A stretch of 64,000 nucleotides of DNA from Methylotenera sp. L2L1. GTDB taxonomy: Bacteria; Pseudomonadota; Gammaproteobacteria; Burkholderiales; Methylophilaceae. The stretch covers positions 2,542,001-2,606,000 of the forward strand of contig NZ_JQMG01000001.1 of NCBI RefSeq assembly GCF_000744605.1. The letters run 5' to 3'. The notes under the pieces were generated by a model that ran no database searches, was not told the DNA's origin, and was given only the letters and a program-made list of their open reading frames with translations. Below are positions 1 through 64,000 of this stretch, piece after piece. The stretch's first letter is position 1. Each line of letters begins with the position of its first letter. Made by a program: the position numbers and the translations under genes.

Positions 1-1
1 T

Positions 2-715
2 CGTGCTGAAAAAATCAAGCTACTAGAGTCTATTCGCCCGATTCCAGTAAACGAGCTGAACAAGCATGCTTTCCGTGCACAATACAAAGCTGGCCGCGTG
101 CAAGCTGGTGATGGTCATGGCGAGAACGTAACAGGCTACTTGGAAGAGTTAGCACGTGACGGCGTAACAGAAAGCGTGACAGAAACTTATGCAGCATTAA
201 AACTGTTCATTGATAATCCACGCTGGAAAGGCGTGCCATTCTACGTGCGTACTGCTAAACGCATGCACGAAGGCAACACAGCTATTTCTATCCGCTTCAA
301 AAAAGCACCGATGCAATTGGTAGAAGGCCAACACCAAAACTGGTTAACGCTTAATATTCAGCCTCGCGAATGCATCAAAATGGAAATCGAATCTAAGATT
401 CCAGGCCTGGACGTTGCAACACGTACATTAAGCATTGATGCACCACAACGCCAACAAGGTGATGAGACTATCGATTCTTACGAATCTTTAATGCTCAACT
501 TGATGGAAGGCGACCCATCACTTTACCTGCACATCAGTGAAGTAGAAGCGCAATGGCGTTTGGTAGACCCAGTGGTAAAAGCTTGGATGGCTGATAAATC
601 ACCAGTACATCAGTACCCAGCCGGTAGCCGTGACCCACAAGAATCTAGCGTGATTTTCGAGTCTGAAGATCAATTCTGGCGTTACAGCATCGAGCTAGGT
701 GGCGACAAGCGCTAA
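2..715 (+). CDS. zwf: Glucose-6-phosphate dehydrogenase, C-terminal part
   Basis: Oxidises glucose 6-phosphate to 6-phosphogluconolactone with NAD(P)+, the entry step of the oxidative pentose phosphate/Entner-Doudoroff routes and, in methylotrophs, of the dissimilatory RuMP cycle. The reading frame is open from base 2, so the true start and the N-terminal NAD(P)-binding domain lie before the window. About 237 codons of the C-terminal domain remain. Recognisable stretches are FYVRTAKRM, then LTLNIQPRE, then WRLVDPVVKAW, and a C-terminal YPAGSRDP like the PYPAGSWGP of the family. A rho-independent-type hairpin follows within 30 bases. The family is clear by eye; cofactor preference cannot be judged from this part. 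Confidence 0.93.
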   Translation, partial: RAEKIKLLESIRPIPVNELNKHAFRAQYKAGRVQAGDGHGENVTGYLEELARDGVTESVTETYAALKLFIDNPRWKGVPFYVRTAKRMHEGNTAISIRFKKAPMQLVEGQHQNWLTLNIQPRECIKMEIESKIPGLDVATRTLSIDAPQRQQGDETIDSYESLMLNLMEGDPSLYLHISEVEAQWRLVDPVVKAWMADKSPVHQYPAGSRDPQESSVIFESEDQFWRYSIELGGDKR

Positions 716-745
716 GCTGTTTTTCGCTGACAAAAGCGTTTTAAG

Positions 746-784
746 AAGCCTCATATCTTACTCAATAAGTGTGAGGCTTTTTTT
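746..784 (+). terminator. Intrinsic terminator after zwf
   Basis: A hairpin with arms AGCCTCA and TGAGGCT is followed by a run of T residues, directly downstream of the zwf stop codon. The inner part of the stem is imperfect. Confidence 0.8.
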
Positions 785-808
785 CAATCCAAAACCTACA
801 ATTTTTCA

Positions 809-836
809 TTGTAATTCAGCGGTTAGGCCTTATAAT
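809..836 (+). promoter_or_regulatory. Candidate sigma-70 promoter for dcd
   Basis: TTGTAA and a perfect TATAAT are separated by 16 bases, 36 bases upstream of the dcd start and just after the zwf terminator. Read by eye only. Confidence 0.5.
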
Positions 837-872
837 TCGATTCACTTTAAACCTCTACCAATTTAAACAATT

Positions 873-1448
873 ATGAGCATTAAATCAGACAAATGGATTC
901 GCCGCATGGCAGAACAACACGGCATGATCGAGCCATTTGAGCCTAATCAAGTCAAAATGAATGCGGCGGGCGAGCGTATGGTGTCTTATGGCACCTCGAG
1001 CTATGGCTACGACATTCGCTGCTCAAAAGAATTTAAGTTATTTACTAACCTCAACAGCACGATTGTGGATCCAAAGAACTTTGATCCAAATTCATTTGTT
1101 GAAGTAAACGCAGACTACTGCATTATTCCGCCAAACTCATTTGCACTGGCACGCACAGTGGAATACTTCCGTATTCCACGTAATGTGCTCACCGTGTGTT
1201 TAGGTAAATCAACTTACGCACGCTGCGGCATTATCGTGAATGTGACGCCATTTGAACCAGAGTGGGAAGGCTATGTCACACTAGAGTTCAGTAACACCAC
1301 GCCGTTACCAGCTAAAATTTATGCAAATGAAGGTTGTGCGCAAGTGCTGTTCTTTGAAGCAGACGCAGATGACATTTGCGAAACCAGCTACAAAGACCGT
1401 GGTGGCAAGTATCAAGGTCAAGTTGGCGTGACTTTACCAAAAATCTAA
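873..1448 (+). CDS. dcd: dCTP deaminase
   Basis: Deaminates dCTP to dUTP in the cytosol, the main source of dUMP for thymidylate synthesis. At 191 aa it has the usual length of monofunctional Dcd trimers. Diagnostic segments are SYGYDIRCS near residue 42, the GKSTYARCG segment near residue 112, and [13 protein letters not shown] near residue 128, which carries the catalytic glutamate and the nucleotide-binding loop. It starts at an ATG behind a consensus-like promoter and stands alone after the zwf terminator. Its link to thyA and folA further on is metabolic, not operonic, since those genes lie on the other strand. Confidence 0.95.
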
Positions 1449-1583
1449 TACTTGGTGCCTTGGGGCATCAAGTTTATATAACGGGCCAAAAGCTGACGAA
1501 AAACAGCTAAGCTAAGCGTATTAAGAGTAAGCGGCAGCGCCATATGCGGAGTCGCCCTCACCATATAATTTAAAGGCATTTGA

Positions 1584-3824
1584 ATGAAATTTCGTTTCCC
1601 TGTCATTATCATCGACGAAGACTTCCGATCAGAGAACTCATCAGGCTTAGGTATCCGCGTACTAGCTAAAGCGATTGAAGAAGAAGGCACAGAAGTGCTT
1701 GGCGTCACTAGCTACGGCGACCTTACCTCCTTTGCACAGCAGCAAAGTCGTGCCTCAGCCTTCATTCTATCGATTGATGATGAAGAGTTTATCGAAGAAA
1801 AACCTGAAGCGATTGAGCAACTACGCAAATTTGTAACGGAAATTCGCCACCGCAACGAAGAAATCCCTATTTTCTTACATGGTGAAACCCGCACCTCACG
1901 CCACATTCCTAACGATGTACTGCGCGAATTACATGGCTTCATTCATATGAATGAAGATACACCAGAGTTTGTAGCGCGCTTAATTATCCGCGAAGCCAAA
2001 GCTTATCTGGACAGCCTGCCGCCACCATTTTTCAAAGCGTTGACGCATTATGCGGCGGATGGCTCTTACTCATGGCACTGTCCTGGTCATTCTGGAGGTG
2101 TAGCGTTTCTAAAATCTCCTGTTGGACAAATGTTTCATCAGTTCTTTGGTGAAAACATGCTACGTGCTGACGTATGTAACGCGGTAGATGAACTTGGTCA
2201 ACTGCTTGACCATACCGGCCCGGTAGCGGCTTCTGAGCGTAATGCCGCGCGTATTTACAATTGCGACCACTTGTACTTTGTGACTAACGGTACTTCAACC
2301 TCCAACAAAATGGTGTGGAACTCTACCGTAGCGCCAGGTGATGTGGTGGTGGTAGACCGCAACTGCCATAAATCAGTATTGCACTCTATTATTATGACAG
2401 GCGCAATCCCGGTATTCCTGATGCCTACACGTAACCATTTCGGCATTATCGGCCCAATTCCAAAAAGTGAATTCTCTTGGGAAAACATACAAAAGAAAAT
2501 TGACCGCAACCCGTTTGCAACCGATAAAACTGTGAAGCCGCGTGTACTCACTATCACGCAATCCACCTATGACGGTGTGTTATACAACGTAGAAGAAATC
2601 AAAGAAATGCTGGATGGCAAGATTGATACCCTGCACTTTGACGAAGCTTGGCTGCCGCACGCTACGTTCCATGACTTCTATGGTGACTACCACGCCATTG
2701 GCGCAGATCGCCCGCGTTGTAAAGAGTCTATGGTGTTTTCAACGCAATCAACCCACAAACTGCTAGCAGGCTTATCACAAGCCTCGCAGATTCTGGTGCA
2801 AGATGCGGAAAATAACCAGCTGGATCGCGACGTATTTAACGAAGCCTACCTCATGCACACCTCTACCAGCCCACAGTACTCTATCGTAGCGAGTATTGAC
2901 GTTGCTGCTGCTATGATGGAAGCACCAGGCGGCACAGCCTTGGTAGAAGAATCTATCATGGAAGCCCTAGATTTCCGCCGCGCCATGCGTAAAGTGGATG
3001 AAGAATGGGGCACTGACTGGTGGTTCAAGGTTTGGGGTCCAAACGATCTGTCAGAAGAAGGCATTGAAGAGCGTGACGCATGGATGCTAAAAGCCAACGA
3101 AGGCTGGCACGGTTTTGGTAACCTGGCAGAAGGCTTTAACATGCTAGACCCAATCAAAGCCACCATCATTACCCCAGGCTTGGATATTCACGGTGACTTC
3201 TCCGATGAGTTCGGGATTCCAGCTGCAATCGTTACCAAGTACCTTGCTGAACACGGTGTGATTGTTGAAAAAACCGGCTTGTATTCATTCTTTATCATGT
3301 TCACCATAGGCATTACCAAAGGCCGCTGGAACACTATGGTAGCCGCACTACAACAGTTTAAAGACGATTACGACAAGAACCAGCCGCTGTGGAAAGTGTT
3401 ACCTGAATTTGTACAAAAACATCCACGTTATGAACGCATGGGCTTGCGCGACCTATGTGCACAAATTCATGGTGTATACAAAGCTAACGATGTAGCACGC
3501 CTCACCACTGAAATGTATCTGTCAGACATGGTGCCGGCAATGAAGCCAACTGATGCGTTCGCAAAAATGGCACATCGTAAGATTGACCGTGTGGCAATTG
3601 ATGAACTTGAAGGTCGCATTACTGCTGTATTGCTAACCCCTTACCCACCAGGCATTCCGTTATTGATTCCAGGTGAGCAGTTCAACAAAATTATTGTGAG
3701 CTACCTCAAGTTCGCACGCGAATTTAACGAACGCTTCCCAGGCTTTGAAACGGACGTACATGGCTTAGTGAAACAAGTGGTTGACGGTAAAGCAATTTAC
3801 TACGTGGATTGTGTAGAACAGTAA
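1584..3824 (+). CDS. Orn/Lys/Arg decarboxylase (PLP, fold type I)
   Basis: PLP-dependent amino acid decarboxylase of the large bacterial ornithine/lysine/arginine group, cytosolic, giving a polyamine or diamine (putrescine, cadaverine or agmatine). 746 aa is typical. It has the three expected parts. An N-terminal response-regulator-like wing domain runs to about residue 130. The PLP core has SWHCPGHSGG near 160, VTNGTSTSNK near 235 and the Schiff-base lysine in STHK near residue 392. A C-terminal domain contains TPYPPGIP. An AAGGCATTTGA stretch precedes the ATG. Substrate specificity within the group cannot be decided by eye. It is monocistronic and followed by a perfect 11-bp stem-loop. Confidence 0.9.
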   Translation: MKFRFPVIIIDEDFRSENSSGLGIRVLAKAIEEEGTEVLGVTSYGDLTSFAQQQSRASAFILSIDDEEFIEEKPEAIEQLRKFVTEIRHRNEEIPIFLHGETRTSRHIPNDVLRELHGFIHMNEDTPEFVARLIIREAKAYLDSLPPPFFKALTHYAADGSYSWHCPGHSGGVAFLKSPVGQMFHQFFGENMLRADVCNAVDELGQLLDHTGPVAASERNAARIYNCDHLYFVTNGTSTSNKMVWNSTVAPGDVVVVDRNCHKSVLHSIIMTGAIPVFLMPTRNHFGIIGPIPKSEFSWENIQKKIDRNPFATDKTVKPRVLTITQSTYDGVLYNVEEIKEMLDGKIDTLHFDEAWLPHATFHDFYGDYHAIGADRPRCKESMVFSTQSTHKLLAGLSQASQILVQDAENNQLDRDVFNEAYLMHTSTSPQYSIVASIDVAAAMMEAPGGTALVEESIMEALDFRRAMRKVDEEWGTDWWFKVWGPNDLSEEGIEERDAWMLKANEGWHGFGNLAEGFNMLDPIKATIITPGLDIHGDFSDEFGIPAAIVTKYLAEHGVIVEKTGLYSFFIMFTIGITKGRWNTMVAALQQFKDDYDKNQPLWKVLPEFVQKHPRYERMGLRDLCAQIHGVYKANDVARLTTEMYLSDMVPAMKPTDAFAKMAHRKIDRVAIDELEGRITAVLLTPYPPGIPLLIPGEQFNKIIVSYLKFAREFNERFPGFETDVHGLVKQVVDGKAIYYVDCVEQ

Positions 3825-3879
3825 TTACTAATAATTAGATTGACGGAATTGAAGCTGTTACTTTCAGCTATGTGACTTA

Positions 3880-3905
3880 CTGATGCGCATTGCTATGCGC
3901 ATCAG
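3880..3905. terminator. Stem-loop between converging genes
   Basis: Perfect inverted repeat CTGATGCGCAT with a 4-base loop (TGCT), lying between the decarboxylase (+) and folA (-). No clear U-run on either side, so termination is plausible but not certain; it may serve both strands. Confidence 0.55.
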
Positions 3906-3937
3906 TTACTTAGAAATAATTACTTACGGATGCCAAA

Positions 3938-4420
3938 TTACTTCCGCATGTAAGTAACGTAGCTGAAGTTCAAACCTTTTTCAGAGGTATGTGCTTCGCG
4001 TTCAGTTTCTTGCCATTCGGTAGAGGCTAATTTGGGGAAAAACGCATCGCCTGCTACGTCAAGCTCAATTTCGGTGATATACAGCTTATGCGCGAGTTGG
4101 AGGCCGGCTTGATACAACTCGGCACCGCCGATTAAGAATACTTCATCATCGTTTTCACATAAGGCGATGGCGGCTTCTAGTGAGTTAGCAACCAGAGCAC
4201 CCTCAACCTTGTAGCTTTCATTACGCGTCACAATAACCGTGGTGCGGCCCGGCAGCAGTCGCCCGAGCGAATCGTAGGTCTTGCGACCCATAATGATATG
4301 ATGCCCCATGGTTAAGGCTCTAAAACGCTTTAAATCCTCAGGCAGATGCCAAGGCAGGGTGTTATTGACGCCGATGACACCATCATGCGCAACTGCAACA
4401 ATAATTGATAACTGCGTCAT
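3938..4420 (-). CDS. folA: Dihydrofolate reductase
   Basis: Reduces dihydrofolate to tetrahydrofolate with NADPH, regenerating the cofactor oxidised by thymidylate synthase. 160 aa matches chromosomal FolA. Visible motifs are the Met20-loop region GVIGVNNTLPWHLPEDL with the active-site Asp, the NADPH-binding MGRKTYDSLG, VTRN, and the FLIGGAELY segment. Its ATG overlaps the thyA stop codon by one base (TAATG), so the two are translationally coupled. Confidence 0.96.
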   Translation of the reverse strand: MTQLSIIVAVAHDGVIGVNNTLPWHLPEDLKRFRALTMGHHIIMGRKTYDSLGRLLPGRTTVIVTRNESYKVEGALVANSLEAAIALCENDDEVFLIGGAELYQAGLQLAHKLYITEIELDVAGDAFFPKLASTEWQETEREAHTSEKGLNFSYVTYMRK

Positions 4421-5214
4421 TAAACAGCCACCTGCCCTTTAATTGCTGGGTGTGGGTCATAGCCTTCTAAAGTAAAGTCTTCAAATTTAAAACCAAAGAT
4501 ATCTTTTACTTCAGAGTTGATGCGCATCGTTGGCAATGGACGCGGATCACGCTTTAGCTGTTCGTGCATTTGCTCAAAATGATTCGAATAGATGTGTGCA
4601 TCACCTAATGTATGCACAAAGTCACCTAATCTTAGATTACATACCTGCGCTACCATCATGGTAAGCAAGGCATAGGAGGCAATGTTGAAGGGTACACCAA
4701 GGAATATATCGGCACTGCGCTGATACAGTTGGCATGAGAGTTTTCCATCTGCAACATAAAACTGAAAGAATGCATGACAAGGAGGCAGTTTCATTTGATC
4801 AACATCCGCTACGTTCCAAGCTGATACGATTAAACGACGCGAATCCGGGTTGTTTTTAATCGCATTCACCACCTGTGTAATCTGGTCTATATGCGTACCG
4901 TCTGGCTTAGGCCAGTTACGCCATTGGTAACCATATACAGGGCCTAGGTTGCCATTTTCATCGGCCCACTCATCCCAGATGCGTACGCCATTTTCTTTTA
5001 AATATGCAATATTGGTGCTGCCTTGCAAGAACCATAGCAGCTCATGAATGATAGATTTTAAATGTACTTTTTTGGTAGTAAGTAAGGGAAAACCCTCTGC
5101 CAAATTAAAGCGCATTTGGTAGCCAAATACAGAAACCGTACCGGTGCCGGTACGGTCTTCTTTTTTATTACCATGCTCAAGCACGTGTTGCACTAAGTCT
5201 ATGTATTGTTTCAT
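4420..5214 (-). CDS. thyA: Thymidylate synthase (ThyA type)
   Basis: Methylates dUMP to dTMP using methylene-tetrahydrofolate and releases dihydrofolate for FolA. 264 aa is the standard short ThyA length. Signature elements are DRTGTGT near residue 21, the [11 protein letters not shown] segment, catalytic cysteine in [10 protein letters not shown] near residue 146, and [14 protein letters not shown]. It is followed directly by folA in a TAATG overlap. Upstream lies a broken GIY-YIG gene bracketed by REP-like palindromes, which separates it from thrC. Confidence 0.97.
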
Positions 5215-5238
5215 CTTTCTCCCATCACTCTGGTCTCT

Positions 5239-5265
5239 GTCATTCTGGCGTAGGCCAGAATCCAG
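5239..5265 (+). repeat. REP-like palindrome, left of broken GIY-YIG gene
   Basis: GTC then ATTCTGGC, loop GTAG, GCCAGAAT, then CCAG. This is an 8-bp perfect stem with a 4-base loop and asymmetric flanks GTC...C(T/C)AG. It abuts the stop codon of the broken GIY-YIG gene. The partner on the other side of that gene (5562-5588) has the opposite orientation. Confidence 0.75.
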
Positions 5266-5550
5266 TCAAGTAAGTTCATGATACAAATCGCGCCACTCAG
5301 GATTTATCTGCTCAATAATGCGGATTTTCCATTGCCTGTGCCAGGACTTAAGTGCCTTTTCTCTAGTAATGGCAGATTCCATAGTTGCATGCGGCTCAAC
5401 CCAAACAAGGTGATGCACCGCATACTTTTTAGTAAAACCATCTACGACATTATTTTTATGTTGCCAAACTCGGCCGATTAAATCGGAGGTAACTCCAATA
5501 TAAAGCGTGCCATTTCTTCCGCTAGCTAAAATATAAACATACGGCTACAT
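5266..5550 (-). pseudogene. Single-domain GIY-YIG nuclease, stop at codon 2
   Basis: A 95-codon frame reads ATG TAG CCG TAT GTT TAT and then stays open to TGA. It encodes the small GIY-YIG nuclease fold: VYILASGRNG, then LYIGVTSDL, the conserved Arg in GRVWQHK, and INPEWRDLY at the end. It has the same length as the intact copy at 7146-7430 and about half to 60% identical residues by eye. Codon 2, CAG in the intact copy, is TAG here. No good alternative start lies near the N-terminus, so the gene is probably silent. The rest of the frame is undamaged, which suggests a recent loss or an unusual start. Confidence 0.75.
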
Positions 5551-5561
5551 ATTTACCTTGC

Positions 5562-5588
5562 CTAGATTCTGGCCTGTGCCAGAATGAC
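5562..5588 (-). repeat. REP-like palindrome, right of broken GIY-YIG gene
   Basis: Read on the minus strand: GTC, ATTCTGGC, loop ACAG, GCCAGAAT, CTAG. Same design and nearly the same stem as 5239-5265 but inverted, so the two bracket the GIY-YIG frame like terminal inverted repeats. It also lies just behind the thrC stop codon and may act in 3'-end formation or RNA stability there. Confidence 0.75.
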
Positions 5589-5592
5589 GAGG

Positions 5593-7020
5593 TTAAACGT
5601 TTTTAACAATAAACTCTTTAATAGCAGCAGCACTAGCATCCATCACGGTAAACTTCTGCGGTAATGCTTCGATACCATTTAATGCTGCAGGACGCTCAGG
5701 AGCGTGACCTAAGGATTCAACGATAGCGTCTTCAAACTTGGCCGGCAATGCAGTCTCCAACACCACCATTGGTGTGTTTGTATCTAAATGCTCTAATGCA
5801 ACTTTTAAGCCGTCTGCCGTGTGCGTATCAATTACCACGTCATATTTAGCTTTAGTGTCGCGTATTGTTTGCATACGATGTACATGATTACTGCTACCAG
5901 ATACAAAACCGTAATCAGCGATTTTTGCGAAATAGCCGTCCGCGTTCAAATCAAAGCTGTCACCGCTATCAACCTTGCTCCACAGGGCGCGTGTTTTATC
6001 GCTATCACGCCCTACCAAATCAAACACAAAGCGTTCGAAGTTAGAGGCCTTGCTGATATCCATAGATGGGCTAGAGGTGTGGTAGGTATTAGCTGAACCG
6101 CGTGGGCTGTATACGCCAGTTTTAAAGAACTCGTCTAATACATCGTTCTCATTGGTTGCAACCACCAGCTTATCAACTGGCAAGCCCATCATGCGCGCAA
6201 TATGACCGGCACATACGTTACCAAAGTTGCCTGACGGTACTGAGAAGCTAACCTTTTGGCTGTTATTTTGCGTCACGGCAAAGTAGCCTTTAAAGTAGTA
6301 AACCACTTGCGCTACGATACGGCCCCAGTTGATAGAGTTTACTGCGCCAATTTTATATTCTGACTTAAATACTGCGTCGTTAGATACAGCTTTCACCATA
6401 TCCTGACAGTCATCAAATACGCCGTTCACTGCAATATTGTAGATATTGTCATCTTGCAGGCTAAACATCTGCGCAGTTTGGAAGCGGCTCATTTTCTTAT
6501 GCGGTGATAGCATAAACACACGAATGCCTTTTTTACCGCGCATCGCATATTCAGCTGCTGAGCCAGTATCACCAGAGGTTGCGCCTAGAATATTGGTGGT
6601 TTTGCCTTCTTTCGTCAGCACATATTCAAATAAGTTACCCAGTAACTGCATGGCCATATCTTTAAACGCTAATGTAGGGCCATTAGAAAGGCTGAGCAAA
6701 TATAGGTTTTGTTCCAGCTTTAATGTTGGCGTAATATCCGCAGCATTTTGACCAGCACGGGTAAATGCATACACGTCAGCACGGTAAGTTTTATCGATAA
6801 TCGCTTTTAAATCAGCGGCAGGAATATCATCGACAAAGCGTGACAAGATGGCAAACGCCAAATCAGCATATGACATACCGCGCATCGCGGTTAAATCAGC
6901 ATCAGTGAATTGCGGGTAGGTTTCTGGCAGATACAAACCGCCATCTGGCGCTAAACCGCCTAATAAAATTTGGCTAAAACTTAAAGCAGGCGATTGCCCG
7001 CGCGTACTGATATATTTCAT
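5593..7020 (-). CDS. thrC: Threonine synthase
   Basis: Converts O-phosphohomoserine to threonine, PLP-dependent, last step of threonine synthesis. 475 aa with the long-form N-terminus YISTRGQSP....GLAPDGGLYLPE typical of proteobacterial and fungal enzymes. The PLP lysine is in LAFKDMAMQLLGNL, followed by the phosphate loop GATSGDTGSAAEYA and later VPSGNFGNVCAG. A TTG four codons upstream could start a longer form; the ATG at 7020 is preferred because it has GAGA upstream and matches the family start. It lies in the alaA-hom-thrC series and is separated from hom by the intact GIY-YIG unit. Confidence 0.95.
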   Translation of the reverse strand: MKYISTRGQSPALSFSQILLGGLAPDGGLYLPETYPQFTDADLTAMRGMSYADLAFAILSRFVDDIPAADLKAIIDKTYRADVYAFTRAGQNAADITPTLKLEQNLYLLSLSNGPTLAFKDMAMQLLGNLFEYVLTKEGKTTNILGATSGDTGSAAEYAMRGKKGIRVFMLSPHKKMSRFQTAQMFSLQDDNIYNIAVNGVFDDCQDMVKAVSNDAVFKSEYKIGAVNSINWGRIVAQVVYYFKGYFAVTQNNSQKVSFSVPSGNFGNVCAGHIARMMGLPVDKLVVATNENDVLDEFFKTGVYSPRGSANTYHTSSPSMDISKASNFERFVFDLVGRDSDKTRALWSKVDSGDSFDLNADGYFAKIADYGFVSGSSNHVHRMQTIRDTKAKYDVVIDTHTADGLKVALEHLDTNTPMVVLETALPAKFEDAIVESLGHAPERPAALNGIEALPQKFTVMDASAAAIKEFIVKNV

Positions 7021-7042
7021 AAAATCTCTCAAACATTCTTAC

Positions 7043-7069
7043 GTCATACCGACGGAAGTCGGTATCTAG
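7043..7069 (+). repeat. REP-like palindrome A upstream of thrC
   Basis: GTC, ATACCGAC, loop GGAA, GTCGGTAT, CTAG. The stem sequence differs from the other palindromes here, but the 8-bp stem, 4-base loop and flanks GTC/CTAG are identical in layout. This points to covarying stems within one element family. Confidence 0.7.
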
Positions 7070-7108
7070 GGTCTTATTAACTATCTCTAACTTAACAGCT
7101 TTAAGCCA

Positions 7109-7136
7109 CTAGATTCCGTGTCAAGCACGGAATGAC
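7109..7136 (-). repeat. REP-like palindrome B next to intact GIY-YIG gene
   Basis: On the minus strand: GTC, ATTCCGTG, 5-base loop, CACGGAAT, CTAG. Inverted relative to the palindrome at 7043, so together they form a BIME-like pair just 3' of the GIY-YIG stop codon. Confidence 0.7.
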
Positions 7137-7145
7137 AGGCTCTAA

Positions 7146-7430
7146 TTAAATAATACTTGGGTACAAATCATTCCAGTACGGGTTGAACTTCTCAATCAAC
7201 TCTAACTTCCATTGAAGCTTCCACTCTTTAATCTGCTTTTCTCGCAAAATCACAGATGCAATATCATCTGCCAGCTCGTACCACAATAAATCGTGAACTG
7301 TGTACCTTTTGGTAAATCCTTCTACCAAATCATTTTTATGCTGCCATATTCGCTTAGGTAAATCAGAGGTGACACCTACGTACAAAGTGCCATTCCTCTT
7401 ACTCGCCAAAATATAAACACAAGGCTGCAC
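7146..7430 (-). CDS. Single-domain GIY-YIG endonuclease-like protein
   Basis: A 94-aa protein made only of the GIY-YIG nuclease fold, of the kind often annotated as UvrC-like small nuclease. The motif line reads VYILASKRNG...LYVGVTSDL, so GIY is VYI and YIG is YVG. The conserved Arg follows in PKRIWQHK, and an IEKFNPYWNDLY tail closes it. It starts with GTG; an in-frame TAG just upstream excludes a longer form. It sits between hom and thrC with two inverted REP-like palindromes on its 3' side. Biological role is unknown; the pairing with palindromes suggests a RAYT/REP-like relationship (inference). Confidence 0.85.
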   Translation of the reverse strand: MQPCVYILASKRNGTLYVGVTSDLPKRIWQHKNDLVEGFTKRYTVHDLLWYELADDIASVILREKQIKEWKLQWKLELIEKFNPYWNDLYPSII

Positions 7431-7452
7431 AGACTATGCAACCTCGTTGTGA

Positions 7453-8763
7453 TTATTTTGCAAGTTCTTCCATACGAATGCGCACTACTTTGCCGGTAAT
7501 CGCCTCAAGCGCTTCGATAGCGGCAATCGCGGCATTGATGTTTTTCTCAATGGTGATATGCGTCAATATCACGATATCCGCTTCCGTTTCGTTCTCGTCC
7601 GGCTCTTTTTGTAACATTGCATCGATTGAGATGCTGCGATCACCTAAGATTTTAGTCACATCAGCCAATACACCTGGTTTATCGCTCGCACGCAAACGTA
7701 GGTAATAGGCACTTTGTACTTCGTCAATTGGTAAAATTGCCAAGTCTTGCACTTGCTCTGGCTGGAACGCTAGGTAAGGTACACGCTGCGCGCTGGTTGC
7801 ATCGATTAAACGTGCAACATCCATCAAATCAGCCACCACAGCACTTGCTGTAGGCTCTGCACCCGCACCCGCACCGTAATAAAGTGTTGGGCCAACGGCA
7901 TCACCCTTCACTACTACCGCGTTCATGGCGCCATTCACGTTAGCCACCAAACGCTTCTCAGGGATTAAAGTCGGGTGTACGCGTAGCTCAACACCATTAT
8001 CGTTGCGCTTAGTAATGCCAAGCAACTTCACACGGTAGCCTAGTTCTTCAGCGTACTTGATATCGACCTGCTCTAGTTTGGTAATCCCTTCAGTGTAAGC
8101 TTGCTCAAACTTCATCGGCATACCAAAAGCGATAGCAGACATAATGGTCAACTTGTGCGCAGCATCGATGCCTTCTACGTCAAAAGTCGGGTCAGCTTCG
8201 GCATAACCTAAGCGCTGTGCTTCGCCTAATACATCAGCAAAATTCAGGCCTTTTTCGCGCATTTCCGTCAGAATAAAATTAGTCGTGCCATTGATAATAC
8301 CGGCGACCCATTCAATGCGGTTAGCGCCAAGACCTTCACGTAAAGCTTTAATAATAGGGATGCCGCCAGCCACCGCCGCTTCAAACGCCACAATCACGTT
8401 GTTTGCTTTTGCTGCTGCAAAAATCTCGTTACCGTGCAAAGCAATCAGCGCTTTATTCGCTGTTACTACATGTTTTTTGTTGGCAATCGCTTTTAACACT
8501 AGTTCACGGCTTAAAGTATAGCCGCCAATTAACTCGACCACTACATCTACCGCTGGGTTGTTTACCACAGCAAATGCATCATCGGTCACATCCGCATCAG
8601 CAGCCAGCGCTTTAGCATTCGCTAAATTTCGATCTGCCACTTGCACTACATTAATTGCCACACCGGTACGGCGTGTAATTTCAGATGCATTTCGTTTTAA
8701 AACTGTATAAGTACCACCGCCTACTGTACCTAAGCCCAATATCCCAACATTTAACTGTTTCAA
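7453..8763 (-). CDS. hom: Homoserine dehydrogenase
   Basis: Reduces aspartate semialdehyde to homoserine with NAD(P)H, the branch step to threonine and methionine. 436 aa with an N-terminal Rossmann fold (NVGILGLGTVGGGTY), the NKALIALHG segment near residue 104, the catalytic block NGTTNFILTEM then ADPTFDVEGIDAAHKL, and a C-terminal ACT domain from about residue 350 (LRLRASDKPGVLADVTKIL) expected to sense threonine. It begins with TTG, overlapping the alaA stop (TTGA), so translation is coupled to alaA. The start is supported by the overlap and by the family N-terminus. Confidence 0.95.
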   Translation of the reverse strand: MKQLNVGILGLGTVGGGTYTVLKRNASEITRRTGVAINVVQVADRNLANAKALAADADVTDDAFAVVNNPAVDVVVELIGGYTLSRELVLKAIANKKHVVTANKALIALHGNEIFAAAKANNVIVAFEAAVAGGIPIIKALREGLGANRIEWVAGIINGTTNFILTEMREKGLNFADVLGEAQRLGYAEADPTFDVEGIDAAHKLTIMSAIAFGMPMKFEQAYTEGITKLEQVDIKYAEELGYRVKLLGITKRNDNGVELRVHPTLIPEKRLVANVNGAMNAVVVKGDAVGPTLYYGAGAGAEPTASAVVADLMDVARLIDATSAQRVPYLAFQPEQVQDLAILPIDEVQSAYYLRLRASDKPGVLADVTKILGDRSISIDAMLQKEPDENETEADIVILTHITIEKNINAAIAAIEALEAITGKVVRIRMEELAK

Positions 8764-10007
8764 GCTTTTGCTCCATCTAATTTTGATTCATGCTTTTTTC
8801 TATAATTTTCTAAGAACCTAGCAATACGTTTAATCGCCTCAGTTAAATCATCCACATTTGGTAAAAACACCACGCGGAAATGATCTGGCGTTTTCCAATT
8901 AAATCCTGTGCCTTGGACTAATAGCACTTTTTCTTCTAACAATAAATCTAGGATGAACTTTTGGTCGTCTTCAATTGGGTAGACTTTTGGGTCTAACCTT
9001 GGAAATAGATACATCGCAGCCTGTGGCTTAGTACAGGTCACACCCGGGATTGCAGTAAGCAGCTCATAAGCAATATCACGTTGTTTACACAAGCGACCCT
9101 CTGGCGCTACTAAGTCTTCAATACTCTGATATCCACCTAATGCGGTTTGAATGGCTAATTGACCCGGCACGTTGGCACATAAACGCATTGAAGCCAGCAT
9201 ATTCAGGCCTTCAATGTAGTCCTTCGCATGTTTCTTCTCACCACTTAAAATCATCCATCCTGCACGATAACCGCAAGTGCGGTAGTTCTTTGATAAGCCA
9301 TTAAACGTGACAAACAAGACGTCATCTGCTAGCGAGGCTATCGAAGTATGCTCGTTACCATCGTATAAAACTTTATCGTAAATTTCATCTGCAAAAATCA
9401 CTAAACCATGATGGCGTGCAATTTCTACAATACCTTCTAAAATCTCACGTGGGTAAAGTGCACCTGTCGGATTGTTAGGGTTAATTACCACAATACCGCG
9501 CGTATTGGCTGTGATTTTCGACTCAATATCTTTAAGATTTGGCATCCAGCCGGTTTCTTCATCACAGAGATAGTGACGTGCAGTACCGCCTGCCAAGGTT
9601 ACCGCAGCAGTCCATAACGGATAATCCGGCATTGGTACCAAAATCTGGTCACCATTATTCAACAAGCCTTGCATAGACATCACAATCAGCTCAGACACAC
9701 CGTTGCCGATAAAGATATCGTCTACAGTCACGCCTTTGATATGCTTACTTTGCGTGTAATGCATGATTGATTTGCGCGGTTCGAATAGACCTTTACTATC
9801 TGTATAGCCACCCGCTTTCGCCATATTGCGAATCACATCCTGCTGAATCTCTTCAGGCACTTCAAACCCGAATGAGGCAGGGTTGCCAATATTAAGCTTG
9901 ATGATGTGATGACCGTCTTCCTCCATCTCGCGTGCGCGCTGTAGCACAGGGCCACGAATGTCGTAACAGACATTGTTAAGTTTATTAGATTTATGTAAAG
10001 GCTGCAT
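8760..10007 (-). CDS. alaA: Alanine transaminase AlaA-type aminotransferase
   Basis: PLP-dependent class I/II aminotransferase of the AlaA group, transferring amino groups between pyruvate/alanine and glutamate. 415 aa. Visible: NIGNPASFGF near residue 41, NPNNPTGALYPREIL near 178, ADEIYDKVLYDG, the PLP lysine in FNGLSKNYRTCGYRAGW near 245, and a C-terminal Arg motif FRVVFLP. It heads the hom-thrC series, an order familiar in betaproteobacteria, and overlaps hom by 4 bases. The exact substrate is inferred from family resemblance. Confidence 0.9.
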   Translation of the reverse strand: MQPLHKSNKLNNVCYDIRGPVLQRAREMEEDGHHIIKLNIGNPASFGFEVPEEIQQDVIRNMAKAGGYTDSKGLFEPRKSIMHYTQSKHIKGVTVDDIFIGNGVSELIVMSMQGLLNNGDQILVPMPDYPLWTAAVTLAGGTARHYLCDEETGWMPNLKDIESKITANTRGIVVINPNNPTGALYPREILEGIVEIARHHGLVIFADEIYDKVLYDGNEHTSIASLADDVLFVTFNGLSKNYRTCGYRAGWMILSGEKKHAKDYIEGLNMLASMRLCANVPGQLAIQTALGGYQSIEDLVAPEGRLCKQRDIAYELLTAIPGVTCTKPQAAMYLFPRLDPKVYPIEDDQKFILDLLLEEKVLLVQGTGFNWKTPDHFRVVFLPNVDDLTEAIKRIARFLENYRKKHESKLDGAKA

Positions 10008-10128
10008 AATGCGTGAATTCGTGCTTAAAAAAGCTTATTAGTGAAAGGCATTAGTTTACATTAGAATGAGGCTTTGATTCAATGAAGCTAAGAGAATTAA
10101 GCCTCAGAGATTAAAGGCAAAATAGGCA

Positions 10129-10497
10129 ATGAAACTACATTTAACCACCGCTGAAAATCACAACCTAATTACTGCGTATAGCGAAAGCTATATTGAAATT
10201 AACAAACAGCGATACTCACAAAACCTGATTGTTATGCCAGAGACCATTATTCTTGATTGGAATGCAGAAAATGTGCACACATTGAATAATGATCATTTCC
10301 AACAGATAATCAAATTAAAACCAGAAGTTGTGCTACTAGGCACAGGTAAAACACATTTGTTTTTACATCCTAAAAACCACCAAATACTTACTGAAAGTGG
10401 CATTGCGATTGAATGTATGACAACCGCCGCCGCCTGCCGTACCTATAATATATTAATGAGTGAAGGCAGATTAGTTGCTGCTGCACTGATACTTTAG
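10129..10497 (+). CDS. Mth938-like domain protein
   Basis: A 122-aa protein of the Mth938/DUF498 family, a small alpha/beta fold of unknown biochemical role found across proteobacteria and in mitochondrial NDUFAF3. Visible family features are YIEINKQRYSQNLIVMPE in the first third, then EVVLLGTGKTHLFL, and MTTAAACRTYNILMSEGRLVAAALI at the C-terminus. It is transcribed divergently from alaA, about 120 bases apart, and appears monocistronic. I can give no function beyond the family. Confidence 0.85.
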   Translation: MKLHLTTAENHNLITAYSESYIEINKQRYSQNLIVMPETIILDWNAENVHTLNNDHFQQIIKLKPEVVLLGTGKTHLFLHPKNHQILTESGIAIECMTTAAACRTYNILMSEGRLVAAALIL

Positions 10498-10623
10498 TTA
10501 AATCTAGCTCTGCGACCGCTTTTAATTAAGCGTTTATTCTCAAATTCCGAGAGTATTGAAGGTCTTGCCCTTTCAATTCAATCATGCCGATCAATCCAGA
10601 TGTAGTTCACAAAGCGTAAGTTC

Positions 10624-10647
10624 GAAGGGGTAAGTAAATCCCCCTTC
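10624..10647 (-). terminator. Stem-loop after flavin oxidoreductase gene
   Basis: Inverted repeat GAAGGGG / CCCCTTC with a 10-base loop, 20 bases past the stop of the oxidoreductase. There is no clear U-tract, so this is a weak terminator call. Confidence 0.4.
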
Positions 10648-10666
10648 TACCTAAATTAAATACTAT

Positions 10667-11773
10667 TTAGTCCGCTGTCGGACTTTTATATCTGGATAAC
10701 CAATGCGCATAGGGTGGAGGCAATGTCCAAGCAGGACTTTCTTTGCCTAACTCTTTTGCTGCTTGATATGACCAATTTGGATTCTCTAAATGAGCGCGAC
10801 CTATCATCGCTAAATCCAACTCTTCATTGAGTATCGCTTGATCGGCAAGCCTAGGTGCTCCAAAGCCCCATGCGGACGAAACCGCTATATTAGCTTCATT
10901 GCGAACACGTTGAGCAATAGGTGCAAGAAATGCCGGTCCCCAAGGGATATTGGTTTGTGGAATAGTGAACCCAACACTGACACTTAACATATCCAGCCCA
11001 AGTTGCTTCCACTCTTTCACCAATTGAATAGATTCGTTCAATGTCTCTTCATCGTTGCCATCGTATTCTAAAACGCCAAATCTAGCCGTTAATGGCAAGT
11101 TATCTGGCCAAACCTTCCTAACTGCCGATAACACCTCACGGCTGAATCGCGCTCTATTCTCGTAGCTACCACCATACTCGTCTGTTCTGGCATTTGAATG
11201 CGGTGAGAAGAAACTTTGCCCTAGATATCCATGAGCCATGTGCAACTCTATCCACTCAAAACCTGCGTCAAGCGCACGTTGAGCAGCTGCAACAAAATCA
11301 TTCTGCACACGCTTGATTTCTGTCACTGTCATTTCTGTTGGCACTCGGGGAAGATCACCACCGAATGCGATTGCAGATGGTGCAATCGGTTGCCATGCAT
11401 CATTATTTTCTGCGGGGATGTGGTCATCACCTTCCCATGGGATATTGGCACTTGCTTTACGTCCAGCATGCGCAATCTGAATACCCGGAACAGCACCTGA
11501 TGCTTTGATTGCTGCGGCTACTTCACGCAACTGAACAGCTTGATCATCATTCCACAGCCCTAAGCAATGTGGCGTAATACGACCTTCTGGCGATACTGCA
11601 GTGGCTTCTACAATCACCAGCCCGCTACCGCCACGCGCCAAGCTAGCATAATGCACTTTATGCCAGTCATTAGCTAAGCCATCGACAGCCATGTATTGGC
11701 ACATCGGAGGAATTGCAATCCTGTTCTTTAATTTAACGCCTTTTAATTGATACGGAGAAAATAAATCTGCCAT
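10667..11773 (-). CDS. Old Yellow Enzyme family NADH:flavin oxidoreductase
   Basis: FMN-dependent ene-reductase of the YqjM/XenA-like branch, a cytosolic (beta/alpha)8 barrel that reduces activated C=C bonds or xenobiotics with NAD(P)H. 368 aa from the preferred start. Visible: LFSPYQLKGVKLKNRIAIPPMCQYM with the active-site Cys of this branch, GLVIVEATAVSPEGRITP, the substrate-binding HMAHGYLGQSFFSPHSNARTDEYGGS region, and the FMN-phosphate segment LAMIGRAHLENPNW. I chose the ATG at 11773 because GGATC lies 5-9 bases upstream. The ATG at 11821 would place the start inside the inverted-repeat operator. It is divergent from an ArsR-type regulator. Confidence 0.93.
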   Translation of the reverse strand: MADLFSPYQLKGVKLKNRIAIPPMCQYMAVDGLANDWHKVHYASLARGGSGLVIVEATAVSPEGRITPHCLGLWNDDQAVQLREVAAAIKASGAVPGIQIAHAGRKASANIPWEGDDHIPAENNDAWQPIAPSAIAFGGDLPRVPTEMTVTEIKRVQNDFVAAAQRALDAGFEWIELHMAHGYLGQSFFSPHSNARTDEYGGSYENRARFSREVLSAVRKVWPDNLPLTARFGVLEYDGNDEETLNESIQLVKEWKQLGLDMLSVSVGFTIPQTNIPWGPAFLAPIAQRVRNEANIAVSSAWGFGAPRLADQAILNEELDLAMIGRAHLENPNWSYQAAKELGKESPAWTLPPPYAHWLSRYKSPTAD

Positions 11774-11827
11774 GGTGATCCTTTGTTTATCTAAATGATT
11801 TACTGAAGCAACAAATAGCATTGTATC

Positions 11828-11851
11828 ATTGTTCGAATAATATAGAACAAT
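11828..11851. promoter_or_regulatory. Inverted-repeat operator between ArsR gene and oxidoreductase
   Basis: Perfect 7-bp arms ATTGTTC and GAACAAT with a 10-base AT-rich spacer, centred between the two divergent genes. Position, symmetry and the neighbouring winged-helix regulator make it the obvious operator candidate. Binding is inferred. Confidence 0.6.
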
Positions 11852-11885
11852 AGAATTTTAAGCGTGAATGTGTTAAATTTAACGC

Positions 11886-12197
11886 ATGCGACAAATTAAA
11901 CACCCCACCATAGAGCAAGTCGAACTAACAGACATCATGTACGCGCTTGCCGACCCTACTCGCTTGGAAATTATTGCCCTGCTTGCAAAGGCTGGTAGAA
12001 AACTGACCTGTGGGGAAATTAACTTGAATCGTCCAAAATCAAGTATGTCGCATCATTTCAAAATTCTTCGAGGTGCAGGTCTTGTTCAAACCTTAATAGA
12101 AGGTACAGAACACATGAACTCTTTGAGGCTTGAGGAAATTGAACAAAAATACCCAGGAGTGTTGAACGCTGTTTTAAGGGTAGTAACAAAAGATTGA
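11886..12197 (+). CDS. ArsR-family winged-helix transcriptional regulator
   Basis: A 103-aa DNA-binding protein of the ArsR/SmtB type. The N-terminal segment LTDIMYALADPTRLEIIALLA is the family hallmark, followed by the helix-turn-helix NLNRPKSSMSHHFKILRGAGLVQ with the recognition helix near residues 54-66, then a short wing (IEGTEHMNSL). No ELCVCDL metal box is present and only one Cys is visible, so classic metal sensing is unlikely. It more likely controls the divergent ene-reductase in response to a small organic ligand or redox change, through the inverted repeat 35 bases upstream. Confidence 0.88.
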   Translation: MRQIKHPTIEQVELTDIMYALADPTRLEIIALLAKAGRKLTCGEINLNRPKSSMSHHFKILRGAGLVQTLIEGTEHMNSLRLEEIEQKYPGVLNAVLRVVTKD

Positions 12198-12249
12198 ATT
12201 TCAGCCTACGGCTAGGCTAACTGCACTCAAACAGCTTTGCTTGGTTACT

Positions 12250-12295
12250 GATTTGTAAAGTAGCGACAATGGCGCCTGCCACTTCTTTACAAATC
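12250..12295. terminator. Long imperfect hairpin between converging genes
   Basis: ATTTGTAAAG and CTTTACAAAT flank an inner AAGT...ACTT and a GGCGCC core. It lies between the ArsR gene (+) and the chemoreceptor (-), where a bidirectional terminator would be expected. Confidence 0.45.
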
Positions 12296-12307
12296 GCAAT
12301 TTAAAGA

Positions 12308-14926
12308 TTAAAACTCTTCCCACTCTTCTGCATTAGTACTTTTAGTTTTGATTGCCGAATCAACACTTACGAGCTTAATTAAACTACTTTGTTTAGATTT
12401 AATTTTAGGAGTATTGTTTAACTTAACTTGATTGAACTCAGTAGCAGAGGTTTTAAAGCCATTAACAGCTTCAACCATTTGGTGCGCCTGTTCCATTAAT
12501 GACTCGGCAGTAGCAGCAGCCTCTTCCACTAAAGCGGCATTTTGCTGGGTAGTCTCATCCATCGTTGTAATAGCTGTATTGACCTGATCTATCCCTAAGC
12601 TTTGCTCCTGGGATGCGGAACTAATTTCACTAATAATAACCGAGACACGTTTCACTGACTCAACAATCTCTTCCATTGTATTAGCGGCCACTTCAACTTG
12701 CCTTGTTCCTTCGGCAGTTTTTGTTACAGAGTCCACAATTAGCTCTTTAATTTCTTTAGCAGCACTTGCAGAGCGTTGAGCTAAGTTGCGAACTTCACCG
12801 GCTACTACGGCAAATCCACGGCCTTGTTCTCCAGCTCTTGCAGCCTCAACAGCTGCATTTAAGGCAAGAATATTTGTTTGGAATGCAATACCATTAATCA
12901 CTGAAATAATATCTTCAATTTTTTTAGCGCTATTATTAATCGCACTCATACTGCTGATGACTTCCGATACAACGTCCCCACCCTTAACTGCAACATTTGA
13001 TGCAGCTAAGGCGAGCTGATTAGCTTGGATTGCATTGCTTGCATTTTGTTTAACTGTTGAAGCCAGCTCCTCCATGCTTGATGCAGTTTCTTCAAGCGAA
13101 GATGCTTGCTCTTCGGTGCGCTGCGACAGTGCATTGTTGCCTGAGGCAATCTCTTGAGCAGCATTATTAATAGACTCAGCAGCTTGTTTAATGGTAATAA
13201 TAGGCTCAGTAATGAGTGCTAAAGTATTATTGACACCTTCGACAATTTTTCTGAAATCACCTTGATGCATATTGACATCTGCACGCACATAAATATTTCC
13301 ATCTTTTGCTGACTCAGCTAATTTACCAGTGTCCTGAATTAAAAGATTAATTGCATGAATACACGTGTTAAGGTTATTTTGTATCTTAATAAAATCACCT
13401 TTGTACGCCTCATTAATGGGGTTCGGAATATTGCCACTTGCAATGCTGTCCATACACTGAGCAGCCGCGTTTAACGGACTAATCACAGAGTCTAATGTGT
13501 TATTCACACCCTGAACAATTTTCTTATAGTCACCCCAATGTTTGGAAGTATCCGCTCTCACTGACAGTTTGCCATCAGAAGCTGCATCAGCAAGCATTTG
13601 AGTATCTGTAATAAGAGATTTCAATGCCTGCGCACAAGCATTTATATTTTGTTTTAATATATTAAAATCACCGTTAAAGTTCTCAGTAATAGGCTCAGGG
13701 ATATTACCGTCAGCAAAGCTTTTAATGTAATCAGCAGCTATCCCTATAGGGCCTACTACAGCATCTAAAGTTGCGTTAAATCCTTCTACAATTTTACGAA
13801 AATCCCCTTGATGTTTACTATTGTCAGCACGTATATTTAAATTCCCAGCAAGAGCAGCTTCTGACAATAAATTTACATCTGAAATTAAGCTTTTTAAATT
13901 TGCTCTCACTTCCTCAATGGTGTGATTGATAAATACTTTTTTACCTGGAAAAACTTCAAGTGGTGCATTAAAGTTACCTTTACCAAACTCATTGACGACT
14001 GATAATGCCTTCTTATTCATGTCAATATGACCACCAACCATCGAGTTAATCCCAATCACAAGTGTACTAAATGCTCCTTCAAACTGTTCTGACTTAAGAG
14101 CATGGTCAATATCCCCCTCATCATGCTTTTTAGACATTTGGTTAAGCTCGCTAACAATTGTCTGAATTACACCACCCATATGTTGCATTTCTTTAAGCAA
14201 CTTTCCCGTTTCATCATTGTAAAAGTTATTAACTTTTGAATCTAAATTGCCTTTTGCAATATTCTGTGAGATTTTTAAGGCCTGACTTAAAGGCTCTGTA
14301 ATTGAATAGGTAATTAATAATGCTGTTGCGATTCCTATAACAATTGCAATTAATACGAAGATTTCAATTTCAAATATAGTACTTTTAACAATATCAGAAA
14401 GCGCTAATGACGATGCCTTTGTACTCTCACTATTAAGCTTTAATAACTCTTTAAGGGCTTGGTTTAGTGGCTTATCAGCACCTTTAATAGATGCATCAAT
14501 TTCAGCAATTGATACATCGTTATTTTTAAGCTGCACTGCCTCACTCATCGAGCGCTTATAGTTTGCAACACCTGCATAAATATTATCCAGAAGACTTATC
14601 TCGTCTTTTGTTAAGCTACCAACGGCTTTGTATTGATCAACAGACTCAATAATTGCATCCATGTTTTGATTAAACTTTTGCTCATAATCATCCCCACGGA
14701 GTATAAAGTTTTTAAAATATTGAATACCGTTACTAAGACCCGTTGATGCGTTTTCAATGTAGTTTCGTTTTTGTAAAGTGACAGACTCAAAGTCAGACCA
14801 TGTAGATTCCACATTTTTTAACCCTTGATACGAGAGTATTGATATTAGGATTGTTAAGCCAATAATGACTGCATAACTAAATCCCAATCTAGATCGAACA
14901 CTTAAATTCATAAAAATTGAAAACAT
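12308..14926 (-). CDS. Methyl-accepting chemotaxis protein with poly-HAMP array
   Basis: Membrane chemoreceptor signalling through CheA/CheW. 872 aa: TM1 near residues 12-32, a periplasmic four-helix-bundle-like domain to about 185, TM2 near 188-212, a HAMP domain, then a long cytoplasmic stretch (about 300-600) with at least three HAMP-like repeats. Each repeat has the motif GDF.KIVEG.N.TLD or the related GNIP.PI....GDF. The signalling hairpin follows, with [20 protein letters not shown] at its tip. It ends in EWEEF, a CheR/CheB tether of the xWxxF type. An AAAGGT ribosome site precedes the ATG. The ligand is unknown, and no che genes are nearby. Confidence 0.93.
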
Positions 14927-15428
14927 TAGGCAACCTTTACATGACTTATAGAATTTATTTAGAACTGTAATTTACATCAACAATAATTTGACATGACGAA
15001 GAATCATATTATTTATTTGCACAATTCGCCCAAGGACAAATATTTTGCTTACGTGAGTAGCAACAATAGCTGATTATCAGTCAAATAAAAATGTTATTGG
15101 TGAAATATGTCGATTGTCATAAAAATTTAATATTTAATATATATTTCAGTCAAAGATAGAATTTTAGACATATCAGAACATCAGCGATTAGGCCGTCACT
15201 ATATTCTGCAACAATGGCTTCATCACTTATTCGACAGCACAATTACTCAAGGTAGATAGTTAAAAAGTGGCTAGTAAAAATAGCTAAGCTGGATAAAAAC
15301 CATGAAGCTAAAGAATGAAGAGTTCTGAAAATGCAGGCAGAGTAAAATCTGCCTATAAGACCATTAGGAATGGACTTGATTAGGTTGATTACTGGTTATT
15401 AAATTTGTGCTGACTCTGTGTAAATATT
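14927..15428. other. 500-base AT-rich stretch without a recognisable gene
   Basis: Between the chemoreceptor and the PEP-CTERM gene. It must hold the chemoreceptor promoter. A short frame at 15131-15259 (+) reads like protein (ISEHQRLGRHYILQQWLHHL) but has no start codon and matches nothing I recognise; it may be a gene remnant. Otherwise nothing was seen. Confidence 0.5.
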
Positions 15429-15469
15429 GATTGAATCATCAAAGAAAACCACCCTTTAATGATTCAATC
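15429..15469 (-). terminator. Hairpin after PEP-CTERM gene
   Basis: Perfect 11-bp arms GATTGAATCAT / ATGATTCAATC with an extra AAAG/CTTT inner pairing, starting about 15 bases past the stop of the minus-strand gene. The T-run lies on the plus-strand side, so orientation is uncertain. Confidence 0.5.
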
Positions 15470-15483
15470 ATGTTTTTAAAAAT

Positions 15484-16983
15484 TTACAGTGACTTGCGAC
15501 GGCGTGCTGTAAATCCTAACAAACCTAGACCTGCCAATAACATGGCATAAGTTTCAGGTTCAGGAACAGCAGCCAAACTATAGACTGTAGTTGTATTTGA
15601 TACTTCATTTGCTACGGCAAGGTAATGCATACCATCCATTGTGAAGCCTTCCAAACCTTCTGGTGCAATATCGCCATCAGATACGATCATATCGATAAAG
15701 CTTGCGTTTGCTGGATCAGTAATATCAAAAATGCCAATTGCTGACTTAGTTGTACGCTCAAGACCAATAAATGCATAGGTGCGATCACCTATCACCATTA
15801 ATTCGACACCTTCAGGCTCTACACCTTTATCATCACTTCGAGTGTCATCATAAATACCCAATTCAATTGCTTTAGCATCTAATTGACTACCACTGTCAAA
15901 AACGATATTGCCCGCCTCATCTCTAATTGAGAATGATCGAGCACCAAAAGTTACCAGACTTCCAGATACAGAATCAGTAGTAGAAACATTTAAACGCTTA
16001 ATATCGTTAGCTGTTCCACTCAAAGTTGAGGCGCGGGCTTTATCACCATCATCTTCACGTGTATCACCTTCGTTAGCCATGACAATGAATGTTTGACCAT
16101 TTGCCTCATATGCTGCCATGCCATCGGGCTGATATAAGCCCACTACGGAGCTAGCACGAAGCACAGTTTTGGTCGGGCCTGATGTACCTGAAATATAATC
16201 ACGGTCATTAGGGTCAATATAATTACCTGCCAAACTGAAATCTTTAGCGCCAAGACCAATGACACTAGAAAAAGTGTTGGTATTAAGATCAAGCACACCC
16301 ATTGCATTTGCTTCTTGTAATGAAACATACGCTTTAGTGCCCGCTGCATTTACTGCAATATACTCTGGCTCAAAATCCATCCCTGTATTGGTGCGAATAT
16401 AACTACCAGTTTGAGCAACCCCAGCAAAACCAGCTGTCGCTTCTACAGTACGTGTGCTCATATTAACAATGCTAACACTACCTGCTGGGTCAGCTGCTTG
16501 GTTGCCATATACCGTAGGCGTAGCCTCATTTGCAACCAATAACTTGCTACCATCTTTAGTAAAAGTAATCATGTCAGGCAGTGCACCAACAGTCACAGAG
16601 TTAACACCAGCGCTAAGCGCTCTAGTCGTTGTATCGAAAAATTTAATTGTACCTGCATTAGTGCGCGTATTGGATTCGATTGCAAAAGCAGCAATACCGT
16701 TATGAATAGCAACACTATTAATACTGCCAAATGACGTTGTATCAATATGTTGAATTAAACTACCATTAGTCGCGTTGAGTACATCAACGCCAGCAACACC
16801 TGCTACCCACAATGAATTAGTGACACTGTCATAAGCTGAAATTTCAGACATCTGCCCAGCGGCGCCAGTTAAAGCATGGTTATATGTCCATTGTTTTGTT
16901 AGGCCGGCAAATGTGGTATCGGCAGAAGCAATAGCTGGTAAAAAAAGTGCCGAAACTAACGCGGCTATCATGGTGTTTTTCAT
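15484..16983 (-). CDS. Choice-of-anchor I domain PEP-CTERM protein
   Basis: Secreted 499-aa beta-propeller-like protein of the choice-of-anchor I group, seen also in proteins annotated as alkaline phosphatase-like or mesenchyme-specific surface glycoprotein. Signal peptide MKNTMIAALVSALFLPAIASA, then repeated propeller-type strands. A GVEPEGVELM and DGDIAPEGLEGF region lies near the end. The C-terminal sorting signal is VPEPETYAMLLAGLGLLGF plus ARRRKSL, which is PEP motif, TM helix and basic tail. I start at 16983, where AAGGA sits ahead of the ATG. A longer form from 17022 would bury the signal peptide. It should be processed by the exosortase at 29302-30210. A shared upstream motif is at 17119-17136. 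Confidence 0.88.
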   Translation of the reverse strand: MKNTMIAALVSALFLPAIASADTTFAGLTKQWTYNHALTGAAGQMSEISAYDSVTNSLWVAGVAGVDVLNATNGSLIQHIDTTSFGSINSVAIHNGIAAFAIESNTRTNAGTIKFFDTTTRALSAGVNSVTVGALPDMITFTKDGSKLLVANEATPTVYGNQAADPAGSVSIVNMSTRTVEATAGFAGVAQTGSYIRTNTGMDFEPEYIAVNAAGTKAYVSLQEANAMGVLDLNTNTFSSVIGLGAKDFSLAGNYIDPNDRDYISGTSGPTKTVLRASSVVGLYQPDGMAAYEANGQTFIVMANEGDTREDDGDKARASTLSGTANDIKRLNVSTTDSVSGSLVTFGARSFSIRDEAGNIVFDSGSQLDAKAIELGIYDDTRSDDKGVEPEGVELMVIGDRTYAFIGLERTTKSAIGIFDITDPANASFIDMIVSDGDIAPEGLEGFTMDGMHYLAVANEVSNTTTVYSLAAVPEPETYAMLLAGLGLLGFTARRRKSL

Positions 16984-17118
16984 TGAGAAATCCTTAAAGT
17001 TAAAGTAGTGACTAAACTTCAATTGAGTTCAGTAATTAAGTTCAGTCATCGCTATATAAAACTAAGTATTATCCTAATGTAGCGCCGTTACATCCTGAAT
17101 ATTCAAACATAACTGCAT

Positions 17119-17136
17119 ATAGTCCGAATAGACTAT
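17119..17136 (-). promoter_or_regulatory. PEP-CTERM upstream motif, site 1
   Basis: ATAGTC-CGAATA-GACTAT, a perfect 6-6-6 inverted repeat 136 bases upstream of the PEP-CTERM start at 16983. Its ten-base core TAGTCCGAAT recurs exactly upstream of the PEP-CTERM gene at 34816-35409, and related forms precede the other two. Confidence 0.5.
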
Positions 17137-17149
17137 TTTGTTGTGTACT

Positions 17150-17512
17150 TTATCTACTTCTTTGAATACGTCTTTTAAAGTAAATCACGAAAATTGCTAG
17201 CCCAACCCCAACAACATCAGCTAACCAGTCATCTAAACCTGCAAACCTACCTGGCAACCAAACCTGATGAAGCTCATCCAGCACACCTATCAGCAAAGCC
17301 AAAACTGCAGTTACAAACGTGCTAAAATTGAATCCACTCGAAAAAAACAAAGTGAGCATAAAAAAGAACACAACATGTGCCAGCTTATCCCAAGGGTTTG
17401 GAAATAAAGAGCCAGCACCATTTTGAGCACCGCCAATAAACAAAGCAGCCAGCATGCAAAAAAAGGCAATGACAGGTAACCATCCTTTAATATAATGATT
17501 ACGTGCAATCAT
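17150..17512 (-). CDS. VanZ-like family membrane protein
   Basis: A 120-aa inner-membrane protein with about four hydrophobic segments. The VanZ-like signature is present: PWDKLAHVVFFFMLTL near residue 40, then LDELHQVWLPGR near 78 and DDWLADVVGVGLA. Function of the family is not established outside teicoplanin resistance; small VanZ proteins often close polysaccharide operons. Its start overlaps the end of the upstream glycosyltransferase gene by 4 bases, so it is the last gene of the EPS transcript. A role in EPS or envelope assembly is inferred from position only. Confidence 0.8.
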   Translation of the reverse strand: MIARNHYIKGWLPVIAFFCMLAALFIGGAQNGAGSLFPNPWDKLAHVVFFFMLTLFFSSGFNFSTFVTAVLALLIGVLDELHQVWLPGRFAGLDDWLADVVGVGLAIFVIYFKRRIQRSR

Positions 17513-18639
17513 ACTGAATTCTTTTTCATTGAGTTTCTGTAAACTGAAACTGTTTCACCAGCAATCTTATTCCAGTCATACTTGCTAGCAACAAACTCAC
17601 GTCGAGCCTCTCGTGAGTGGTCATCACGCGTTTTTTGCACAACCTTTCTCATCATTTTTGCCAACTCATTAACATTTCCAAGTCTAAAATAACACTCATC
17701 GGGTAAACCAACTTCTAAATTTGCAGGAATATCACTGGCAATCACTGGCAAGCCGAAGCTCAAAGCCTCCAGCATTGCGATTGGCAAGCCCTCATGTGAA
17801 GATGGCAACACAAATAATCCTGCATGCGCATAAAGCTGATGAAGCGGCAAACCTTTCTGAAAACCAGCTAATACAACATCATGCGTTTGCTGAGCTGCGG
17901 CGTAAACTTTACCAGCATAGGCATCATTGTGGTCTGATGCGCCTACTAACACTAACTTCCAACCTGCTATCTCTGCACGAGAAAAAGCCTCAATCAAATC
18001 AAGATGCCGCTTCTCTTCAACCAGCCTACTCACTAATAAAATATATCTATTATGAATCAGGCCATGCTCATGCAAAGCGTCCATCGTCGTGGGTATTTCA
18101 GGTATTACAACGCCATTGGGAATAAGCGTAGATTTCACACCATGTTTGGCATATACCAAATCTGCGATTACTTTTGAAATTACAATACGACCATTTGATA
18201 AACGCATCCCCCACCGCTCACCCAACCGCAAAACAGTACGCGCAAAATGTCCCCATTTTTGCCTATCATAATCAGGGCCATGATGAGTCACAACAACGGT
18301 CAGTCCTAATAATCTTGCAAGTAGAGTAAGGATAGCGGGCCCAATAGCTTGAATATGCAAAATATCTGGTCGCTTGATTGCAGCATACAGCACGCCTAAA
18401 AAGCTGTGTAAAATTGCCTCCAACCCTTTAGACTTAGGTGCCCAAAGTGGTATGAACCTCACACCATTCCACATAGGGGAAACTTCAGCAGGCTGATATG
18501 GTGAACGAACTAAAACCGTCACATCACAACCTAACTTAGCTAGTCTTGGACATAAATGTTCAGCATGGGTCTCAACCCCTCCTTGTACGTTTGGAAAACC
18601 ACGCAAACCCAACATCATGACGCGAATCGGACGTGTCAT
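17509..18639 (-). CDS. GT4-family glycosyltransferase
   Basis: A 376-aa GT-B fold sugar transferase, presumably adding one residue to the lipid-linked EPS repeat unit at the cytoplasmic face. N-terminal GLRGFPNVQGGVETHAEHL is the acceptor-side glycine-rich loop. The donor-binding C-terminal domain has LVSRLVEEKRHLDLIEAF near residue 202 and the GT4 motif PSSHEGLPIAMLEALSFGLPVIASD near 278, an EX7E arrangement. Overlaps both neighbours by 4 bases. Sugar specificity cannot be told. Confidence 0.92.
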   Translation of the reverse strand: MTRPIRVMMLGLRGFPNVQGGVETHAEHLCPRLAKLGCDVTVLVRSPYQPAEVSPMWNGVRFIPLWAPKSKGLEAILHSFLGVLYAAIKRPDILHIQAIGPAILTLLARLLGLTVVVTHHGPDYDRQKWGHFARTVLRLGERWGMRLSNGRIVISKVIADLVYAKHGVKSTLIPNGVVIPEIPTTMDALHEHGLIHNRYILLVSRLVEEKRHLDLIEAFSRAEIAGWKLVLVGASDHNDAYAGKVYAAAQQTHDVVLAGFQKGLPLHQLYAHAGLFVLPSSHEGLPIAMLEALSFGLPVIASDIPANLEVGLPDECYFRLGNVNELAKMMRKVVQKTRDDHSREARREFVASKYDWNKIAGETVSVYRNSMKKNSV

Positions 18640-19754
18640 GGGTTGTCTTCCTTTGAGAAAACATCCAACACATCACGAGCTAATTTTGACCAACTATATT
18701 CAGACTCAAGTAAAATTCGCCCTTTTTTACCCATTTCTGTTGCAATATCAGGATGCACTAACAAACTGAGAACTTTATCTGTCATCGCAGAAAAATCATT
18801 AGGCGCAGCTAAATAGCCAGTACTACCTTCGACGACCAATCCACGGTAAAAAAGAAAATCCCATACCACGGCTGGTAACTCCATTGCCATTGCTTCTAGG
18901 CATGTACCTGGCAATCCCTCATAGTATGAGGTTGAAACATAAATACGGCTACGGTTATAAAAGTCAATTGTTTCAGAGAATGGCACCTTTCCCGTTAACA
19001 AGACATTCTCACTGTGAGCTGTCAAAGCATCATTCACCCAAACATCATCATCACCGTATCCCACGATAACAATCCTAATATCAGGCTTTTTTGCAATCAA
19101 CTGACGGCAAACCTCCACCATTGGTCGACTGCCCTTACGAAATTCAATTCGCCCACAAAATAAAACATCAATATCTTTTTTAACATTAGCATCTGGCGTA
19201 AACCGCTTTACATCAGCACCATTAGGTATCACTGTTATAGGGCCTTTGAACCCATAAGACAGCACTTCCTGCCGACTTTGCTCTGTGAGCGTAATCACTT
19301 TACTGGCCAAACCAAAAATACGGCGCTCCATCCATGATTTGATTGCCAGAGAAGTTTTGCTCCATTGACTTTCGAAATGCTGAGTTTCATAGAACCGACC
19401 AGACATCCCAAGATAGGTAGTATGCGCGGTGAGTACAACAGGTATATGCAGTGGTAGAAAAAGCCCTGGAATCAGTGGTGGAAAGTGCAAGTTAATCCAC
19501 TGAATTTTTCCGTCTGCATACATACTCGTTAACAAATTTCGTACCTGCAAGCCCCACGTAAAAAGATTAAAGCGACTGGATGTGAACGGAATATGAATAA
19601 TCTCTACACCAGAGTAACTGCGTGCGACACGATTTTCATCGCCGGTAATCAGATATACCTGAGGGTGGTCTGGCGGCAAGTTAGAAAGAAAGGAATCTAA
19701 ATAACGTGCAATTCCACCGACACCATAGAACTGAGGATAGACAATAGCAATCAT
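18636..19754 (-). CDS. GT4-family glycosyltransferase
   Basis: A 372-aa GT-B glycosyltransferase of the EPS repeat-unit assembly line. It opens with IVYPQFYGVGGIARYLDSF (acceptor loop). It has VITLTEQSRQEV mid-protein and the donor domain VLFCGRIEFRKGSRPMVEV near residue 200, then STSYYEGLPGTCLEAMAMELPAVVWD with the EX7E glutamates. Four-base overlaps on both sides indicate one polycistronic message. Not a duplicate of its neighbours: the three GT4 genes differ throughout, so each probably makes a different linkage. Confidence 0.92.
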   Translation of the reverse strand: MIAIVYPQFYGVGGIARYLDSFLSNLPPDHPQVYLITGDENRVARSYSGVEIIHIPFTSSRFNLFTWGLQVRNLLTSMYADGKIQWINLHFPPLIPGLFLPLHIPVVLTAHTTYLGMSGRFYETQHFESQWSKTSLAIKSWMERRIFGLASKVITLTEQSRQEVLSYGFKGPITVIPNGADVKRFTPDANVKKDIDVLFCGRIEFRKGSRPMVEVCRQLIAKKPDIRIVIVGYGDDDVWVNDALTAHSENVLLTGKVPFSETIDFYNRSRIYVSTSYYEGLPGTCLEAMAMELPAVVWDFLFYRGLVVEGSTGYLAAPNDFSAMTDKVLSLLVHPDIATEMGKKGRILLESEYSWSKLARDVLDVFSKEDNP

Positions 19755-20947
19755 TTCAGTGAGCCAAATAAGTTTTCAAGTTCGCAGACTAAGCGCTCCC
19801 ATGTGTACCCAGAAATAATTTTCTGGCGAGCATTTGATTCCATTTCTTTTAGCATGGTTGTATCACCTAAGGTCATGCATACAGCTGTTGCAAGTAACTC
19901 TGGATTAGCTGGCTCGACTAGAACACCAGTTTGACCACTCACCATTACTTCAGGCACGCCACCAACCGCTGTACTAACCAAAGATGTACCAGATGACATA
20001 GCCTCAAGTACCACCAAAGGGCACGGATCTTGCCATACAGACGGCAGGACAATAATATCTACTATAGAGTACAAATATTTCAATTTTTCGTGCGGCAAAT
20101 AGCCCGTGAAAATAATTGCACCATTCACAGACTCAGCCAAATCAACCAACTGCTGTTCATAAGCTGTTTTAGCGGCTCCACCAAAGAATGAAGAGCCTGT
20201 GATAATCAAGCGAACATCTGGCATTCTTCGATGAATTTCACTAAAAGCTTCAATCAAGACATGCACGCCCTTAACAGGACTCAATCGTCCTACATAAAGC
20301 AAATACCTCTTTCCCTGCTCTAGCCGAATGACGTCTTTAAGCTGATATTCAGCCTCATCCCCATATGGCTTGAATATATCGGGGTCAGTCGCATTAAATA
20401 CAACTGAAAATTTATCAGCATATTCAGGAAAATGTGAAACCGCCTGACGGCGAATATAATCGCTGACACAAATTACACGGTCTACTTTTGTTAACGCCCG
20501 ACGGTATAGTGGACGAAACAGACGCATGGATAGATGATCGTTATGCATATGCAGCACAACCTTCTGACCAGTGCGCTTACGCAGAAACAGAAGAATATTG
20601 GGCTCATTATGCAAATAAACGATATCAAAATCTCGTACTACTTTTGCCACACGTTGCCCATAGGAATAGACATTCTGTATTTTAGCTAGATAACGTAACG
20701 GGTTTTTCCAAGTGACACAATCTTTGATTCGACTAAAAAGTCGCTCCATTCGCGTCCAAGGAATGCCGATATATTCAATAGCATCATGTCCTGTAGTTCC
20801 TGCTGGCCGAGAAACAACAGTCAACTTACGACCTGTAGCTAACATACGGCGACTAGCCTCATCCACCCAATGTTCTACTGCTCCTCCCTGTACAGGTGGA
20901 ACTGGAAGCAACTCAGGTACTACTATCACAAGAGAACTAGATATCAT
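19751..20947 (-). CDS. GT4-family glycosyltransferase
   Basis: A 398-aa GT-B glycosyltransferase. Acceptor loop VPPVQGGAVEHWVDEASRRML near residue 16; VICVSDYIRRQAVSHFPEYADKF near 165; donor domain YLLYVGRLSPVKGVHVLIEAF near 218; and LPSVWQDPCPLVVLEAMSSGTSLVST with EX7E near 307. It starts 18 bases after the stop of the glycosidase-like gene and overlaps the next GT4 gene by 4. Cytoplasmic, no signal peptide. Sugar specificity unknown. Confidence 0.92.
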   Translation of the reverse strand: MISSSLVIVVPELLPVPPVQGGAVEHWVDEASRRMLATGRKLTVVSRPAGTTGHDAIEYIGIPWTRMERLFSRIKDCVTWKNPLRYLAKIQNVYSYGQRVAKVVRDFDIVYLHNEPNILLFLRKRTGQKVVLHMHNDHLSMRLFRPLYRRALTKVDRVICVSDYIRRQAVSHFPEYADKFSVVFNATDPDIFKPYGDEAEYQLKDVIRLEQGKRYLLYVGRLSPVKGVHVLIEAFSEIHRRMPDVRLIITGSSFFGGAAKTAYEQQLVDLAESVNGAIIFTGYLPHEKLKYLYSIVDIIVLPSVWQDPCPLVVLEAMSSGTSLVSTAVGGVPEVMVSGQTGVLVEPANPELLATAVCMTLGDTTMLKEMESNARQKIISGYTWERLVCELENLFGSLK

Positions 20948-20965
20948 TTGTTATGCTTTCAATTA

Positions 20966-22081
20966 TCAATTCGTGTCACAAGGTGCAATAGCAATTGGGC
21001 ATGTGTTATTTAACCCACCAGTTGGGTCACTCTTCCAGTCAAAATGATTAAAATAATTTAGTACATCTTGCCAATAGTTTGAGCCATTAGAGGGTTCTTT
21101 AGTCCGGCGCAGCCAAAACATATAATTTGGCTTTAGTTTACTTACAGCAAATTGATGTATAGAAGAAACACTAGGTTTATCGAACGGCCCGCCACCACCT
21201 ACGGAGGATTGGTAATTATGGTAATCAACCCCCATACCAATAGGAATTACCCCTGATATTTTTGGGTAATAGGTATAAACTCCTTTAGCCAAATGTGTAT
21301 TATTTTGATATGTATCTGGTCCACCCATACCAATACCAGCAGATTTCAGGGTACTTACAATCAGAGGAAGTGATGATTCTGGATAGTTGACGTATTGAAT
21401 AACAACTGTGCTTGGAAAGGACTGTTTGGCAGCGGCAGATACCCTCAGCATGCCACTAATATAGTTTTTAATATGGGCTCTGTGCCACTCTGGCTCAGTT
21501 CGGCTTGGGGAGGTCTCCTCAAGGTTTACAGCTTCAAGATTAGGATGGCTATCAAATTCCTTACCTAATGCCTCGAGCAACTCAACCAAGCGATCTTGAA
21601 CCCGATGATTGTAGTAGGCAACATTAAAACCTTTTCCTGAGTTGATGGGATAGACCCCTCCTTCATACTCACTAGCAAGCAAATAAGGTGGCACAAGTTT
21701 TTCTGAGGTGATAAATGATTCAGCCTGAATCGTTATTATTAGACGCTTATTAATTCTTGCCAGATTTTCCAAATCGGCTCTAATTTCTGAAAAATCGTAA
21801 ACACCATAGCTTGGTTCTAACTTATTCCAAAAGTACTTCTTTTGCACCCCTTTAAAACTAGGGTTACCTCGCAAATCAATCATGGCAGAATAAAAATAGT
21901 ATGGTTCTTTTTGGTTAGGATAAAGAGAAATGTAATGTCCTGGATGCCATTTGACCCCAACATTAGACACACTCACTTTGCTTTGTGGGTTGGCAACAAG
22001 AATTTCCGAATCTGCGCTCGCTTTAAAGCATAAAAAAAGAGAGCCTATTAGTAAGTAAATTTTTATAGATTTTTTCAGCAT
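20966..22081 (-). CDS. Secreted glycoside-hydrolase-like protein of the EPS cluster
   Basis: A 371-aa exported protein: signal peptide MLKKSIKIYLLIGSLFLCFKASA, then a fold that looks like a (beta/alpha)8 glycosidase. The segment KYFWNKLEPSYGVYDFSEIRADLENLARINKRLIITIQ resembles the early strands of retaining beta-glycosidases (GH42/GH35-like). Glu residues in EAVNLEETSP near residue 190 could be catalytic. I cannot assign a GH family. Its place inside the operon suggests trimming or release of the EPS, as depolymerases do in alginate and Pel loci (inference). It ends with Cys residues near the C-terminus. Confidence 0.65.
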   Translation of the reverse strand: MLKKSIKIYLLIGSLFLCFKASADSEILVANPQSKVSVSNVGVKWHPGHYISLYPNQKEPYYFYSAMIDLRGNPSFKGVQKKYFWNKLEPSYGVYDFSEIRADLENLARINKRLIITIQAESFITSEKLVPPYLLASEYEGGVYPINSGKGFNVAYYNHRVQDRLVELLEALGKEFDSHPNLEAVNLEETSPSRTEPEWHRAHIKNYISGMLRVSAAAKQSFPSTVVIQYVNYPESSLPLIVSTLKSAGIGMGGPDTYQNNTHLAKGVYTYYPKISGVIPIGMGVDYHNYQSSVGGGGPFDKPSVSSIHQFAVSKLKPNYMFWLRRTKEPSNGSNYWQDVLNYFNHFDWKSDPTGGLNNTCPIAIAPCDTN

Positions 22082-22111
22082 ATCTGCACTTAATTATAAA
22101 TTCCGCTAAAG

Positions 22112-23107
22112 TTAATTAAGAACATTGCTAGCAATTGATTCTGATGGATTTATCTGCTTCCGCATCAACCCAAGCACCATTCCTGCCGATAGATATTGCC
22201 ATGCCACTACAGAATAAATACCAAGTGGGAAATTTCCTTTCTTAATTACCATAGCAACGAAAGGCAAAGCTAAAAGCGATATGAACATCGCCAGCATGAT
22301 TGACCAAGGTCTCACCATTACAAGTATCATTAATAGTGACATCCACCAAAACATGACACCTAAATAAAGTTTTATGTCAGTCATTTCTCTCATCAGCAAC
22401 GACATGTGATCTTTTCCAAAAGAAGCTCTGATAAGTTCACCTAAGCCTTGTGAGTATCTAGATTTCCAGCGTTTTCTGAGTAGCCGATATGCGGGCATCG
22501 TGTGTCCATAGTGTTTTACAGAAATGATAGGTAACCGCACCAATCGCCAACCAGCGGTTCTTAAGCGTATGCCTAACTCAAACTCTTCGTAGGAATGAAG
22601 GTTCCTGTTAGTTAGGTAACCTATTTCATCTATGGCAGAATGCCTGTATAGTCCACCACCGCTAATATGGTTAACATCTCCTGCTTGCATGTCTACTGGC
22701 GCACGTTGCACTCTAGCCTGAAACTCTAAATTATCTAGATGCATTTCCTGCAGTATTCCCCCTATTCCTGCAAGGCTATGGTTAGTTGCCATCAACTCTA
22801 GCGCTTGGCGCAAAAATTCTATTTCTATTTCCATATCAGCATCTAGAACGTATACAAACTCACCTTGAGCGTATTGATATCCTAATTGAGCGCCTATTCC
22901 ACAACAACGCTCATGATGATTAGTTAGCTGAACGATTTTTACTGGGAATTTTTTAGCAATTTCAATGGTGTCATCTGTAGATAGAGAGTCTGCAAGAATG
23001 ACCTCTCCGTTGACTTCAGATGCTGCAGCAAGTGCAGACCTTAATACGCGTTCAATATTATCTTGCTCATTAAGAGCCTTGATAATGATGCTCACTTTTA
23101 CACTCAT
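22112..23107 (-). CDS. GT2-family glycosyltransferase with C-terminal membrane segments
   Basis: A 331-aa GT-A fold transferase. N-terminal SIIIKALNEQDNIERVLRSAL is typical of GT2; EVILADSLSTDDTIEIAKKF and YVLDADMEIE give the DxD-type nucleotide-sugar site near residue 92; HISGGGLYRHSAI follows. The last third carries hydrophobic segments (about 243-300), so it is probably membrane-attached. Its start overlaps the upstream pyruvyltransferase by 4 bases. Confidence 0.92.
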   Translation of the reverse strand: MSVKVSIIIKALNEQDNIERVLRSALAAASEVNGEVILADSLSTDDTIEIAKKFPVKIVQLTNHHERCCGIGAQLGYQYAQGEFVYVLDADMEIEIEFLRQALELMATNHSLAGIGGILQEMHLDNLEFQARVQRAPVDMQAGDVNHISGGGLYRHSAIDEIGYLTNRNLHSYEEFELGIRLRTAGWRLVRLPIISVKHYGHTMPAYRLLRKRWKSRYSQGLGELIRASFGKDHMSLLMREMTDIKLYLGVMFWWMSLLMILVMVRPWSIMLAMFISLLALPFVAMVIKKGNFPLGIYSVVAWQYLSAGMVLGLMRKQINPSESIASNVLN

Positions 23108-24342
23108 TTACGTGCCCCTAGCATTTCAGCTAAAGTGTCAACCGTCTTGTACGCATTCCACCTAAACACAGACATCTTCTCTTGTAACAGCGCCTTAATT
23201 GAAACTTCTTCCTGAATAAGTAAATTCAATGATTGATGAAGAGTTTCCCTACTGACTAACGGTGTATCTAACACAAAGCGAGTGTCTCCAAACAAGTCCT
23301 TATTAATTCCTTTAGCTTTTACACTATATGCAATCGAGATAGTGGGCACATAAGTTGAGAACGCGCCTATGGTAGCGTGCGTACGAGCACCGATAAAGAA
23401 TCGGCAATGTGAGATCAAATACTTGAGTTGTGCCGCATTTAAGTGACGAGGCACTAATTTGACTCTATCGCTATACTGCGACAGTTGGGATAGCAATCCT
23501 TGCATATATGATGAGTCTGAGTTAACTGAAGAACCATCTAACGGATCTACGTGTGGCACCAAAAGCACCGACATGTCAGTTTTAGTCACTACATCTCTAA
23601 TGAAATCTACAACATCACGATCTAGTTGCGCTCTAGATGACTCATCTTTTCTGTACCCTCTTACTAACGGACTGACATTCAAACCTAGAATATTTGAGTT
23701 ATTGCCAAAAGTCAGGTCAGCTACATCAAACGCTTCTGGCAACATCGTAAAAGCTGGATCGGCAACCTGTGTAACGCCGCTCACGCCTAGCCCTTGTAAA
23801 TACTCATAAGTCGCCGACTCACGCACAGTAATTGCCGCATAGCGTTTTAAATGCTTAACCATCTCACGTTCCACAGCTGGTTTAGCAGTGAATGGGCCTA
23901 CTGAGGCACCCCATAGAATCGCTGGAACTCCCACATCTATACTTTTTTCGGCAAGGTTAGCCCAGTGATATAACGAAGCTACGCCATAATCCAAACTCAG
24001 ATTATCCCCACCAGTAAATATCATGGCGTTAGATGAGCTAATATCTTGCGTACAATTATCGTAGCTCGCAAGTCTTGGTCTTGTTAAGCGCTCAAGTGCT
24101 GGTAGTACACGACAACCTCTAGCCCACCATTGAAGCGATTTGGGAAATTCTGGAACTGAGGTGAAAATCACACCCTGCTGACTAGCACTTTTCCATTGAA
24201 CCTCATCAAGGCTTGGCGCTCTTGATGGGCAAAAGAAATGCGCATCTTGGTATTTATTCCTGACTAGTCCAACTATTGACCTGACTAAGGCCTCACAGCC
24301 GCGATTACCAAAATTACTTTGCCCAGCTAGATAGAATTTCAT
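23104..24342 (-). CDS. Polysaccharide pyruvyl transferase family protein
   Basis: A 412-aa protein of the CsaB/WcaK polysaccharide pyruvyl transferase family, which in characterised members adds pyruvate ketals to sugars from phosphoenolpyruvate. N-terminal YLAGQSNFGNRGCEALVRSIV is the family start (SNFGNRG). FTGGDNLSLDYG near residue 110, ILWGASVGPF near 140 and RFFIGARTHATIGAF near 335 are further family marks. Pyruvylation would make the EPS acidic (inference). Followed with 4-base overlap by the GT2 gene. Some family members are not true pyruvyltransferases. Confidence 0.88.
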   Translation of the reverse strand: MKFYLAGQSNFGNRGCEALVRSIVGLVRNKYQDAHFFCPSRAPSLDEVQWKSASQQGVIFTSVPEFPKSLQWWARGCRVLPALERLTRPRLASYDNCTQDISSSNAMIFTGGDNLSLDYGVASLYHWANLAEKSIDVGVPAILWGASVGPFTAKPAVEREMVKHLKRYAAITVRESATYEYLQGLGVSGVTQVADPAFTMLPEAFDVADLTFGNNSNILGLNVSPLVRGYRKDESSRAQLDRDVVDFIRDVVTKTDMSVLLVPHVDPLDGSSVNSDSSYMQGLLSQLSQYSDRVKLVPRHLNAAQLKYLISHCRFFIGARTHATIGAFSTYVPTISIAYSVKAKGINKDLFGDTRFVLDTPLVSRETLHQSLNLLIQEEVSIKALLQEKMSVFRWNAYKTVDTLAEMLGARK

Positions 24343-24389
24343 ATTTGAACACCATGAATTTTATAAAAAAGTTCAAACATCATTGACAT

Positions 24390-25460
24390 TTAGAACACCT
24401 CAACCAAAACATTGTCAGTGGACTTTCTTGGTGACCTTGGAACCAATACATCAGTTTCAGGGTAACCAATAGCCATCAGCATGATGACCACTTCGCTATC
24501 AGCCAAAGGTAGTATATTTCTGAGTGCTACATCTTTATCAGGTGAAACACACCAATTAAGACAGCATGTTGCTAAGCCTTGCGCTGATAGGGCATACATC
24601 AATGTCATTGAAAACAATCCACCATCTACATATGGCTCATGTCGCTCACTGGCATCAAAAAATGCAGCGCTATCAGAGGTAATCACGGCTAACGCAGGTA
24701 TTGAGTGTCCAAAACCATTATTGCCATTTTGCAAGGCTAGTAATGCATTTTTTTTAATATCGTCTGTGATTAAATAAACTCGACATGGCTGCCTATTACA
24801 TGCAGATGGACTAAGCTGAGCTAAACCAACGGTGTGCTTTATTATTTCTCGTGGGACTTCCATCGAAGTAAATGACCGCACACTTCTGCGTATAGAAACT
24901 AACTCGTCAAAATGATGTGGATTGTTTGCTATATCACTGTTCATACTGACTAGTTGATGAGGCGTAGCAAGTAATCTAGTTCTGGTCGGATGGTTGATTA
25001 AAAATGATTGAACATACGACAGGACTTTATCGTTTTTGTCTAAAGACTCTGACTGCAAACGCTCTTTATAAGCATGTAGGGTTTCAAGTGCACCCAAATA
25101 AACAGGATCACCTAACGGCAAACCTTTTAAGTCCCATGTATTTAATAGATTGATGACTGCACGAGCTGGTTCTTGCCCAAAAAAACGCCTAGGTCCCGGC
25201 ATTACTAGGCCTTTTTCAATTTTATGAAATTGAAAAAGAAGCTCTGATGTTAGCTGCAAATTAGATTTAAGATGTAATGGCCAATACATATTCCGATAGG
25301 CATTGATAATGTCACGTAAAAAGTACGTTAATAGCCATAACCGCTTAAACTGCACTTTAACGGCTTGATATGTATTCCAAACGATTGGAAAAGTGCTAAG
25401 TTTTTTCTTTAAGATTTGTCGCATCGTCATGTTCTGATTAACCGCTGTGTAAAGTTTCAT
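24390..25460 (-). CDS. Nitroreductase-family protein in EPS cluster
   Basis: About 356 aa: an N-terminal region of about 150 residues without a recognised domain, then an FMN-dependent nitroreductase fold. This begins at SIRRSVRSFTSMEVPREII with the FMN-binding RRSVR, and continues with LAQLSPSACNRQPCRVYLI and GLATCCLNWCVSP. A GTG at 25478 would overlap the flippase stop; I prefer the ATG at 25460. Such proteins recur in polysaccharide clusters with unclear role; a redox step on a nucleotide sugar or the polymer is a guess. It carries several Cys residues near the C-terminal third. Confidence 0.85.
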   Translation of the reverse strand: MKLYTAVNQNMTMRQILKKKLSTFPIVWNTYQAVKVQFKRLWLLTYFLRDIINAYRNMYWPLHLKSNLQLTSELLFQFHKIEKGLVMPGPRRFFGQEPARAVINLLNTWDLKGLPLGDPVYLGALETLHAYKERLQSESLDKNDKVLSYVQSFLINHPTRTRLLATPHQLVSMNSDIANNPHHFDELVSIRRSVRSFTSMEVPREIIKHTVGLAQLSPSACNRQPCRVYLITDDIKKNALLALQNGNNGFGHSIPALAVITSDSAAFFDASERHEPYVDGGLFSMTLMYALSAQGLATCCLNWCVSPDKDVALRNILPLADSEVVIMLMAIGYPETDVLVPRSPRKSTDNVLVEVF

Positions 25461-25471
25461 AAAATGACCAT

Positions 25472-27010
25472 TCACCACACGAACACTGGATGTGGCAGTA
25501 TTTTATTGATGAGATTACGCTCATCACTGGTAAAGGGTTTAATCAAATAGGCCAAAAATGTAAAAACTGTGCCAACGATTATCATGTCCATGCAAATAGC
25601 AACAAATTGCGGCATTTCAAATAATTGCTTAATTAACTTGGCCATGAGTAATCCAATCAGGCTAAAAATAAATATTTTTCCAATACCAAGCCAATCGCTT
25701 TTTAGTTCCAAGCCTTTCTTATAAAGTGAAGTAAGCACATAGCCACACCACATCACTTCACTGACTACCAATCCAACACAAAGACTGTAAGCACCAAATT
25801 TTGGTAGGAATGCCACCCCAAACAACAGCCCTAACAGCCCAAGTAAAGTACCATACAACCCAGAAGTCCCATCTTCTAACGCCAATGTCACTAAACTTAA
25901 GACTGCATGCCAAGTTTGAAATACAAGCAACACCATTAAAATAACAAAATAGCTGCCAGCCTCTGGAAACTTACCCCCTGAAAGAAAACTAGCTAACGAA
26001 CCTCCAGAGGCCACCATGAACGCTATCAATGGGAATAAAACAAATAAATTTAACTTAAGGACTATATTGCTTAGTTGATTCAATCGCTTATTACGATCAA
26101 CCAAATCGTGTGTAGATACAAATAACGGTCTTACTAAGCCTAGCAATAAAAATACTGGTAAATATCTTTGTAGCATTGCAGTGAAAGATGCGGCAAAACC
26201 AAAAGCTCCAACGTGTAGAACACCTGCAACTTTAGTTAGTATTAACTTAGTGGTTTCAGGGCCATAAACTAATCCAACTAGTTGCGCCAAATAACTTGGC
26301 CCAGCAAAACCAAGATATCTGCCTAACCCTGTATTTTTATCTTTAAGACCAGGTGACTTTCTTTTTAAACTCAAGCTGTATTTGAATAACATTAATACTG
26401 AAGAAATGGCACCGATGAAACTTGCTAACAATTCAACTTTCACCCAGTTGATGAGTGACACATCGCCAACTACATTAGCCATCAATAAAGCCAAGCCAAT
26501 TAAACGCAAACCATTGCGAGCAAGAATGGCAATTTGTGAATACTTTTGCAGCAATAAGGAATCAAACAAAATGTCTATATATCTTGCAAAGCCTTCTGAA
26601 ATGATGACAAGCCCATATAAAACAAACACTGGCTCATAAGCTTTTACATTCAACAGCTCAACCATCGATTTAGATAACAAAACCATCGCAGTAACGGCTA
26701 CTATTAATGTAAGTAAACGAAAAGCAGATAATCTAAGTAGCAATCCGTGTAATGCTGAACCTTGGTTTTTCGACCTAAGCTCTGGCACATAACGATATGC
26801 TGCAGCAAAAACACCTAAGTTGCTTGCAAGCTGAGTTATCTCCAATACAGCTAGTAGCGCTATATAAACGCCATATTCATTTACCGGCAAAGCGCGTACT
26901 ACAAGTAGTAAAAGCGAAACTCCAATCATTGCAGTTGCACCCTTGCCAAAAATAAAATGGATTAGACTTTGCCTAACTTGATATGCACTGTATGGGTGAT
27001 TAGTATGCAT
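25472..27010 (-). CDS. Wzx-like polysaccharide flippase
   Basis: A polytopic inner-membrane protein of the MOP/polysaccharide-transporter superfamily, about 512 aa with roughly 12-14 hydrophobic segments. It is expected to flip the undecaprenyl-linked EPS repeat to the periplasm. It begins HTNHPYSAYQVRQSLIHFIFGKGATAM; FAGPSYLAQLVGLVYGPETTKLIL in the middle is typical. I start at the ATG at 27010, giving an 11-base overlap with the upstream polymerase gene; an earlier in-frame start at 27070 would extend the overlap to about 70 bases. It sits beside the Wzy-like gene, completing the Wzx/Wzy pair. Confidence 0.87.
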   Translation of the reverse strand: MHTNHPYSAYQVRQSLIHFIFGKGATAMIGVSLLLLVVRALPVNEYGVYIALLAVLEITQLASNLGVFAAAYRYVPELRSKNQGSALHGLLLRLSAFRLLTLIVAVTAMVLLSKSMVELLNVKAYEPVFVLYGLVIISEGFARYIDILFDSLLLQKYSQIAILARNGLRLIGLALLMANVVGDVSLINWVKVELLASFIGAISSVLMLFKYSLSLKRKSPGLKDKNTGLGRYLGFAGPSYLAQLVGLVYGPETTKLILTKVAGVLHVGAFGFAASFTAMLQRYLPVFLLLGLVRPLFVSTHDLVDRNKRLNQLSNIVLKLNLFVLFPLIAFMVASGGSLASFLSGGKFPEAGSYFVILMVLLVFQTWHAVLSLVTLALEDGTSGLYGTLLGLLGLLFGVAFLPKFGAYSLCVGLVVSEVMWCGYVLTSLYKKGLELKSDWLGIGKIFIFSLIGLLMAKLIKQLFEMPQFVAICMDMIIVGTVFTFLAYLIKPFTSDERNLINKILPHPVFVW

Positions 27011-28520
27011 AATCGCTTTTTGTTTTAGCTGTAATCTTGTGCTGGCTAACGCTCTGCGAAACATAGCCAAGAAAGAACATCAGCAGAACACCAAGTGCTG
27101 GAACTTCTGTGACATCCTTGCCATAAGGCAACATCACTAACACCATCAATAACCCACCAAAAATGGCTTCCGATACAGCGGCCTGAAATGGTTCAAGATT
27201 TATTAGCTTTGAGGCTTTAAGGGCTAACGATAATCCCTTAAAGATAATAAACAGATAGCTCAATACACCAATCAGACCAATATCCCACAGAAAAATACTT
27301 AAAGTTGATCGGTTAATATCAAACGAATATTTACGGGCAACCTCTCCTACCCCAAAAACACCAGATGAGCTACTGGAACCTGGCCCGTGACCAAATAAAG
27401 TATGCAATGGGTTGTTAAAACCATTTTCCTGCCACCAATGAACGAAGCTTGCTACTCGGCCCATTTCTCCCGTAACAAAATTAATATTGTTAGGATCAAG
27501 GCTGTACCAGAAAGCATCATTTAAAATTTCGATAATATCTAAATCAAAGCTACCAGTTTTACTTCGTAAAAAACCATAGAGAACAAGCACGCCAAATGCT
27601 ACTAATACGCTGACTAGTAGTGCCAGCATCACCTTAAATGGATTTTTTTTCAGATAAGGGGCAAAAATTGCAGCCATACCAAGTGGCAATAGCAAAACAA
27701 CCACTTTCACTTCCGCCAAGCCGATACAAATTGCACTAATAACAAGCGCTCCTGCCAACAACCATTTGCTTATCAGGTTGCGTCGATAAAGTGCAACACA
27801 AAGTACCGATGTAAAAACAAGAAACCATGCCATGGTGCCAGATGCCCCACCACCCATCGGGTCACCACCAAAACCACCAACAATTGCATCCCAACTTACC
27901 CCATGCAAGCCACCAAGATTGCTTCTTTTAGATGCTACAAATAAATATTGATAAAGTACCAGTGGTAACTGAATAAATACAACCAAGATACAAAAACGCC
28001 ATAATTTATTTAACGTATCAAGCTTTACACCGAAATAGGCAATTAAGAGAAATACACTCCATAAAAATATGTAGCTCTTAGCTGCGCGGAAAGCCTGAAA
28101 TGGCTGAGAGGTATTGATTAACATCGACAAAATGACTGCCCCAATAAAAATCAATACAGGAAATACCAATGGTGGAGAAATACTTAGTCTTGAAAATGGG
28201 CTATTGGCATAAACCATGGGCATTCTAAGAAAAAACAGCATCCCAAGTCCGTAAGGAATCCATACCGCCTGATTGAACCCAGCAAAATACATTGCTTGAC
28301 CAACCACTAACAGCGCCATCACAGCGACACCCCATATTAAAGTTGCGTTACTAAGTGCTAGTAATGCAACGCCGCCCAACGCAGCAATCCATAGCATATC
28401 TAACTGTTTAACACCTAGCGCAGTGATAAACCCAGTGATAAGCGAAATTGGAATGACTAAAAGCAGCATAAACAATACTGTTTTTAGATTCATCTGGTTA
28501 GTTTTAAAAGCCTTAATCAT
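27000..28520 (-). CDS. Wzy/O-antigen-ligase-like EPS polymerase
   Basis: A 506-aa polytopic membrane protein with about a dozen hydrophobic segments and a large loop near residues 335-400. The loop ends in LFGHGPGSSSSSGVFGVGE and is followed by STLSIFLWDIGLIGVLSYL, the layout of O-antigen ligase/Wzy family proteins (Wzy_C). It presumably polymerises the flipped repeat units in the periplasm. Position between epsI and the flippase gene supports this. Low sequence conservation in the family means that assignment rests on topology and context. Confidence 0.82.
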   Translation of the reverse strand: MIKAFKTNQMNLKTVLFMLLLVIPISLITGFITALGVKQLDMLWIAALGGVALLALSNATLIWGVAVMALLVVGQAMYFAGFNQAVWIPYGLGMLFFLRMPMVYANSPFSRLSISPPLVFPVLIFIGAVILSMLINTSQPFQAFRAAKSYIFLWSVFLLIAYFGVKLDTLNKLWRFCILVVFIQLPLVLYQYLFVASKRSNLGGLHGVSWDAIVGGFGGDPMGGGASGTMAWFLVFTSVLCVALYRRNLISKWLLAGALVISAICIGLAEVKVVVLLLPLGMAAIFAPYLKKNPFKVMLALLVSVLVAFGVLVLYGFLRSKTGSFDLDIIEILNDAFWYSLDPNNINFVTGEMGRVASFVHWWQENGFNNPLHTLFGHGPGSSSSSGVFGVGEVARKYSFDINRSTLSIFLWDIGLIGVLSYLFIIFKGLSLALKASKLINLEPFQAAVSEAIFGGLLMVLVMLPYGKDVTEVPALGVLLMFFLGYVSQSVSQHKITAKTKSDYAY

Positions 28521-28606
28521 GAGACTCTTGATAAAAGCTTGGAAAAATATGAACGAAACCGTGAGTGATCATCTTGTTAAGCATGATTACCATCAACTTC
28601 ACGATG

Positions 28607-29305
28607 CTAGGGATAGCTTGTTACGTTAGAGGTAACACCAGCTATTTTTAGGCGGTTATAAGGTTGCATCCCGGTAAGAATGTCTTTCAAAAACACATCC
28701 TGGAGCAAATACCCCTGATCTGCATTTTCATTAATAGATGAAACTCTGAACAATAGTCCATCAGGAATTTCACCCCTAAAACCATATCGCAACTGCTCTA
28801 GCTTGGTCTCCTTACCGCCCATCACCACTTTGTCGCCAACAGTACTCCAATAAGTTAACGGCTCATTCCTATTACCTAGCGTTGTCATGATGCGTTTAAC
28901 GCGGATACTGCCAAAATTAGTGTTTAACTCATCATTTTTTGAAGAAACAATCTGAAATCCCTGTGCGGGGTAGCAAACCTCAGGATAATGTAACTGTTTA
29001 GCGTCGCTTTGATCTGCTCCATAAGCAATTGAAAGCATTATTCGATCACCTTTAGTATTGACATAAGTGCGAGCAAGCGTCTGCGTATAAATTTTCTTCA
29101 GCATCTCTGTCTGCTGTGGGTTTACAATTTGGCCAAACCGTTGTGGCTCTTCTTGCCAATCTCCAAACTGCTTTGGAATCATCACATCAAGATTGACCGC
29201 AGCTCCTTCTTCAGCAATTCTCTTCGTAGGGCGTAATGCTAAAGCTGCACCAGATGTACTTAGCATCAACACTGCAATCACTATATTTTTATATACGCGA
29301 TTCAT
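28607..29305 (-). CDS. epsI: Exosortase-associated protein EpsI
   Basis: A 232-aa protein with an N-terminal membrane anchor and a periplasmic EpsI (DUF3485) domain. Family marks: PKQFGDWQEEP near residue 44, SIAYGADQSDAKQLHYPEVCYPAQGF near 92 with the invariant CYP, and VVMGGKETKLEQLRYGFRGEIPDGLLFRVSSI near 163. Its start overlaps xrtB by 4 bases. In XrtA systems this domain is often fused to the exosortase; here it is separate. EpsI accompanies EPS production; its biochemical role is unproven. Confidence 0.93.
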   Translation of the reverse strand: MNRVYKNIVIAVLMLSTSGAALALRPTKRIAEEGAAVNLDVMIPKQFGDWQEEPQRFGQIVNPQQTEMLKKIYTQTLARTYVNTKGDRIMLSIAYGADQSDAKQLHYPEVCYPAQGFQIVSSKNDELNTNFGSIRVKRIMTTLGNRNEPLTYWSTVGDKVVMGGKETKLEQLRYGFRGEIPDGLLFRVSSINENADQGYLLQDVFLKDILTGMQPYNRLKIAGVTSNVTSYP

Positions 29306-30210
29306 TTCTGTAAATCTCCGCCACTCAAACGCATATTACGCTTATCCCAACGTTTAACTCCCAACTGCAACATAGAGTCAACACCCATGATTAAAATCAG
29401 CGCAACCATAAACAAGACCATTCCAGCAAACCCGTGTATAAACCCTTGGCCGGCTTCATCGCCAAAATGATAAGTGACCAATGTGAGCACCATGACGCGT
29501 ATAACGTTAGCTGTGAACGAAATCGGCACAATTAAAATAGCGAGTGTGATGTTGCGAAACAAAGAGTTATGTTTAACCAAGTTTAGATATAACAGCCCCA
29601 ACGCTTCCAGTGAAATCAACGTGTGCATACCAGCGCAAGCATCTGCTACCAACAGTTGATACGGGCCAATCTGCAAAATAACGCCGGCTCTTGCAATAGG
29701 ATAGCCAACCCAAAACAAAACATTTTCAGCCACATATGAAACTGCCATCTTCATGGGTAAAGTGACCGCATCAAGAAATACGCCTGGAAGCGGAATCATG
29801 AATAAGATAAAAAACAACGGAAACCACATTGCTTTAAGTGCAGGCATTCCTCTTGTTAGTAACAAGATGCCAGCCAACACTGGAATCTGCGACCCAATAT
29901 CTAGCAAAAATATATCTTGTGAACGCCCTAAGGTATAACACAGAAGGCCAAAAGCAAGACTAAAGCTACCCAATACTGGCCATGTTTCAACACTTGGATT
30001 AGGTTTTAAAGTTTCACGACTTTGCCAAATTAAGAACAGCACAACCATCAGTACAATTGGTCCGTGCGCTTGATCATCACTACCCCACAGTGATGTACTC
30101 AATGCATAATAAGTTGGAATATAGAGCGCTATTAAACCAAGTAAAACTGGCCACCATTCTGTTAGATTGGCTGAAACTGCATTACGCTGATTTAAAATGC
30201 TACTGGTCAT
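29302..30210 (-). CDS. xrtB: Exosortase (B type, EpsH family)
   Basis: Integral-membrane cysteine protease/transpeptidase that processes PEP-CTERM proteins. 302 aa, about eight hydrophobic segments. The catalytic triad is visible: Cys192 in ADACAGMHTL, Arg238 in ANVIRVM and His259 in GFIHGFAG. The stand-alone form beside epsI, epsG, epsF, epsE and epsD matches exosortase B loci such as the methanolan cluster of Methylobacillus. Its predicted substrates here are the four PEP-CTERM proteins at 15484, 34816, 37522 and 59238. Type B is inferred from context and not from a model score. Confidence 0.92.
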   Translation of the reverse strand: MTSSILNQRNAVSANLTEWWPVLLGLIALYIPTYYALSTSLWGSDDQAHGPIVLMVVLFLIWQSRETLKPNPSVETWPVLGSFSLAFGLLCYTLGRSQDIFLLDIGSQIPVLAGILLLTRGMPALKAMWFPLFFILFMIPLPGVFLDAVTLPMKMAVSYVAENVLFWVGYPIARAGVILQIGPYQLLVADACAGMHTLISLEALGLLYLNLVKHNSLFRNITLAILIVPISFTANVIRVMVLTLVTYHFGDEAGQGFIHGFAGMVLFMVALILIMGVDSMLQLGVKRWDKRNMRLSGGDLQK

Positions 30211-30219
30211 GTTAAATAC

Positions 30220-31101
30220 CTAGAAATCATTGATAACTGCGCCAACAACACGTGCACCAGTCATCGTTATTTGGTCTCTCACCGCAGTTAAATCTGAAAG
30301 ACGCGTATGATTAAGTTTTGAAATAAGGAGTGCGCCTCCACAACGTGCGACTGTTGACTGGGCATCGGCAGTAATAGCGGCAGGAGTGGTATCTAAAAGT
30401 ACAACATCGTACTCAGCAATTGCTTGATTCATAAAGTCAGTGAACGTTGCACGACTTAATAGCTCTTGTGGGTTCGGTGGTAACGTACCAGCACCTAACA
30501 CTGAAAGGTCAACGAAAGAGTCGACTTTAGTGACAATATCTAAGCCAGCACGTCCTGCTAGAATGTCTGACAACCCTCGATTCTCTTTAATATTAAAAAT
30601 ATTATGCTGGCTAGGGTTACGTAAATTAGCATCTACCAATAACGTTTTCTCGCCTAATTGCGAGAAAACGATTGCTAAGTTAGCAGCAAGATAACTGCTG
30701 CCCTCATCATCGTTAGCACTCACGATAGCAAGCGACTTATAGCCTTCACTAAACCATCGCATCATCAACTGGCTGCGTAGCGCTCTTAAAGCCTCAACTT
30801 GTTGGGTAAAAGGCTGATAGGCAGCAACAAGCTTAGCACTGTAATTGCCCTGCCCTGGCTGCAAGTATGGATAATCAAACTGTAGTGCTAATACTTGCCG
30901 AATATCAGCCTCGGTAATTAAACCTAACTTCAACGCTGCATCCCCGAAACGTAAACCCTGCTTTTGTTGAGCGAATAAAATATTCTCAGCATCTGCAGGG
31001 GTTATTTTCCCAAGATGCAATAACAATCTGCCGATAGAACTTTCGCGTGCTGGGTGAGAAGCTAAAGGTACATCTACTATATTGTGCATGGTATTTTGCA
31101 T
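30220..31101 (-). CDS. epsG: Chain-length determinant kinase-like protein EpsG
   Basis: A 293-aa BY-kinase relative that partners EpsF in controlling EPS length. An N-terminal MshEN-like domain (residues about 22-85: RLLLHLGKITPADAENILFA, then QGLRFGDAALKLGLITEADI) precedes the P-loop ATPase. The ATPase has Walker A' LLVDANLRNP near 154 and Walker B VVLLDTTP near 233. Odd points: the P-loop reads ANDDEGSSYLAANLA, lacking the Lys or Arg expected in GEGKS/GEGRS, and there is no tyrosine-rich tail (the end is AVINDF). It may be a regulatory ATPase that does not autophosphorylate. Confidence 0.88.
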   Translation of the reverse strand: MQNTMHNIVDVPLASHPARESSIGRLLLHLGKITPADAENILFAQQKQGLRFGDAALKLGLITEADIRQVLALQFDYPYLQPGQGNYSAKLVAAYQPFTQQVEALRALRSQLMMRWFSEGYKSLAIVSANDDEGSSYLAANLAIVFSQLGEKTLLVDANLRNPSQHNIFNIKENRGLSDILAGRAGLDIVTKVDSFVDLSVLGAGTLPPNPQELLSRATFTDFMNQAIAEYDVVLLDTTPAAITADAQSTVARCGGALLISKLNHTRLSDLTAVRDQITMTGARVVGAVINDF

Positions 31102-31111
31102 AGATATTTCC

Positions 31112-32512
31112 TTAAGCTGTCTTGAACGGATTATTAAATAAACCCATAAAATTCTTACTAGTTTTGCTTGGGTTATCTTGAATCAAAGCAAAAACAGGTA
31201 TTTCTAGCAGCTCACTAATATCTTCTCGACTACGAACTCTTCTATCCATCATCTCAGCGATTAATCCAAAGCCAATACCTAACATCGCACCTAAAAATAT
31301 TGACAGCATAATGTTCAACATAATTTTGGGGCTTGAGTGCTTTTGTGGTGCGATGGCTGGGTTAAGCACTGCAACATCAGTTTGATTCACATTGCCCTCA
31401 AGCGTGGTTTGAGTAAGTCGTTGGCTGGCGGCATCTAATGCACGCTGTGCGTTCTCAACATCACGCTGCTGGACGGACTGCTGGTCTCGTGAAAGATTCA
31501 ACTCCAAAACCTTGGCTTTTTGTGCAGCTAATGCGGCTCTAATTTCAGCTTCGCGTTGTTTATGAATATTTGCGGTACCACCAATAGTGCGAGTGGCCTT
31601 AATAGTCTCTTCCAACAACTGGCTTTTAAGGTTACTCAGTTCTGCTTGAGCAGACTGATATTGAGGATGACTTAAACCTACACGTTGTGATAGTTCAGAG
31701 AGTTTAGACTCTGCGCGCACAATATCAATTTTTAGATTCTGCACAACAGGGTTAGCTGCAACGTCTGGAGACTCATCGCCATTACCGCGAGTTCGTTGCT
31801 GACGAGAGGTGGCTTCATAGGTTTGCGACTGGGCCATTACCAACTGTGATGAAAGGTCATTAAGGCGCGCACTCTCAACGTCCAAGTTACCCATGACACT
31901 GGTCAGCCCTTTTTCCTGTTGATATTTTGAAAGTCTAGCTTGGGCTGCTTCAAGATTTTCTCGTAATGCTTTAGTTTGCTCGCCCAAAAACTCTGCAGCC
32001 TTTTGTGCTGGCTCAACTTTAAGTTGAATATTAGTTTGCTGGTAGGCATCAGCAAATGCATTAGCGACTGCAGCAGAAAACTCAGGATCTGAGCCACTAA
32101 ACGATATTTCAATCACACTGCTTTCACGCGCTGGTTTTACATCAAGTTTTTGCAGCAATAAGTCAGCAAACCAAGCACGGATATCGCCAGCACCTTCAGT
32201 GGCTTGATTAAACTGTTCTTTTGCAGCATCGCTTTCAGTAAACTTTAGTTTGTCTACCACTTTCATTGCCACATTACGACTGGTAATAATGTCCATTTGC
32301 GTAGCCATATAACCCGGCATTAACTGTGCAGGTAATGCCAAACCAGTGACAGGGTCCATCCCTTTGTAATTAAGCACTAATGATGTGGTTGCTGTGTAAG
32401 ACTTAGGCAACAACAAGCTAATCACAAGCGTTGTTAATACGGTGATACCAAATGTAATCAGGATAATCCTGAATCTTGCTTTTAGAATAAGTAGAAACTG
32501 AGTGAAATTCAT
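31112..32512 (-). CDS. epsF: Chain-length determinant protein EpsF (PCP/Wzz type)
   Basis: A 466-aa polysaccharide co-polymerase. N-terminal TM near residues 12-36 (FRIILITFGITVLTTLVISLLL) leads into the Wzz domain (KSYTATTSLVLNYKG). A long periplasmic coiled-coil runs from about residue 160 to 400, then PQKHSSPKIMLNIMLSIFLGA forms TM2 near 400-430. The tail MDRRVRSREDISELLEIPVFALI is cytoplasmic and would contact EpsG. The conserved proline-rich entry to TM2 is present. It lies between epsE and epsG with gaps of about 10 bases. Confidence 0.93.
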   Translation of the reverse strand: MNFTQFLLILKARFRIILITFGITVLTTLVISLLLPKSYTATTSLVLNYKGMDPVTGLALPAQLMPGYMATQMDIITSRNVAMKVVDKLKFTESDAAKEQFNQATEGAGDIRAWFADLLLQKLDVKPARESSVIEISFSGSDPEFSAAVANAFADAYQQTNIQLKVEPAQKAAEFLGEQTKALRENLEAAQARLSKYQQEKGLTSVMGNLDVESARLNDLSSQLVMAQSQTYEATSRQQRTRGNGDESPDVAANPVVQNLKIDIVRAESKLSELSQRVGLSHPQYQSAQAELSNLKSQLLEETIKATRTIGGTANIHKQREAEIRAALAAQKAKVLELNLSRDQQSVQQRDVENAQRALDAASQRLTQTTLEGNVNQTDVAVLNPAIAPQKHSSPKIMLNIMLSIFLGAMLGIGFGLIAEMMDRRVRSREDISELLEIPVFALIQDNPSKTSKNFMGLFNNPFKTA

Positions 32513-32520
32513 ATGGGTTC

Positions 32521-33591
32521 CTAGAACAGGCTTTCTTGAACGTAAAGTACATCGTCCTGTTTAAGAGCGTCAGTCATTGCTGGAGATAATTTCTCTATCA
32601 CACCATCAACGTTACGTCTGTGCAGTTTAATGTTACGTTGGGAGCCACGTGCAGTTGGGCCGCCACCTTGCGCAAGCGCCTGAATTACCGTCATATTACG
32701 CTCCAAGCGGAACGAACCGGGGCGCTGTACTTCACCATAGATGTAAACCATAGGTGCGCGTGGAACATAAATACTGTCGCCACTCATCAGTGGAACATTT
32801 AAATCATTGTCACCAGTACGGAAAAGGCTATCAATATCTACTTCGAAACGGTTTATTTTTCCATCTCTCACAGTTGTCACAGTTGCAGTATCCGAGCCAG
32901 ATGGATTAGCGCCACCCGCCACACTTAAGAAATCAGCAACAGTTCTAACGCCACCTACAACAGCATACTTACCTGGTCGGTTGACTTGCCCCATGACTGA
33001 AACATCTCTGGCATGTACATAAACAATTTCACCGCCTTTTAACTGCACATTCTGTACACCATCTCCTTTGAAGACGATATTGTGCAGGTCATACTCAGCT
33101 TTACCAGACTTACCAACAATAGTGACAATATCAGACCCATCTTGTGTGGCACCGCCGACAAGCGCTAGTAAGTCAACAAGGTTTGTAGCGCGATCTAATG
33201 GATATCTACCTGGTTTATAAACACTACCAAGCACAGAAACCATTTTGCTTTGAAACTGAACGACTAAAATGTTAATTTGTGGCTGCTTAACAAAGCCGCC
33301 ACTCTCAAGCAAATCTGCAATCTTCTTCTCTGCGCCCGAAGAGGTGATGCCTGCAAGCTCAACCTCACCAATAAGCGGGAAACTTACTTTCCCCGCTTCT
33401 GATATACGTGTTTCAAGTGTTAAATCTGGATTGTTATAAACTGCAATCTTAAGCACATCACCAGGGCCAAGTAGATAGTTCGCCTCCTCGGCAGAGGCTA
33501 CTAGTAGCCATGAACCAGTAAACATTACCATCATGAGCGTTAAAAAGTACTTAACAAACTTTCTTAATATCAACAATTTATCACTGTACAT
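32521..33591 (-). CDS. epsE: Polysaccharide export protein EpsE (Wza family)
   Basis: A 356-aa outer-membrane polysaccharide export protein. Signal-like hydrophobic segment near residues 12-33, then the Poly_export domain YLLGPGDVLKIAVYNNPDLT, and three SLBB-like repeats (VSVLGSVYKPGRYPL, VSVMGQVNRPGKYAV, VYIYGEVQRPGSFRL). No lipobox Cys is evident, unlike Wza. The ATG at 33591 is preferred over a TTG at 33621. With EpsF and EpsG it forms the export and length-control core. Confidence 0.93.
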   Translation of the reverse strand: MYSDKLLILRKFVKYFLTLMMVMFTGSWLLVASAEEANYLLGPGDVLKIAVYNNPDLTLETRISEAGKVSFPLIGEVELAGITSSGAEKKIADLLESGGFVKQPQINILVVQFQSKMVSVLGSVYKPGRYPLDRATNLVDLLALVGGATQDGSDIVTIVGKSGKAEYDLHNIVFKGDGVQNVQLKGGEIVYVHARDVSVMGQVNRPGKYAVVGGVRTVADFLSVAGGANPSGSDTATVTTVRDGKINRFEVDIDSLFRTGDNDLNVPLMSGDSIYVPRAPMVYIYGEVQRPGSFRLERNMTVIQALAQGGGPTARGSQRNIKLHRRNVDGVIEKLSPAMTDALKQDDVLYVQESLF

Positions 33592-33640
33592 ATAGACTTT
33601 AACTCTCTTAAGATTTAGCAACTGGTAGGTTGTGATAAAG

Positions 33641-34660
33641 CTACAGACCTGATATGCCTTTTTCTATGTTCTTTTGATGAGTACTTTGATTAACGGCAGC
33701 ATCAACTTTTGATGCTGCTTTGAAACCTGCGTCAGGTTTAGTTAACTCTTTGTCAGCATTAACACTTTTTGACACTGGCGCATTTGAAGCTGGCACAGTT
33801 GCGTCAAATTTCTTCATCTCTGAAAATGCACCTACAAACTCAACTTTTGCTTTTGATTTAAGTAAGTCCATTTCTTTTTTAGCAAGTTTTGATTTATTTT
33901 GATTTAAGAAATATTGCTCAATAAATGGCGTTGCATTCTCACGTGAGATTGGTGTCAATTGTGATGCTGCCAAATGTAAAACGTTAAGCGAACGTTCAGT
34001 AGGTACAAGCATGAAATCACCATCTTTGAGCGACTGTAGCTTTTTAAGCATATCTAATGGCAATTGCTCAGCGGCTCTTACATTGCTGTTTGCTGTAAAT
34101 GGATAGTTTTTCACTTTGAGCCAAGCGGCAATTTCACTGATATTTTTTATATCTTTAATTCCATCTTGAACATCAGAAAACTTATCTTTACTGACATCAA
34201 TCACAAGCTCTTGCAGACGATAAATTCTGCGGTTAGCAAATAACTCTGTGTGTTCTTGATAAAAAGTGTCGATTTCATCTTTTGTTGGTTTAACCGCTTT
34301 AGTCATTAATTGATCCAAATATGCCTGTGCCAATATTTCATCTTTAGATGACTCAAGCGCCTGTAGAATCGCTGGAGAGCGATCAAGCTTTGCTTCTAAC
34401 GCTTGTTGTTTTAGCAACTGTTGATCAACCAATCTAGTTAATATTTGTTCAGAAGCCTGTTTGCTTTGCGCTTCACTTACCTGCCCCATTCGAGCAAGCT
34501 GAAAATTAACTTGGTGAATTGAAATTTCATCACCATTTACTTTAGCCACAACTTGAGTTTCTAATTTACCTTCTTCAGATTGATCTTTTTTTCCGCAAGC
34601 TGAAGTTAAAACTGTCGTAACTACCAATGTCAGCAACAAGTATTGTTTTATGAACCGCAT
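33641..34660 (-). CDS. epsD: EpsD-family peptidyl-prolyl isomerase-like lipoprotein
   Basis: A 339-aa SurA/PpiD-like protein of the EpsD family. Lipoprotein signal with LTSAC at residues 18-22, then an N-terminal SurA-like region (VAKVNGDEISIHQVNFQLARMGQ) and a parvulin-like segment (YQEHTELFANRRIYRLQELVIDV). The Ala/Lys-rich C-terminus is low complexity. It probably assists folding of export components such as EpsE or EpsL in the periplasm. It is the first gene after a strong hairpin terminator, so the core eps transcript likely starts just upstream. Confidence 0.9.
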   Translation of the reverse strand: MRFIKQYLLLTLVVTTVLTSACGKKDQSEEGKLETQVVAKVNGDEISIHQVNFQLARMGQVSEAQSKQASEQILTRLVDQQLLKQQALEAKLDRSPAILQALESSKDEILAQAYLDQLMTKAVKPTKDEIDTFYQEHTELFANRRIYRLQELVIDVSKDKFSDVQDGIKDIKNISEIAAWLKVKNYPFTANSNVRAAEQLPLDMLKKLQSLKDGDFMLVPTERSLNVLHLAASQLTPISRENATPFIEQYFLNQNKSKLAKKEMDLLKSKAKVEFVGAFSEMKKFDATVPASNAPVSKSVNADKELTKPDAGFKAASKVDAAVNQSTHQKNIEKGISGL

Positions 34661-34683
34661 ATTAATCTCTCATTTATATCTAA

Positions 34684-34695
34684 AGTGATATCACT
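34684..34695. promoter_or_regulatory. Palindrome near the presumed epsD promoter
   Basis: Perfect 12-base palindrome AGTGATATCACT, 24 bases upstream of epsD. On the minus strand it overlaps a TATAGT that could be the -10 element. A -35 box is not obvious. Operator function is a guess. Confidence 0.35.
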
Positions 34696-34764
34696 ATAAG
34701 AATTTAATATGACTTTAATATGTCAGATATGCGTAATATTTATGATGAATAATGCAGGCATAAC

Positions 34765-34800
34765 AAAAGGGCTACTAAATCAATATTTAGCAGCCCTTTT
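34765..34800. terminator. Intrinsic terminator between PEP-CTERM gene and epsD
   Basis: AAAAGGGCT-ACTAAAT / ATTTAG-CAGCCCTTTT forms a long stem with T-runs on both sides, so it works in either direction. It ends the minus-strand PEP-CTERM gene and separates the epsD operon from it. Confidence 0.85.
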
Positions 34801-34815
34801 ATTTGTGAAATCTTA

Positions 34816-35409
34816 TTAAGATTTAGTTTTACGACGGAACGCCATGAACCCAATCAGCATCAAACCTGCTGATAATGAACTCCAAATACCCGGCTCTGGA
34901 ACCAAGCTAACGTTATCTAAACTGCCACCAAAACCATCACTTAAACCAGTGGCGGCAAAAGAAAGTTTGTCGCTACCTGTGCCCATCACTGAAAAGCTAA
35001 TGGTGTACCAGTTATTGCCATTTTTACCAATACCACTACCAGTGATTTGTGATAATAATGAACCGTTCCAAAACGCTTTAATTGGGTTAGATTGACTAGT
35101 AACACCTTCACGTGGCGAATAGTCAAAAGACAAATCATAAATAGAACCAGCTGTTGTGCTAACCATTTGAAAAATTGAGTTATTGGCATTAGTATCTAAT
35201 TCAACATAGTTAACCCCATCGGACGCTACGCCAGAAACATTGTTACGCAACTCGACATTATTAACACCAACCCAACCTGTTAGATTGTTATAGATACCCC
35301 AAGAACCATTAGCTTGTACATCAGCCTCAAAAGAACCATTAGTCACTAAGTTAGCATTTGCTAACGATGGCAAAGACAGCATTGCCAATAAAAATGCAGC
35401 TTTTCTCAT
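34816..35409 (-). CDS. PEP-CTERM protein with galactose-binding-like domain
   Basis: A 197-aa secreted protein: signal peptide MRKAAFLLAMLSLPSLANA, then LVTNGSFEADVQANGSW...TGWVGVNNVELRNNVSG, the start of a DUF642/choice-of-anchor type jelly-roll that usually binds carbohydrate, and a C-terminal VPEPGIWSSLSAGLMLIGF plus FRRKTKS sorting signal. It lies inside the EPS locus between epsL and epsD with its own terminator. The shared PEP-CTERM upstream motif is 84 bases before the start. Likely a matrix protein that associates with the EPS after exosortase processing (inference). Confidence 0.88.
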   Translation of the reverse strand: MRKAAFLLAMLSLPSLANANLVTNGSFEADVQANGSWGIYNNLTGWVGVNNVELRNNVSGVASDGVNYVELDTNANNSIFQMVSTTAGSIYDLSFDYSPREGVTSQSNPIKAFWNGSLLSQITGSGIGKNGNNWYTISFSVMGTGSDKLSFAATGLSDGFGGSLDNVSLVPEPGIWSSLSAGLMLIGFMAFRRKTKS

Positions 35410-35492
35410 GTCATTTCCTTTATCAATAAGTAAGTATGTTTTACATGCACTAATTATTCATGGCTTGAATGACAAAAGGTTGATTCCACCCA

Positions 35493-35508
35493 CTCCATTC
35501 GGACTAGG
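35493..35508 (+). promoter_or_regulatory. PEP-CTERM upstream motif, site 2
   Basis: CTCCATTCGGACTAGG; the ten bases ATTCGGACTA are identical to site 1 (minus strand). It lies 84 bases upstream of the PEP-CTERM start at 35409 and after the epsL stop. Confidence 0.5.
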
Positions 35509-35540
35509 CTGACCAATTAAAATGATATGCAAATTTTTGC

Positions 35541-36737
35541 TTAAAAATCGTAACGCATTAACAAATTGACGTTATTGTATTTGTAGCCAAAATTTGTAAT
35601 TGTTGATGTGCGATGCTCACCTTGATATTGTATTTGTAATACAGATTTGGTGGTTGGAGTATAGATTAAGGATAAATTGGCTAATTTTGATTCGTCGTAA
35701 CGATTGCCGTCCACTAACAAAAGTCCTGTGTTACCGAGGTAATCTCTTTCTTCATAACCAAGCCCAGCACGAACTGCAATTTTACTCGTTGCATTCCAAA
35801 CCTGATTAACTCCAAAACCTTTGGTTTCTAGATAAGTTGATAACACATTATCAACCGGTGATACATCTTGATAGGCTGTAAGATTGACGGATGTTTTAGC
35901 TGTAAGCATGTGATCTAGATTCCAACGCTGACTTAAGCCACTAAAATCCCGTTGTGGGGTATTTTTATATTTGATATCAACCTGCGATAGTCTTGCTGAT
36001 ATTTTAGTTTTTACACTAGGCAGCCAAGTTGCGGTGACGATAATATCTTTCTTTGTACTTTCATCACCAAAAAAAGAGGATGTTCTGTTCGGAAAATCTG
36101 AATCTTGTACACGATAAGCCAAGCCTAGTTCTGTACCAAGTGGATTTTGATAATGTACACCTACTTCAGAAACATCATCGTTCCTATCAGCACCACTGAA
36201 GCTGATTAACTCATTCTCAGTTTTAATATCCTCTTTTGTAAAGTCCAGCGTCCAGCTTGGATAAAAATTCCAGTGGGTCACCATACTTTTACGACTTGTT
36301 TCTCTTAAATTCTTAACTGGCTGCTTGATTTCATTAAAGCCTGAAATAGCATCATTCTGACTAGCACTAATCTCTCCATAAAGCTTGTTTCCAAGGCGCC
36401 AATTCCAGCCTAGTTTGTTTGATTTACCAACATTATCTAGGATGGAAAATCGGTTATATCGACTCTCATTGATATTGGATACTAACGTTATATTTTGCCT
36501 ACTTAACTTAACATTAACGTTTACACCCAAATCGACTCGCTTTACGACATCTGACATGTCCGACGAGCCGAACGCAGCATTTGCCTGCTCTGCCGAAGGA
36601 AACCTAAACACATTGTCATCATAACTAACATTTGTGCTTACGTAGGGTTTGATATCGATCATACCTTCAGCAAATGCCGATACAGCAATACACATTAGAG
36701 AGCCAGCTAGTATTGATCTGTAATCTTGCTTAATCAT
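35541..36737 (-). CDS. epsL: EPS operon outer-membrane protein EpsL
   Basis: A 398-aa protein of the EpsL family found in exosortase-type EPS operons. Signal peptide (IKQDYRSILAGSLMCIAVSAFA), then DIKPYVSTNVSYDDNVFRFPS, and alternating amphipathic strands ending in NNVNLLMRYDF with a terminal Phe, as in outer-membrane beta-barrels. I infer an outer-membrane channel or barrel for EPS. The start ATG at 36737 overlaps the CAAX protease stop (TAATG); a longer frame exists but would read into the protease gene. It is the first of the classic eps genes. Confidence 0.87.
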   Translation of the reverse strand: MIKQDYRSILAGSLMCIAVSAFAEGMIDIKPYVSTNVSYDDNVFRFPSAEQANAAFGSSDMSDVVKRVDLGVNVNVKLSRQNITLVSNINESRYNRFSILDNVGKSNKLGWNWRLGNKLYGEISASQNDAISGFNEIKQPVKNLRETSRKSMVTHWNFYPSWTLDFTKEDIKTENELISFSGADRNDDVSEVGVHYQNPLGTELGLAYRVQDSDFPNRTSSFFGDESTKKDIIVTATWLPSVKTKISARLSQVDIKYKNTPQRDFSGLSQRWNLDHMLTAKTSVNLTAYQDVSPVDNVLSTYLETKGFGVNQVWNATSKIAVRAGLGYEERDYLGNTGLLLVDGNRYDESKLANLSLIYTPTTKSVLQIQYQGEHRTSTITNFGYKYNNVNLLMRYDF

Positions 36738-37411
36738 TACCAATACTGCCAATTTCCAGTTGCCACAATCCACATGCCTAAGAACCCATTAGTCACAGCA
36801 TGCGCAAAAATGGGTACCCATAAATTTCTAGAAATTTTGTATAAAATCGCATAAACAAGACCTGCAAATAGCCCAGCAAGCCAAAGATGATGCTCTAAAC
36901 CAAATAGAATAGAACTTGTGACAATCGCAAAAAAAGAAACACTTGCAGGAGAAACATTGAGAAATGCATGATTATCAAGCCAGCGCATCAGAAAAGATCG
37001 CCAAAATAACTCTTCCATGACGGGAACAATCATAGCAGCCCCAAATAGCCGTATAGAAATCCATAAAATGACATCAAGCTGTTCTTGGCCTTCACTAGGG
37101 TTAAACCCTTGTACATCACCACCTAATGTAGCCCATGTAGGATAAGGCAACACCCAAATTAAAAACACGACTAAACCAGCATTTGCAGCGTAGATTAAGT
37201 GTGTCATTTTTGGAAAAATGCTTAGCTCTACATAACAACGTCTATAGCTAATCATTAAAGCAAATACTGTAAGAATTTTTACAGCATAGAGCCATTTAGC
37301 ATCCATGCCTAAACTATTAAACAGTGGTGTTAAATAGTCTCCTACTGCTAAAAACAAAATGTAAATGGCAAAGGGTAAAACTCTTGGGATGATGTGATTT
37401 TGATTTGTCAT
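36737..37411 (-). CDS. CAAX/CPBP-family membrane protease of the exosortase locus
   Basis: A 224-aa polytopic membrane protein with the CPBP (CAAX protease, self-immunity) motifs: motif 1 VMEELFWRSFLMRW near residue 130 with the paired Glu, motif 2 FGLEHHLWLAGLFAGLVYAIL near 173, motif 3 IFAHAVTN near 200. A CAAX-protease-related family is known to co-occur with PEP-CTERM/exosortase systems and this fits it. Its stop codon overlaps the epsL start. The ATG at 37411 has AAGTGA upstream; an upstream TTG is less likely. The substrate is unknown. Confidence 0.87.
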   Translation of the reverse strand: MTNQNHIIPRVLPFAIYILFLAVGDYLTPLFNSLGMDAKWLYAVKILTVFALMISYRRCYVELSIFPKMTHLIYAANAGLVVFLIWVLPYPTWATLGGDVQGFNPSEGQEQLDVILWISIRLFGAAMIVPVMEELFWRSFLMRWLDNHAFLNVSPASVSFFAIVTSSILFGLEHHLWLAGLFAGLVYAILYKISRNLWVPIFAHAVTNGFLGMWIVATGNWQYW

Positions 37412-37521
37412 GTATTCACTTTTTAAGTCAATACATATGCTACGCAACAAATATGACGGGATTATTTCTATTTTATAGTTTTAGATTCAAAATCACGCTA
37501 AGGTACTGAGCATAATAAAAA

Positions 37522-38637
37522 TTAACATAATTTAAACTGATTAATTTTTCGGCGACGTAAAACCAAACCGATCAAACCTATCCCGGCGGACAACATACCG
37601 TAGACCTCTGGCTCTGGAACAGGAGTTAATAAAAAAGCGCGCGTCTGCCATTGCGAGTTATATCCATAGCCTACAATCTGGCCTCGGTTGTTTATGTCCT
37701 GTGCGTCAGTCAATGTCCACCCAGTACCAGCAATACCATTAAGTGCGTTAAGGTCTGTCATGATGCCATTTTCGTAAATGAAAGCGTGGTTATCATCGTT
37801 TAAAGTATTAGCATAACCAACAACAACGCCATGATTGTTGACTTCATTTGCCCCACTGAACCTTCCGCCCAAAGTGCCAATATCAACCATATCGCCGTCT
37901 TGATAGATAAAACCATGATAACCATCATTGTTTGCTAAATAAGCGGCGCCTACAATCTGCCCTGAGTCATTAATACCTGACGCCCAGCTATAAGTGCCTC
38001 CTAAAGTACCAAGATCAACGATATCTGTCCCGTTGTAAAGAGTTGCGTGCTGTTCTTTATCATCTGCTGTATATGAATATCCAACAATCTGACCGGAATT
38101 ATTAATATCATTCGCACCGTTTACACGGCCGCCCAAAGAATCCAAACCTTGGAAATTACCATTATCGTTAAGGTATGCCGATGATGATGAAAACCATTGC
38201 GTGTAAGCGCTACCTACAGACTGCCCAGCTTCATTGATGGCACTGAGGTTAGTATCGCTATAACCCCATGTACCTAGATCTCTCATACTTTCGTTGCTAT
38301 ATTGAAATGCGTGGCCATATATATCATCACTTGATGTGTACGAGCTTCCTACAACCTGACCATTGTTGTTGATATCGTAAGCAAAGCTATCTGTTCCACC
38401 TAGTGTTCCGAGATCAGTCATCTTGCCATTTTCATAAATAAAAGCATGCCTAACGTAATCACCCAGCATATATGAGTACCCGACTACTTGACCTAAGTCG
38501 TTAAGTCCAAATGCATAACTGTGGTTACCCCCTAACGTACCGAGGTCTGTGATTTCGTATGTGGGAGTAGCTACGACAGGCTGAGATATCATTAATCCCA
38601 ACAAAGTAGACGTATAGATAAAATAATTAACACTCAT
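37522..38637 (-). CDS. HAF-repeat PEP-CTERM protein
   Basis: A 371-aa secreted protein. After a signal peptide ending near ISQPVVA come about seven repeats of roughly 44 residues built on DLGTLGG....A..IN..GQVVGYSY, the HAF-family extracellular repeat, which probably folds as a beta-propeller. The C-terminus is VPEPEVYGMLSAGIGLIGL plus RRRKINQF, the exosortase sorting signal. The protein ends with a Cys after the basic tail, which is unusual. It lies at the head of the EPS locus and has the shared upstream motif 85 bases before its start. Confidence 0.9.
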   Translation of the reverse strand: MSVNYFIYTSTLLGLMISQPVVATPTYEITDLGTLGGNHSYAFGLNDLGQVVGYSYMLGDYVRHAFIYENGKMTDLGTLGGTDSFAYDINNNGQVVGSSYTSSDDIYGHAFQYSNESMRDLGTWGYSDTNLSAINEAGQSVGSAYTQWFSSSSAYLNDNGNFQGLDSLGGRVNGANDINNSGQIVGYSYTADDKEQHATLYNGTDIVDLGTLGGTYSWASGINDSGQIVGAAYLANNDGYHGFIYQDGDMVDIGTLGGRFSGANEVNNHGVVVGYANTLNDDNHAFIYENGIMTDLNALNGIAGTGWTLTDAQDINNRGQIVGYGYNSQWQTRAFLLTPVPEPEVYGMLSAGIGLIGLVLRRRKINQFKLC

Positions 38638-38721
38638 GATTTAGTTCTTAAAATTGAATAATTACAAATTCAATCTTAACTTCAACCGCAAGCGCTATGG
38701 TTACCAATTAATGAAGATACT

Positions 38722-38740
38722 ATAAGCCGAATGAACCAAG
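38722..38740 (-). promoter_or_regulatory. PEP-CTERM upstream motif, site 3
   Basis: On the minus strand GGTTCATTCGGCTTATA; shares CATTCGG and the TA end with sites 1 and 2. It lies 85 bases upstream of the HAF-repeat gene start, almost the same distance as site 2. Confidence 0.42.
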
Positions 38741-38884
38741 AGGTTTAGTCATTTAACTTAAACATACATCTAATCTATGCAACTGTTTATCTATAAAACT
38801 ATTGAAGCTAATAAGCTCACAAAAACATACGGTTTAGTTAGCGCAAACAAATATCAAGCAATGACTAAAAGTTGATTGATTTTC

Positions 38885-39580
38885 TTAATAAGAAGATTTA
38901 TGAATGACCACTTTTTCTTCATCAACATTATCTTGTTGGTGCTGCAAAATGTTTTCCAACTCTACTCTTTTTAGCTGAAAAAATGGCTCATCTCTCATCA
39001 CGGCAGTGTAAATACCGGGCTTATCATAGATATCAATCAGGTCTGTACTAAATTGATGTAAATTGCTATTTTTTTGCTCGCACGTGCGTAGTGAAAGATT
39101 ACTGCTGGCAAGATTAGTCGATAATTTTTTTCGCTGACTATCATTTACCTGAAGATCAGTTTGTGCTTGCTTATGTTGCAATGTAAGATCGGCTAAGTTT
39201 TGTTGTGTAGCCTCTAGTAAAGTTTGCATCTCTAACAACTTGCTTTCAAGAGCAACTTTATCTGCACTGGTTTTAGCTAACTCAGTTTCCACACTGCCTA
39301 GTTTGCGCTGTGTTGCTCCCAGAGATGCGCTACGTTTTTGCAACTGTTCATCATTAGTTTTAACCTGATCTTCCAGCTCTTTTTTTTGTAGCTCAAACTG
39401 TGCTTGCATGTTCGCTTTTTCAGCCTCCATCTCTTGCTTAGCTTTTTGTACCATCTGCTGAGCACGTCTGGCAGCTTTATCTTTTTTTTCTGCTGCATTG
39501 GCATTATCTGGATAAACAAAACCAATTGCCAATGATGCAACAAGCAACCAAACTACTTTAGGATTTATCATCAGCTTCAT
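38885..39580 (-). CDS. Periplasmic coiled-coil protein of the TPS/TonB locus
   Basis: A 231-aa exported protein with a signal peptide (MINPKVVWLLVASLAIGFV...NANA) followed by a nearly continuous coiled coil, residues about 30-175, rich in Lys, Glu and Gln. A short globular C-terminus has DIYDKPGIYTAVMRDEPFFQLKRVELENIL. The ATG at 39580 has GGAG six bases upstream; the longer frame from 39592 lacks one. It is the last gene of the two-partner secretion operon, 16 bases after the porin gene. I recognise no named family; a periplasm-spanning scaffold or stalk is a guess from the coil. Confidence 0.8.
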   Translation of the reverse strand: MKLMINPKVVWLLVASLAIGFVYPDNANAAEKKDKAARRAQQMVQKAKQEMEAEKANMQAQFELQKKELEDQVKTNDEQLQKRSASLGATQRKLGSVETELAKTSADKVALESKLLEMQTLLEATQQNLADLTLQHKQAQTDLQVNDSQRKKLSTNLASSNLSLRTCEQKNSNLHQFSTDLIDIYDKPGIYTAVMRDEPFFQLKRVELENILQHQQDNVDEEKVVIHKSSY

Positions 39581-39596
39581 TATTATCTCCAATCAA

Positions 39597-41324
39597 TTAA
39601 AACTTGGCATTAAGGTCAAGCATCAATACATCGATTGATAATGGATTCCCTGATGCAACTCTAGGTTTAATTTCATCTGCACTAAACCATCTTGCAGTTA
39701 ACCAAGTATTTTTATCCAAGCCATAACTACCGCCAATAATCCAACCTTTTGCATTGGTGCCACTTTGATAGAAATCTGAATCTGTATAGGCATCTAAAAC
39801 CGCATCTGCCTCCAATCGTTTATAAGCGACAAAAGCTTGCCAGTCATGCGCTTTGAAAGTGGTTGGCATACCAACGGCAAGCCTAACTTGATAAGCATCT
39901 ACTTGTTTTTTATCAAAACCAAACTCAGTCAAGCCTGCAGTACCAATTCTTTTAAGAATCTCACTTTTGTCATAGCCAATATTTCTTGCATAATCCCCTG
40001 TAAGGGTAATATGTACAGGGTCAAACGTAGCCAAGTCTAATTGAGCAGTTAAGTTTATATTGCGAAATTTAGAGAGTAGTCCGTATTTTGCTATTTCATC
40101 TTGTGTTTGACCTGCTCCCGGTGTGGTGGATCGATTAATGTCAAATACAGAGTTCCCTTTAGTGCGATAAACAGGAATCGTCGCATCATATGGAGGAAAG
40201 TCATCTAGTCCTTGAGTACCATTTGATACACCTTCTACATTATCAAACTCATACAAGGCCACACCAAATTTAACGGATGATTTATTCGCCGACGTCCATT
40301 TAATACCAGCTTGTGAACCATACATCCATTTGCCTTTAGCTAAATTTGTTTCCGACCCTTCAATTTCATCAAGCGGAAAAGCACCCAAAGTAGCAAACGC
40401 AGACCAGCTATCATTAATATTAGGCGTGAAACTTGCCGCTACACCATCAAATGCAAGATCAGGATCCCAAACTAAATCAGTTGAAAAGAACGGGTTCTCA
40501 AAGCGACCACCTACTACATTTAGCCATGGTGTCACCTGTGCATTCATATATGCACGATCTAAGCTAACAGTGTACTTAGCACTGGCGGCTTCTTGCGTTT
40601 GGTTTGGAGATATCGGATCATTCAAACCACCAGTAGTCATTCTTATGCCACCGTTTAACCAATCATTCACCTTAAGCTTTACACCCAAGCGTGCACGAAC
40701 ACGCGCTCTTTCTTGGTCTTCTGTCGTGTTTGATAATGTAGTGCCACCATTTGCAGCATTAAAATCTTGTGTTAATGGGTTATCTTCTGCAAATTTATCA
40801 GCCTGATAACGCAGGCGGAGATCACCTTCAAATGTAAATCGGTCCAGCCAATCAGGCAAACCAAGGCGCTCACCAGCCTTGTAGTTGAGCTTAGCCATGA
40901 CTTCTTTTTTAATTTCTTCTTTCATCTCTTTTTTGACAATTTCAGGGACATATTGCACTCTGACCATTTTGTCTTCAACTGCGCTATCAACAGCGTTTTC
41001 GTTTTGTGTGTTAGCGGTGATCACAGCATCTTTTTCTTTGGCCTTAGCAGCATCTTGTGACGCCTGCTTTAACAGTTCATCAGCTTTACCTTTACTCAAC
41101 ACACCTTCTTCTACAAGTAAGTTAACTAGATTAACTGTAGTAGAACGTAATTGCTCAAGTGACTCTCGCTCACCTGCGCTTGCTGAAACCATTGATGTGG
41201 ATAAGAAAAGGGTAGCAACCGCTACAGAAATTGTTTTATGCGTCATTCGAGTATGATTCGACGGATCACTAGAGGCAAACCCATGTTTATTTGAGCCAGC
41301 CTTGAGTTGGTGCACTCGTGCCAT
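39597..41324 (-). CDS. Putative outer-membrane porin of the TPS/TonB locus
   Basis: About 575 aa. An unusually long N-terminal leader precedes the hydrophobic segment TISVAVATLFLSTSMVSASA. An N-terminal helical part follows (LEEGVLSKGKADELLKQA, resembling DUF-type oligomerisation segments). From about residue 150 a beta-barrel begins, with FTFEGDLRLRYQADKFAEDNP, RARVRARLGVKLKVNDWLNGGIR, FENPFFSTDLVWDPDLAFDGVAA, and a terminal LDLNAKF with Phe. This is the putative-porin architecture. GGAAG before the ATG at 41324 supports this start; an ATG at 41246 would give a normal-length signal peptide. In a TonB-linked operon it could be the energised outer-membrane partner, but no TonB box is evident. 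Confidence 0.85.
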   Translation of the reverse strand: MARVHQLKAGSNKHGFASSDPSNHTRMTHKTISVAVATLFLSTSMVSASAGERESLEQLRSTTVNLVNLLVEEGVLSKGKADELLKQASQDAAKAKEKDAVITANTQNENAVDSAVEDKMVRVQYVPEIVKKEMKEEIKKEVMAKLNYKAGERLGLPDWLDRFTFEGDLRLRYQADKFAEDNPLTQDFNAANGGTTLSNTTEDQERARVRARLGVKLKVNDWLNGGIRMTTGGLNDPISPNQTQEAASAKYTVSLDRAYMNAQVTPWLNVVGGRFENPFFSTDLVWDPDLAFDGVAASFTPNINDSWSAFATLGAFPLDEIEGSETNLAKGKWMYGSQAGIKWTSANKSSVKFGVALYEFDNVEGVSNGTQGLDDFPPYDATIPVYRTKGNSVFDINRSTTPGAGQTQDEIAKYGLLSKFRNINLTAQLDLATFDPVHITLTGDYARNIGYDKSEILKRIGTAGLTEFGFDKKQVDAYQVRLAVGMPTTFKAHDWQAFVAYKRLEADAVLDAYTDSDFYQSGTNAKGWIIGGSYGLDKNTWLTARWFSADEIKPRVASGNPLSIDVLMLDLNAKF

Positions 41325-41378
41325 GTTAACTTCCATTTCATTTTCAAAAAAATTTATCATCTCATTCTGCTTTAAGAC

Positions 41379-42083
41379 TTAACCGACAGAGCGTGCTGTC
41401 ACTCTTAGTTTTACAGGTTGAGGCATATCATTTGGGGGTGAGTCTAAAAGTGGCGGCATACCGTCAAGTGCTTTTTTAAGCAGCATGTCTTTTTCAGAAT
41501 CACCACTAGTGCCGACTAACTCATATCGTTCAATACGGCCACTAGATGCTATCCATATCTTGACCACTACTTTGTAAGCACTATTGGCAAGCACTTTATC
41601 TTTTGCCATCGCATCTTCAATTTTGTTTTTAATTAAATCGGTATACCAAGCAAACTGATACTTACTAGGTCCTCCGCCAATTTTTGTACCTACATCTCCA
41701 CCCTTATATTCGTTATTCACAGTGCCTGCGGCAAAGGGGCTTGGCCCATCACCAGCAGCACCCTCCATTTTCAGTACTTCAGCTGGTGGGGTTTGCTCAG
41801 GTTTAGGCTGTGGAACCTCTTTAACTTCTTTAGGTTGATCTTTTGGCACCTCCTTGGGTGGCTCTTTAGGAGGTGGAGGTGGTGGTGGAGGTGTATCTGG
41901 CAATAGCTTAATAGTTGTGACTGCCTTTTTACCGGTAGAGCTGCCAGAAAACAGTCCTTTCACCATGTAACCCAATGACGCTAGAACAATTATTACGACT
42001 AATACAATCGCTATTCTCTTCACCCAAATAGCCTTAGCACTAGGCTCGTGCTCATCATCTTGATTGATATCTACGTTATGCAT
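41379..42083 (-). CDS. tonB: TonB-family energy transducer
   Basis: A 234-aa inner-membrane-anchored protein. One TM near residues 22-44 (VKRIAIVLVVIIVLASLGYMV), then a Pro/Lys-rich periplasm-spanning stretch from about 62 to 105 with seven consecutive prolines, and a C-terminal TonB domain (YKVVVKIWIASSGRIERYELVGTSGDSEKD). It would carry proton-motive-force energy from ExbB/ExbD to an outer-membrane partner. Its start overlaps the exbD stop by one base (TAATG). The clustering with TpsA/TpsB suggests a dedicated TonB. Confidence 0.88.
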   Translation of the reverse strand: MHNVDINQDDEHEPSAKAIWVKRIAIVLVVIIVLASLGYMVKGLFSGSSTGKKAVTTIKLLPDTPPPPPPPPKEPPKEVPKDQPKEVKEVPQPKPEQTPPAEVLKMEGAAGDGPSPFAAGTVNNEYKGGDVGTKIGGGPSKYQFAWYTDLIKNKIEDAMAKDKVLANSAYKVVVKIWIASSGRIERYELVGTSGDSEKDMLLKKALDGMPPLLDSPPNDMPQPVKLRVTARSVG

Positions 42084-42487
42084 TACGTACCAATCTTTCC
42101 AGTCACAAGACCGACATTAGTAATTTCCATTCTTGTCACTAAATCAATGACACTAATAACGCCTGCGTATGGGGCGTTTGCATCACCACGAATCATGACT
42201 GAAAACTCAGGGTCTTTTGATCTAGCTGCGTTAAGTTGCGTTTCAAGCTCACTCAGGCTAACACCTACACCGTTTATCAATACGCCACCGCCTTGCTGTA
42301 CCTGCACGATTTTCACATCATGCTTTTCAGTGCTGGGTTTATTAGAAGGCTTAGGTAGGTTCATGGTTAAACCTTGTACACCCGCAGTTGTCATTAAAAT
42401 AAAAATAACTAGCAGCACATAAGCCAAATCAAGCATTGGCGTGATATTGATAGTGTCATAAGGTTGTGCGTCGTTTTGTACTTGCAT
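42083..42487 (-). CDS. exbD: ExbD/TolR-family protein (second copy)
   Basis: A 134-aa single-TM protein. The N-terminal TM with the functional Asp is INITPMLDLAYVLLVIFILMTTA; the periplasmic ExbD domain follows (VSLSELETQLNAARSKDPEFSVMIRGDANAPYAGVISVIDLV). It pairs with the neighbouring ExbD and the ExbB fusion in a proton channel. It is clearly paralogous to the gene upstream in the TM region but differs in the periplasmic part, so a heteromeric stator is possible. TAATG coupling to tonB. Confidence 0.92.
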   Translation of the reverse strand: MQVQNDAQPYDTINITPMLDLAYVLLVIFILMTTAGVQGLTMNLPKPSNKPSTEKHDVKIVQVQQGGGVLINGVGVSLSELETQLNAARSKDPEFSVMIRGDANAPYAGVISVIDLVTRMEITNVGLVTGKIGT

Positions 42488-42491
42488 GTTG

Positions 42492-42902
42492 TTAACCTGT
42501 CTGCTTTTTAGTCACTAAGCCAACTTCAGTAATGTCTAGCTTTTTACATATCCCTAACACTTCAGAAACCTTATCAAAATGTGTAGACGCATCAGCTTTC
42601 AAAACAATCGGTAACTCAGGATTACCACTTTTCATTTCAGCCAACCGTTGCTCAAGCGTGGTCATGTCTACAGGGTAAGCATCAAGATAAATAGTGCCAT
42701 CACTAGTAATCGTAATTGCCCGCATTTGTGGTTTAGCTAATGGCGCTGTTGACTGAGTGGTAGGTGTTTCAACTTTTACACCTTGCACAGATGCTGTCGT
42801 CATAATGATAAATATCACCAACAGCACATACGCGAGATCTAACATCGGAGTGATATTAATCTCGTCGTATAACTGATTCTCTTCTTTGACGCCTTCAGAC
42901 AT
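42492..42902 (-). CDS. exbD: ExbD/TolR-family protein (first copy)
   Basis: A 136-aa single-TM protein with INITPMLDLAYVLLVIFIIMTTAS carrying the conserved channel Asp, then the periplasmic segment MTTLEQRLAEMKSGNPELPIVLKADASTHFDKVSEVLGICKKL. It follows the ExbB fusion by 28 bases and precedes the second ExbD by 4. Duplicated exbD genes next to exbB and tonB are known in several proteobacterial TonB loci. Confidence 0.92.
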   Translation of the reverse strand: MSEGVKEENQLYDEINITPMLDLAYVLLVIFIIMTTASVQGVKVETPTTQSTAPLAKPQMRAITITSDGTIYLDAYPVDMTTLEQRLAEMKSGNPELPIVLKADASTHFDKVSEVLGICKKLDITEVGLVTKKQTG

Positions 42903-42930
42903 AGTCGCTCATTTTTCTAAAGGTTACGGG

Positions 42931-44607
42931 CTATTTACCGTACAGTTCAGCTGTACGAGTGACAAATTCATCAACAAATATCTGCATTGCAATTGTGATA
43001 TTTTTGATTCGGCTAGCCAGATAGTTGTAGCCAAACAGCGCAGGAATCGCAACGCCCAAACCCGCAACAGTCGCCAGCAAAGCTGCTGCAATACCTGGAG
43101 CAATAGCGTTCACGTTCACGTCACCTGCTTCTGCAATCGCCGCAAAGGTAATCATCACACCAACAACTGTTCCCAATAATCCTAAGAAAGGTCCTCCGGA
43201 AATTGCGATAGTGAGCAACACCATACTTGAGTTTTGTCGTTGAGTTTCGCGCACTAAATCAGCATCGATTGCTGCCTTAATTGCATCCATTGATGCCCCA
43301 CTTAATGCTAACGACTCACCAGCAACCTCACGTTTACGTATTTCTCTCAAGCCAGCAGCGTAAAGTTTAAATAATGTCGAATGTGGATACTTCCCGCCTT
43401 TATCAAGGCTCAGCAGGTCATTACCAGCATTTTGAAAACGTGCTAAGAATTTTTTGTTGTCTTTATCAGTTCGTGACACAAGCGCTGCCTTAGACCACAT
43501 GACCCAGACACTGATCGCAAACATAACGGCCAAGATAGCGATAACGATTTTTGCATCGAGGGTTAAACTATCGATCAAAATACCGATGTAATTTGCTTCG
43601 CCCTCTTCTTCGCCCTCATCTCCTTCTGATGCTTCTATTTTAAGTAACTGACTATCCATGCCCTGAGAACTAGCAGTGAGTTTTAACCAATCAGCACTAC
43701 GAGCTACATTAGCAATCTCTAACTGATCCATCTCACCAGTGTAACCATCGCCGATTTTGATATCAGATGCAGCATCTACAACTGATGCATCGCCTGTGCC
43801 AGCCGACACACCGTTAATAAATAGATTTGCTTTACCGCCATCTAAAGTGAACGCAACATGTTGCCAGGCAGCTGGTTTAATTTCACCGCCAGAGATATTG
43901 TTTGCACCTACATTTAAGCTTAGCTTAAGGCCATCAATCTTCAGCACGACTGCATCACTTTGGTTATACAGGGTAGCTTGTTGTGGCAAACTAGCAGGTT
44001 TAATCCATGCTGACCAAGTGTAGCCAGCACCTGCAGGACGTTTTACTGCCGGATTAGCGGGAATAACAAAAGGTTTTGCTGTCAAAACTGCAGCCTCACC
44101 TATCAATGCGGCTTTTTGCACTGCAATCTCGCCACTTGCCACAAGACCGGTACTTGAACTATCTTGAAACAGTGCCTTCTCTGCAAAGTTAAATGCAGCA
44201 ACTGTATTTAAATCCCAAGTTGATTTTGCATCAGCACTCGCCGTTGCTTTTTCGTTACCTGAATATAGTGAGAAATAAGCATCTTTATCAGTTGGGTCAA
44301 TTTTTGGTAGCTTTACCCAAATGACAGCAAGCTCATTCGCTGAATCATATTTTTCAATGTAGTGTTTCAATTCAGTTTTATCATCTGCAGCAATAAAACG
44401 TAAATCGGAACCATCAATATTGGCACTTAAAAAATCAAAGTTACCAGAATGTAAGCGAACGACCACTGCGTAATCGCTAACTGCGGAGGCAGTTTTAGCC
44501 TCAACCTTAATCTTCTTCTGAGAGCCCCAATCTTCATTCCACTGAGAGAATCCAGATAATGGACTTAGTCCAATCATCAAACCCAACAACATTAACAACT
44601 TCTTCAT
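42931..44607 (-). CDS. DUF2341-LamG-ExbB fusion (MotA/TolQ/ExbB proton channel)
   Basis: A 558-aa fusion. Signal peptide MKKLLMLLGLMIGLSPLSGFS; a DUF2341-like periplasmic domain (about 25-130, with KVEAKTASAVSDYAVVVRLHSGNFDF and DAYFSLYSGN); and a concanavalin/LamG lectin-like domain (about 145-310, GYTWSAWIKPA, AAWQHVAFTLDGGKANLFINGV, IKIGDGYTGEMDQLEIANVARSADW). An acidic linker leads to the ExbB/TolQ part: TM near 350-370, and the TolQ core ISGGPFLGLLGTVVGVMITFAAIAE near 468 and IAPGIAAALLATVAGLGVAIPALF near 500. It would be the proton-conducting partner of the two ExbD proteins, with a periplasmic sensing or binding head added. Confidence 0.9.
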   Translation of the reverse strand: MKKLLMLLGLMIGLSPLSGFSQWNEDWGSQKKIKVEAKTASAVSDYAVVVRLHSGNFDFLSANIDGSDLRFIAADDKTELKHYIEKYDSANELAVIWVKLPKIDPTDKDAYFSLYSGNEKATASADAKSTWDLNTVAAFNFAEKALFQDSSSTGLVASGEIAVQKAALIGEAAVLTAKPFVIPANPAVKRPAGAGYTWSAWIKPASLPQQATLYNQSDAVVLKIDGLKLSLNVGANNISGGEIKPAAWQHVAFTLDGGKANLFINGVSAGTGDASVVDAASDIKIGDGYTGEMDQLEIANVARSADWLKLTASSQGMDSQLLKIEASEGDEGEEEGEANYIGILIDSLTLDAKIVIAILAVMFAISVWVMWSKAALVSRTDKDNKKFLARFQNAGNDLLSLDKGGKYPHSTLFKLYAAGLREIRKREVAGESLALSGASMDAIKAAIDADLVRETQRQNSSMVLLTIAISGGPFLGLLGTVVGVMITFAAIAEAGDVNVNAIAPGIAAALLATVAGLGVAIPALFGYNYLASRIKNITIAMQIFVDEFVTRTAELYGK

Positions 44608-44671
44608 ACAATATGTCCCTTGAATAAATTACTCCGTACTACCCACAACCCATTAACCCTAGAATCAACGA

Positions 44672-46351
44672 TTAAAATTCATACCAAACACGCATATGGC
44701 TTCTAAAATCACCTTTTTTAGTCGCCAAGCTATCTTTAAGCGGCCAAGCAAAATCAAGATTGATATTGAAGCCTTTAGAGGTATTTACCTTTAGCCCCAT
44801 CCCCGCTCCTGATAAAACAGATGTCCTATCTTGCCCCTCGGTTGGATCGATTGTTCTTAATTGTGAAATGTCATAAAACGCTGACAATCTAAAATCTTGC
44901 ACCCAGCTAACGCTTCTGAATAATGTTGGTGTGCGAATCTCTAGTGTTGAATGCAATCCTTGGTCCCCAGAAGCCTCTGCCTCCAAATACCCCCTGACAG
45001 TATCAACACCACCAGCGAGATATTGCTCATTTGAAATTAAAGGTGATCCAGAAAATTGACCATCAACTTTGGCAAACCCCTGAAAGCCAAATGGTAAATT
45101 TTGTGTTCGTTGCAAATCAGCTTTTGCGACAAAGAAATTAGGCTTAGCGCCAACTCTCTTAGCCGTAAATTCTGACGCTTCAGAAACCACACCACGCAAA
45201 CCAAATATGGCTCCGGTGTTAATTTGAGTAGTTGTCACACCTTCTTGCCATGTACCGTTATAAGATGCAGAAAGTGGTGCATAAGTGATTGGTGTATCAA
45301 AACTACCCCCAAAAACCACTGTTTGACCAAAGTCTTTGTAATCAAGACCTAATGAAATTGAGTGGTAATAATTATCAACGGATGGTAGTGGTTTTATTAG
45401 GCGCACCCCCAGAATGTTACCGTCACCTAAAATATTAATGCCACCAACGGTTGCGACACTACTTTTAGAACTAACACCATAAAAAGCCATTAATGCATCG
45501 CTTTCATCGAAGCGCATTAAATAGTTTGCTGAAATGACTTTTACTTCATCAGTATTTTCAGGTGAGGTTAGGAAATTTAAAGATAAGCTATGTTCGCGTT
45601 GCCACAAATTGTCATATTTAATCATGCCAGATAAACGCAAACGGCTAGTATCCTGACTATATCGATCATTCAATTCCAGATTTGCATGAACGGGTAATGT
45701 ATCTTCAACCTTTAAATCAACATCTACCGTACCAAAATTCTTACCTGCCTTCATGACAGGTGTTACGCGTTTATCTGAGGTGCGGTTTAATCTTGCAATA
45801 TCTTTTTGAACCGTTGGGAAATGGGGGATTTCACCTTCTTTAACTGATGGCGCTAAGGTCTTGATTCGCCCTAAAGAATAATAATCAGAGTCTTTAACAC
45901 GTAGACGACCTACTTTTCCCTCTGTCACGTTTAGCTTAACAATCTTTTTATCTACATCCTGCTCTGGAATATCAACCAAAACAGTAAGAAAGCCAGCTTC
46001 ATGATAGGTTTTCTCTAAAGACTCTCTTGCCTTTTCAACATCTGCAATTGTCTTTCTTTCACCCATCAGCGGATAAACTGCAGCCTCAATTTTTTCAGCA
46101 GTAAGCTTAGTGTTACCCTCAACTTGAAATTCTAAGATATCAAAATAATTAGCATCTTCTTCATTGTCGATAGGCTTAACTGGAGCGTCTTTAACAAGTT
46201 CATTTTCGAGATTATTTACTGGTGATGAAAAAGATGCATCAGTGCCTGATATAGCATCAGGAGTCTCAGTTGCATACAAAGGCAAAGCCTGCCCTAGTAA
46301 CAAAAGACTAAAAATAACTGTACTTTTTTTATAGTTATTATGCTCACGCAT
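44672..46351 (-). CDS. TpsB outer-membrane transporter (FhaC/ShlB/HecB family)
   Basis: A 559-aa two-partner secretion pore. Signal peptide (STVIFSLLLLGQALPLYA), a linker, two POTRA domains (FDILEFQVEGNTKLTAEKIEAAVYPLMG; then LNVTEGKVGRLRVKDSDYYSLGRI), and a C-terminal 16-stranded-barrel region with the loop-6 motif VRGY in GGVDTVRGYLEAEASGDQG. It ends in MRVWYEF with a terminal Phe. It lies directly downstream of the giant TpsA, its expected cargo, separated by 127 bases with a stem-loop. Confidence 0.94.
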   Translation of the reverse strand: MREHNNYKKSTVIFSLLLLGQALPLYATETPDAISGTDASFSSPVNNLENELVKDAPVKPIDNEEDANYFDILEFQVEGNTKLTAEKIEAAVYPLMGERKTIADVEKARESLEKTYHEAGFLTVLVDIPEQDVDKKIVKLNVTEGKVGRLRVKDSDYYSLGRIKTLAPSVKEGEIPHFPTVQKDIARLNRTSDKRVTPVMKAGKNFGTVDVDLKVEDTLPVHANLELNDRYSQDTSRLRLSGMIKYDNLWQREHSLSLNFLTSPENTDEVKVISANYLMRFDESDALMAFYGVSSKSSVATVGGINILGDGNILGVRLIKPLPSVDNYYHSISLGLDYKDFGQTVVFGGSFDTPITYAPLSASYNGTWQEGVTTTQINTGAIFGLRGVVSEASEFTAKRVGAKPNFFVAKADLQRTQNLPFGFQGFAKVDGQFSGSPLISNEQYLAGGVDTVRGYLEAEASGDQGLHSTLEIRTPTLFRSVSWVQDFRLSAFYDISQLRTIDPTEGQDRTSVLSGAGMGLKVNTSKGFNINLDFAWPLKDSLATKKGDFRSHMRVWYEF

Positions 46352-46376
46352 GCCGAAATATAATCCTTAATGTAGT

Positions 46377-46407
46377 CAAGGCTAGAACAGTGATTGCTCT
46401 AGCCTTG
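46377..46407. other. Stem-loop in the tpsA-tpsB intergenic gap
   Basis: Perfect 10-bp arms CAAGGCTAGA and TCTAGCCTTG around an 11-base loop. No U-run follows on the minus strand, so it is more likely an attenuator, processing or stability element than a full terminator. Confidence 0.55.
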
Positions 46408-46478
46408 ATGAGTTATTGGCAGTGATAATAACTACTCTTTATTACATGGGAGTTACATAAGGACTACTAATGTCATGC

Positions 46479-49400
46479 TTAATTTTTAGCTTTTTTACTT
46501 TCATCAGATTGCTTATTACTTGCTGATGATTCGTCACCTAGTGAGATAACTTCAACACTAATTAACGATGGCATTGCCGCAAGTTTGGTATTTGCTGCCT
46601 GCTTGGCAGCATCACCAAGTTGATTACCTTGTTTGCTATTATTGGCAGAATCAGTTGATGCAGGAGTACTGATACTTAAACCAGCAGTACTGGCCACCGG
46701 CGCACCTGTTGTAACGCCACCTGCACTAATATTATCTGCACCGATAATTACCCTAGCCCCAAGATTAATGTTACCTGCTGAGCGAATACCTGCCTCACCA
46801 GCATTAATCTCACCATAAGGTGCAAATAAGTCAACATCTCCAGGCTTACCGCCTGTTGCAGTGAGTGCGGCAATACCGCTACCAGATACCGCACCAGAGT
46901 AGTCATAGGCTACCTTACCATCCTCGATACGTATCACTGGTGGAGGTGTAGATGAAGATGTTTTTGCACCTTTACCGGCATCAATATCAGCTAAAGCAGA
47001 GTAAAGCATTAAGTTACTGCCACCTAGTGTAAATACGCGAGATTGATTCACTTGGAAATCATTTCTCACCATTGCCACTAGCTCACCACCACGCAGTGAA
47101 ACAATGCCAAGCTCAGTATCTGATTTTTCCAGATTACCCGCCACAGCCAAACCTGCATTCACTAAACCACCGGGCACCAGCAGTTCAATACGACCACCAC
47201 GCTCACTTCTGATTTGGCTATAGAATAAGCTTAAATCACCAGGGTGAGTTACCTGCTCATTAGCAATGTCACCAAACCCAGCCATGATAGAACCTGCCTG
47301 AGAAATCAGATTCTGGTTAGTAGTAAATGTTGGGAACATCTGCAATATGGCACGTTCAGATCTTGAATAATCACCAAATGTTTGACTAGTTGCATTAATT
47401 GCATCCAAACCGCCTGCCTTTAATTCAGCAAAAAATACTTGGTTGATAAATGCAGTTTGCGCTTGCCTATCTAGCAATTTAAAATCAACTAGCGCTTGAC
47501 TGGCTGTCAAACTATCATCCCCAGTTAGTGCTTGCATATACTTACTTAGTAGAGGCAAGTAAACGCTAGAGTACTGCGATGACGGCTCAACATATGCATT
47601 CAGTATGCCGTTGTAATCAGCTACAGCGGCAGCCCCTGGCTGCACCATAATATCTGCGCCCTGCTCACTTAGATATGGGTTATATAAATTACCCACTGAG
47701 CGAACACCGTTTGATGTGCCTAAATCAATATCGCCATCTGCGATTAAATGAAGTCTTCCTGGACCAGCAACTTCTATCCCAGCTTCCGTCGCCTCAATTG
47801 AATCACCATTACGCACAGGTTCGTTATAACGTATAGCATTACCAGCTTCAATCGTTGAGACATCTGTTGCTTTTAGGTTTTGAACGATGATATTTGGATC
47901 AACCACATCATGCCCAGCTTTTACTTCGACGCGCTTAGGTGTTACTAAAGGATTTTGCACCTTAAACACTACGTCGTTTTCTGCATAAACACGCACAGGA
48001 TCAGGGTCATCCATGTGCAACAAACCTTCTGTATGGCTTGCAATATCCTGATAGCTATTTAACACAGGGTTAACAGCCACCTTAAGATTCTCTGTAGAGA
48101 TGGTTGGTAAGCTATTTGGATTTACTTCAGACATTATCAAGCTATTGATGGTGACATCATTACCAGCCAACAATGTCACATTACCTTTTGCTGCTGGGTA
48201 CAAAACTACCTTTTCTACATTGACATCACCACTTGCAGCAACTGCAGAAAGTTTCGATGGAAACACGTGTTCATCGCCTTTAACGGTCACATCACCATCT
48301 ACAGACTTAGTACTAATCGAAGTTTGCTCATCGTAAGTATAAAATTTAACTCTGTTACTACTTACCGCACTATCTCCAATAGTGGGGTTAGAAGCACTAA
48401 TAACAGCTACATCCCCAGTAGCAGTTAAATCTACTTGGGACTTCATGAGTGAAAGCGCAACATTGATATTAGAGCCTGACTCAACTTTAATTGTACCTTT
48501 ACCTGCGTGTAATAAAACTTGATCTACAGACCCATCAGTTTTAATACTGACATCACCACCACCAAGCTCAGAAAAGTTAGCTATATCTGGTGCAGAGTTC
48601 ACATCTCCACCCATACGTCCATTGGTTGCAGCAGCAATTTGCATATTACTTAATGCTCCACCTGCTACCACCTTAACATCACCGCCACTGAGTGCAGCTA
48701 CCCCATTGGTAAATCTATCGTACCGACTCCACCATCTAGCTTGAGCATTGGCTATATTTCCTTCAAAGGCAGCATGATACAGCCAAGCTCCAACTCCTTG
48801 AAATTCAGCACTAGATTCGGATCCTGTTATATCAGAACCTGCTTTCAGGAGCACGTCGCCGCCGCCATCTGCATAAAGCTCTCTTTCTGCCCCCAACAAA
48901 CTACCAGTTACTACACCAAATTTAGTGTAGTTGAACCCCAGAGGCATGAATTTACTATCATCATGCAGGCCCTCAGTGTATATAGCTGCACCTGAACCTC
49001 CTGTATCACCTAGTTGAATATTATTTCCAGCGATTGCGTGTATATAACCTTTACCTGTTCTTATGTATCTACCATCAGCAACTATCAGATTTTTTGTGTC
49101 CGCCACGCCGTCTGAATTAGTCGCCTCTAAATTTGCAGAAGCAGTATCAGCACCAGCAACTAAACGATAACTCCAGCTATTTTGCTTCTGCCTTAGGGAT
49201 GCATGTGTTGAGATAACAGTAAAGTCTTCGTTATCAATATTTCCTTCTATTTTTAGGTTATTGCCTGCACGAAGCGTAAGAATGCCACCACCCTGAACAG
49301 ACTGTGCTGCAGTAGCATTGGTGATGTTTGAGCTTCCTAAGTTCCAGTTATTATCAATGGTTAAATCACCCGATGCCCTCACTTCTACTCCAGGAGTAAT

Positions 49401-52400
49401 GACAACAGATTGACCATCTTTAGTTGGCGAGAATCCACTAGCTATTGAAGCTGCACGAGACGCAAACGCATTAGTATCAGCTGCGATCAATGTCCGGTTT
49501 CTAGCGTCAATTGTAAAGTCTCCAACCTTGTCATATACCTTTACAGCCTCAACCAACATCCTGCTAGCACCTGTTACTGCAGCGGTCGATCCTACCTCAA
49601 CATTAACGCCTGATCCTATGACATCAGAACCATTCGCTTGATTAGCGGATGACACCAACTGAAAATTGGTGCCATCAAACACTGCGATATAAGTTTTCCC
49701 TGCTACCAAGTCACCCGATGATAGTGTGTTGCCGCCATCTTTTCTAATGAATCTGGCTCCTAGTGAATTTACGTTTAGTCTAGTTGTTGTGCTTCCATTC
49801 ACATTTGGCTTAAATGCAACGACCATACCTGGAGTCAAAGTAAAATCAGCTACAACTGCATTGAGGGTTGCACTACTACCAGTTGTGGTAACGGGATTAA
49901 ATACTGCGTTGTCAGTGCTCGTTTGCATAGCACGGAATATGACTTCACCACCTTCTCCTTTGATACTGCCTACTTGATCACCAGACACATCAATCAGAGC
50001 GCCTGACAAGCCACCAGCATCGGTAGACTCAACCTTTACTACCCCAGTCTCGGAAGAAATTAAGACATCACCTCCATTACCTAAACTACCTGCTGTACTA
50101 TTGGTATCTGCAAGCCCTTTTGCAAAAATTTGAGAGCCTCGATTAACAGTAACATCATTTTTTGCATAAACCTGAACGTTTCCACCTTTATCGCCCGATG
50201 CATCAATCTTGCCATTTATTGTGATCGCACCATTATCTGCAATAAGTTTTACTTCTGTCGCAGAAATATTATCTGCGACACCTATCTCTAAATCTCCACT
50301 ACGTAGTCGATAAGTTTGCTCACCAGAAAATGTACTCAACGTAGCAATGGTTCGGCTAATATCAGAAATCACCTTGGCATCTACAATCGCCGCTGCATTT
50401 TTGCCCTTAGCACCGGCTGTTGCTGCTTTAATTTCTCCCGCCAGTTTAGCCTCACCATTGATGGCAGAAACCACCAACTTGCCAGCATCGCCATTACCAG
50501 CTGCGGTTAAATCAACTAATGCGCCTTGCTGAACATCAACATCACCTTTTTTAGAAGTCAGCGACACCTGCCCTGCTGGTAAAGCAACTGTTTGGTCATT
50601 CAACGTGTAAGTACTGCCTTGAGCCAAGATTCGTGCACCATCTTCTAGCACAACATTGCCAGTCGAAGCTTCCAGACTAGTTTTAGCACCACGCATATCA
50701 ATGGTTGCACCATTGGCTAGCAACACTTGCTCACCACTCAATTTAAGCTGCGTACCTTGTGATGTTGCCGCAGCCAAAGCTTGCTGAGATGTTGCGTCAC
50801 TTTGGACTTTAAGTAAACCGTTAGTGGCTTGAATCGCGTAATCGGCTTTGTTACTTGCTGTAATGCGTGGTGTATTAATAGTTAAGTTTTTATCTGCCAC
50901 CAGTTTATTTGAAGAAGCCGAATCACTCACGCGCGGAGCGTTGCCTTGCACTAACAATTCTTTGCTAGCTGCAATATCCACTTGGTCAAAACCAGCTAAA
51001 CGAACAGTGTTATTTCCAGTAACGACCTTTTCAGCTTTAATATTTAAGCCACCTGTACCTAATGCTGGCACGGTGTTTGCACCAAGTGCTGGAGCAGGCT
51101 GTACGAAGATTGCATTATCATTATTAGCCAAGGTCAAATTACGTGTAGTAATCGTGGTTGTTTTGCCTGCATTTTGGTAGCCAGCAACACCTGCACTTTG
51201 TAACGTGAGATCAAAACTGTTATTACCAAAACTTGCATCGCCATATAAATCGACGGTTGATTTACTTTGTAAAAACAAGCTGCCAGCATCAACAAACTTG
51301 TCTAATTGAGGCTTTTGCAGCCATAAACCATCTGTGACTGCCTCATTATTATCAGGCGAGCCTAAGCTAATATGACTTGATGAGAAACCTAAAGCTGCGC
51401 CATCAGCAAACTCAATATCCCCTGCTACATCCATTTTTTTGGATGCATCTAAGAATACCGAGCCATTGCCTTCTACAGTCGCACCTGATTCAACGGTTAG
51501 TTCACCACGGTCACCATCAGTATTCAAACGAGTTACCTTTGTTGCTGTACCGCCAGAAACTCTCACCAATGCACCGTCACCATCAGCGCCATTAACAGCA
51601 CCTATCGTTAAATCTTTTGATGTTGCGCCAGCACCTGCACCTTTTAGGTTTGCGCCTGAATCTAACAGCACATTATTAGTTGCCGCCAATATGACTTCCG
51701 GGCCAACTAAATCAGCATTTTCACTCAGCCGCACATCGCTAGAAACCACATCTAACGTACCGTTGCTACGCGTACCACCCAACAGCAAGCTGGCTGCATT
51801 AAAATTGGTGAGTGTTGCCTCATCAATTGCAAGATATGTCTCGCCATCTTTTGTTACCAAACCAGTTTGCTCACCTGCACCAACAATAAGTAATTTAGGG
51901 GCAGCAATATCAACTTCTGCACCTAACCCATTTTTCCCAGGTAAAGCTTTTAGTAAACCATTCAAAACCAAGCTATTCGTTGCAGCAATTGAAAGTCGCC
52001 CTGCATCTGCAACCTGCTGCGCCTGTGTGTTACTTTTAAAATATGTACTTGCTTTAGTGGTGTTGTATTGCGCTAACTTGTAAGCATCAGTGCCTGCACG
52101 TACCACAAATCCAGCAGTACGAGAGCTCTGCACATAACCATTAGAGGTATAAGCCGCCAAATGACCTGAAACCAGAGTGCTACCATTAACAAGCGTTTGC
52201 GATACTCCAGCCGTTCTATCTTGATGGCCTGAAACTGACGACACCAACATTGCACCCGGCAGTAAGGCATAACGCGCTGGCAACAATGTGTAATACCCGG
52301 CAGCCAAGCCAGGAACACCAGAAATATAAACCGCATCACCAGCTTTAATATCACTGCCTTGCCAATATTGTGCATCAAAGCTAGCGAAGGTTTGGTTATT

Positions 52401-55400
52401 AGCCGGCATGATCGCCCACGTATCTTTAGCATCTTTGCCAAAAGCGCTCTGATTGGCATTGCTAGCTAAAACATCGCTGCTACCGCCAATCCCAGGCACC
52501 CATTCATAAGCAAATAAATCTCCGCCACCGCTTACATCCACTGTACTGCCATCATTCTGATTAACATTTGGCGCATTGAGCTTTACTACACGCTCTGGTG
52601 GGGCAGTGAACTGCTGACTATTGGGTCCAAAATCGTATAAGTAATCGAGACCATCTCTATCGGTATATCCAAATGGTATTAATGCCCCCTGCGCTGAAAC
52701 CGAAGTCACACTACCTGAGTTCAGGTTAAGCGTATCACTGGCATTTAAAGAAATAGTGCCAAAAGGCGCGAGTATCACCCCATTTTGATCGATTGTTTCT
52801 GCGTTAACCGTGAGCTTTCCGCCAGCAGACAATACTTTATCGTAACTATCATTGGGGTTGATTTTATTAAAGCTGACTTTACTACCAGCACCATTTACCG
52901 TGACTGTGAAATCTGAAAGTGACGTTGGATAAACTTGACGCGCATTAAAGCTAAGTTCGCCTGTCGTTAGCAACTGCCCCACTGGCGGCTGACTCAGCCC
53001 ACCAACAGAGACATTCGGGTCGCTCACACCAGTCATTCGAATATCACCAGTGCTGTTAAGTGCTGTAGTTGCAAAACGAGAGAGGGAAAATTTACCTTTT
53101 AAATCCAACAAATTAGCATTAACAGTCAGATTAGCAGTGCCCGCCACAGGCGTAGTTGCCTGATACTCACTATTAGGTCTTAAAGGTTTAGTCTCAACAT
53201 CATTTGCAATCACCACATTCGGTGCACTTAATTTAACAGTAGCGCCATCAGTGGCTTCAATTACCCTAGCGTTCAAGCTTAAGCTGCGCGATACGGCTAA
53301 ATCCACATCGCCCGTAAATCTCACGCCATGTTCAGACTTTAGTGCAACATCGCTAAAGCCAGCATTCATCATGTTATCTGCTGATATTTTTGCAAGACCT
53401 GCCGCTGATTGCTGTATTGAGTCACCAACAGATAAAGTATTTGAAACAAACGTACCGCCTTGACTCAAATCTACATACCATAGCTGGTCTGGCAGATTAC
53501 CAGTAAATCCGTTATCAATACTTGGTGCAGTACCTGGGTATATAGCGGATATAAGACCAATAGTACGTGAGCCACCACGTGTTAAGCTAATGTCTAAGCT
53601 ACCACCTAAACCATCAGGCGATGATGCACTTAATGTTGAATCTATCAACATCCCCTCACGTGCGCTCAGCGAAATATCTCCGCCATTACTCGCTACTTTA
53701 GTTGGTGTATATCGATTCAGGTTTTTCACATCAAATACTGCTGATGTCCCAGAAACATCCATGATTGACCCAGCTTCAGCAACCACATAACCTTTTTTAG
53801 CGTCCAATGTAATATGGCCACCGTCGTAGACAACACCCTCCCTCAACAAACTACCAGAGGGTAACGTACGCGTATATCCAGATGCTACCAACTTTGCATT
53901 CTCACCCAGCCATATTGCCTGTGCGGCGTTATATCCAGGGTCACTATTCGCTGTTGGATCACCGTTCATCGTCAGTGAAATATCACCACCTAAAGCCTGT
54001 AATGTACCATCAACATATAGTTGATTATCCCAAGCTGAAAGCGCGATACTGGGTGGTAACTTTTCACCATCTGAATTTGTTCGCATACCATTGGCATCGA
54101 CTTTTATGCTGGCACCTGTTTCTACTACTATGCTGCCCCTTGAAACACCGCTAGCTGCAAACGCGTCAGAGGGTAAATCAACATTAGTAGATTGGGTGGA
54201 CAAAGCTAGGCTGGTAGAGCTACGCATATAATCAGGCAGAACAGTGATCATAGATAAATCATGAACATGTCCGCCACTGGCTTTAAGCTCGTAGCCTCTA
54301 TTGAGAAAATAATTCTTGGCGATTACATCAACATTAGTATTGGTACGCACTAAAACACCATCGCGACCAGTGAGGTTAAAACTTGCGAAACCACTATTCT
54401 GAAATAAATCAGGCGTTGCTAAAAATTCTCTAGGATCACCAAGACCAGTATTTCCAACCGTAATAAATGGCGCAGTAATTGATAAGTCACCACCTGTTCC
54501 CATTGCAAAGCCACGTAACTCACCGTTCAATTCAGGTGCAACATACGTAAAAGGGTTATCTTGGCCACCTTGCCCAACTTGAGTAGCAATATCGATGCTA
54601 CCGGCATCACCTTTTACTAAATTACCGCCCTGCTGCAACCATCCACCACCAGATACATCAACCAGACTACCGCTGCCTAGCTTAACCTCATCACCAGAGT
54701 TGATTGAAACCTTACCACCATCAGTGAGTACACGTCCTTTAACAGAGCCAGCTAATTTATCATTTACCCAATTACCGGATACATCTAAGGTAACGCCATC
54801 TGATACTTTGATATGAGTATCATCTGCAATGACAGTGCCCTCGGTAAAAGAGCTTTTCAATGCAATACTACCGCCCCTAGCAATAATATCCTGATTAACC
54901 TCCACATCGCGACCTGACAGTGACAATTTACCACCATCTGCAACTTTAATCGCAGCGTTTACTTTCACATTAGCTGCAGTGCTGATTGAAATATCTTCAA
55001 AACCACTTCGGTTAAGCATCGCTGCATCAACTTCTACAGTATTGATACGTGATGCTGGCAGTGCATCTGTAGCACTAAAGTTAGCATTAAGCGTTGTTGT
55101 ATTCCCTACGTTGACGTCATGCCCACCAGCACCTGTTGGTGTCATCACATGAATATCTAAGGTACCGCCCAAGTTTTTAGATTCACGCTGATGTTCACCA
55201 TAAGTCGCACCACCTGATATTTGCCCATCTAAAGCCAAATCATAAGTATCAATGGTCAACTTACCTGCAGCCTTGCCCTCCGTGTACCCAGCCTCTTGCA
55301 ATTTTCGCGTATTGGTTCCGCCTAAAAATCTAGTAAATAAAGTATCTACAGGCGCATCACCCAGCGCATATGCTTTACCATCCTGAGCAACGACCCAGCT

Positions 55401-57422
55401 CTCTTTATTCCAACCACTATTAAATTTGAGTGAGCCTCCAGAAACATCTACTGTCGAACTACTGCTCTGAATCAAATCACCTTCAGACTTTAAACTTACT
55501 GCACCGGCTGTTGCCAGCTTTTCACCAAGTGAACGTGGCACTTGCTTCACAAAGCCAGCTAGATCAGCTACGCGAGAGTCTGGCGTATTGCGAATATCAA
55601 ACCAAACTTTTTCTCTATACAAAAACCCATCTCGGTTGATGGGGTCATCTTTTAAATCAGTCAAAGTGAGTAATACTTCAACAAAGTTACGCTCCATATC
55701 CACTGCCACGTTTTTCAAACCAGCAGCGTCAATCAGCGTGTTTTTGCCAAGGAACAAACGAGATTCAGCGTCTTTTGTATCGATGGGTGTACCTGCACCG
55801 CCTACATTAAAGCCTTGCCCAAACTTTTGCGCAGAAATATTGATAAATCCACCAGGCGCAACAATTTTAGCGTTATCACCAATCGTTACTTGGTGACCAA
55901 CCGCCTCTATCGTGGGCGCGTTAAATACTTGGTCGTCAGTGAGTGTAGAGCCTTTAACGTTAACAGCACTCAACACTGTGTCAACATAAGACTTTTCACC
56001 AACTTTAGTTGCAGGCACTCCTGCTTGTGTCGTTGCAAAAATTTCATTTGCTTTAGCAAGTGCGGCACTATCTTCTGCAAGGACAGTAGTAACACTATTA
56101 GCACCTACTCCTAGCTTGCCAGTACGACTACCATTAATAATGGTATTTTTTGTCGCTGTCGCTGTGCCATTCTGTTGAAGCCTTGTTGCAAAATCTATTG
56201 GTTCTTCGGTGGTACTTGGTTCGATAGATGCAAAACCAGCAACGGTGGTATCACGAGCCAATAGTCGGATTGAACCTTTTTGAGTAGCAGATGAAGTGGC
56301 GGTAACTCGACCATTCTGATTAACTAAAAATGAAGCCATCGTGACATTGCCGCGCTGAGAAAGAATTCGGCCCATCGTATCGTTGATTACTTCACCAGTA
56401 AGTTTGACTTTTAAAGGGTCACCATTTGCATCTGTCACAACATTACCATTGGTATCTTTTTGGTCGACAATATAATCGGGTGAGTCCACCTCGACTAAAA
56501 CACCAGCCAAACCTCTATAAGGCGAATCTTGAGTATAGTTATAAACACCTTCTGAAGAGCCCGCGTTTAAATTAGGTGCAACAGACAAATACACTTTATT
56601 ACCTGCTGCCATTGCAATTTGGCCTTCAGTCGCTTGTATGCTGCCTTGGTTGATGACTTTAGATCCAAACAACATCACAGATCCGCCTAGAGCAGCTTTA
56701 ATATGCGCATCAGGTTCTACCTGTATTAACGCATTTTCATAACCAGCCGCATCCCCACCCCATACGTATGCAGCTCTACCGTCGTTGACATAAGCACCAA
56801 GGTGCCCAAGATTACTCAGAAAGTCACTATCTTTAATATCCAAGGTTGAAGCGACCAAACCATTTACGTCAACGCGTGCACCATTACCAAACAAAATACC
56901 ATTTTGGTTAATGAGATAAATAGCACCTTTAGGCGAGTTAAGTGCACCTTCGATAATACTTTTCGGCCCATTAATACGAATAAGCGTTGCTGAACCTGAA
57001 CCAGCTGTATGATTGAAATTGACTGCACTCGCATTACCAATATTAAAATTGGTGCCGCTCATAATGCCTTTGAGGCTAGCTTGATCAATATTAAGTAACT
57101 GACCATTGATATTGGCTGGATTTATAACTGGCGCGTGTATCGTAATGTTTCCTGTCACAACATTTAAGCCTGTAGGAATCGTATTTGCAGGCAAATTTGG
57201 GTCTGCAAACGCAACACCCATAAAGCCAGTAGTGCTAGTCCCTAATAATAAAATGTAGAGACAAGCAGCTTTAGAATTTAACGCATGCGCGTTGCCAAGA
57301 GATTTTTTGCTAACTTTATCTTTACCACTTTTTCCTGATTGATGACTACGTACATGCTCACCCACAGCCATCCACAAGCCGCGTGATTTGTTGAAAATAA
57401 GACGATAAATTCCGCTATTCAT
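46479..57422 (-). CDS. TpsA filamentous-haemagglutinin-type exoprotein
   Basis: A 3647-aa secreted adhesin. It has an extended signal peptide: ESPR MNSGIYRLIFNKSRGLWMAV, a basic region, and hydrophobic CLYILLLGTSTTGFMGVAFA. A TPS secretion domain spans about 82-330, with GTNFNIGNASAVNFNH and LINQNGILFGNGARVDVNGL, the NPNGI-like motif. A very long beta-helical repeat region follows, then a C-terminal DUF3739-like segment (QVFFAELKAGG, LLVPGGLVNAGLAV, VNQSRVFTLGGSNLMLYS, IDAGKGAKTSSSTPPP). A tail-fibre-like module sits near residues 2506-2599. I chose 57422 because AAAGGA lies nine bases upstream and the ESPR starts there; a longer frame begins at 57479. Secreted through TpsB. Confidence 0.93.
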   Translation of the reverse strand: MNSGIYRLIFNKSRGLWMAVGEHVRSHQSGKSGKDKVSKKSLGNAHALNSKAACLYILLLGTSTTGFMGVAFADPNLPANTIPTGLNVVTGNITIHAPVINPANINGQLLNIDQASLKGIMSGTNFNIGNASAVNFNHTAGSGSATLIRINGPKSIIEGALNSPKGAIYLINQNGILFGNGARVDVNGLVASTLDIKDSDFLSNLGHLGAYVNDGRAAYVWGGDAAGYENALIQVEPDAHIKAALGGSVMLFGSKVINQGSIQATEGQIAMAAGNKVYLSVAPNLNAGSSEGVYNYTQDSPYRGLAGVLVEVDSPDYIVDQKDTNGNVVTDANGDPLKVKLTGEVINDTMGRILSQRGNVTMASFLVNQNGRVTATSSATQKGSIRLLARDTTVAGFASIEPSTTEEPIDFATRLQQNGTATATKNTIINGSRTGKLGVGANSVTTVLAEDSAALAKANEIFATTQAGVPATKVGEKSYVDTVLSAVNVKGSTLTDDQVFNAPTIEAVGHQVTIGDNAKIVAPGGFINISAQKFGQGFNVGGAGTPIDTKDAESRLFLGKNTLIDAAGLKNVAVDMERNFVEVLLTLTDLKDDPINRDGFLYREKVWFDIRNTPDSRVADLAGFVKQVPRSLGEKLATAGAVSLKSEGDLIQSSSSTVDVSGGSLKFNSGWNKESWVVAQDGKAYALGDAPVDTLFTRFLGGTNTRKLQEAGYTEGKAAGKLTIDTYDLALDGQISGGATYGEHQRESKNLGGTLDIHVMTPTGAGGHDVNVGNTTTLNANFSATDALPASRINTVEVDAAMLNRSGFEDISISTAANVKVNAAIKVADGGKLSLSGRDVEVNQDIIARGGSIALKSSFTEGTVIADDTHIKVSDGVTLDVSGNWVNDKLAGSVKGRVLTDGGKVSINSGDEVKLGSGSLVDVSGGGWLQQGGNLVKGDAGSIDIATQVGQGGQDNPFTYVAPELNGELRGFAMGTGGDLSITAPFITVGNTGLGDPREFLATPDLFQNSGFASFNLTGRDGVLVRTNTNVDVIAKNYFLNRGYELKASGGHVHDLSMITVLPDYMRSSTSLALSTQSTNVDLPSDAFAASGVSRGSIVVETGASIKVDANGMRTNSDGEKLPPSIALSAWDNQLYVDGTLQALGGDISLTMNGDPTANSDPGYNAAQAIWLGENAKLVASGYTRTLPSGSLLREGVVYDGGHITLDAKKGYVVAEAGSIMDVSGTSAVFDVKNLNRYTPTKVASNGGDISLSAREGMLIDSTLSASSPDGLGGSLDISLTRGGSRTIGLISAIYPGTAPSIDNGFTGNLPDQLWYVDLSQGGTFVSNTLSVGDSIQQSAAGLAKISADNMMNAGFSDVALKSEHGVRFTGDVDLAVSRSLSLNARVIEATDGATVKLSAPNVVIANDVETKPLRPNSEYQATTPVAGTANLTVNANLLDLKGKFSLSRFATTALNSTGDIRMTGVSDPNVSVGGLSQPPVGQLLTTGELSFNARQVYPTSLSDFTVTVNGAGSKVSFNKINPNDSYDKVLSAGGKLTVNAETIDQNGVILAPFGTISLNASDTLNLNSGSVTSVSAQGALIPFGYTDRDGLDYLYDFGPNSQQFTAPPERVVKLNAPNVNQNDGSTVDVSGGGDLFAYEWVPGIGGSSDVLASNANQSAFGKDAKDTWAIMPANNQTFASFDAQYWQGSDIKAGDAVYISGVPGLAAGYYTLLPARYALLPGAMLVSSVSGHQDRTAGVSQTLVNGSTLVSGHLAAYTSNGYVQSSRTAGFVVRAGTDAYKLAQYNTTKASTYFKSNTQAQQVADAGRLSIAATNSLVLNGLLKALPGKNGLGAEVDIAAPKLLIVGAGEQTGLVTKDGETYLAIDEATLTNFNAASLLLGGTRSNGTLDVVSSDVRLSENADLVGPEVILAATNNVLLDSGANLKGAGAGATSKDLTIGAVNGADGDGALVRVSGGTATKVTRLNTDGDRGELTVESGATVEGNGSVFLDASKKMDVAGDIEFADGAALGFSSSHISLGSPDNNEAVTDGLWLQKPQLDKFVDAGSLFLQSKSTVDLYGDASFGNNSFDLTLQSAGVAGYQNAGKTTTITTRNLTLANNDNAIFVQPAPALGANTVPALGTGGLNIKAEKVVTGNNTVRLAGFDQVDIAASKELLVQGNAPRVSDSASSNKLVADKNLTINTPRITASNKADYAIQATNGLLKVQSDATSQQALAAATSQGTQLKLSGEQVLLANGATIDMRGAKTSLEASTGNVVLEDGARILAQGSTYTLNDQTVALPAGQVSLTSKKGDVDVQQGALVDLTAAGNGDAGKLVVSAINGEAKLAGEIKAATAGAKGKNAAAIVDAKVISDISRTIATLSTFSGEQTYRLRSGDLEIGVADNISATEVKLIADNGAITINGKIDASGDKGGNVQVYAKNDVTVNRGSQIFAKGLADTNSTAGSLGNGGDVLISSETGVVKVESTDAGGLSGALIDVSGDQVGSIKGEGGEVIFRAMQTSTDNAVFNPVTTTGSSATLNAVVADFTLTPGMVVAFKPNVNGSTTTRLNVNSLGARFIRKDGGNTLSSGDLVAGKTYIAVFDGTNFQLVSSANQANGSDVIGSGVNVEVGSTAAVTGASRMLVEAVKVYDKVGDFTIDARNRTLIAADTNAFASRAASIASGFSPTKDGQSVVITPGVEVRASGDLTIDNNWNLGSSNITNATAAQSVQGGGILTLRAGNNLKIEGNIDNEDFTVISTHASLRQKQNSWSYRLVAGADTASANLEATNSDGVADTKNLIVADGRYIRTGKGYIHAIAGNNIQLGDTGGSGAAIYTEGLHDDSKFMPLGFNYTKFGVVTGSLLGAERELYADGGGDVLLKAGSDITGSESSAEFQGVGAWLYHAAFEGNIANAQARWWSRYDRFTNGVAALSGGDVKVVAGGALSNMQIAAATNGRMGGDVNSAPDIANFSELGGGDVSIKTDGSVDQVLLHAGKGTIKVESGSNINVALSLMKSQVDLTATGDVAVISASNPTIGDSAVSSNRVKFYTYDEQTSISTKSVDGDVTVKGDEHVFPSKLSAVAASGDVNVEKVVLYPAAKGNVTLLAGNDVTINSLIMSEVNPNSLPTISTENLKVAVNPVLNSYQDIASHTEGLLHMDDPDPVRVYAENDVVFKVQNPLVTPKRVEVKAGHDVVDPNIIVQNLKATDVSTIEAGNAIRYNEPVRNGDSIEATEAGIEVAGPGRLHLIADGDIDLGTSNGVRSVGNLYNPYLSEQGADIMVQPGAAAVADYNGILNAYVEPSSQYSSVYLPLLSKYMQALTGDDSLTASQALVDFKLLDRQAQTAFINQVFFAELKAGGLDAINATSQTFGDYSRSERAILQMFPTFTTNQNLISQAGSIMAGFGDIANEQVTHPGDLSLFYSQIRSERGGRIELLVPGGLVNAGLAVAGNLEKSDTELGIVSLRGGELVAMVRNDFQVNQSRVFTLGGSNLMLYSALADIDAGKGAKTSSSTPPPVIRIEDGKVAYDYSGAVSGSGIAALTATGGKPGDVDLFAPYGEINAGEAGIRSAGNINLGARVIIGADNISAGGVTTGAPVASTAGLSISTPASTDSANNSKQGNQLGDAAKQAANTKLAAMPSLISVEVISLGDESSASNKQSDESKKAKN

Positions 57423-57546
57423 ATCCGTAAATCCTTTACCAAACAAAAGTTCATGTCGATTAAAAATGCTTCGCGACAACCTTTTTAACTAAATCTCTAA
57501 ATTAATCAAAAGGCTCTCGACAAGCGATGCTCATCGAAAACACAAA

Positions 57547-57574
57547 AGCCCTCCCCTGAATTCAGGGAAGGGCT
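57547..57574 (-). terminator. Intrinsic terminator after the PstS-like gene
   Basis: On the minus strand AGCCCTTCCCTGAA pairs with TTCAGGGGAGGGCT (one G-U pair), followed by TTTTGTGTTTT. It separates this gene from tpsA downstream. Confidence 0.85.
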
Positions 57575-57612
57575 ACTCAAATCACATGTGATTCACACGC
57601 AATTGATTCAAA

Positions 57613-59130
57613 TTACAAAGCTGGGAAGCTTACTAACGGTGCGCAAGTGTTACCGTTACGTGAGAACTTAGACACATAAGCTGGTTTAGTTGCGTAGCTA
57701 GCATACTGTGGTAATGATGCAAAAGCGTTTGGTACTGTAGTTGGGAATGGAGCAACTGCAACGCCGTCATTACCTGTGTACTTAGTAGAACCAGCACGTT
57801 TTACAAACTCATTGTAGAAAGAATTTTTTACAGAATCAGTAGTGATAGGTGCAACAACATCACCATTGACATTAGTTACTGCTGCATTACGTGCTTGCAT
57901 TGAAAGCTCAACCACAAAGTCATATTTACCAGCTAACAAGTTAGCTTTTGATGGAGCAATACCAGTTGCACCAGCAGATGATGTTTGAGTAGCGCCGTTA
58001 AATGTACCAGCACCATCTAAATGACGGAATGTGAAGCCAGAACCAGCAGTATTAGCATTGTTGTAGCTATCTAAAGATAAAACACCAATTGCTTTAGATG
58101 CGCCACCAACTGCTGAAAACAACACTTTATATCGTTGGTTGTTTGAGCCAGTTACTGTGAAGTCTGTACCAGCTTGAGCTGCTTTTAAGCAGTTACGGAC
58201 ATCACCAGAACCTGAGTTCTCGATGATGGTTAAACCAGCTGTTGGGTCGATAATAAATGGATCTGCAGCTGTACCAGCGTGAGCACCGTCAAAACCGAAA
58301 CTGTTTTCTACAGTTGCTGGAGGTGTATCAGCAAAACCGCCAGTTGAAGTGTTACATGGGAAACCAGTAAAGAACGCGTTATATGAAGTTTGCGTACCAG
58401 AACCATTTACACGGCGGCAAACTACCACTGGATCTGTTGTGCCATCTACTTGTTCCCAAGTATCTAACTTACCAGCCAACATAGCGCCGTATTGTGCACG
58501 GCTGATATGTGTTGTAGCAGCAACAGCATCAGTCGCCACAATACCCATCATGATTTGATTGACTGGTTTGTTAGATAAAACACCTAACTCTGCTGAACTT
58601 AAAGCAGGTTGGCCATTTTCAGTATTGTACGGCTCTTGGAACAATGCTGGCTCAACATCTGATACACCAAAGTCAGCCACTAAACCTGTGTTAGCTGCAG
58701 TTTCGTGGCCAACTACACCTGGGTCAATACCTTTAGTACCGCATGACCATGCATATGGTGCCGCACCAGCAACGCAGTTGTTCAAATCTAAAGTTTCAAT
58801 ACGTGCTGCACGTGCAACTGGATCTACACCAAATACTGAACCACCTTTAGAGCGTTTGATGAATAAAACATCTGTACCAACAGCAACGCCTGGGATACCA
58901 GCAGCAGCTTTACCCAAGTAAGCACGGTGCAAGATACCTGAATCGTTGCTGCGAATTGCAGTCACACCAGTCATCATGCTTGAAGCAATATCAGCTAAAA
59001 AGTTATCTGGTGCTGATGCACCTGACAAAAACACTACTTTAGTACCAGCTGGGATTGTTGGGCCAGCAGCCTGTGCTGACATTGTAGCTAATGCTAAACC
59101 ACATGCAACTGCGATTTTTGTATATTTCAT
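57613..59130 (-). CDS. Secreted PstS-superfamily-like protein
   Basis: A 505-aa exported protein: signal peptide MKYTKIAVACGLALATMSAQA, then TKVVFLSGASAPDNFLADIASSMM, an opening like periplasmic phosphate-binding proteins. In the middle it has AGKLDTWEQVDGTTDPVVVCRRVNGSGTQTSYNAFF, closely resembling the PstS segment W....PI.VV.R..GSGT...F, whose Arg/Ser/Gly/Thr bind phosphate. It is longer than PstS (about 330-350 aa), with extra Asn/Gly/Thr-rich loops and two Cys pairs. AAGGGA precedes the ATG. No ABC transporter genes are near, so it is probably not a transport receptor. Ligand and role are unknown. Confidence 0.65.
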   Translation of the reverse strand: MKYTKIAVACGLALATMSAQAAGPTIPAGTKVVFLSGASAPDNFLADIASSMMTGVTAIRSNDSGILHRAYLGKAAAGIPGVAVGTDVLFIKRSKGGSVFGVDPVARAARIETLDLNNCVAGAAPYAWSCGTKGIDPGVVGHETAANTGLVADFGVSDVEPALFQEPYNTENGQPALSSAELGVLSNKPVNQIMMGIVATDAVAATTHISRAQYGAMLAGKLDTWEQVDGTTDPVVVCRRVNGSGTQTSYNAFFTGFPCNTSTGGFADTPPATVENSFGFDGAHAGTAADPFIIDPTAGLTIIENSGSGDVRNCLKAAQAGTDFTVTGSNNQRYKVLFSAVGGASKAIGVLSLDSYNNANTAGSGFTFRHLDGAGTFNGATQTSSAGATGIAPSKANLLAGKYDFVVELSMQARNAAVTNVNGDVVAPITTDSVKNSFYNEFVKRAGSTKYTGNDGVAVAPFPTTVPNAFASLPQYASYATKPAYVSKFSRNGNTCAPLVSFPAL

Positions 59131-59189
59131 GATTTAATTCCCTTAAATATATTTAATAAAATATCGAAATAAAAACGTTTTGCAGCTAA

Positions 59190-59219
59190 CCCTTAATGCT
59201 TTTTAAAAAAGATTAAGGG
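59190..59219 (-). terminator. Hairpin after PEP-CTERM gene
   Basis: CCCTTAAT / ATTAAGGG with an A/T-rich inner stem, about 20 bases past the stop codon of the PEP-CTERM gene at 59238. It resembles a terminator with an internal T-run. Confidence 0.6.
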
Positions 59220-59237
59220 CAGCAGAAATTACTAAAA

Positions 59238-60098
59238 CTACTTAGCTAAATTGTTACGACGGCGACGAGCGATAAAGCCCATTAAACCCAGACCAGCTAA
59301 CATCATTGCGTTAGTTTCTGGCTCTGGCACAGCTTGTACTGCTGCTACTTGTAGGCGCCACTCATTGCCTTGCAAGTATGTTTTTGCAACGATAGCTTTA
59401 CCGTCAAAAGAGAAGAGTTGTTGTTGTAAAGCTTGTGCAGCGCTTGAAGCCTGAGTAGTTGGGGCAAGGAAGTACATATTTGCACTAGCACCTAAGAAGC
59501 TTGATGTATCAGCAAGGTTACCGTTAAAATTATTACCACCAAATGTAGCACTACCAGCGTAAGCATTGCCGTTTGTGTCGTTTGTTACAGCATAAGTATC
59601 ATCTGCAGGCGCTGTAATAAAGCCATTTGTTGCCGGTGTGTAGGCACCGAATAAGGTAACTGCCGCTTTTACTTGGTTGTTAGTTGAAACAAATGGCAAT
59701 CCAGAGTCGCCTTGAGTCATCAGTAGGCGAGTACGACCTGCATTGTCAAATGCACCCAAGTTCCATTGCACATTTGAAGCACTTGCAAATGGCAAACCAG
59801 TCAAGGCGCCATCAAAAATAATACCATTTGTACCGATTAGTGAAGACTGCACTACTGCATTAGCTGCTAATAGTGCATTACCTGTAACTGTCGTTGCTTG
59901 ATCAATACCTACAACATCTGTGAAAGCTTTGTCCCAGTTCAGATCGTAGGTATAACCAACACCTGCTACTGAATCCCATGCACTAAATACGAATTCAGAG
60001 TTACCGTTACTAGCGCCAGAAGAAATAGCAGCATTAGCTGATGTAGCAACTGCTGATAATGCCAATGCAGCTACTAAAGTTTTCAATTTAAAATTCAT
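59238..60098 (-). CDS. PEP-CTERM sorting-domain protein
   Basis: A 286-aa exported protein. Signal peptide MNFKLKTLVAALALSAVATSANA, a beta-rich Asn/Ala/Thr-rich body with no domain I recognise (GVGYTYDLNWDKAFTDVVGID; GNEWRLQVAAVQA), and the sorting signal VPEPETNAMMLAGLGLMGF plus ARRRRNNLAK. The ATG at 60098 is preferred: AAGGGG lies eight bases ahead, while the ATG two codons upstream would be almost on top of it. No cysteine is visible in the mature part. A candidate for exosortase B processing, far from the exosortase gene. Confidence 0.88.
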   Translation of the reverse strand: MNFKLKTLVAALALSAVATSANAAISSGASNGNSEFVFSAWDSVAGVGYTYDLNWDKAFTDVVGIDQATTVTGNALLAANAVVQSSLIGTNGIIFDGALTGLPFASASNVQWNLGAFDNAGRTRLLMTQGDSGLPFVSTNNQVKAAVTLFGAYTPATNGFITAPADDTYAVTNDTNGNAYAGSATFGGNNFNGNLADTSSFLGASANMYFLAPTTQASSAAQALQQQLFSFDGKAIVAKTYLQGNEWRLQVAAVQAVPEPETNAMMLAGLGLMGFIARRRRNNLAK

Positions 60099-60104
60099 TT
60101 CCAT

Positions 60105-60645
60105 ACCCCTTTAAAAGTCATTAAAAAATAATTACATCTATTACTAAACAAACCACTTAAATTCTTTGCTACTTAAAGCAGCGATGATTCAAACTTCTGT
60201 GTCTATAAAACATCAATCTGCTATAAATCAGCGCAACACCTTTTCGCGACTGTTGCTATGTTATTCAATGAATATGTTCAATATGTTTTTGAAACTAGTC
60301 CTATCGGCTTACAAAAACATCTTTTTTTCATGATTCGAAAAACATTCAAAATTCGTTTAAACAAACTTGGTTAGCACGGAATAGGATGATGGTTTAATTA
60401 GATGACATGCATTTTCTGCATTACTAGTTCTAAAGGACTAGATCTAGATTTTTAGCAACACTGATAGATATTTAGAGATAAGGTAATGCCACACTAATCA
60501 AAATGTGTAGTGAGCGGCATTCATTTTTTTTGTAAATAAAAGTTAATACACACCTACAAAGTCACATTAGCGTCACTTTTTAAAAGTACGATGCAAAAAT
60601 TGAATTAACCACAACTCCATTTTTTACAACGTACAAAGGACCTGT
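60105..60645. other. 540-base intergenic region between divergent genes
   Basis: Lies between the PEP-CTERM gene (-) and dsbC (+). It contains PEP-CTERM motif site 4 at 60295-60311 and a related semi-palindrome CTAGTTCTAAAGGACTAG at 60424-60441. I found no gene or RNA in it. Confidence 0.6.
60295..60311 (+). promoter_or_regulatory. PEP-CTERM upstream motif, site 4
   Basis: CTAGTCCTATCGGCTTA, 197 bases upstream of the PEP-CTERM start at 60098. It keeps TAGTC of site 1 and CGGCTTA of site 3. It is further from its gene than the other sites. Confidence 0.4.
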
Positions 60646-61383
60646 ATGACTTTTTCAAAGAAAGCATTAGCATCACTTTTATCGGTAGGTTTATTATTTG
60701 GCGGATCATCATTACTAGCTAATGCAAGTGAAGCCGATGACATCAACGCGATTAAAATGAATTTAGAGAAAAGAACGCCACCGCTAAATGCCAAGAGCAT
60801 TAAACTATCTCCACTAGCAGGTGTTTATGAGGTTTATGCAAACGGTAATATCTTTTATGTAGATAAGACCGTTTCTTACGTGATGGTTGGAGGGTCGTTA
60901 GTAGAGGATGCAACAAAAAGAAATTTAACGACTGAACGCTTACAAGAATTAACGACGATTAAGTTTGATAGCCTGCCGTTTAAAAATGCGATTGAGATTA
61001 AAAAAGGCAATGGTCAATATAAGTTTGCAGTGTTTTCAGATCCAGACTGTCCTTTCTGCAAAACGCTAGAACAAGGACTAGAAAAGATGGGCATTAGTGA
61101 TTACACCGCTTATATCTTTTTATTCCCCCTTAAAGAATTACATCCTGACGCAGTTGCTAAATCTGAGTCTATCTGGTGCGCGAAAGACAAAAATGAAGCA
61201 TGGAGCAACTGGATGGTAAAAGGCATTGCGCCTGTAAAAGCAAACTGTGAAAACCCATTAGCCGCAAATGAAAAACTGGCTGATGATTTAGGTGTTGCTG
61301 GAACCCCAACCATTTACATGAATAACGGTAAGCAGACGCAAGCACCACAAGAGCTTGTAGCTGCCATCAAAGAAAGTAAGTAG
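60646..61383 (+). CDS. dsbC: Thiol:disulfide interchange protein DsbC
   Basis: A 245-aa periplasmic disulfide isomerase. Signal peptide MTFSKKALASLLSVGLLFGGSSLLANA, an N-terminal dimerisation domain (about 30-95), then a thioredoxin fold with the active site DPDCPFCKTLEQGLEKMG near residue 129 and a cis-Pro segment GVAGTPTIYM. A second Cys pair (IWCAKDKN and KANCENP) matches the structural disulfide of E. coli DsbC. The active-site dipeptide is PF where E. coli has GY. AAAGGA lies before the ATG. It may assist folding of the Cys-containing exported proteins nearby. Confidence 0.94.
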   Translation: MTFSKKALASLLSVGLLFGGSSLLANASEADDINAIKMNLEKRTPPLNAKSIKLSPLAGVYEVYANGNIFYVDKTVSYVMVGGSLVEDATKRNLTTERLQELTTIKFDSLPFKNAIEIKKGNGQYKFAVFSDPDCPFCKTLEQGLEKMGISDYTAYIFLFPLKELHPDAVAKSESIWCAKDKNEAWSNWMVKGIAPVKANCENPLAANEKLADDLGVAGTPTIYMNNGKQTQAPQELVAAIKESK

Positions 61384-61410
61384 GAAAATAGAGTAAAGTT
61401 GTTGTGGCAA

Positions 61411-61438
61411 AATAAAACCTGCAATTGCAGGTTTTATT
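61411..61438. terminator. Bidirectional terminator between dsbC and epsA
   Basis: A perfect 28-base palindrome, AATAAAACCTGCAA with its exact reverse complement, T-rich at both ends. It overlaps the epsA stop codon. Confidence 0.85.
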
Positions 61439-62285
61439 TCAACATTTTAATTAAGCCAACTTTTGCAGCCTTAACTGCCGCTTGACTACGATTCTGCACA
61501 TTAAGCTTGCGTAAGATATTTTGAACATGGTTTTTTACTGTCAGCGGGCTGATATCGAGAATAGATGATATTTCCCAATTAGTTTTACCCATATGTAGCC
61601 ACTGCAATATCTCTGATTCTCGGTTGGTGATAATGCTGGCAATATTGCTGTTATCAAATACCGTGTTACCTCGATGGCTTGTTACCCTAATCAAGGCACA
61701 ATGCAGATTTGGCATAATCAATTCAAAGATGCGCGCTGTATTGCCACTAGGTGGTTTGTGTAATCTAGCAAGTATCACTACGCTAGATATTTTGCTGTTA
61801 CTGTCACCAAACCCATGCAGCACAAAACTTTTCAACTCAGACTCTTTTAGCGCGTCTTCGTCAAAATTTACCACTGAACAATGACCATCTTCCATTGGCT
61901 CTACTTCATTGGAAACAAATAAAGGTAAAGTGATTTTCTTCCAACAGTCTAATGCTTGATGTATTAAACCAGATTCATGCTCTATCACACTAGAAAATTG
62001 AGTCTGATTAAAATAACGCGTACTCGTAAAATACTCAAAATGATATGAGTCAGTATCAGATGACCGAATACCAAAAATCATCACCTCATGTCCAAGCAAA
62101 TATTGAAACTCACCTTGTAGCCAATTAAATAGATGTATGCGCTGAGAAACACGCAACGACTCAGTAATGACGTCCATAAAAACAGAACGCTGCTCGTTAC
62201 TCAAGTCGTCTTTGGCGCTTGCTGATGCATCAAAATTTAGATTAGTTTTAATGACGGTTCTTCTAGTTTTTTTAACATAAAGCAT
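61434..62285 (-). CDS. epsA: LuxR-type transcriptional regulator EpsA
   Basis: A 283-aa regulator of the EpsA type associated with exosortase B/EPS loci. The N-terminal ligand or partner domain (about 20-200) contains HLFNWLQGEFQYLLGHEVMIFGI. The C-terminal LuxR HTH is ITNRESEILQWLHMGKTNWEISSILDISPLTVKNHVQNILRKLNVQNRSQAAVKAAKVGLI. There is no receiver domain and no obvious acyl-homoserine-lactone pocket. I start at the ATG at 62285; a TTG two codons upstream is possible. Encoded 23 kb from epsD, it is the natural candidate to control the eps operon and the PEP-CTERM genes. Confidence 0.85.
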   Translation of the reverse strand: MLYVKKTRRTVIKTNLNFDASASAKDDLSNEQRSVFMDVITESLRVSQRIHLFNWLQGEFQYLLGHEVMIFGIRSSDTDSYHFEYFTSTRYFNQTQFSSVIEHESGLIHQALDCWKKITLPLFVSNEVEPMEDGHCSVVNFDEDALKESELKSFVLHGFGDSNSKISSVVILARLHKPPSGNTARIFELIMPNLHCALIRVTSHRGNTVFDNSNIASIITNRESEILQWLHMGKTNWEISSILDISPLTVKNHVQNILRKLNVQNRSQAAVKAAKVGLIKMLK

Positions 62286-62423
62286 TCTCAACTAGTTAAA
62301 TGACAGTTTGATTAAAACCAGATAGTACTTTTCTTACAGTTTTGTAAAATAATTTCCATAGAATTTATTCACTACTTAATAAAAAGTAACTACTGAGACA
62401 TTCTAAAAGGTGTCACATTTCTA

Positions 62424-63026
62424 ATGAATAATAACTATATGAAAAATATATTATTAGTGACATTTTCTGCTTTGTGCCTAATGGTCATTAACGCTGCAGT
62501 TGCAGATGTTTTAATCAACTTAGAGCAATCAGATGAAATTCAGATTAGTAATACACAATTAAACCTGCGCTACACACTTAAAATTGAAGAACCTGCACTA
62601 GCTTATGAACTTACACCACCGGCCTCTAGTAACTTATCCAACCTCCCATACAGCACTGAAGTCATCAGTGCTGCACATGAAACATCAATAGAACCAGCTT
62701 TGATTCATGCAGTCATTGCGGTTGAATCTAGACATAACCCTAGTGCACGTTCAAAAAAAGGCGCCTATGGCCTTATGCAGCTTATGCCAGCCACAGCACA
62801 TCGCTTTAAGGTAATTGATAAACACGATCCAAAGCAGAATATTTTAGCTGGCGCAAAATACCTACGCGAACTACTGAACTTGTTTAATGGGGATTTAATG
62901 CTAGCGCTAGCGGCATATAACGCAGGACCAGGCGCAGTCATGAAATATAGGGGGCAGATACCGCCCTACAAAGAAACAATAAACTATGTACCAAAAGTAC
63001 TAAAGCTTTATCGCGAATATTCATAA
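62424..63026 (+). CDS. Lytic transglycosylase, SLT domain
   Basis: A 200-aa periplasmic murein hydrolase. Signal peptide (MKNILLVTFSALCLMVINAAVA), a linker of about 60 residues, then the SLT fold: ALIHAVIAVESRHNPSARSKKGAYGLMQLMPATA with the catalytic Glu in VESR, NILAGAKYLRELL, and LALAAYNAGPGAVMKYRGQIPPYKETINYVPKVL. It is divergent from epsA with 138 bases between. It might open the cell wall for the envelope-spanning systems encoded nearby. A second in-frame ATG at 62439 also fits a signal peptide. Confidence 0.93.
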   Translation: MNNNYMKNILLVTFSALCLMVINAAVADVLINLEQSDEIQISNTQLNLRYTLKIEEPALAYELTPPASSNLSNLPYSTEVISAAHETSIEPALIHAVIAVESRHNPSARSKKGAYGLMQLMPATAHRFKVIDKHDPKQNILAGAKYLRELLNLFNGDLMLALAAYNAGPGAVMKYRGQIPPYKETINYVPKVLKLYREYS

Positions 63027-63258
63027 GCAAGTTTAGTAGTAAAAAGTGCTGCTCTTCTTAATTACATTTACTCTGTCAATAAGCCCATCATTCAATCTGG
63101 ACGCCTAACGGCCCTTTAACCCCAACATTGCAAGTCTGCTTAGTTCCCGTATCAACAGAGTACCCATGCTGACGTTCATAAAACCTTAATATTAAATTTT
63201 AACTAGTCTAGAATCATTTTAGAATGACATACCGTTTCTATAATTACTGTTAGATGCC

Positions 63259-63771
63259 ATGAACAAACTCTCCGACGATCAATTCTACGATGCAATAAAC
63301 AGCCAAGACGATCTTGGCCTCGTGATACGCGCGCACATTCATATTGAGCACTGGATCGAGCAGTTTCTCGAAGCCGCCCTTCCGCAATACGAGAAGTATT
63401 CGAAGGACCTCAACGCTGACTACGAGACGAAAGTTTTACTCGCATGCATTGCAGGCTTACACGCCGACCTCAAGGCACCACTTTCGGCGTTCGGTAAGTT
63501 GCGCAATCGGTTCGCCCATCGTCCAAACTACAAACTGTCCGCTACCGATGCCGAGAACATCTACTCGGCACTATCTTCTCACCATAAGCAGCAACTTCAG
63601 CAAGCGTACCAGGAGTTGGCAGATGCAAGTAAACGTGAGGTGAAGGTTTACAGCAAACTGGATGCCGAGGCAAAATTGAGCTTACTTGCTATGCTTCTAC
63701 GGTCCATGCTCAAGATGGCTTGTGCCCGAGTGCGTGGCTCCAAATCCTTTGGTCTTGCCTTAAAAACGTAG
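63259..63771 (+). CDS. HEPN-like hypothetical protein, probably imported
   Basis: A 170-aa all-helical protein with LVIRAHIHIEHWIEQFLEAALP near residue 20 and LRNRFAHRPNYKL near 82. The latter is an Rx4H motif as in HEPN and MltR-like domains, where it forms the RNase or interaction site. Its codons are rich in C and G at third positions, unlike every neighbour, which points to recent transfer. No ribosome-binding site is evident. No partner nucleotidyltransferase or antitoxin lies in the window, so a toxin role is unsupported. Confidence 0.7.
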   Translation: MNKLSDDQFYDAINSQDDLGLVIRAHIHIEHWIEQFLEAALPQYEKYSKDLNADYETKVLLACIAGLHADLKAPLSAFGKLRNRFAHRPNYKLSATDAENIYSALSSHHKQQLQQAYQELADASKREVKVYSKLDAEAKLSLLAMLLRSMLKMACARVRGSKSFGLALKT

Positions 63772-63864
63772 ACACATCGACCTAACTTTTAGGTGATGTG
63801 CAATGGCTAGAACAATCAAACGGACATACACACGTTTTTCAGAATCAATTAATGTTGTAATCGA

Positions 63865-64000
63865 TTAATTAGTACCAAGAAAAGACTCTGAGCCTACTGT
63901 ATATATAAACTTCCATTCGCTATATTTTTTTGCTGAACCAAAAGCTTCATACTGCGGCAAAAATCCTGTTGTTTTAATTGGTACTAATTCAGATAGGCTA
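63865..64000 (-). CDS. C-terminal end of an unrecognised gene (partial)
   Basis: An open frame runs from the right edge of the window to a TAA at 63865, giving about 45 codons (VPIKTTGFLPQYEAFGSAKK, then YSEWKFIYTVGSESFLGTN). Codon use and AT-richness match the main genome and not the preceding HEPN-like gene. I recognise no family. The start lies beyond the window. Confidence 0.5.
   Translation of the reverse strand, partial: SLSELVPIKTTGFLPQYEAFGSAKKYSEWKFIYTVGSESFLGTN

Follow-up and report, generated by a model that had tools for sequence, protein, structure and literature searches.

A dyad upstream of PEP-CTERM genes in Methylotenera sp. L2L1 and EpsA as its candidate regulator

In the 64,000-nucleotide stretch of Methylotenera sp. 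L2L1 DNA analysed here (the window), PEP-CTERM genes share an upstream element, the dyad TAGTCC-N4-GGACTA, best seen as an 18-bp form. This dyad is probably the docking site of an adjacently encoded regulator that switches on surface-protein and sugar-coat genes together, and the best candidate for the protein that binds it is EpsA. Computation shows the dyad and its location ahead of PEP-CTERM genes; it also shows that the dyad is conserved, occurs together with two EpsA clades and has -10-like hexamers at characteristic spacings.

Copies of the dyad in the window

A preliminary description of the window had reported four sites, each upstream of a PEP-CTERM gene, under the asymmetric consensus [T/C]A[G/C]TC[T/C]ATTCGG[A/C][C/T]TA. 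The four sequences lie at the positions and gene distances that it gave, while the consensus was dropped in favour of the dyad once the sequences of relatives were compared. Copies were ranked with a matrix trained without the L2L1 genome. Site 1 (17119..17136, ATAGTCCGAATAGACTAT), 5' of the gene for a PEP-CTERM protein of the choice-of-anchor I family (15484..17022, minus strand; NF038117 499.9 bits, TIGR02595 24.8 bits), is an exact TAGTC-N6-GACTA, a perfect inverted repeat as described, and ranks first in the window with 23.3 bits. Site 2 (35490..35507, CCACTCCATTCGGACTAG) precedes the gene for a choice-of-anchor C-like PEP-CTERM protein (34816..35409, minus strand; TIGR02595 20 bits against a cut-off of 16; TIGR04362 47.9 bits, below cut-off) and ranks fifth with 12.8 bits. 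Site 4 (60295..60312, CTAGTCCTATCGGCTTAC), ranked third with 15.1 bits, is the nearer of two sites at the pepA-like PEP-CTERM gene (59238..60104, minus strand; TIGR02595 above cut-off; NF033554 40.8 bits, below cut-off). The distal site of the same promoter region (60424..60441, CTAGTTCTAAAGGACTAG) lies between this gene and the divergent gene for a DsbC/DsbG-like thiol-disulfide protein (60646..61383, plus strand; NF008129 79.9 bits, below the cut-off of 215). It had been regarded as a weaker relative, yet with 16.4 bits it ranks second and matches the dyad better than sites 2 and 4 do.

Site 3 (38722..38739, ATAAGCCGAATGAACCAA), 5' of the gene for a PEP-CTERM protein with HAF repeats (37522..38637, minus strand; TIGR02913 243 bits, TIGR02595 above cut-off), is degenerate, keeping about one half-site. 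Its score of 6.8 bits (rank 12) is at background, with about 7 such matches expected by chance per 64 kb and a P of about 0.025 for a 250-bp region. The motif is real, but as a dyad, with good copies at three of the four sites first described, and site 3 is to be held doubtful.

Two further claims hold for the window and not for the genome. The four PEP-CTERM genes are the only ones in the window, whereas the genome has a fifth above cut-off, with a dyad 89 bp upstream. Likewise, no copy precedes other genes among the matrix matches inspected in the window, whereas elsewhere in the genome galE has a dyad about 70 bp upstream.

Strictness and location of the signal

Counting loose matches as a test was abandoned, as the numbers did not rise above shuffles or the reversed control. 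Loose versions with up to three mismatches gave 187 matches in the window, where shuffles gave 191.7, and those with up to two mismatches gave 686 in the genome against 1764 for the reversed control. Genome-wide, the 18-bp form with up to three mismatches was found 24 times against 63, and the 16-bp form with up to one mismatch 5 times against 5. The signal is one of strictness and location, not of the number of loose matches. With up to two mismatches, the 18-bp form has three copies in the 2.64-Mb genome, and each is found no more than 400 bp upstream of a PEP-CTERM gene (binomial 4e-9), as are three of the five 16-bp dyads with up to one mismatch. Site 1 differs from the 18-bp form at three positions because its outer bases are A/T.

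An unbiased enumeration covered all 5-bp dyads with spacers of 0-16 in clusters of upstream regions from genomes with EpsA of clade a or b (defined below). TAGTC-N6-GACTA occurred in 21 of 75 clusters; the next-best dyad, shifted copies aside, was found in 4, and the maximum in shuffles was 5. That the sites resemble each other by chance and were picked by eye would fit the lack of enrichment of loose matches and the background score of site 3. It is nevertheless scarcely credible in view of the enumeration, the reversed control, the footprints described below and the matrix, for which this genome was left out of the training. Chance is already refuted for sites 1, 2, 4 and 60424, and may still account for site 3.

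Conservation in relatives

Phylogenetic footprints were found by comparison with the related genome G016 at sites 1, 2, 4 and 60424. At site 1, 21 consecutive bases are identical between diverged flanks, and at site 2, two G016 homologues carry the dyad at the same place. Site 4 falls within a 24-base identical run at the upstream edge of a conserved leader. The 16 bp of the 60424 dyad are identical in a stretch that is otherwise poorly conserved. The pairing of dyads before the pepA-like gene also recurs in G007, and in relatives the two copies are about 80-145 bp apart. With regard to site 3, homologues of the HAF-repeat gene in G016 (C33) and G028 (C15), 41% identical, have dyads with two mismatches at -96 and -118. 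The pepA-like leader was also considered as an RNA element and rejected, since an Rfam search of positions 59900-60700 gave no match at E <=1.

Co-occurrence with EpsA

Among 52 genomes of the genus, 11 encode EpsA of clade a, which contains the protein of the window, or of its sister clade b, and 41 do not. Dyads average 6.5 per genome in the former and 0.8 in the latter (P 2e-7); the reversed control shows no difference between the groups (P 0.72). The enrichment upstream of PEP-CTERM genes, which the preliminary description had proposed as a check, was observed: in the 11 genomes, 43 of 87 PEP-CTERM genes have a dyad within 250 bp, against none for the reversed control. The remaining 44, about half, have no dyad. 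In genomes with PEP-CTERM genes and without EpsA a/b, the dyad precedes 5 of 55 genes, three of them in one genome, and the reversed control is again at zero. Within the EpsA a/b genomes, 37 of the 72 dyads lie beyond the set distance from any listed PEP-CTERM gene, though weaker PEP-CTERM genes follow some of them. A protein on a long branch that joins clade b (G034_1) comes from a genome with neither a PEP-CTERM gene nor a dyad.

Beyond the genus, perfect copies are also present at EpsA loci of other Beta- and Gammaproteobacteria. Loci L375-L404 hold 38 dyads with up to one mismatch, 19 of them perfect and 24 upstream of PEP-CTERM genes, as against 5 and no perfect ones for the reversed control. 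The genes behind the dyads of L381 and L382, at one point taken as EpsB-like, encode GT4-type glycosyltransferases instead, below all cut-offs. Among 24 sampled genomes of the order, one exact dyad was found in 2 of the 4 genomes with the best EpsA-like matches and in 2 of the 20 others. Agreement with EpsA is only patchy here, as is the presence of the dyad across the order.

A common regulator, as first suggested, is strongly supported by genome location, phylogenetic footprints, the unbiased enumeration and the matrix trained on other genomes. EpsA is the best candidate for that regulator and fits genome by genome and across families, with an exception in G026 and the patchy sample of the order. 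The dyad could instead be a genuine PEP-CTERM operator bound by a different transcription factor that co-occurs with EpsA, which seems rather unlikely. G026 has dyads before three of its five PEP-CTERM genes, and its assembly yielded no clade-a or clade-b EpsA; the contig of the locus stops well short of the place of epsA. Moreover, co-occurrence inside one genus reflects in part shared ancestry, and the clade-a epsA genes carry no dyad of their own. Against this, EpsA is the regulator identified at this locus and adjoins the pepA-like gene, EpsA loci in distant families hold the dyad too, and two clades only about 30% identical, with common helix residues, are found with the same dyad.

EpsA and its locus

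EpsA (61434..62291, minus strand) belongs by score to TIGR03020 (227 bits, cut-off 170), the XrtB/PEP-CTERM-associated transcriptional regulators. It lies with exopolysaccharide genes and the exosortase gene xrtB (29302..30210, minus strand; TIGR03113 437.5 bits, cut-off 275), in a locus that also encodes a B-type EpsI, EpsF, EpsL, EpsD and a CAAX protease. In a profile comparison, residues 16-262 align with CviR (3qp5; E 2.7e-30). With the AF2 model (pLDDT 84.2), Foldseek retrieves CviR, QscR and RhlR with E down to 1.8e-11, at a whole-chain TM-score of only about 0.4. The N-terminal ligand-domain fold and the LuxR helix-turn-helix place the protein among LuxR-type regulators, and the modelled EpsA is complete in its LuxR/CviR architecture. 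The helix reads TVK[NK]H[VLM]Q in both clades a and b, and NTVK[NS]H[LVI]K in the paralogues. Autoregulation of epsA was rejected, as the seven clade-a genes, that of the window included, have no dyad of up to two mismatches within 350 bp upstream; in clade b, upstream dyads have two mismatches in G004 and G017 and one, at -259, in G061.

Known LuxR-type regulators typically use 18-20-bp dyad operators and activate from near -42. EpsA resembles the quorum regulators CviR, QscR, RhlR, SdiA and TraR in fold and domain order, while the sequence of the box differs. The TIGR03020 model names a regulator alone, whereas an operator and targets are predicted here, and none was found for the EpsA family in the open-access literature. 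For the XrtB-type system, the analysis yields an operator of defined sequence together with a candidate regulator and a target list. The work of Yoshida et al. 2003 is reportedly on the methanolan genes of Methylobacillus.

Comparison with the PEP-CTERM box

The PEP-CTERM box described by Haft et al. 2006 (PMC1569441) is a motif 5' of many PEP-CTERM genes in a genome, and its regulatory pair, PrsK/PrsR, is linked to an exopolysaccharide locus; the published motif 1 ends in TTTACA, and more regulators and DNA motifs of such systems were said to be still to be found. In L2L1 the element is instead a dyad with no TTTACA and with sigma-70-type -10-like hexamers, alongside a LuxR-type regulator and an XrtB system rather than a PrsR-linked one. 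That the dyad is the described box, where PrsR acts at an enhancer site on a sigma-54 promoter, is very improbable. It would concern the same genes, and a sigma-54-like motif with up to two mismatches occurs in 11 of the 87 upstream regions of EpsA a/b genomes, against 3.95 in shuffles. However, PrsR (TIGR02915) is above cut-off in none of the 52 genomes (best 421 bits against 502.6) and TTTACA is not enriched (9 of 87, against 11.8 in shuffles). At the five PEP-CTERM genes of L2L1 itself, neither TGGCAC-N5-TTGC within three mismatches nor TTTACA was found (0/5 each), and the PrsR/sigma-54 reading was set aside as unsupported.

Promoter spacing and mode of action

On the gene side, -10-like hexamers are concentrated 22-23, 32-33 and 43-44 bp from the dyad, with roughly one helical turn between these distances; at site 2, AATAAT lies 33 bp downstream. 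In 34 strictly non-redundant sites, a set containing those where the offsets were first noticed, 21 gene-side hexamers fall at these offsets, compared with a shuffle maximum of 12 and with 4 on the far side. The Rayleigh test at a 10.5-bp period gives a P of only 0.045 under the strictest filter. Such spacing is what an activator site would give. Dyads upstream of the -10, not over it, and at phased distances are known from LuxR- and CRP-type activation.

The sites are likely to be operators of one regulon. An EpsA dimer would bind TAGTCC-N4-GGACTA with one recognition helix per half-site and activate sigma-70-type promoters from about -42, -52 or -63, on one helix face. This would lead to joint expression of the XrtB substrates, the PEP-CTERM proteins, with certain genes for exopolysaccharide (galE in L2L1, glycosyltransferase genes in related genomes), and a signal may act through the N-terminal domain. 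EpsA could also repress from the dyads, or work through a loop that joins two paired sites, as the paired copies at pepA-like promoters (60295/60424 here) might suggest. The position of the dyads upstream of the favoured -10 hexamers, at phased distances, speaks against this, and we give it a minor share of the probability. The dyad also allows exosortase cargo and coat genes to be predicted among unannotated genes, and it makes directly testable how these methylotrophs change from free-living to flocculating or biofilm growth and back.

A second dyad

Where EpsA clades a and b are missing, a second dyad, [AG]CCC-N4-GGG[CT], precedes PEP-CTERM genes. In genomes without EpsA a/b, a dyad around TCACCC-N4-GGGTGA, with the same 6-4-6 geometry as the TAGTCC dyad, lies before 20 of 54 PEP-CTERM genes. 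Its genome-wide counts do not separate the genomes, 51 of 52 having at least one with up to one mismatch, and reach 10-11 also in genomes without PEP-CTERM genes. Tentatively, and with a little more doubt than belief, EpsA-family regulators and dyads may form matched pairs for exosortase B cargo, clades a/b (helix TVKNHxQ) with TAGTCC-N4-GGACTA and the paralogue (NTVK[NS]HLK) with the TCACCC-N4-GGGTGA dyad. If so, exchanges of operator and regulator would have rewired sets of surface proteins, and G007 would run two such regulons in parallel. With the second dyad, the joint change of a LuxR-type helix and its operator can be followed in a natural series.

Dyad copies in the window and in the genome

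All four sites of the preliminary description, which proposed a shared motif upstream of the four PEP-CTERM genes of the window, are present in the sequence (17119, 35490, 38722 and 60295, hereafter sites 1 to 4). Comparison with relatives resolves this motif to the dyad TAGTCC-N4-GGACTA, which is borne out at sites 1, 2 and 4, while site 3 retains about one half of it. Site 1 is indeed a perfect inverted repeat, TAGTC-N6-GACTA. The further dyad at 60424, upstream of the pepA-like gene, had been regarded as a weaker relative, a reading that is reversed here, as it has one mismatch to the 16-bp form against two in sites 2 and 4.

Loose motif matching gives no excess of copies. In the genome, a single contig of 2.64 Mb of which the window covers 2542001-2606000, the 16-bp dyad occurs five times with at most one mismatch, as often as the reversed control and hence without surplus; strict matching is informative by the location of the copies, not by their number. 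Three of these five precede PEP-CTERM genes by no more than 400 bp, as do all three copies of the longer, 18-bp form with at most two mismatches; for the remaining two (1183406 and 1497057), no target gene is evident. The statement that there are only four PEP-CTERM genes holds for the window and fails for the genome, where a fifth (TIGR02595 over cut-off) is found outside it, in the stretch L083. This gene has a GTG start at L083:11342 and an upstream dyad at 11431-11446, one of the three 18-bp copies; counted from the first ATG as start codon instead, the dyad is 125 bp away. Both this dyad and the second kind discussed below are nearly adjacent there, AACCCATTAGGGTT followed by TAGTCTGTATGGACTA (L083:11431-11464, genome 2617431-2617464).

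The fifth gene belongs to another polysaccharide cluster close to the window (L083:9451-18646), with a WcaJ-type sugar transferase, galE and a nucleotidyltransferase-like gene, which is seemingly under the same dyad. The sequence ATAGTCATATAAGACTAT is located about 70 bp before this galE (L083:15824-15841, genome 2621824), and ATAGTCCACTGTGACTAT in front of galE in the congener G026. The exopolysaccharide locus of the window encodes exosortase XrtB, EpsI (B-type), EpsF, EpsL, EpsD, a CAAX protease and EpsA, in addition to the four PEP-CTERM proteins. A 3666-aa adhesin-like open frame (46479-57479) lies inside the exosortase locus; in G026, the eps contig ends short of the corresponding place.

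Conservation and unbiased detection

With regard to conservation upstream of orthologues, the congener G016, whose EpsA is 82% identical to that of the window, shares 21 identical bases at site 1, where the flanks have diverged on both sides, 16 at the 60424 dyad and 24 at site 4, at the upstream edge of a near-identical leader reaching the start codon. Both G016 homologues of the site 2 gene are preceded by dyads. For site 3, the 2-mismatch dyads of HAF-repeat homologues in G016 and G028 (at -96 and -118) lend weak support. The pepA-like leader (60100-60295), about 195 bp from site 4 to the start codon, contains a possible hairpin, GCAACA...TGTTGC, and had no match in an Rfam search.

A symmetric matrix was trained without the genome of the window, on 43 dyads of ten congeners that precede PEP-CTERM genes and comprise 35 distinct sequences; its shape was given beforehand, because the training sites had been picked with at most two mismatches to the dyad. 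Its five best matches in the window are 17119 (23.3 bits), 60424 (16.4), 60295 (15.1), 25648 (14.2, intragenic) and 35490 (12.8), whereas 38722 ranks twelfth (6.8 bits). In simulations, the site 1 score is expected less than once per 6 Mb, and those of 60424, 60295 and 35490 0.05, 0.09 and 0.45 times per 64 kb; site 3 is not supported on its own, since its score is expected about 7 times.

Furthermore, all 5-bp dyads with spacers of 0-16 were enumerated in the 250 bp preceding each PEP-CTERM gene. In the 11 congeneric genomes encoding EpsA of clade a or b, the top-ranking dyad was TAGTC-N6-GACTA (21 of 75 clusters), followed by a shifted version of the same dyad (6) and then by 4, with a shuffle maximum of 5. 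It is absent among the top dyads listed for the other PEP-CTERM genomes.

EpsA as the candidate binder

A PEP-CTERM search of 52 congeneric genomes gave 147 matches in 20 genomes, 142 of them with a sufficiently long upstream region. The proposed enrichment was recovered: in the 11 EpsA a/b genomes, 43 of 87 genes have a dyad within 250 bp at up to two mismatches (30 at up to one), against 0 for the reversed pattern and 0.4 for shuffles. Without EpsA a/b the count is 5 of 55, three of these five in G026. Whole-genome means at up to one mismatch are 6.5 in the 11 genomes versus 0.8 in the other 41 (reversed control, 5.3 versus 7.1); among the latter, the PEP-CTERM-rich genomes G035, G010 and G036 (15, 17 and 11 matches) have 1, 2 and 0 dyads in all.

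In a tree of 48 EpsA-like proteins, the EpsA of the window (61434-62291, minus strand), whose nearest named relatives are from Methylotenera genomes, falls in clade a (7 rows), with clade b as its sister type (7 genomes, including the long-branched G034 row). The helix reads TVK[NK]H[VLM]Q in both clades and NTVK[NS]H[LVI]K in paralogues. Two EpsA types of about 30% identity thus accompany one dyad. G026 is a counter-example, with dyads and no EpsA of clades a/b found; its locus contig ends at the homologue of the window gene 42083-42487, short of the epsA place. The 16-mer TAGTTCATAAGGACTA, perhaps a conserved coding stretch, is common to four genomes of the genus (L369:1460; G062, G022, G012), three of them without EpsA a/b.

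Outside the genus, a single scan of named, EpsA-encoding genomes yielded 40 loci, of which 30 were examined (L375-L404, three of which, L375, L376 and L383, come from genomes included above). Of their 38 dyads with at most one mismatch, 19 are perfect and 24 precede a PEP-CTERM gene by no more than 400 bp, against five reversed copies, none so placed. Since the peptide VKNHVQNI was among the scan patterns, conservation of the helix here does not count as independent evidence. The 18 loci outside the methylotroph family by title (L387-L404) hold 12 dyads in seven loci, four before PEP-CTERM genes, and three reversed copies. Among 24 other genomes of the order, the exact dyad occurs once in each of four: two of the four with the best EpsA-like matches versus two of 20 others. 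In L390, titled as a Bordetella parapertussis MAG, the EpsA gene adjoins a PEP-CTERM gene that carries a perfect dyad, for which reason the title is probably wrong.

Proposed mode of action

EpsA matches CviR over its full length, and its structure model resembles CviR, QscR and RhlR, LuxR-type dimers that bind 18-20-bp dyads. Downstream of the dyad, towards the gene, -10-like hexamers peak at 22-23, 32-33 and 43-44 bp from the dyad end (10, 10 and 6 in 35 sites). The 32-33 bp offset is best supported by enlargement to 65 sites, where the counts become 10, 25 and 10. Strict redundancy removal leaves 34 sites with 21 hexamers at the three offsets, where shuffles average 5.7 and reach 12 at most; four lie on the far side. 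The best single period is 5.0, then 9.7-10.0; a 10.5 period exceeds all 1000 shuffles in the enlarged set, with P 0.045 at the strictest filter. With the hexamer start at -12, the dyad would centre near -42, -52 and -63, positions occupied by activators of the LuxR or CRP type.

We infer that EpsA would activate PEP-CTERM genes jointly with coat genes, the latter because dyads also precede galE (here and in G026) and, by about 98 bp, GT4-type glycosyltransferase genes in two relatives.

Relation to known regulation and a second dyad

Earlier studies describe a PEP-CTERM box in which a motif with TTTACA at its end is paired with a sigma-54 promoter and PrsR, and anticipate further regulators and motifs (PMC1569441), show RpoN dependence for one Aquincola PEP-CTERM gene (PMC9850573), and report binding of predicted PEP-CTERM targets by a Desulfovibrio response regulator (PMC3333781). 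The present dyad differs in sequence from that box, and PrsR is found above cut-off in none of the 52 congeneric genomes. Searches of open-access papers found no description of the dyad or of an EpsA operator.

In genomes lacking EpsA a/b, 20 of 54 PEP-CTERM genes have a second dyad, [AG]CCC-N4-GGG[CT], 30-200 bp in front of them; shuffles give no more than 1 and the reversed pattern none. In the other PEP-CTERM genomes, 6 of 86 genes have it (shuffle maximum 2). This dyad had been picked only after the sites were seen. Its genome-wide counts do not track PEP-CTERM content. Fuller copies (TTCACCCGAACGGGTGAT) follow TCACCC-N4-GGGTGA, and this 6-4-6 geometry, the same as in TAGTCC-N4-GGACTA, suggests an EpsA paralogue as a putative binder. 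Examples are seen in the PEP-CTERM upstream regions of G010, G035, G036, G009 and G007 (e.g. loci L253, L315, L321 and L235).
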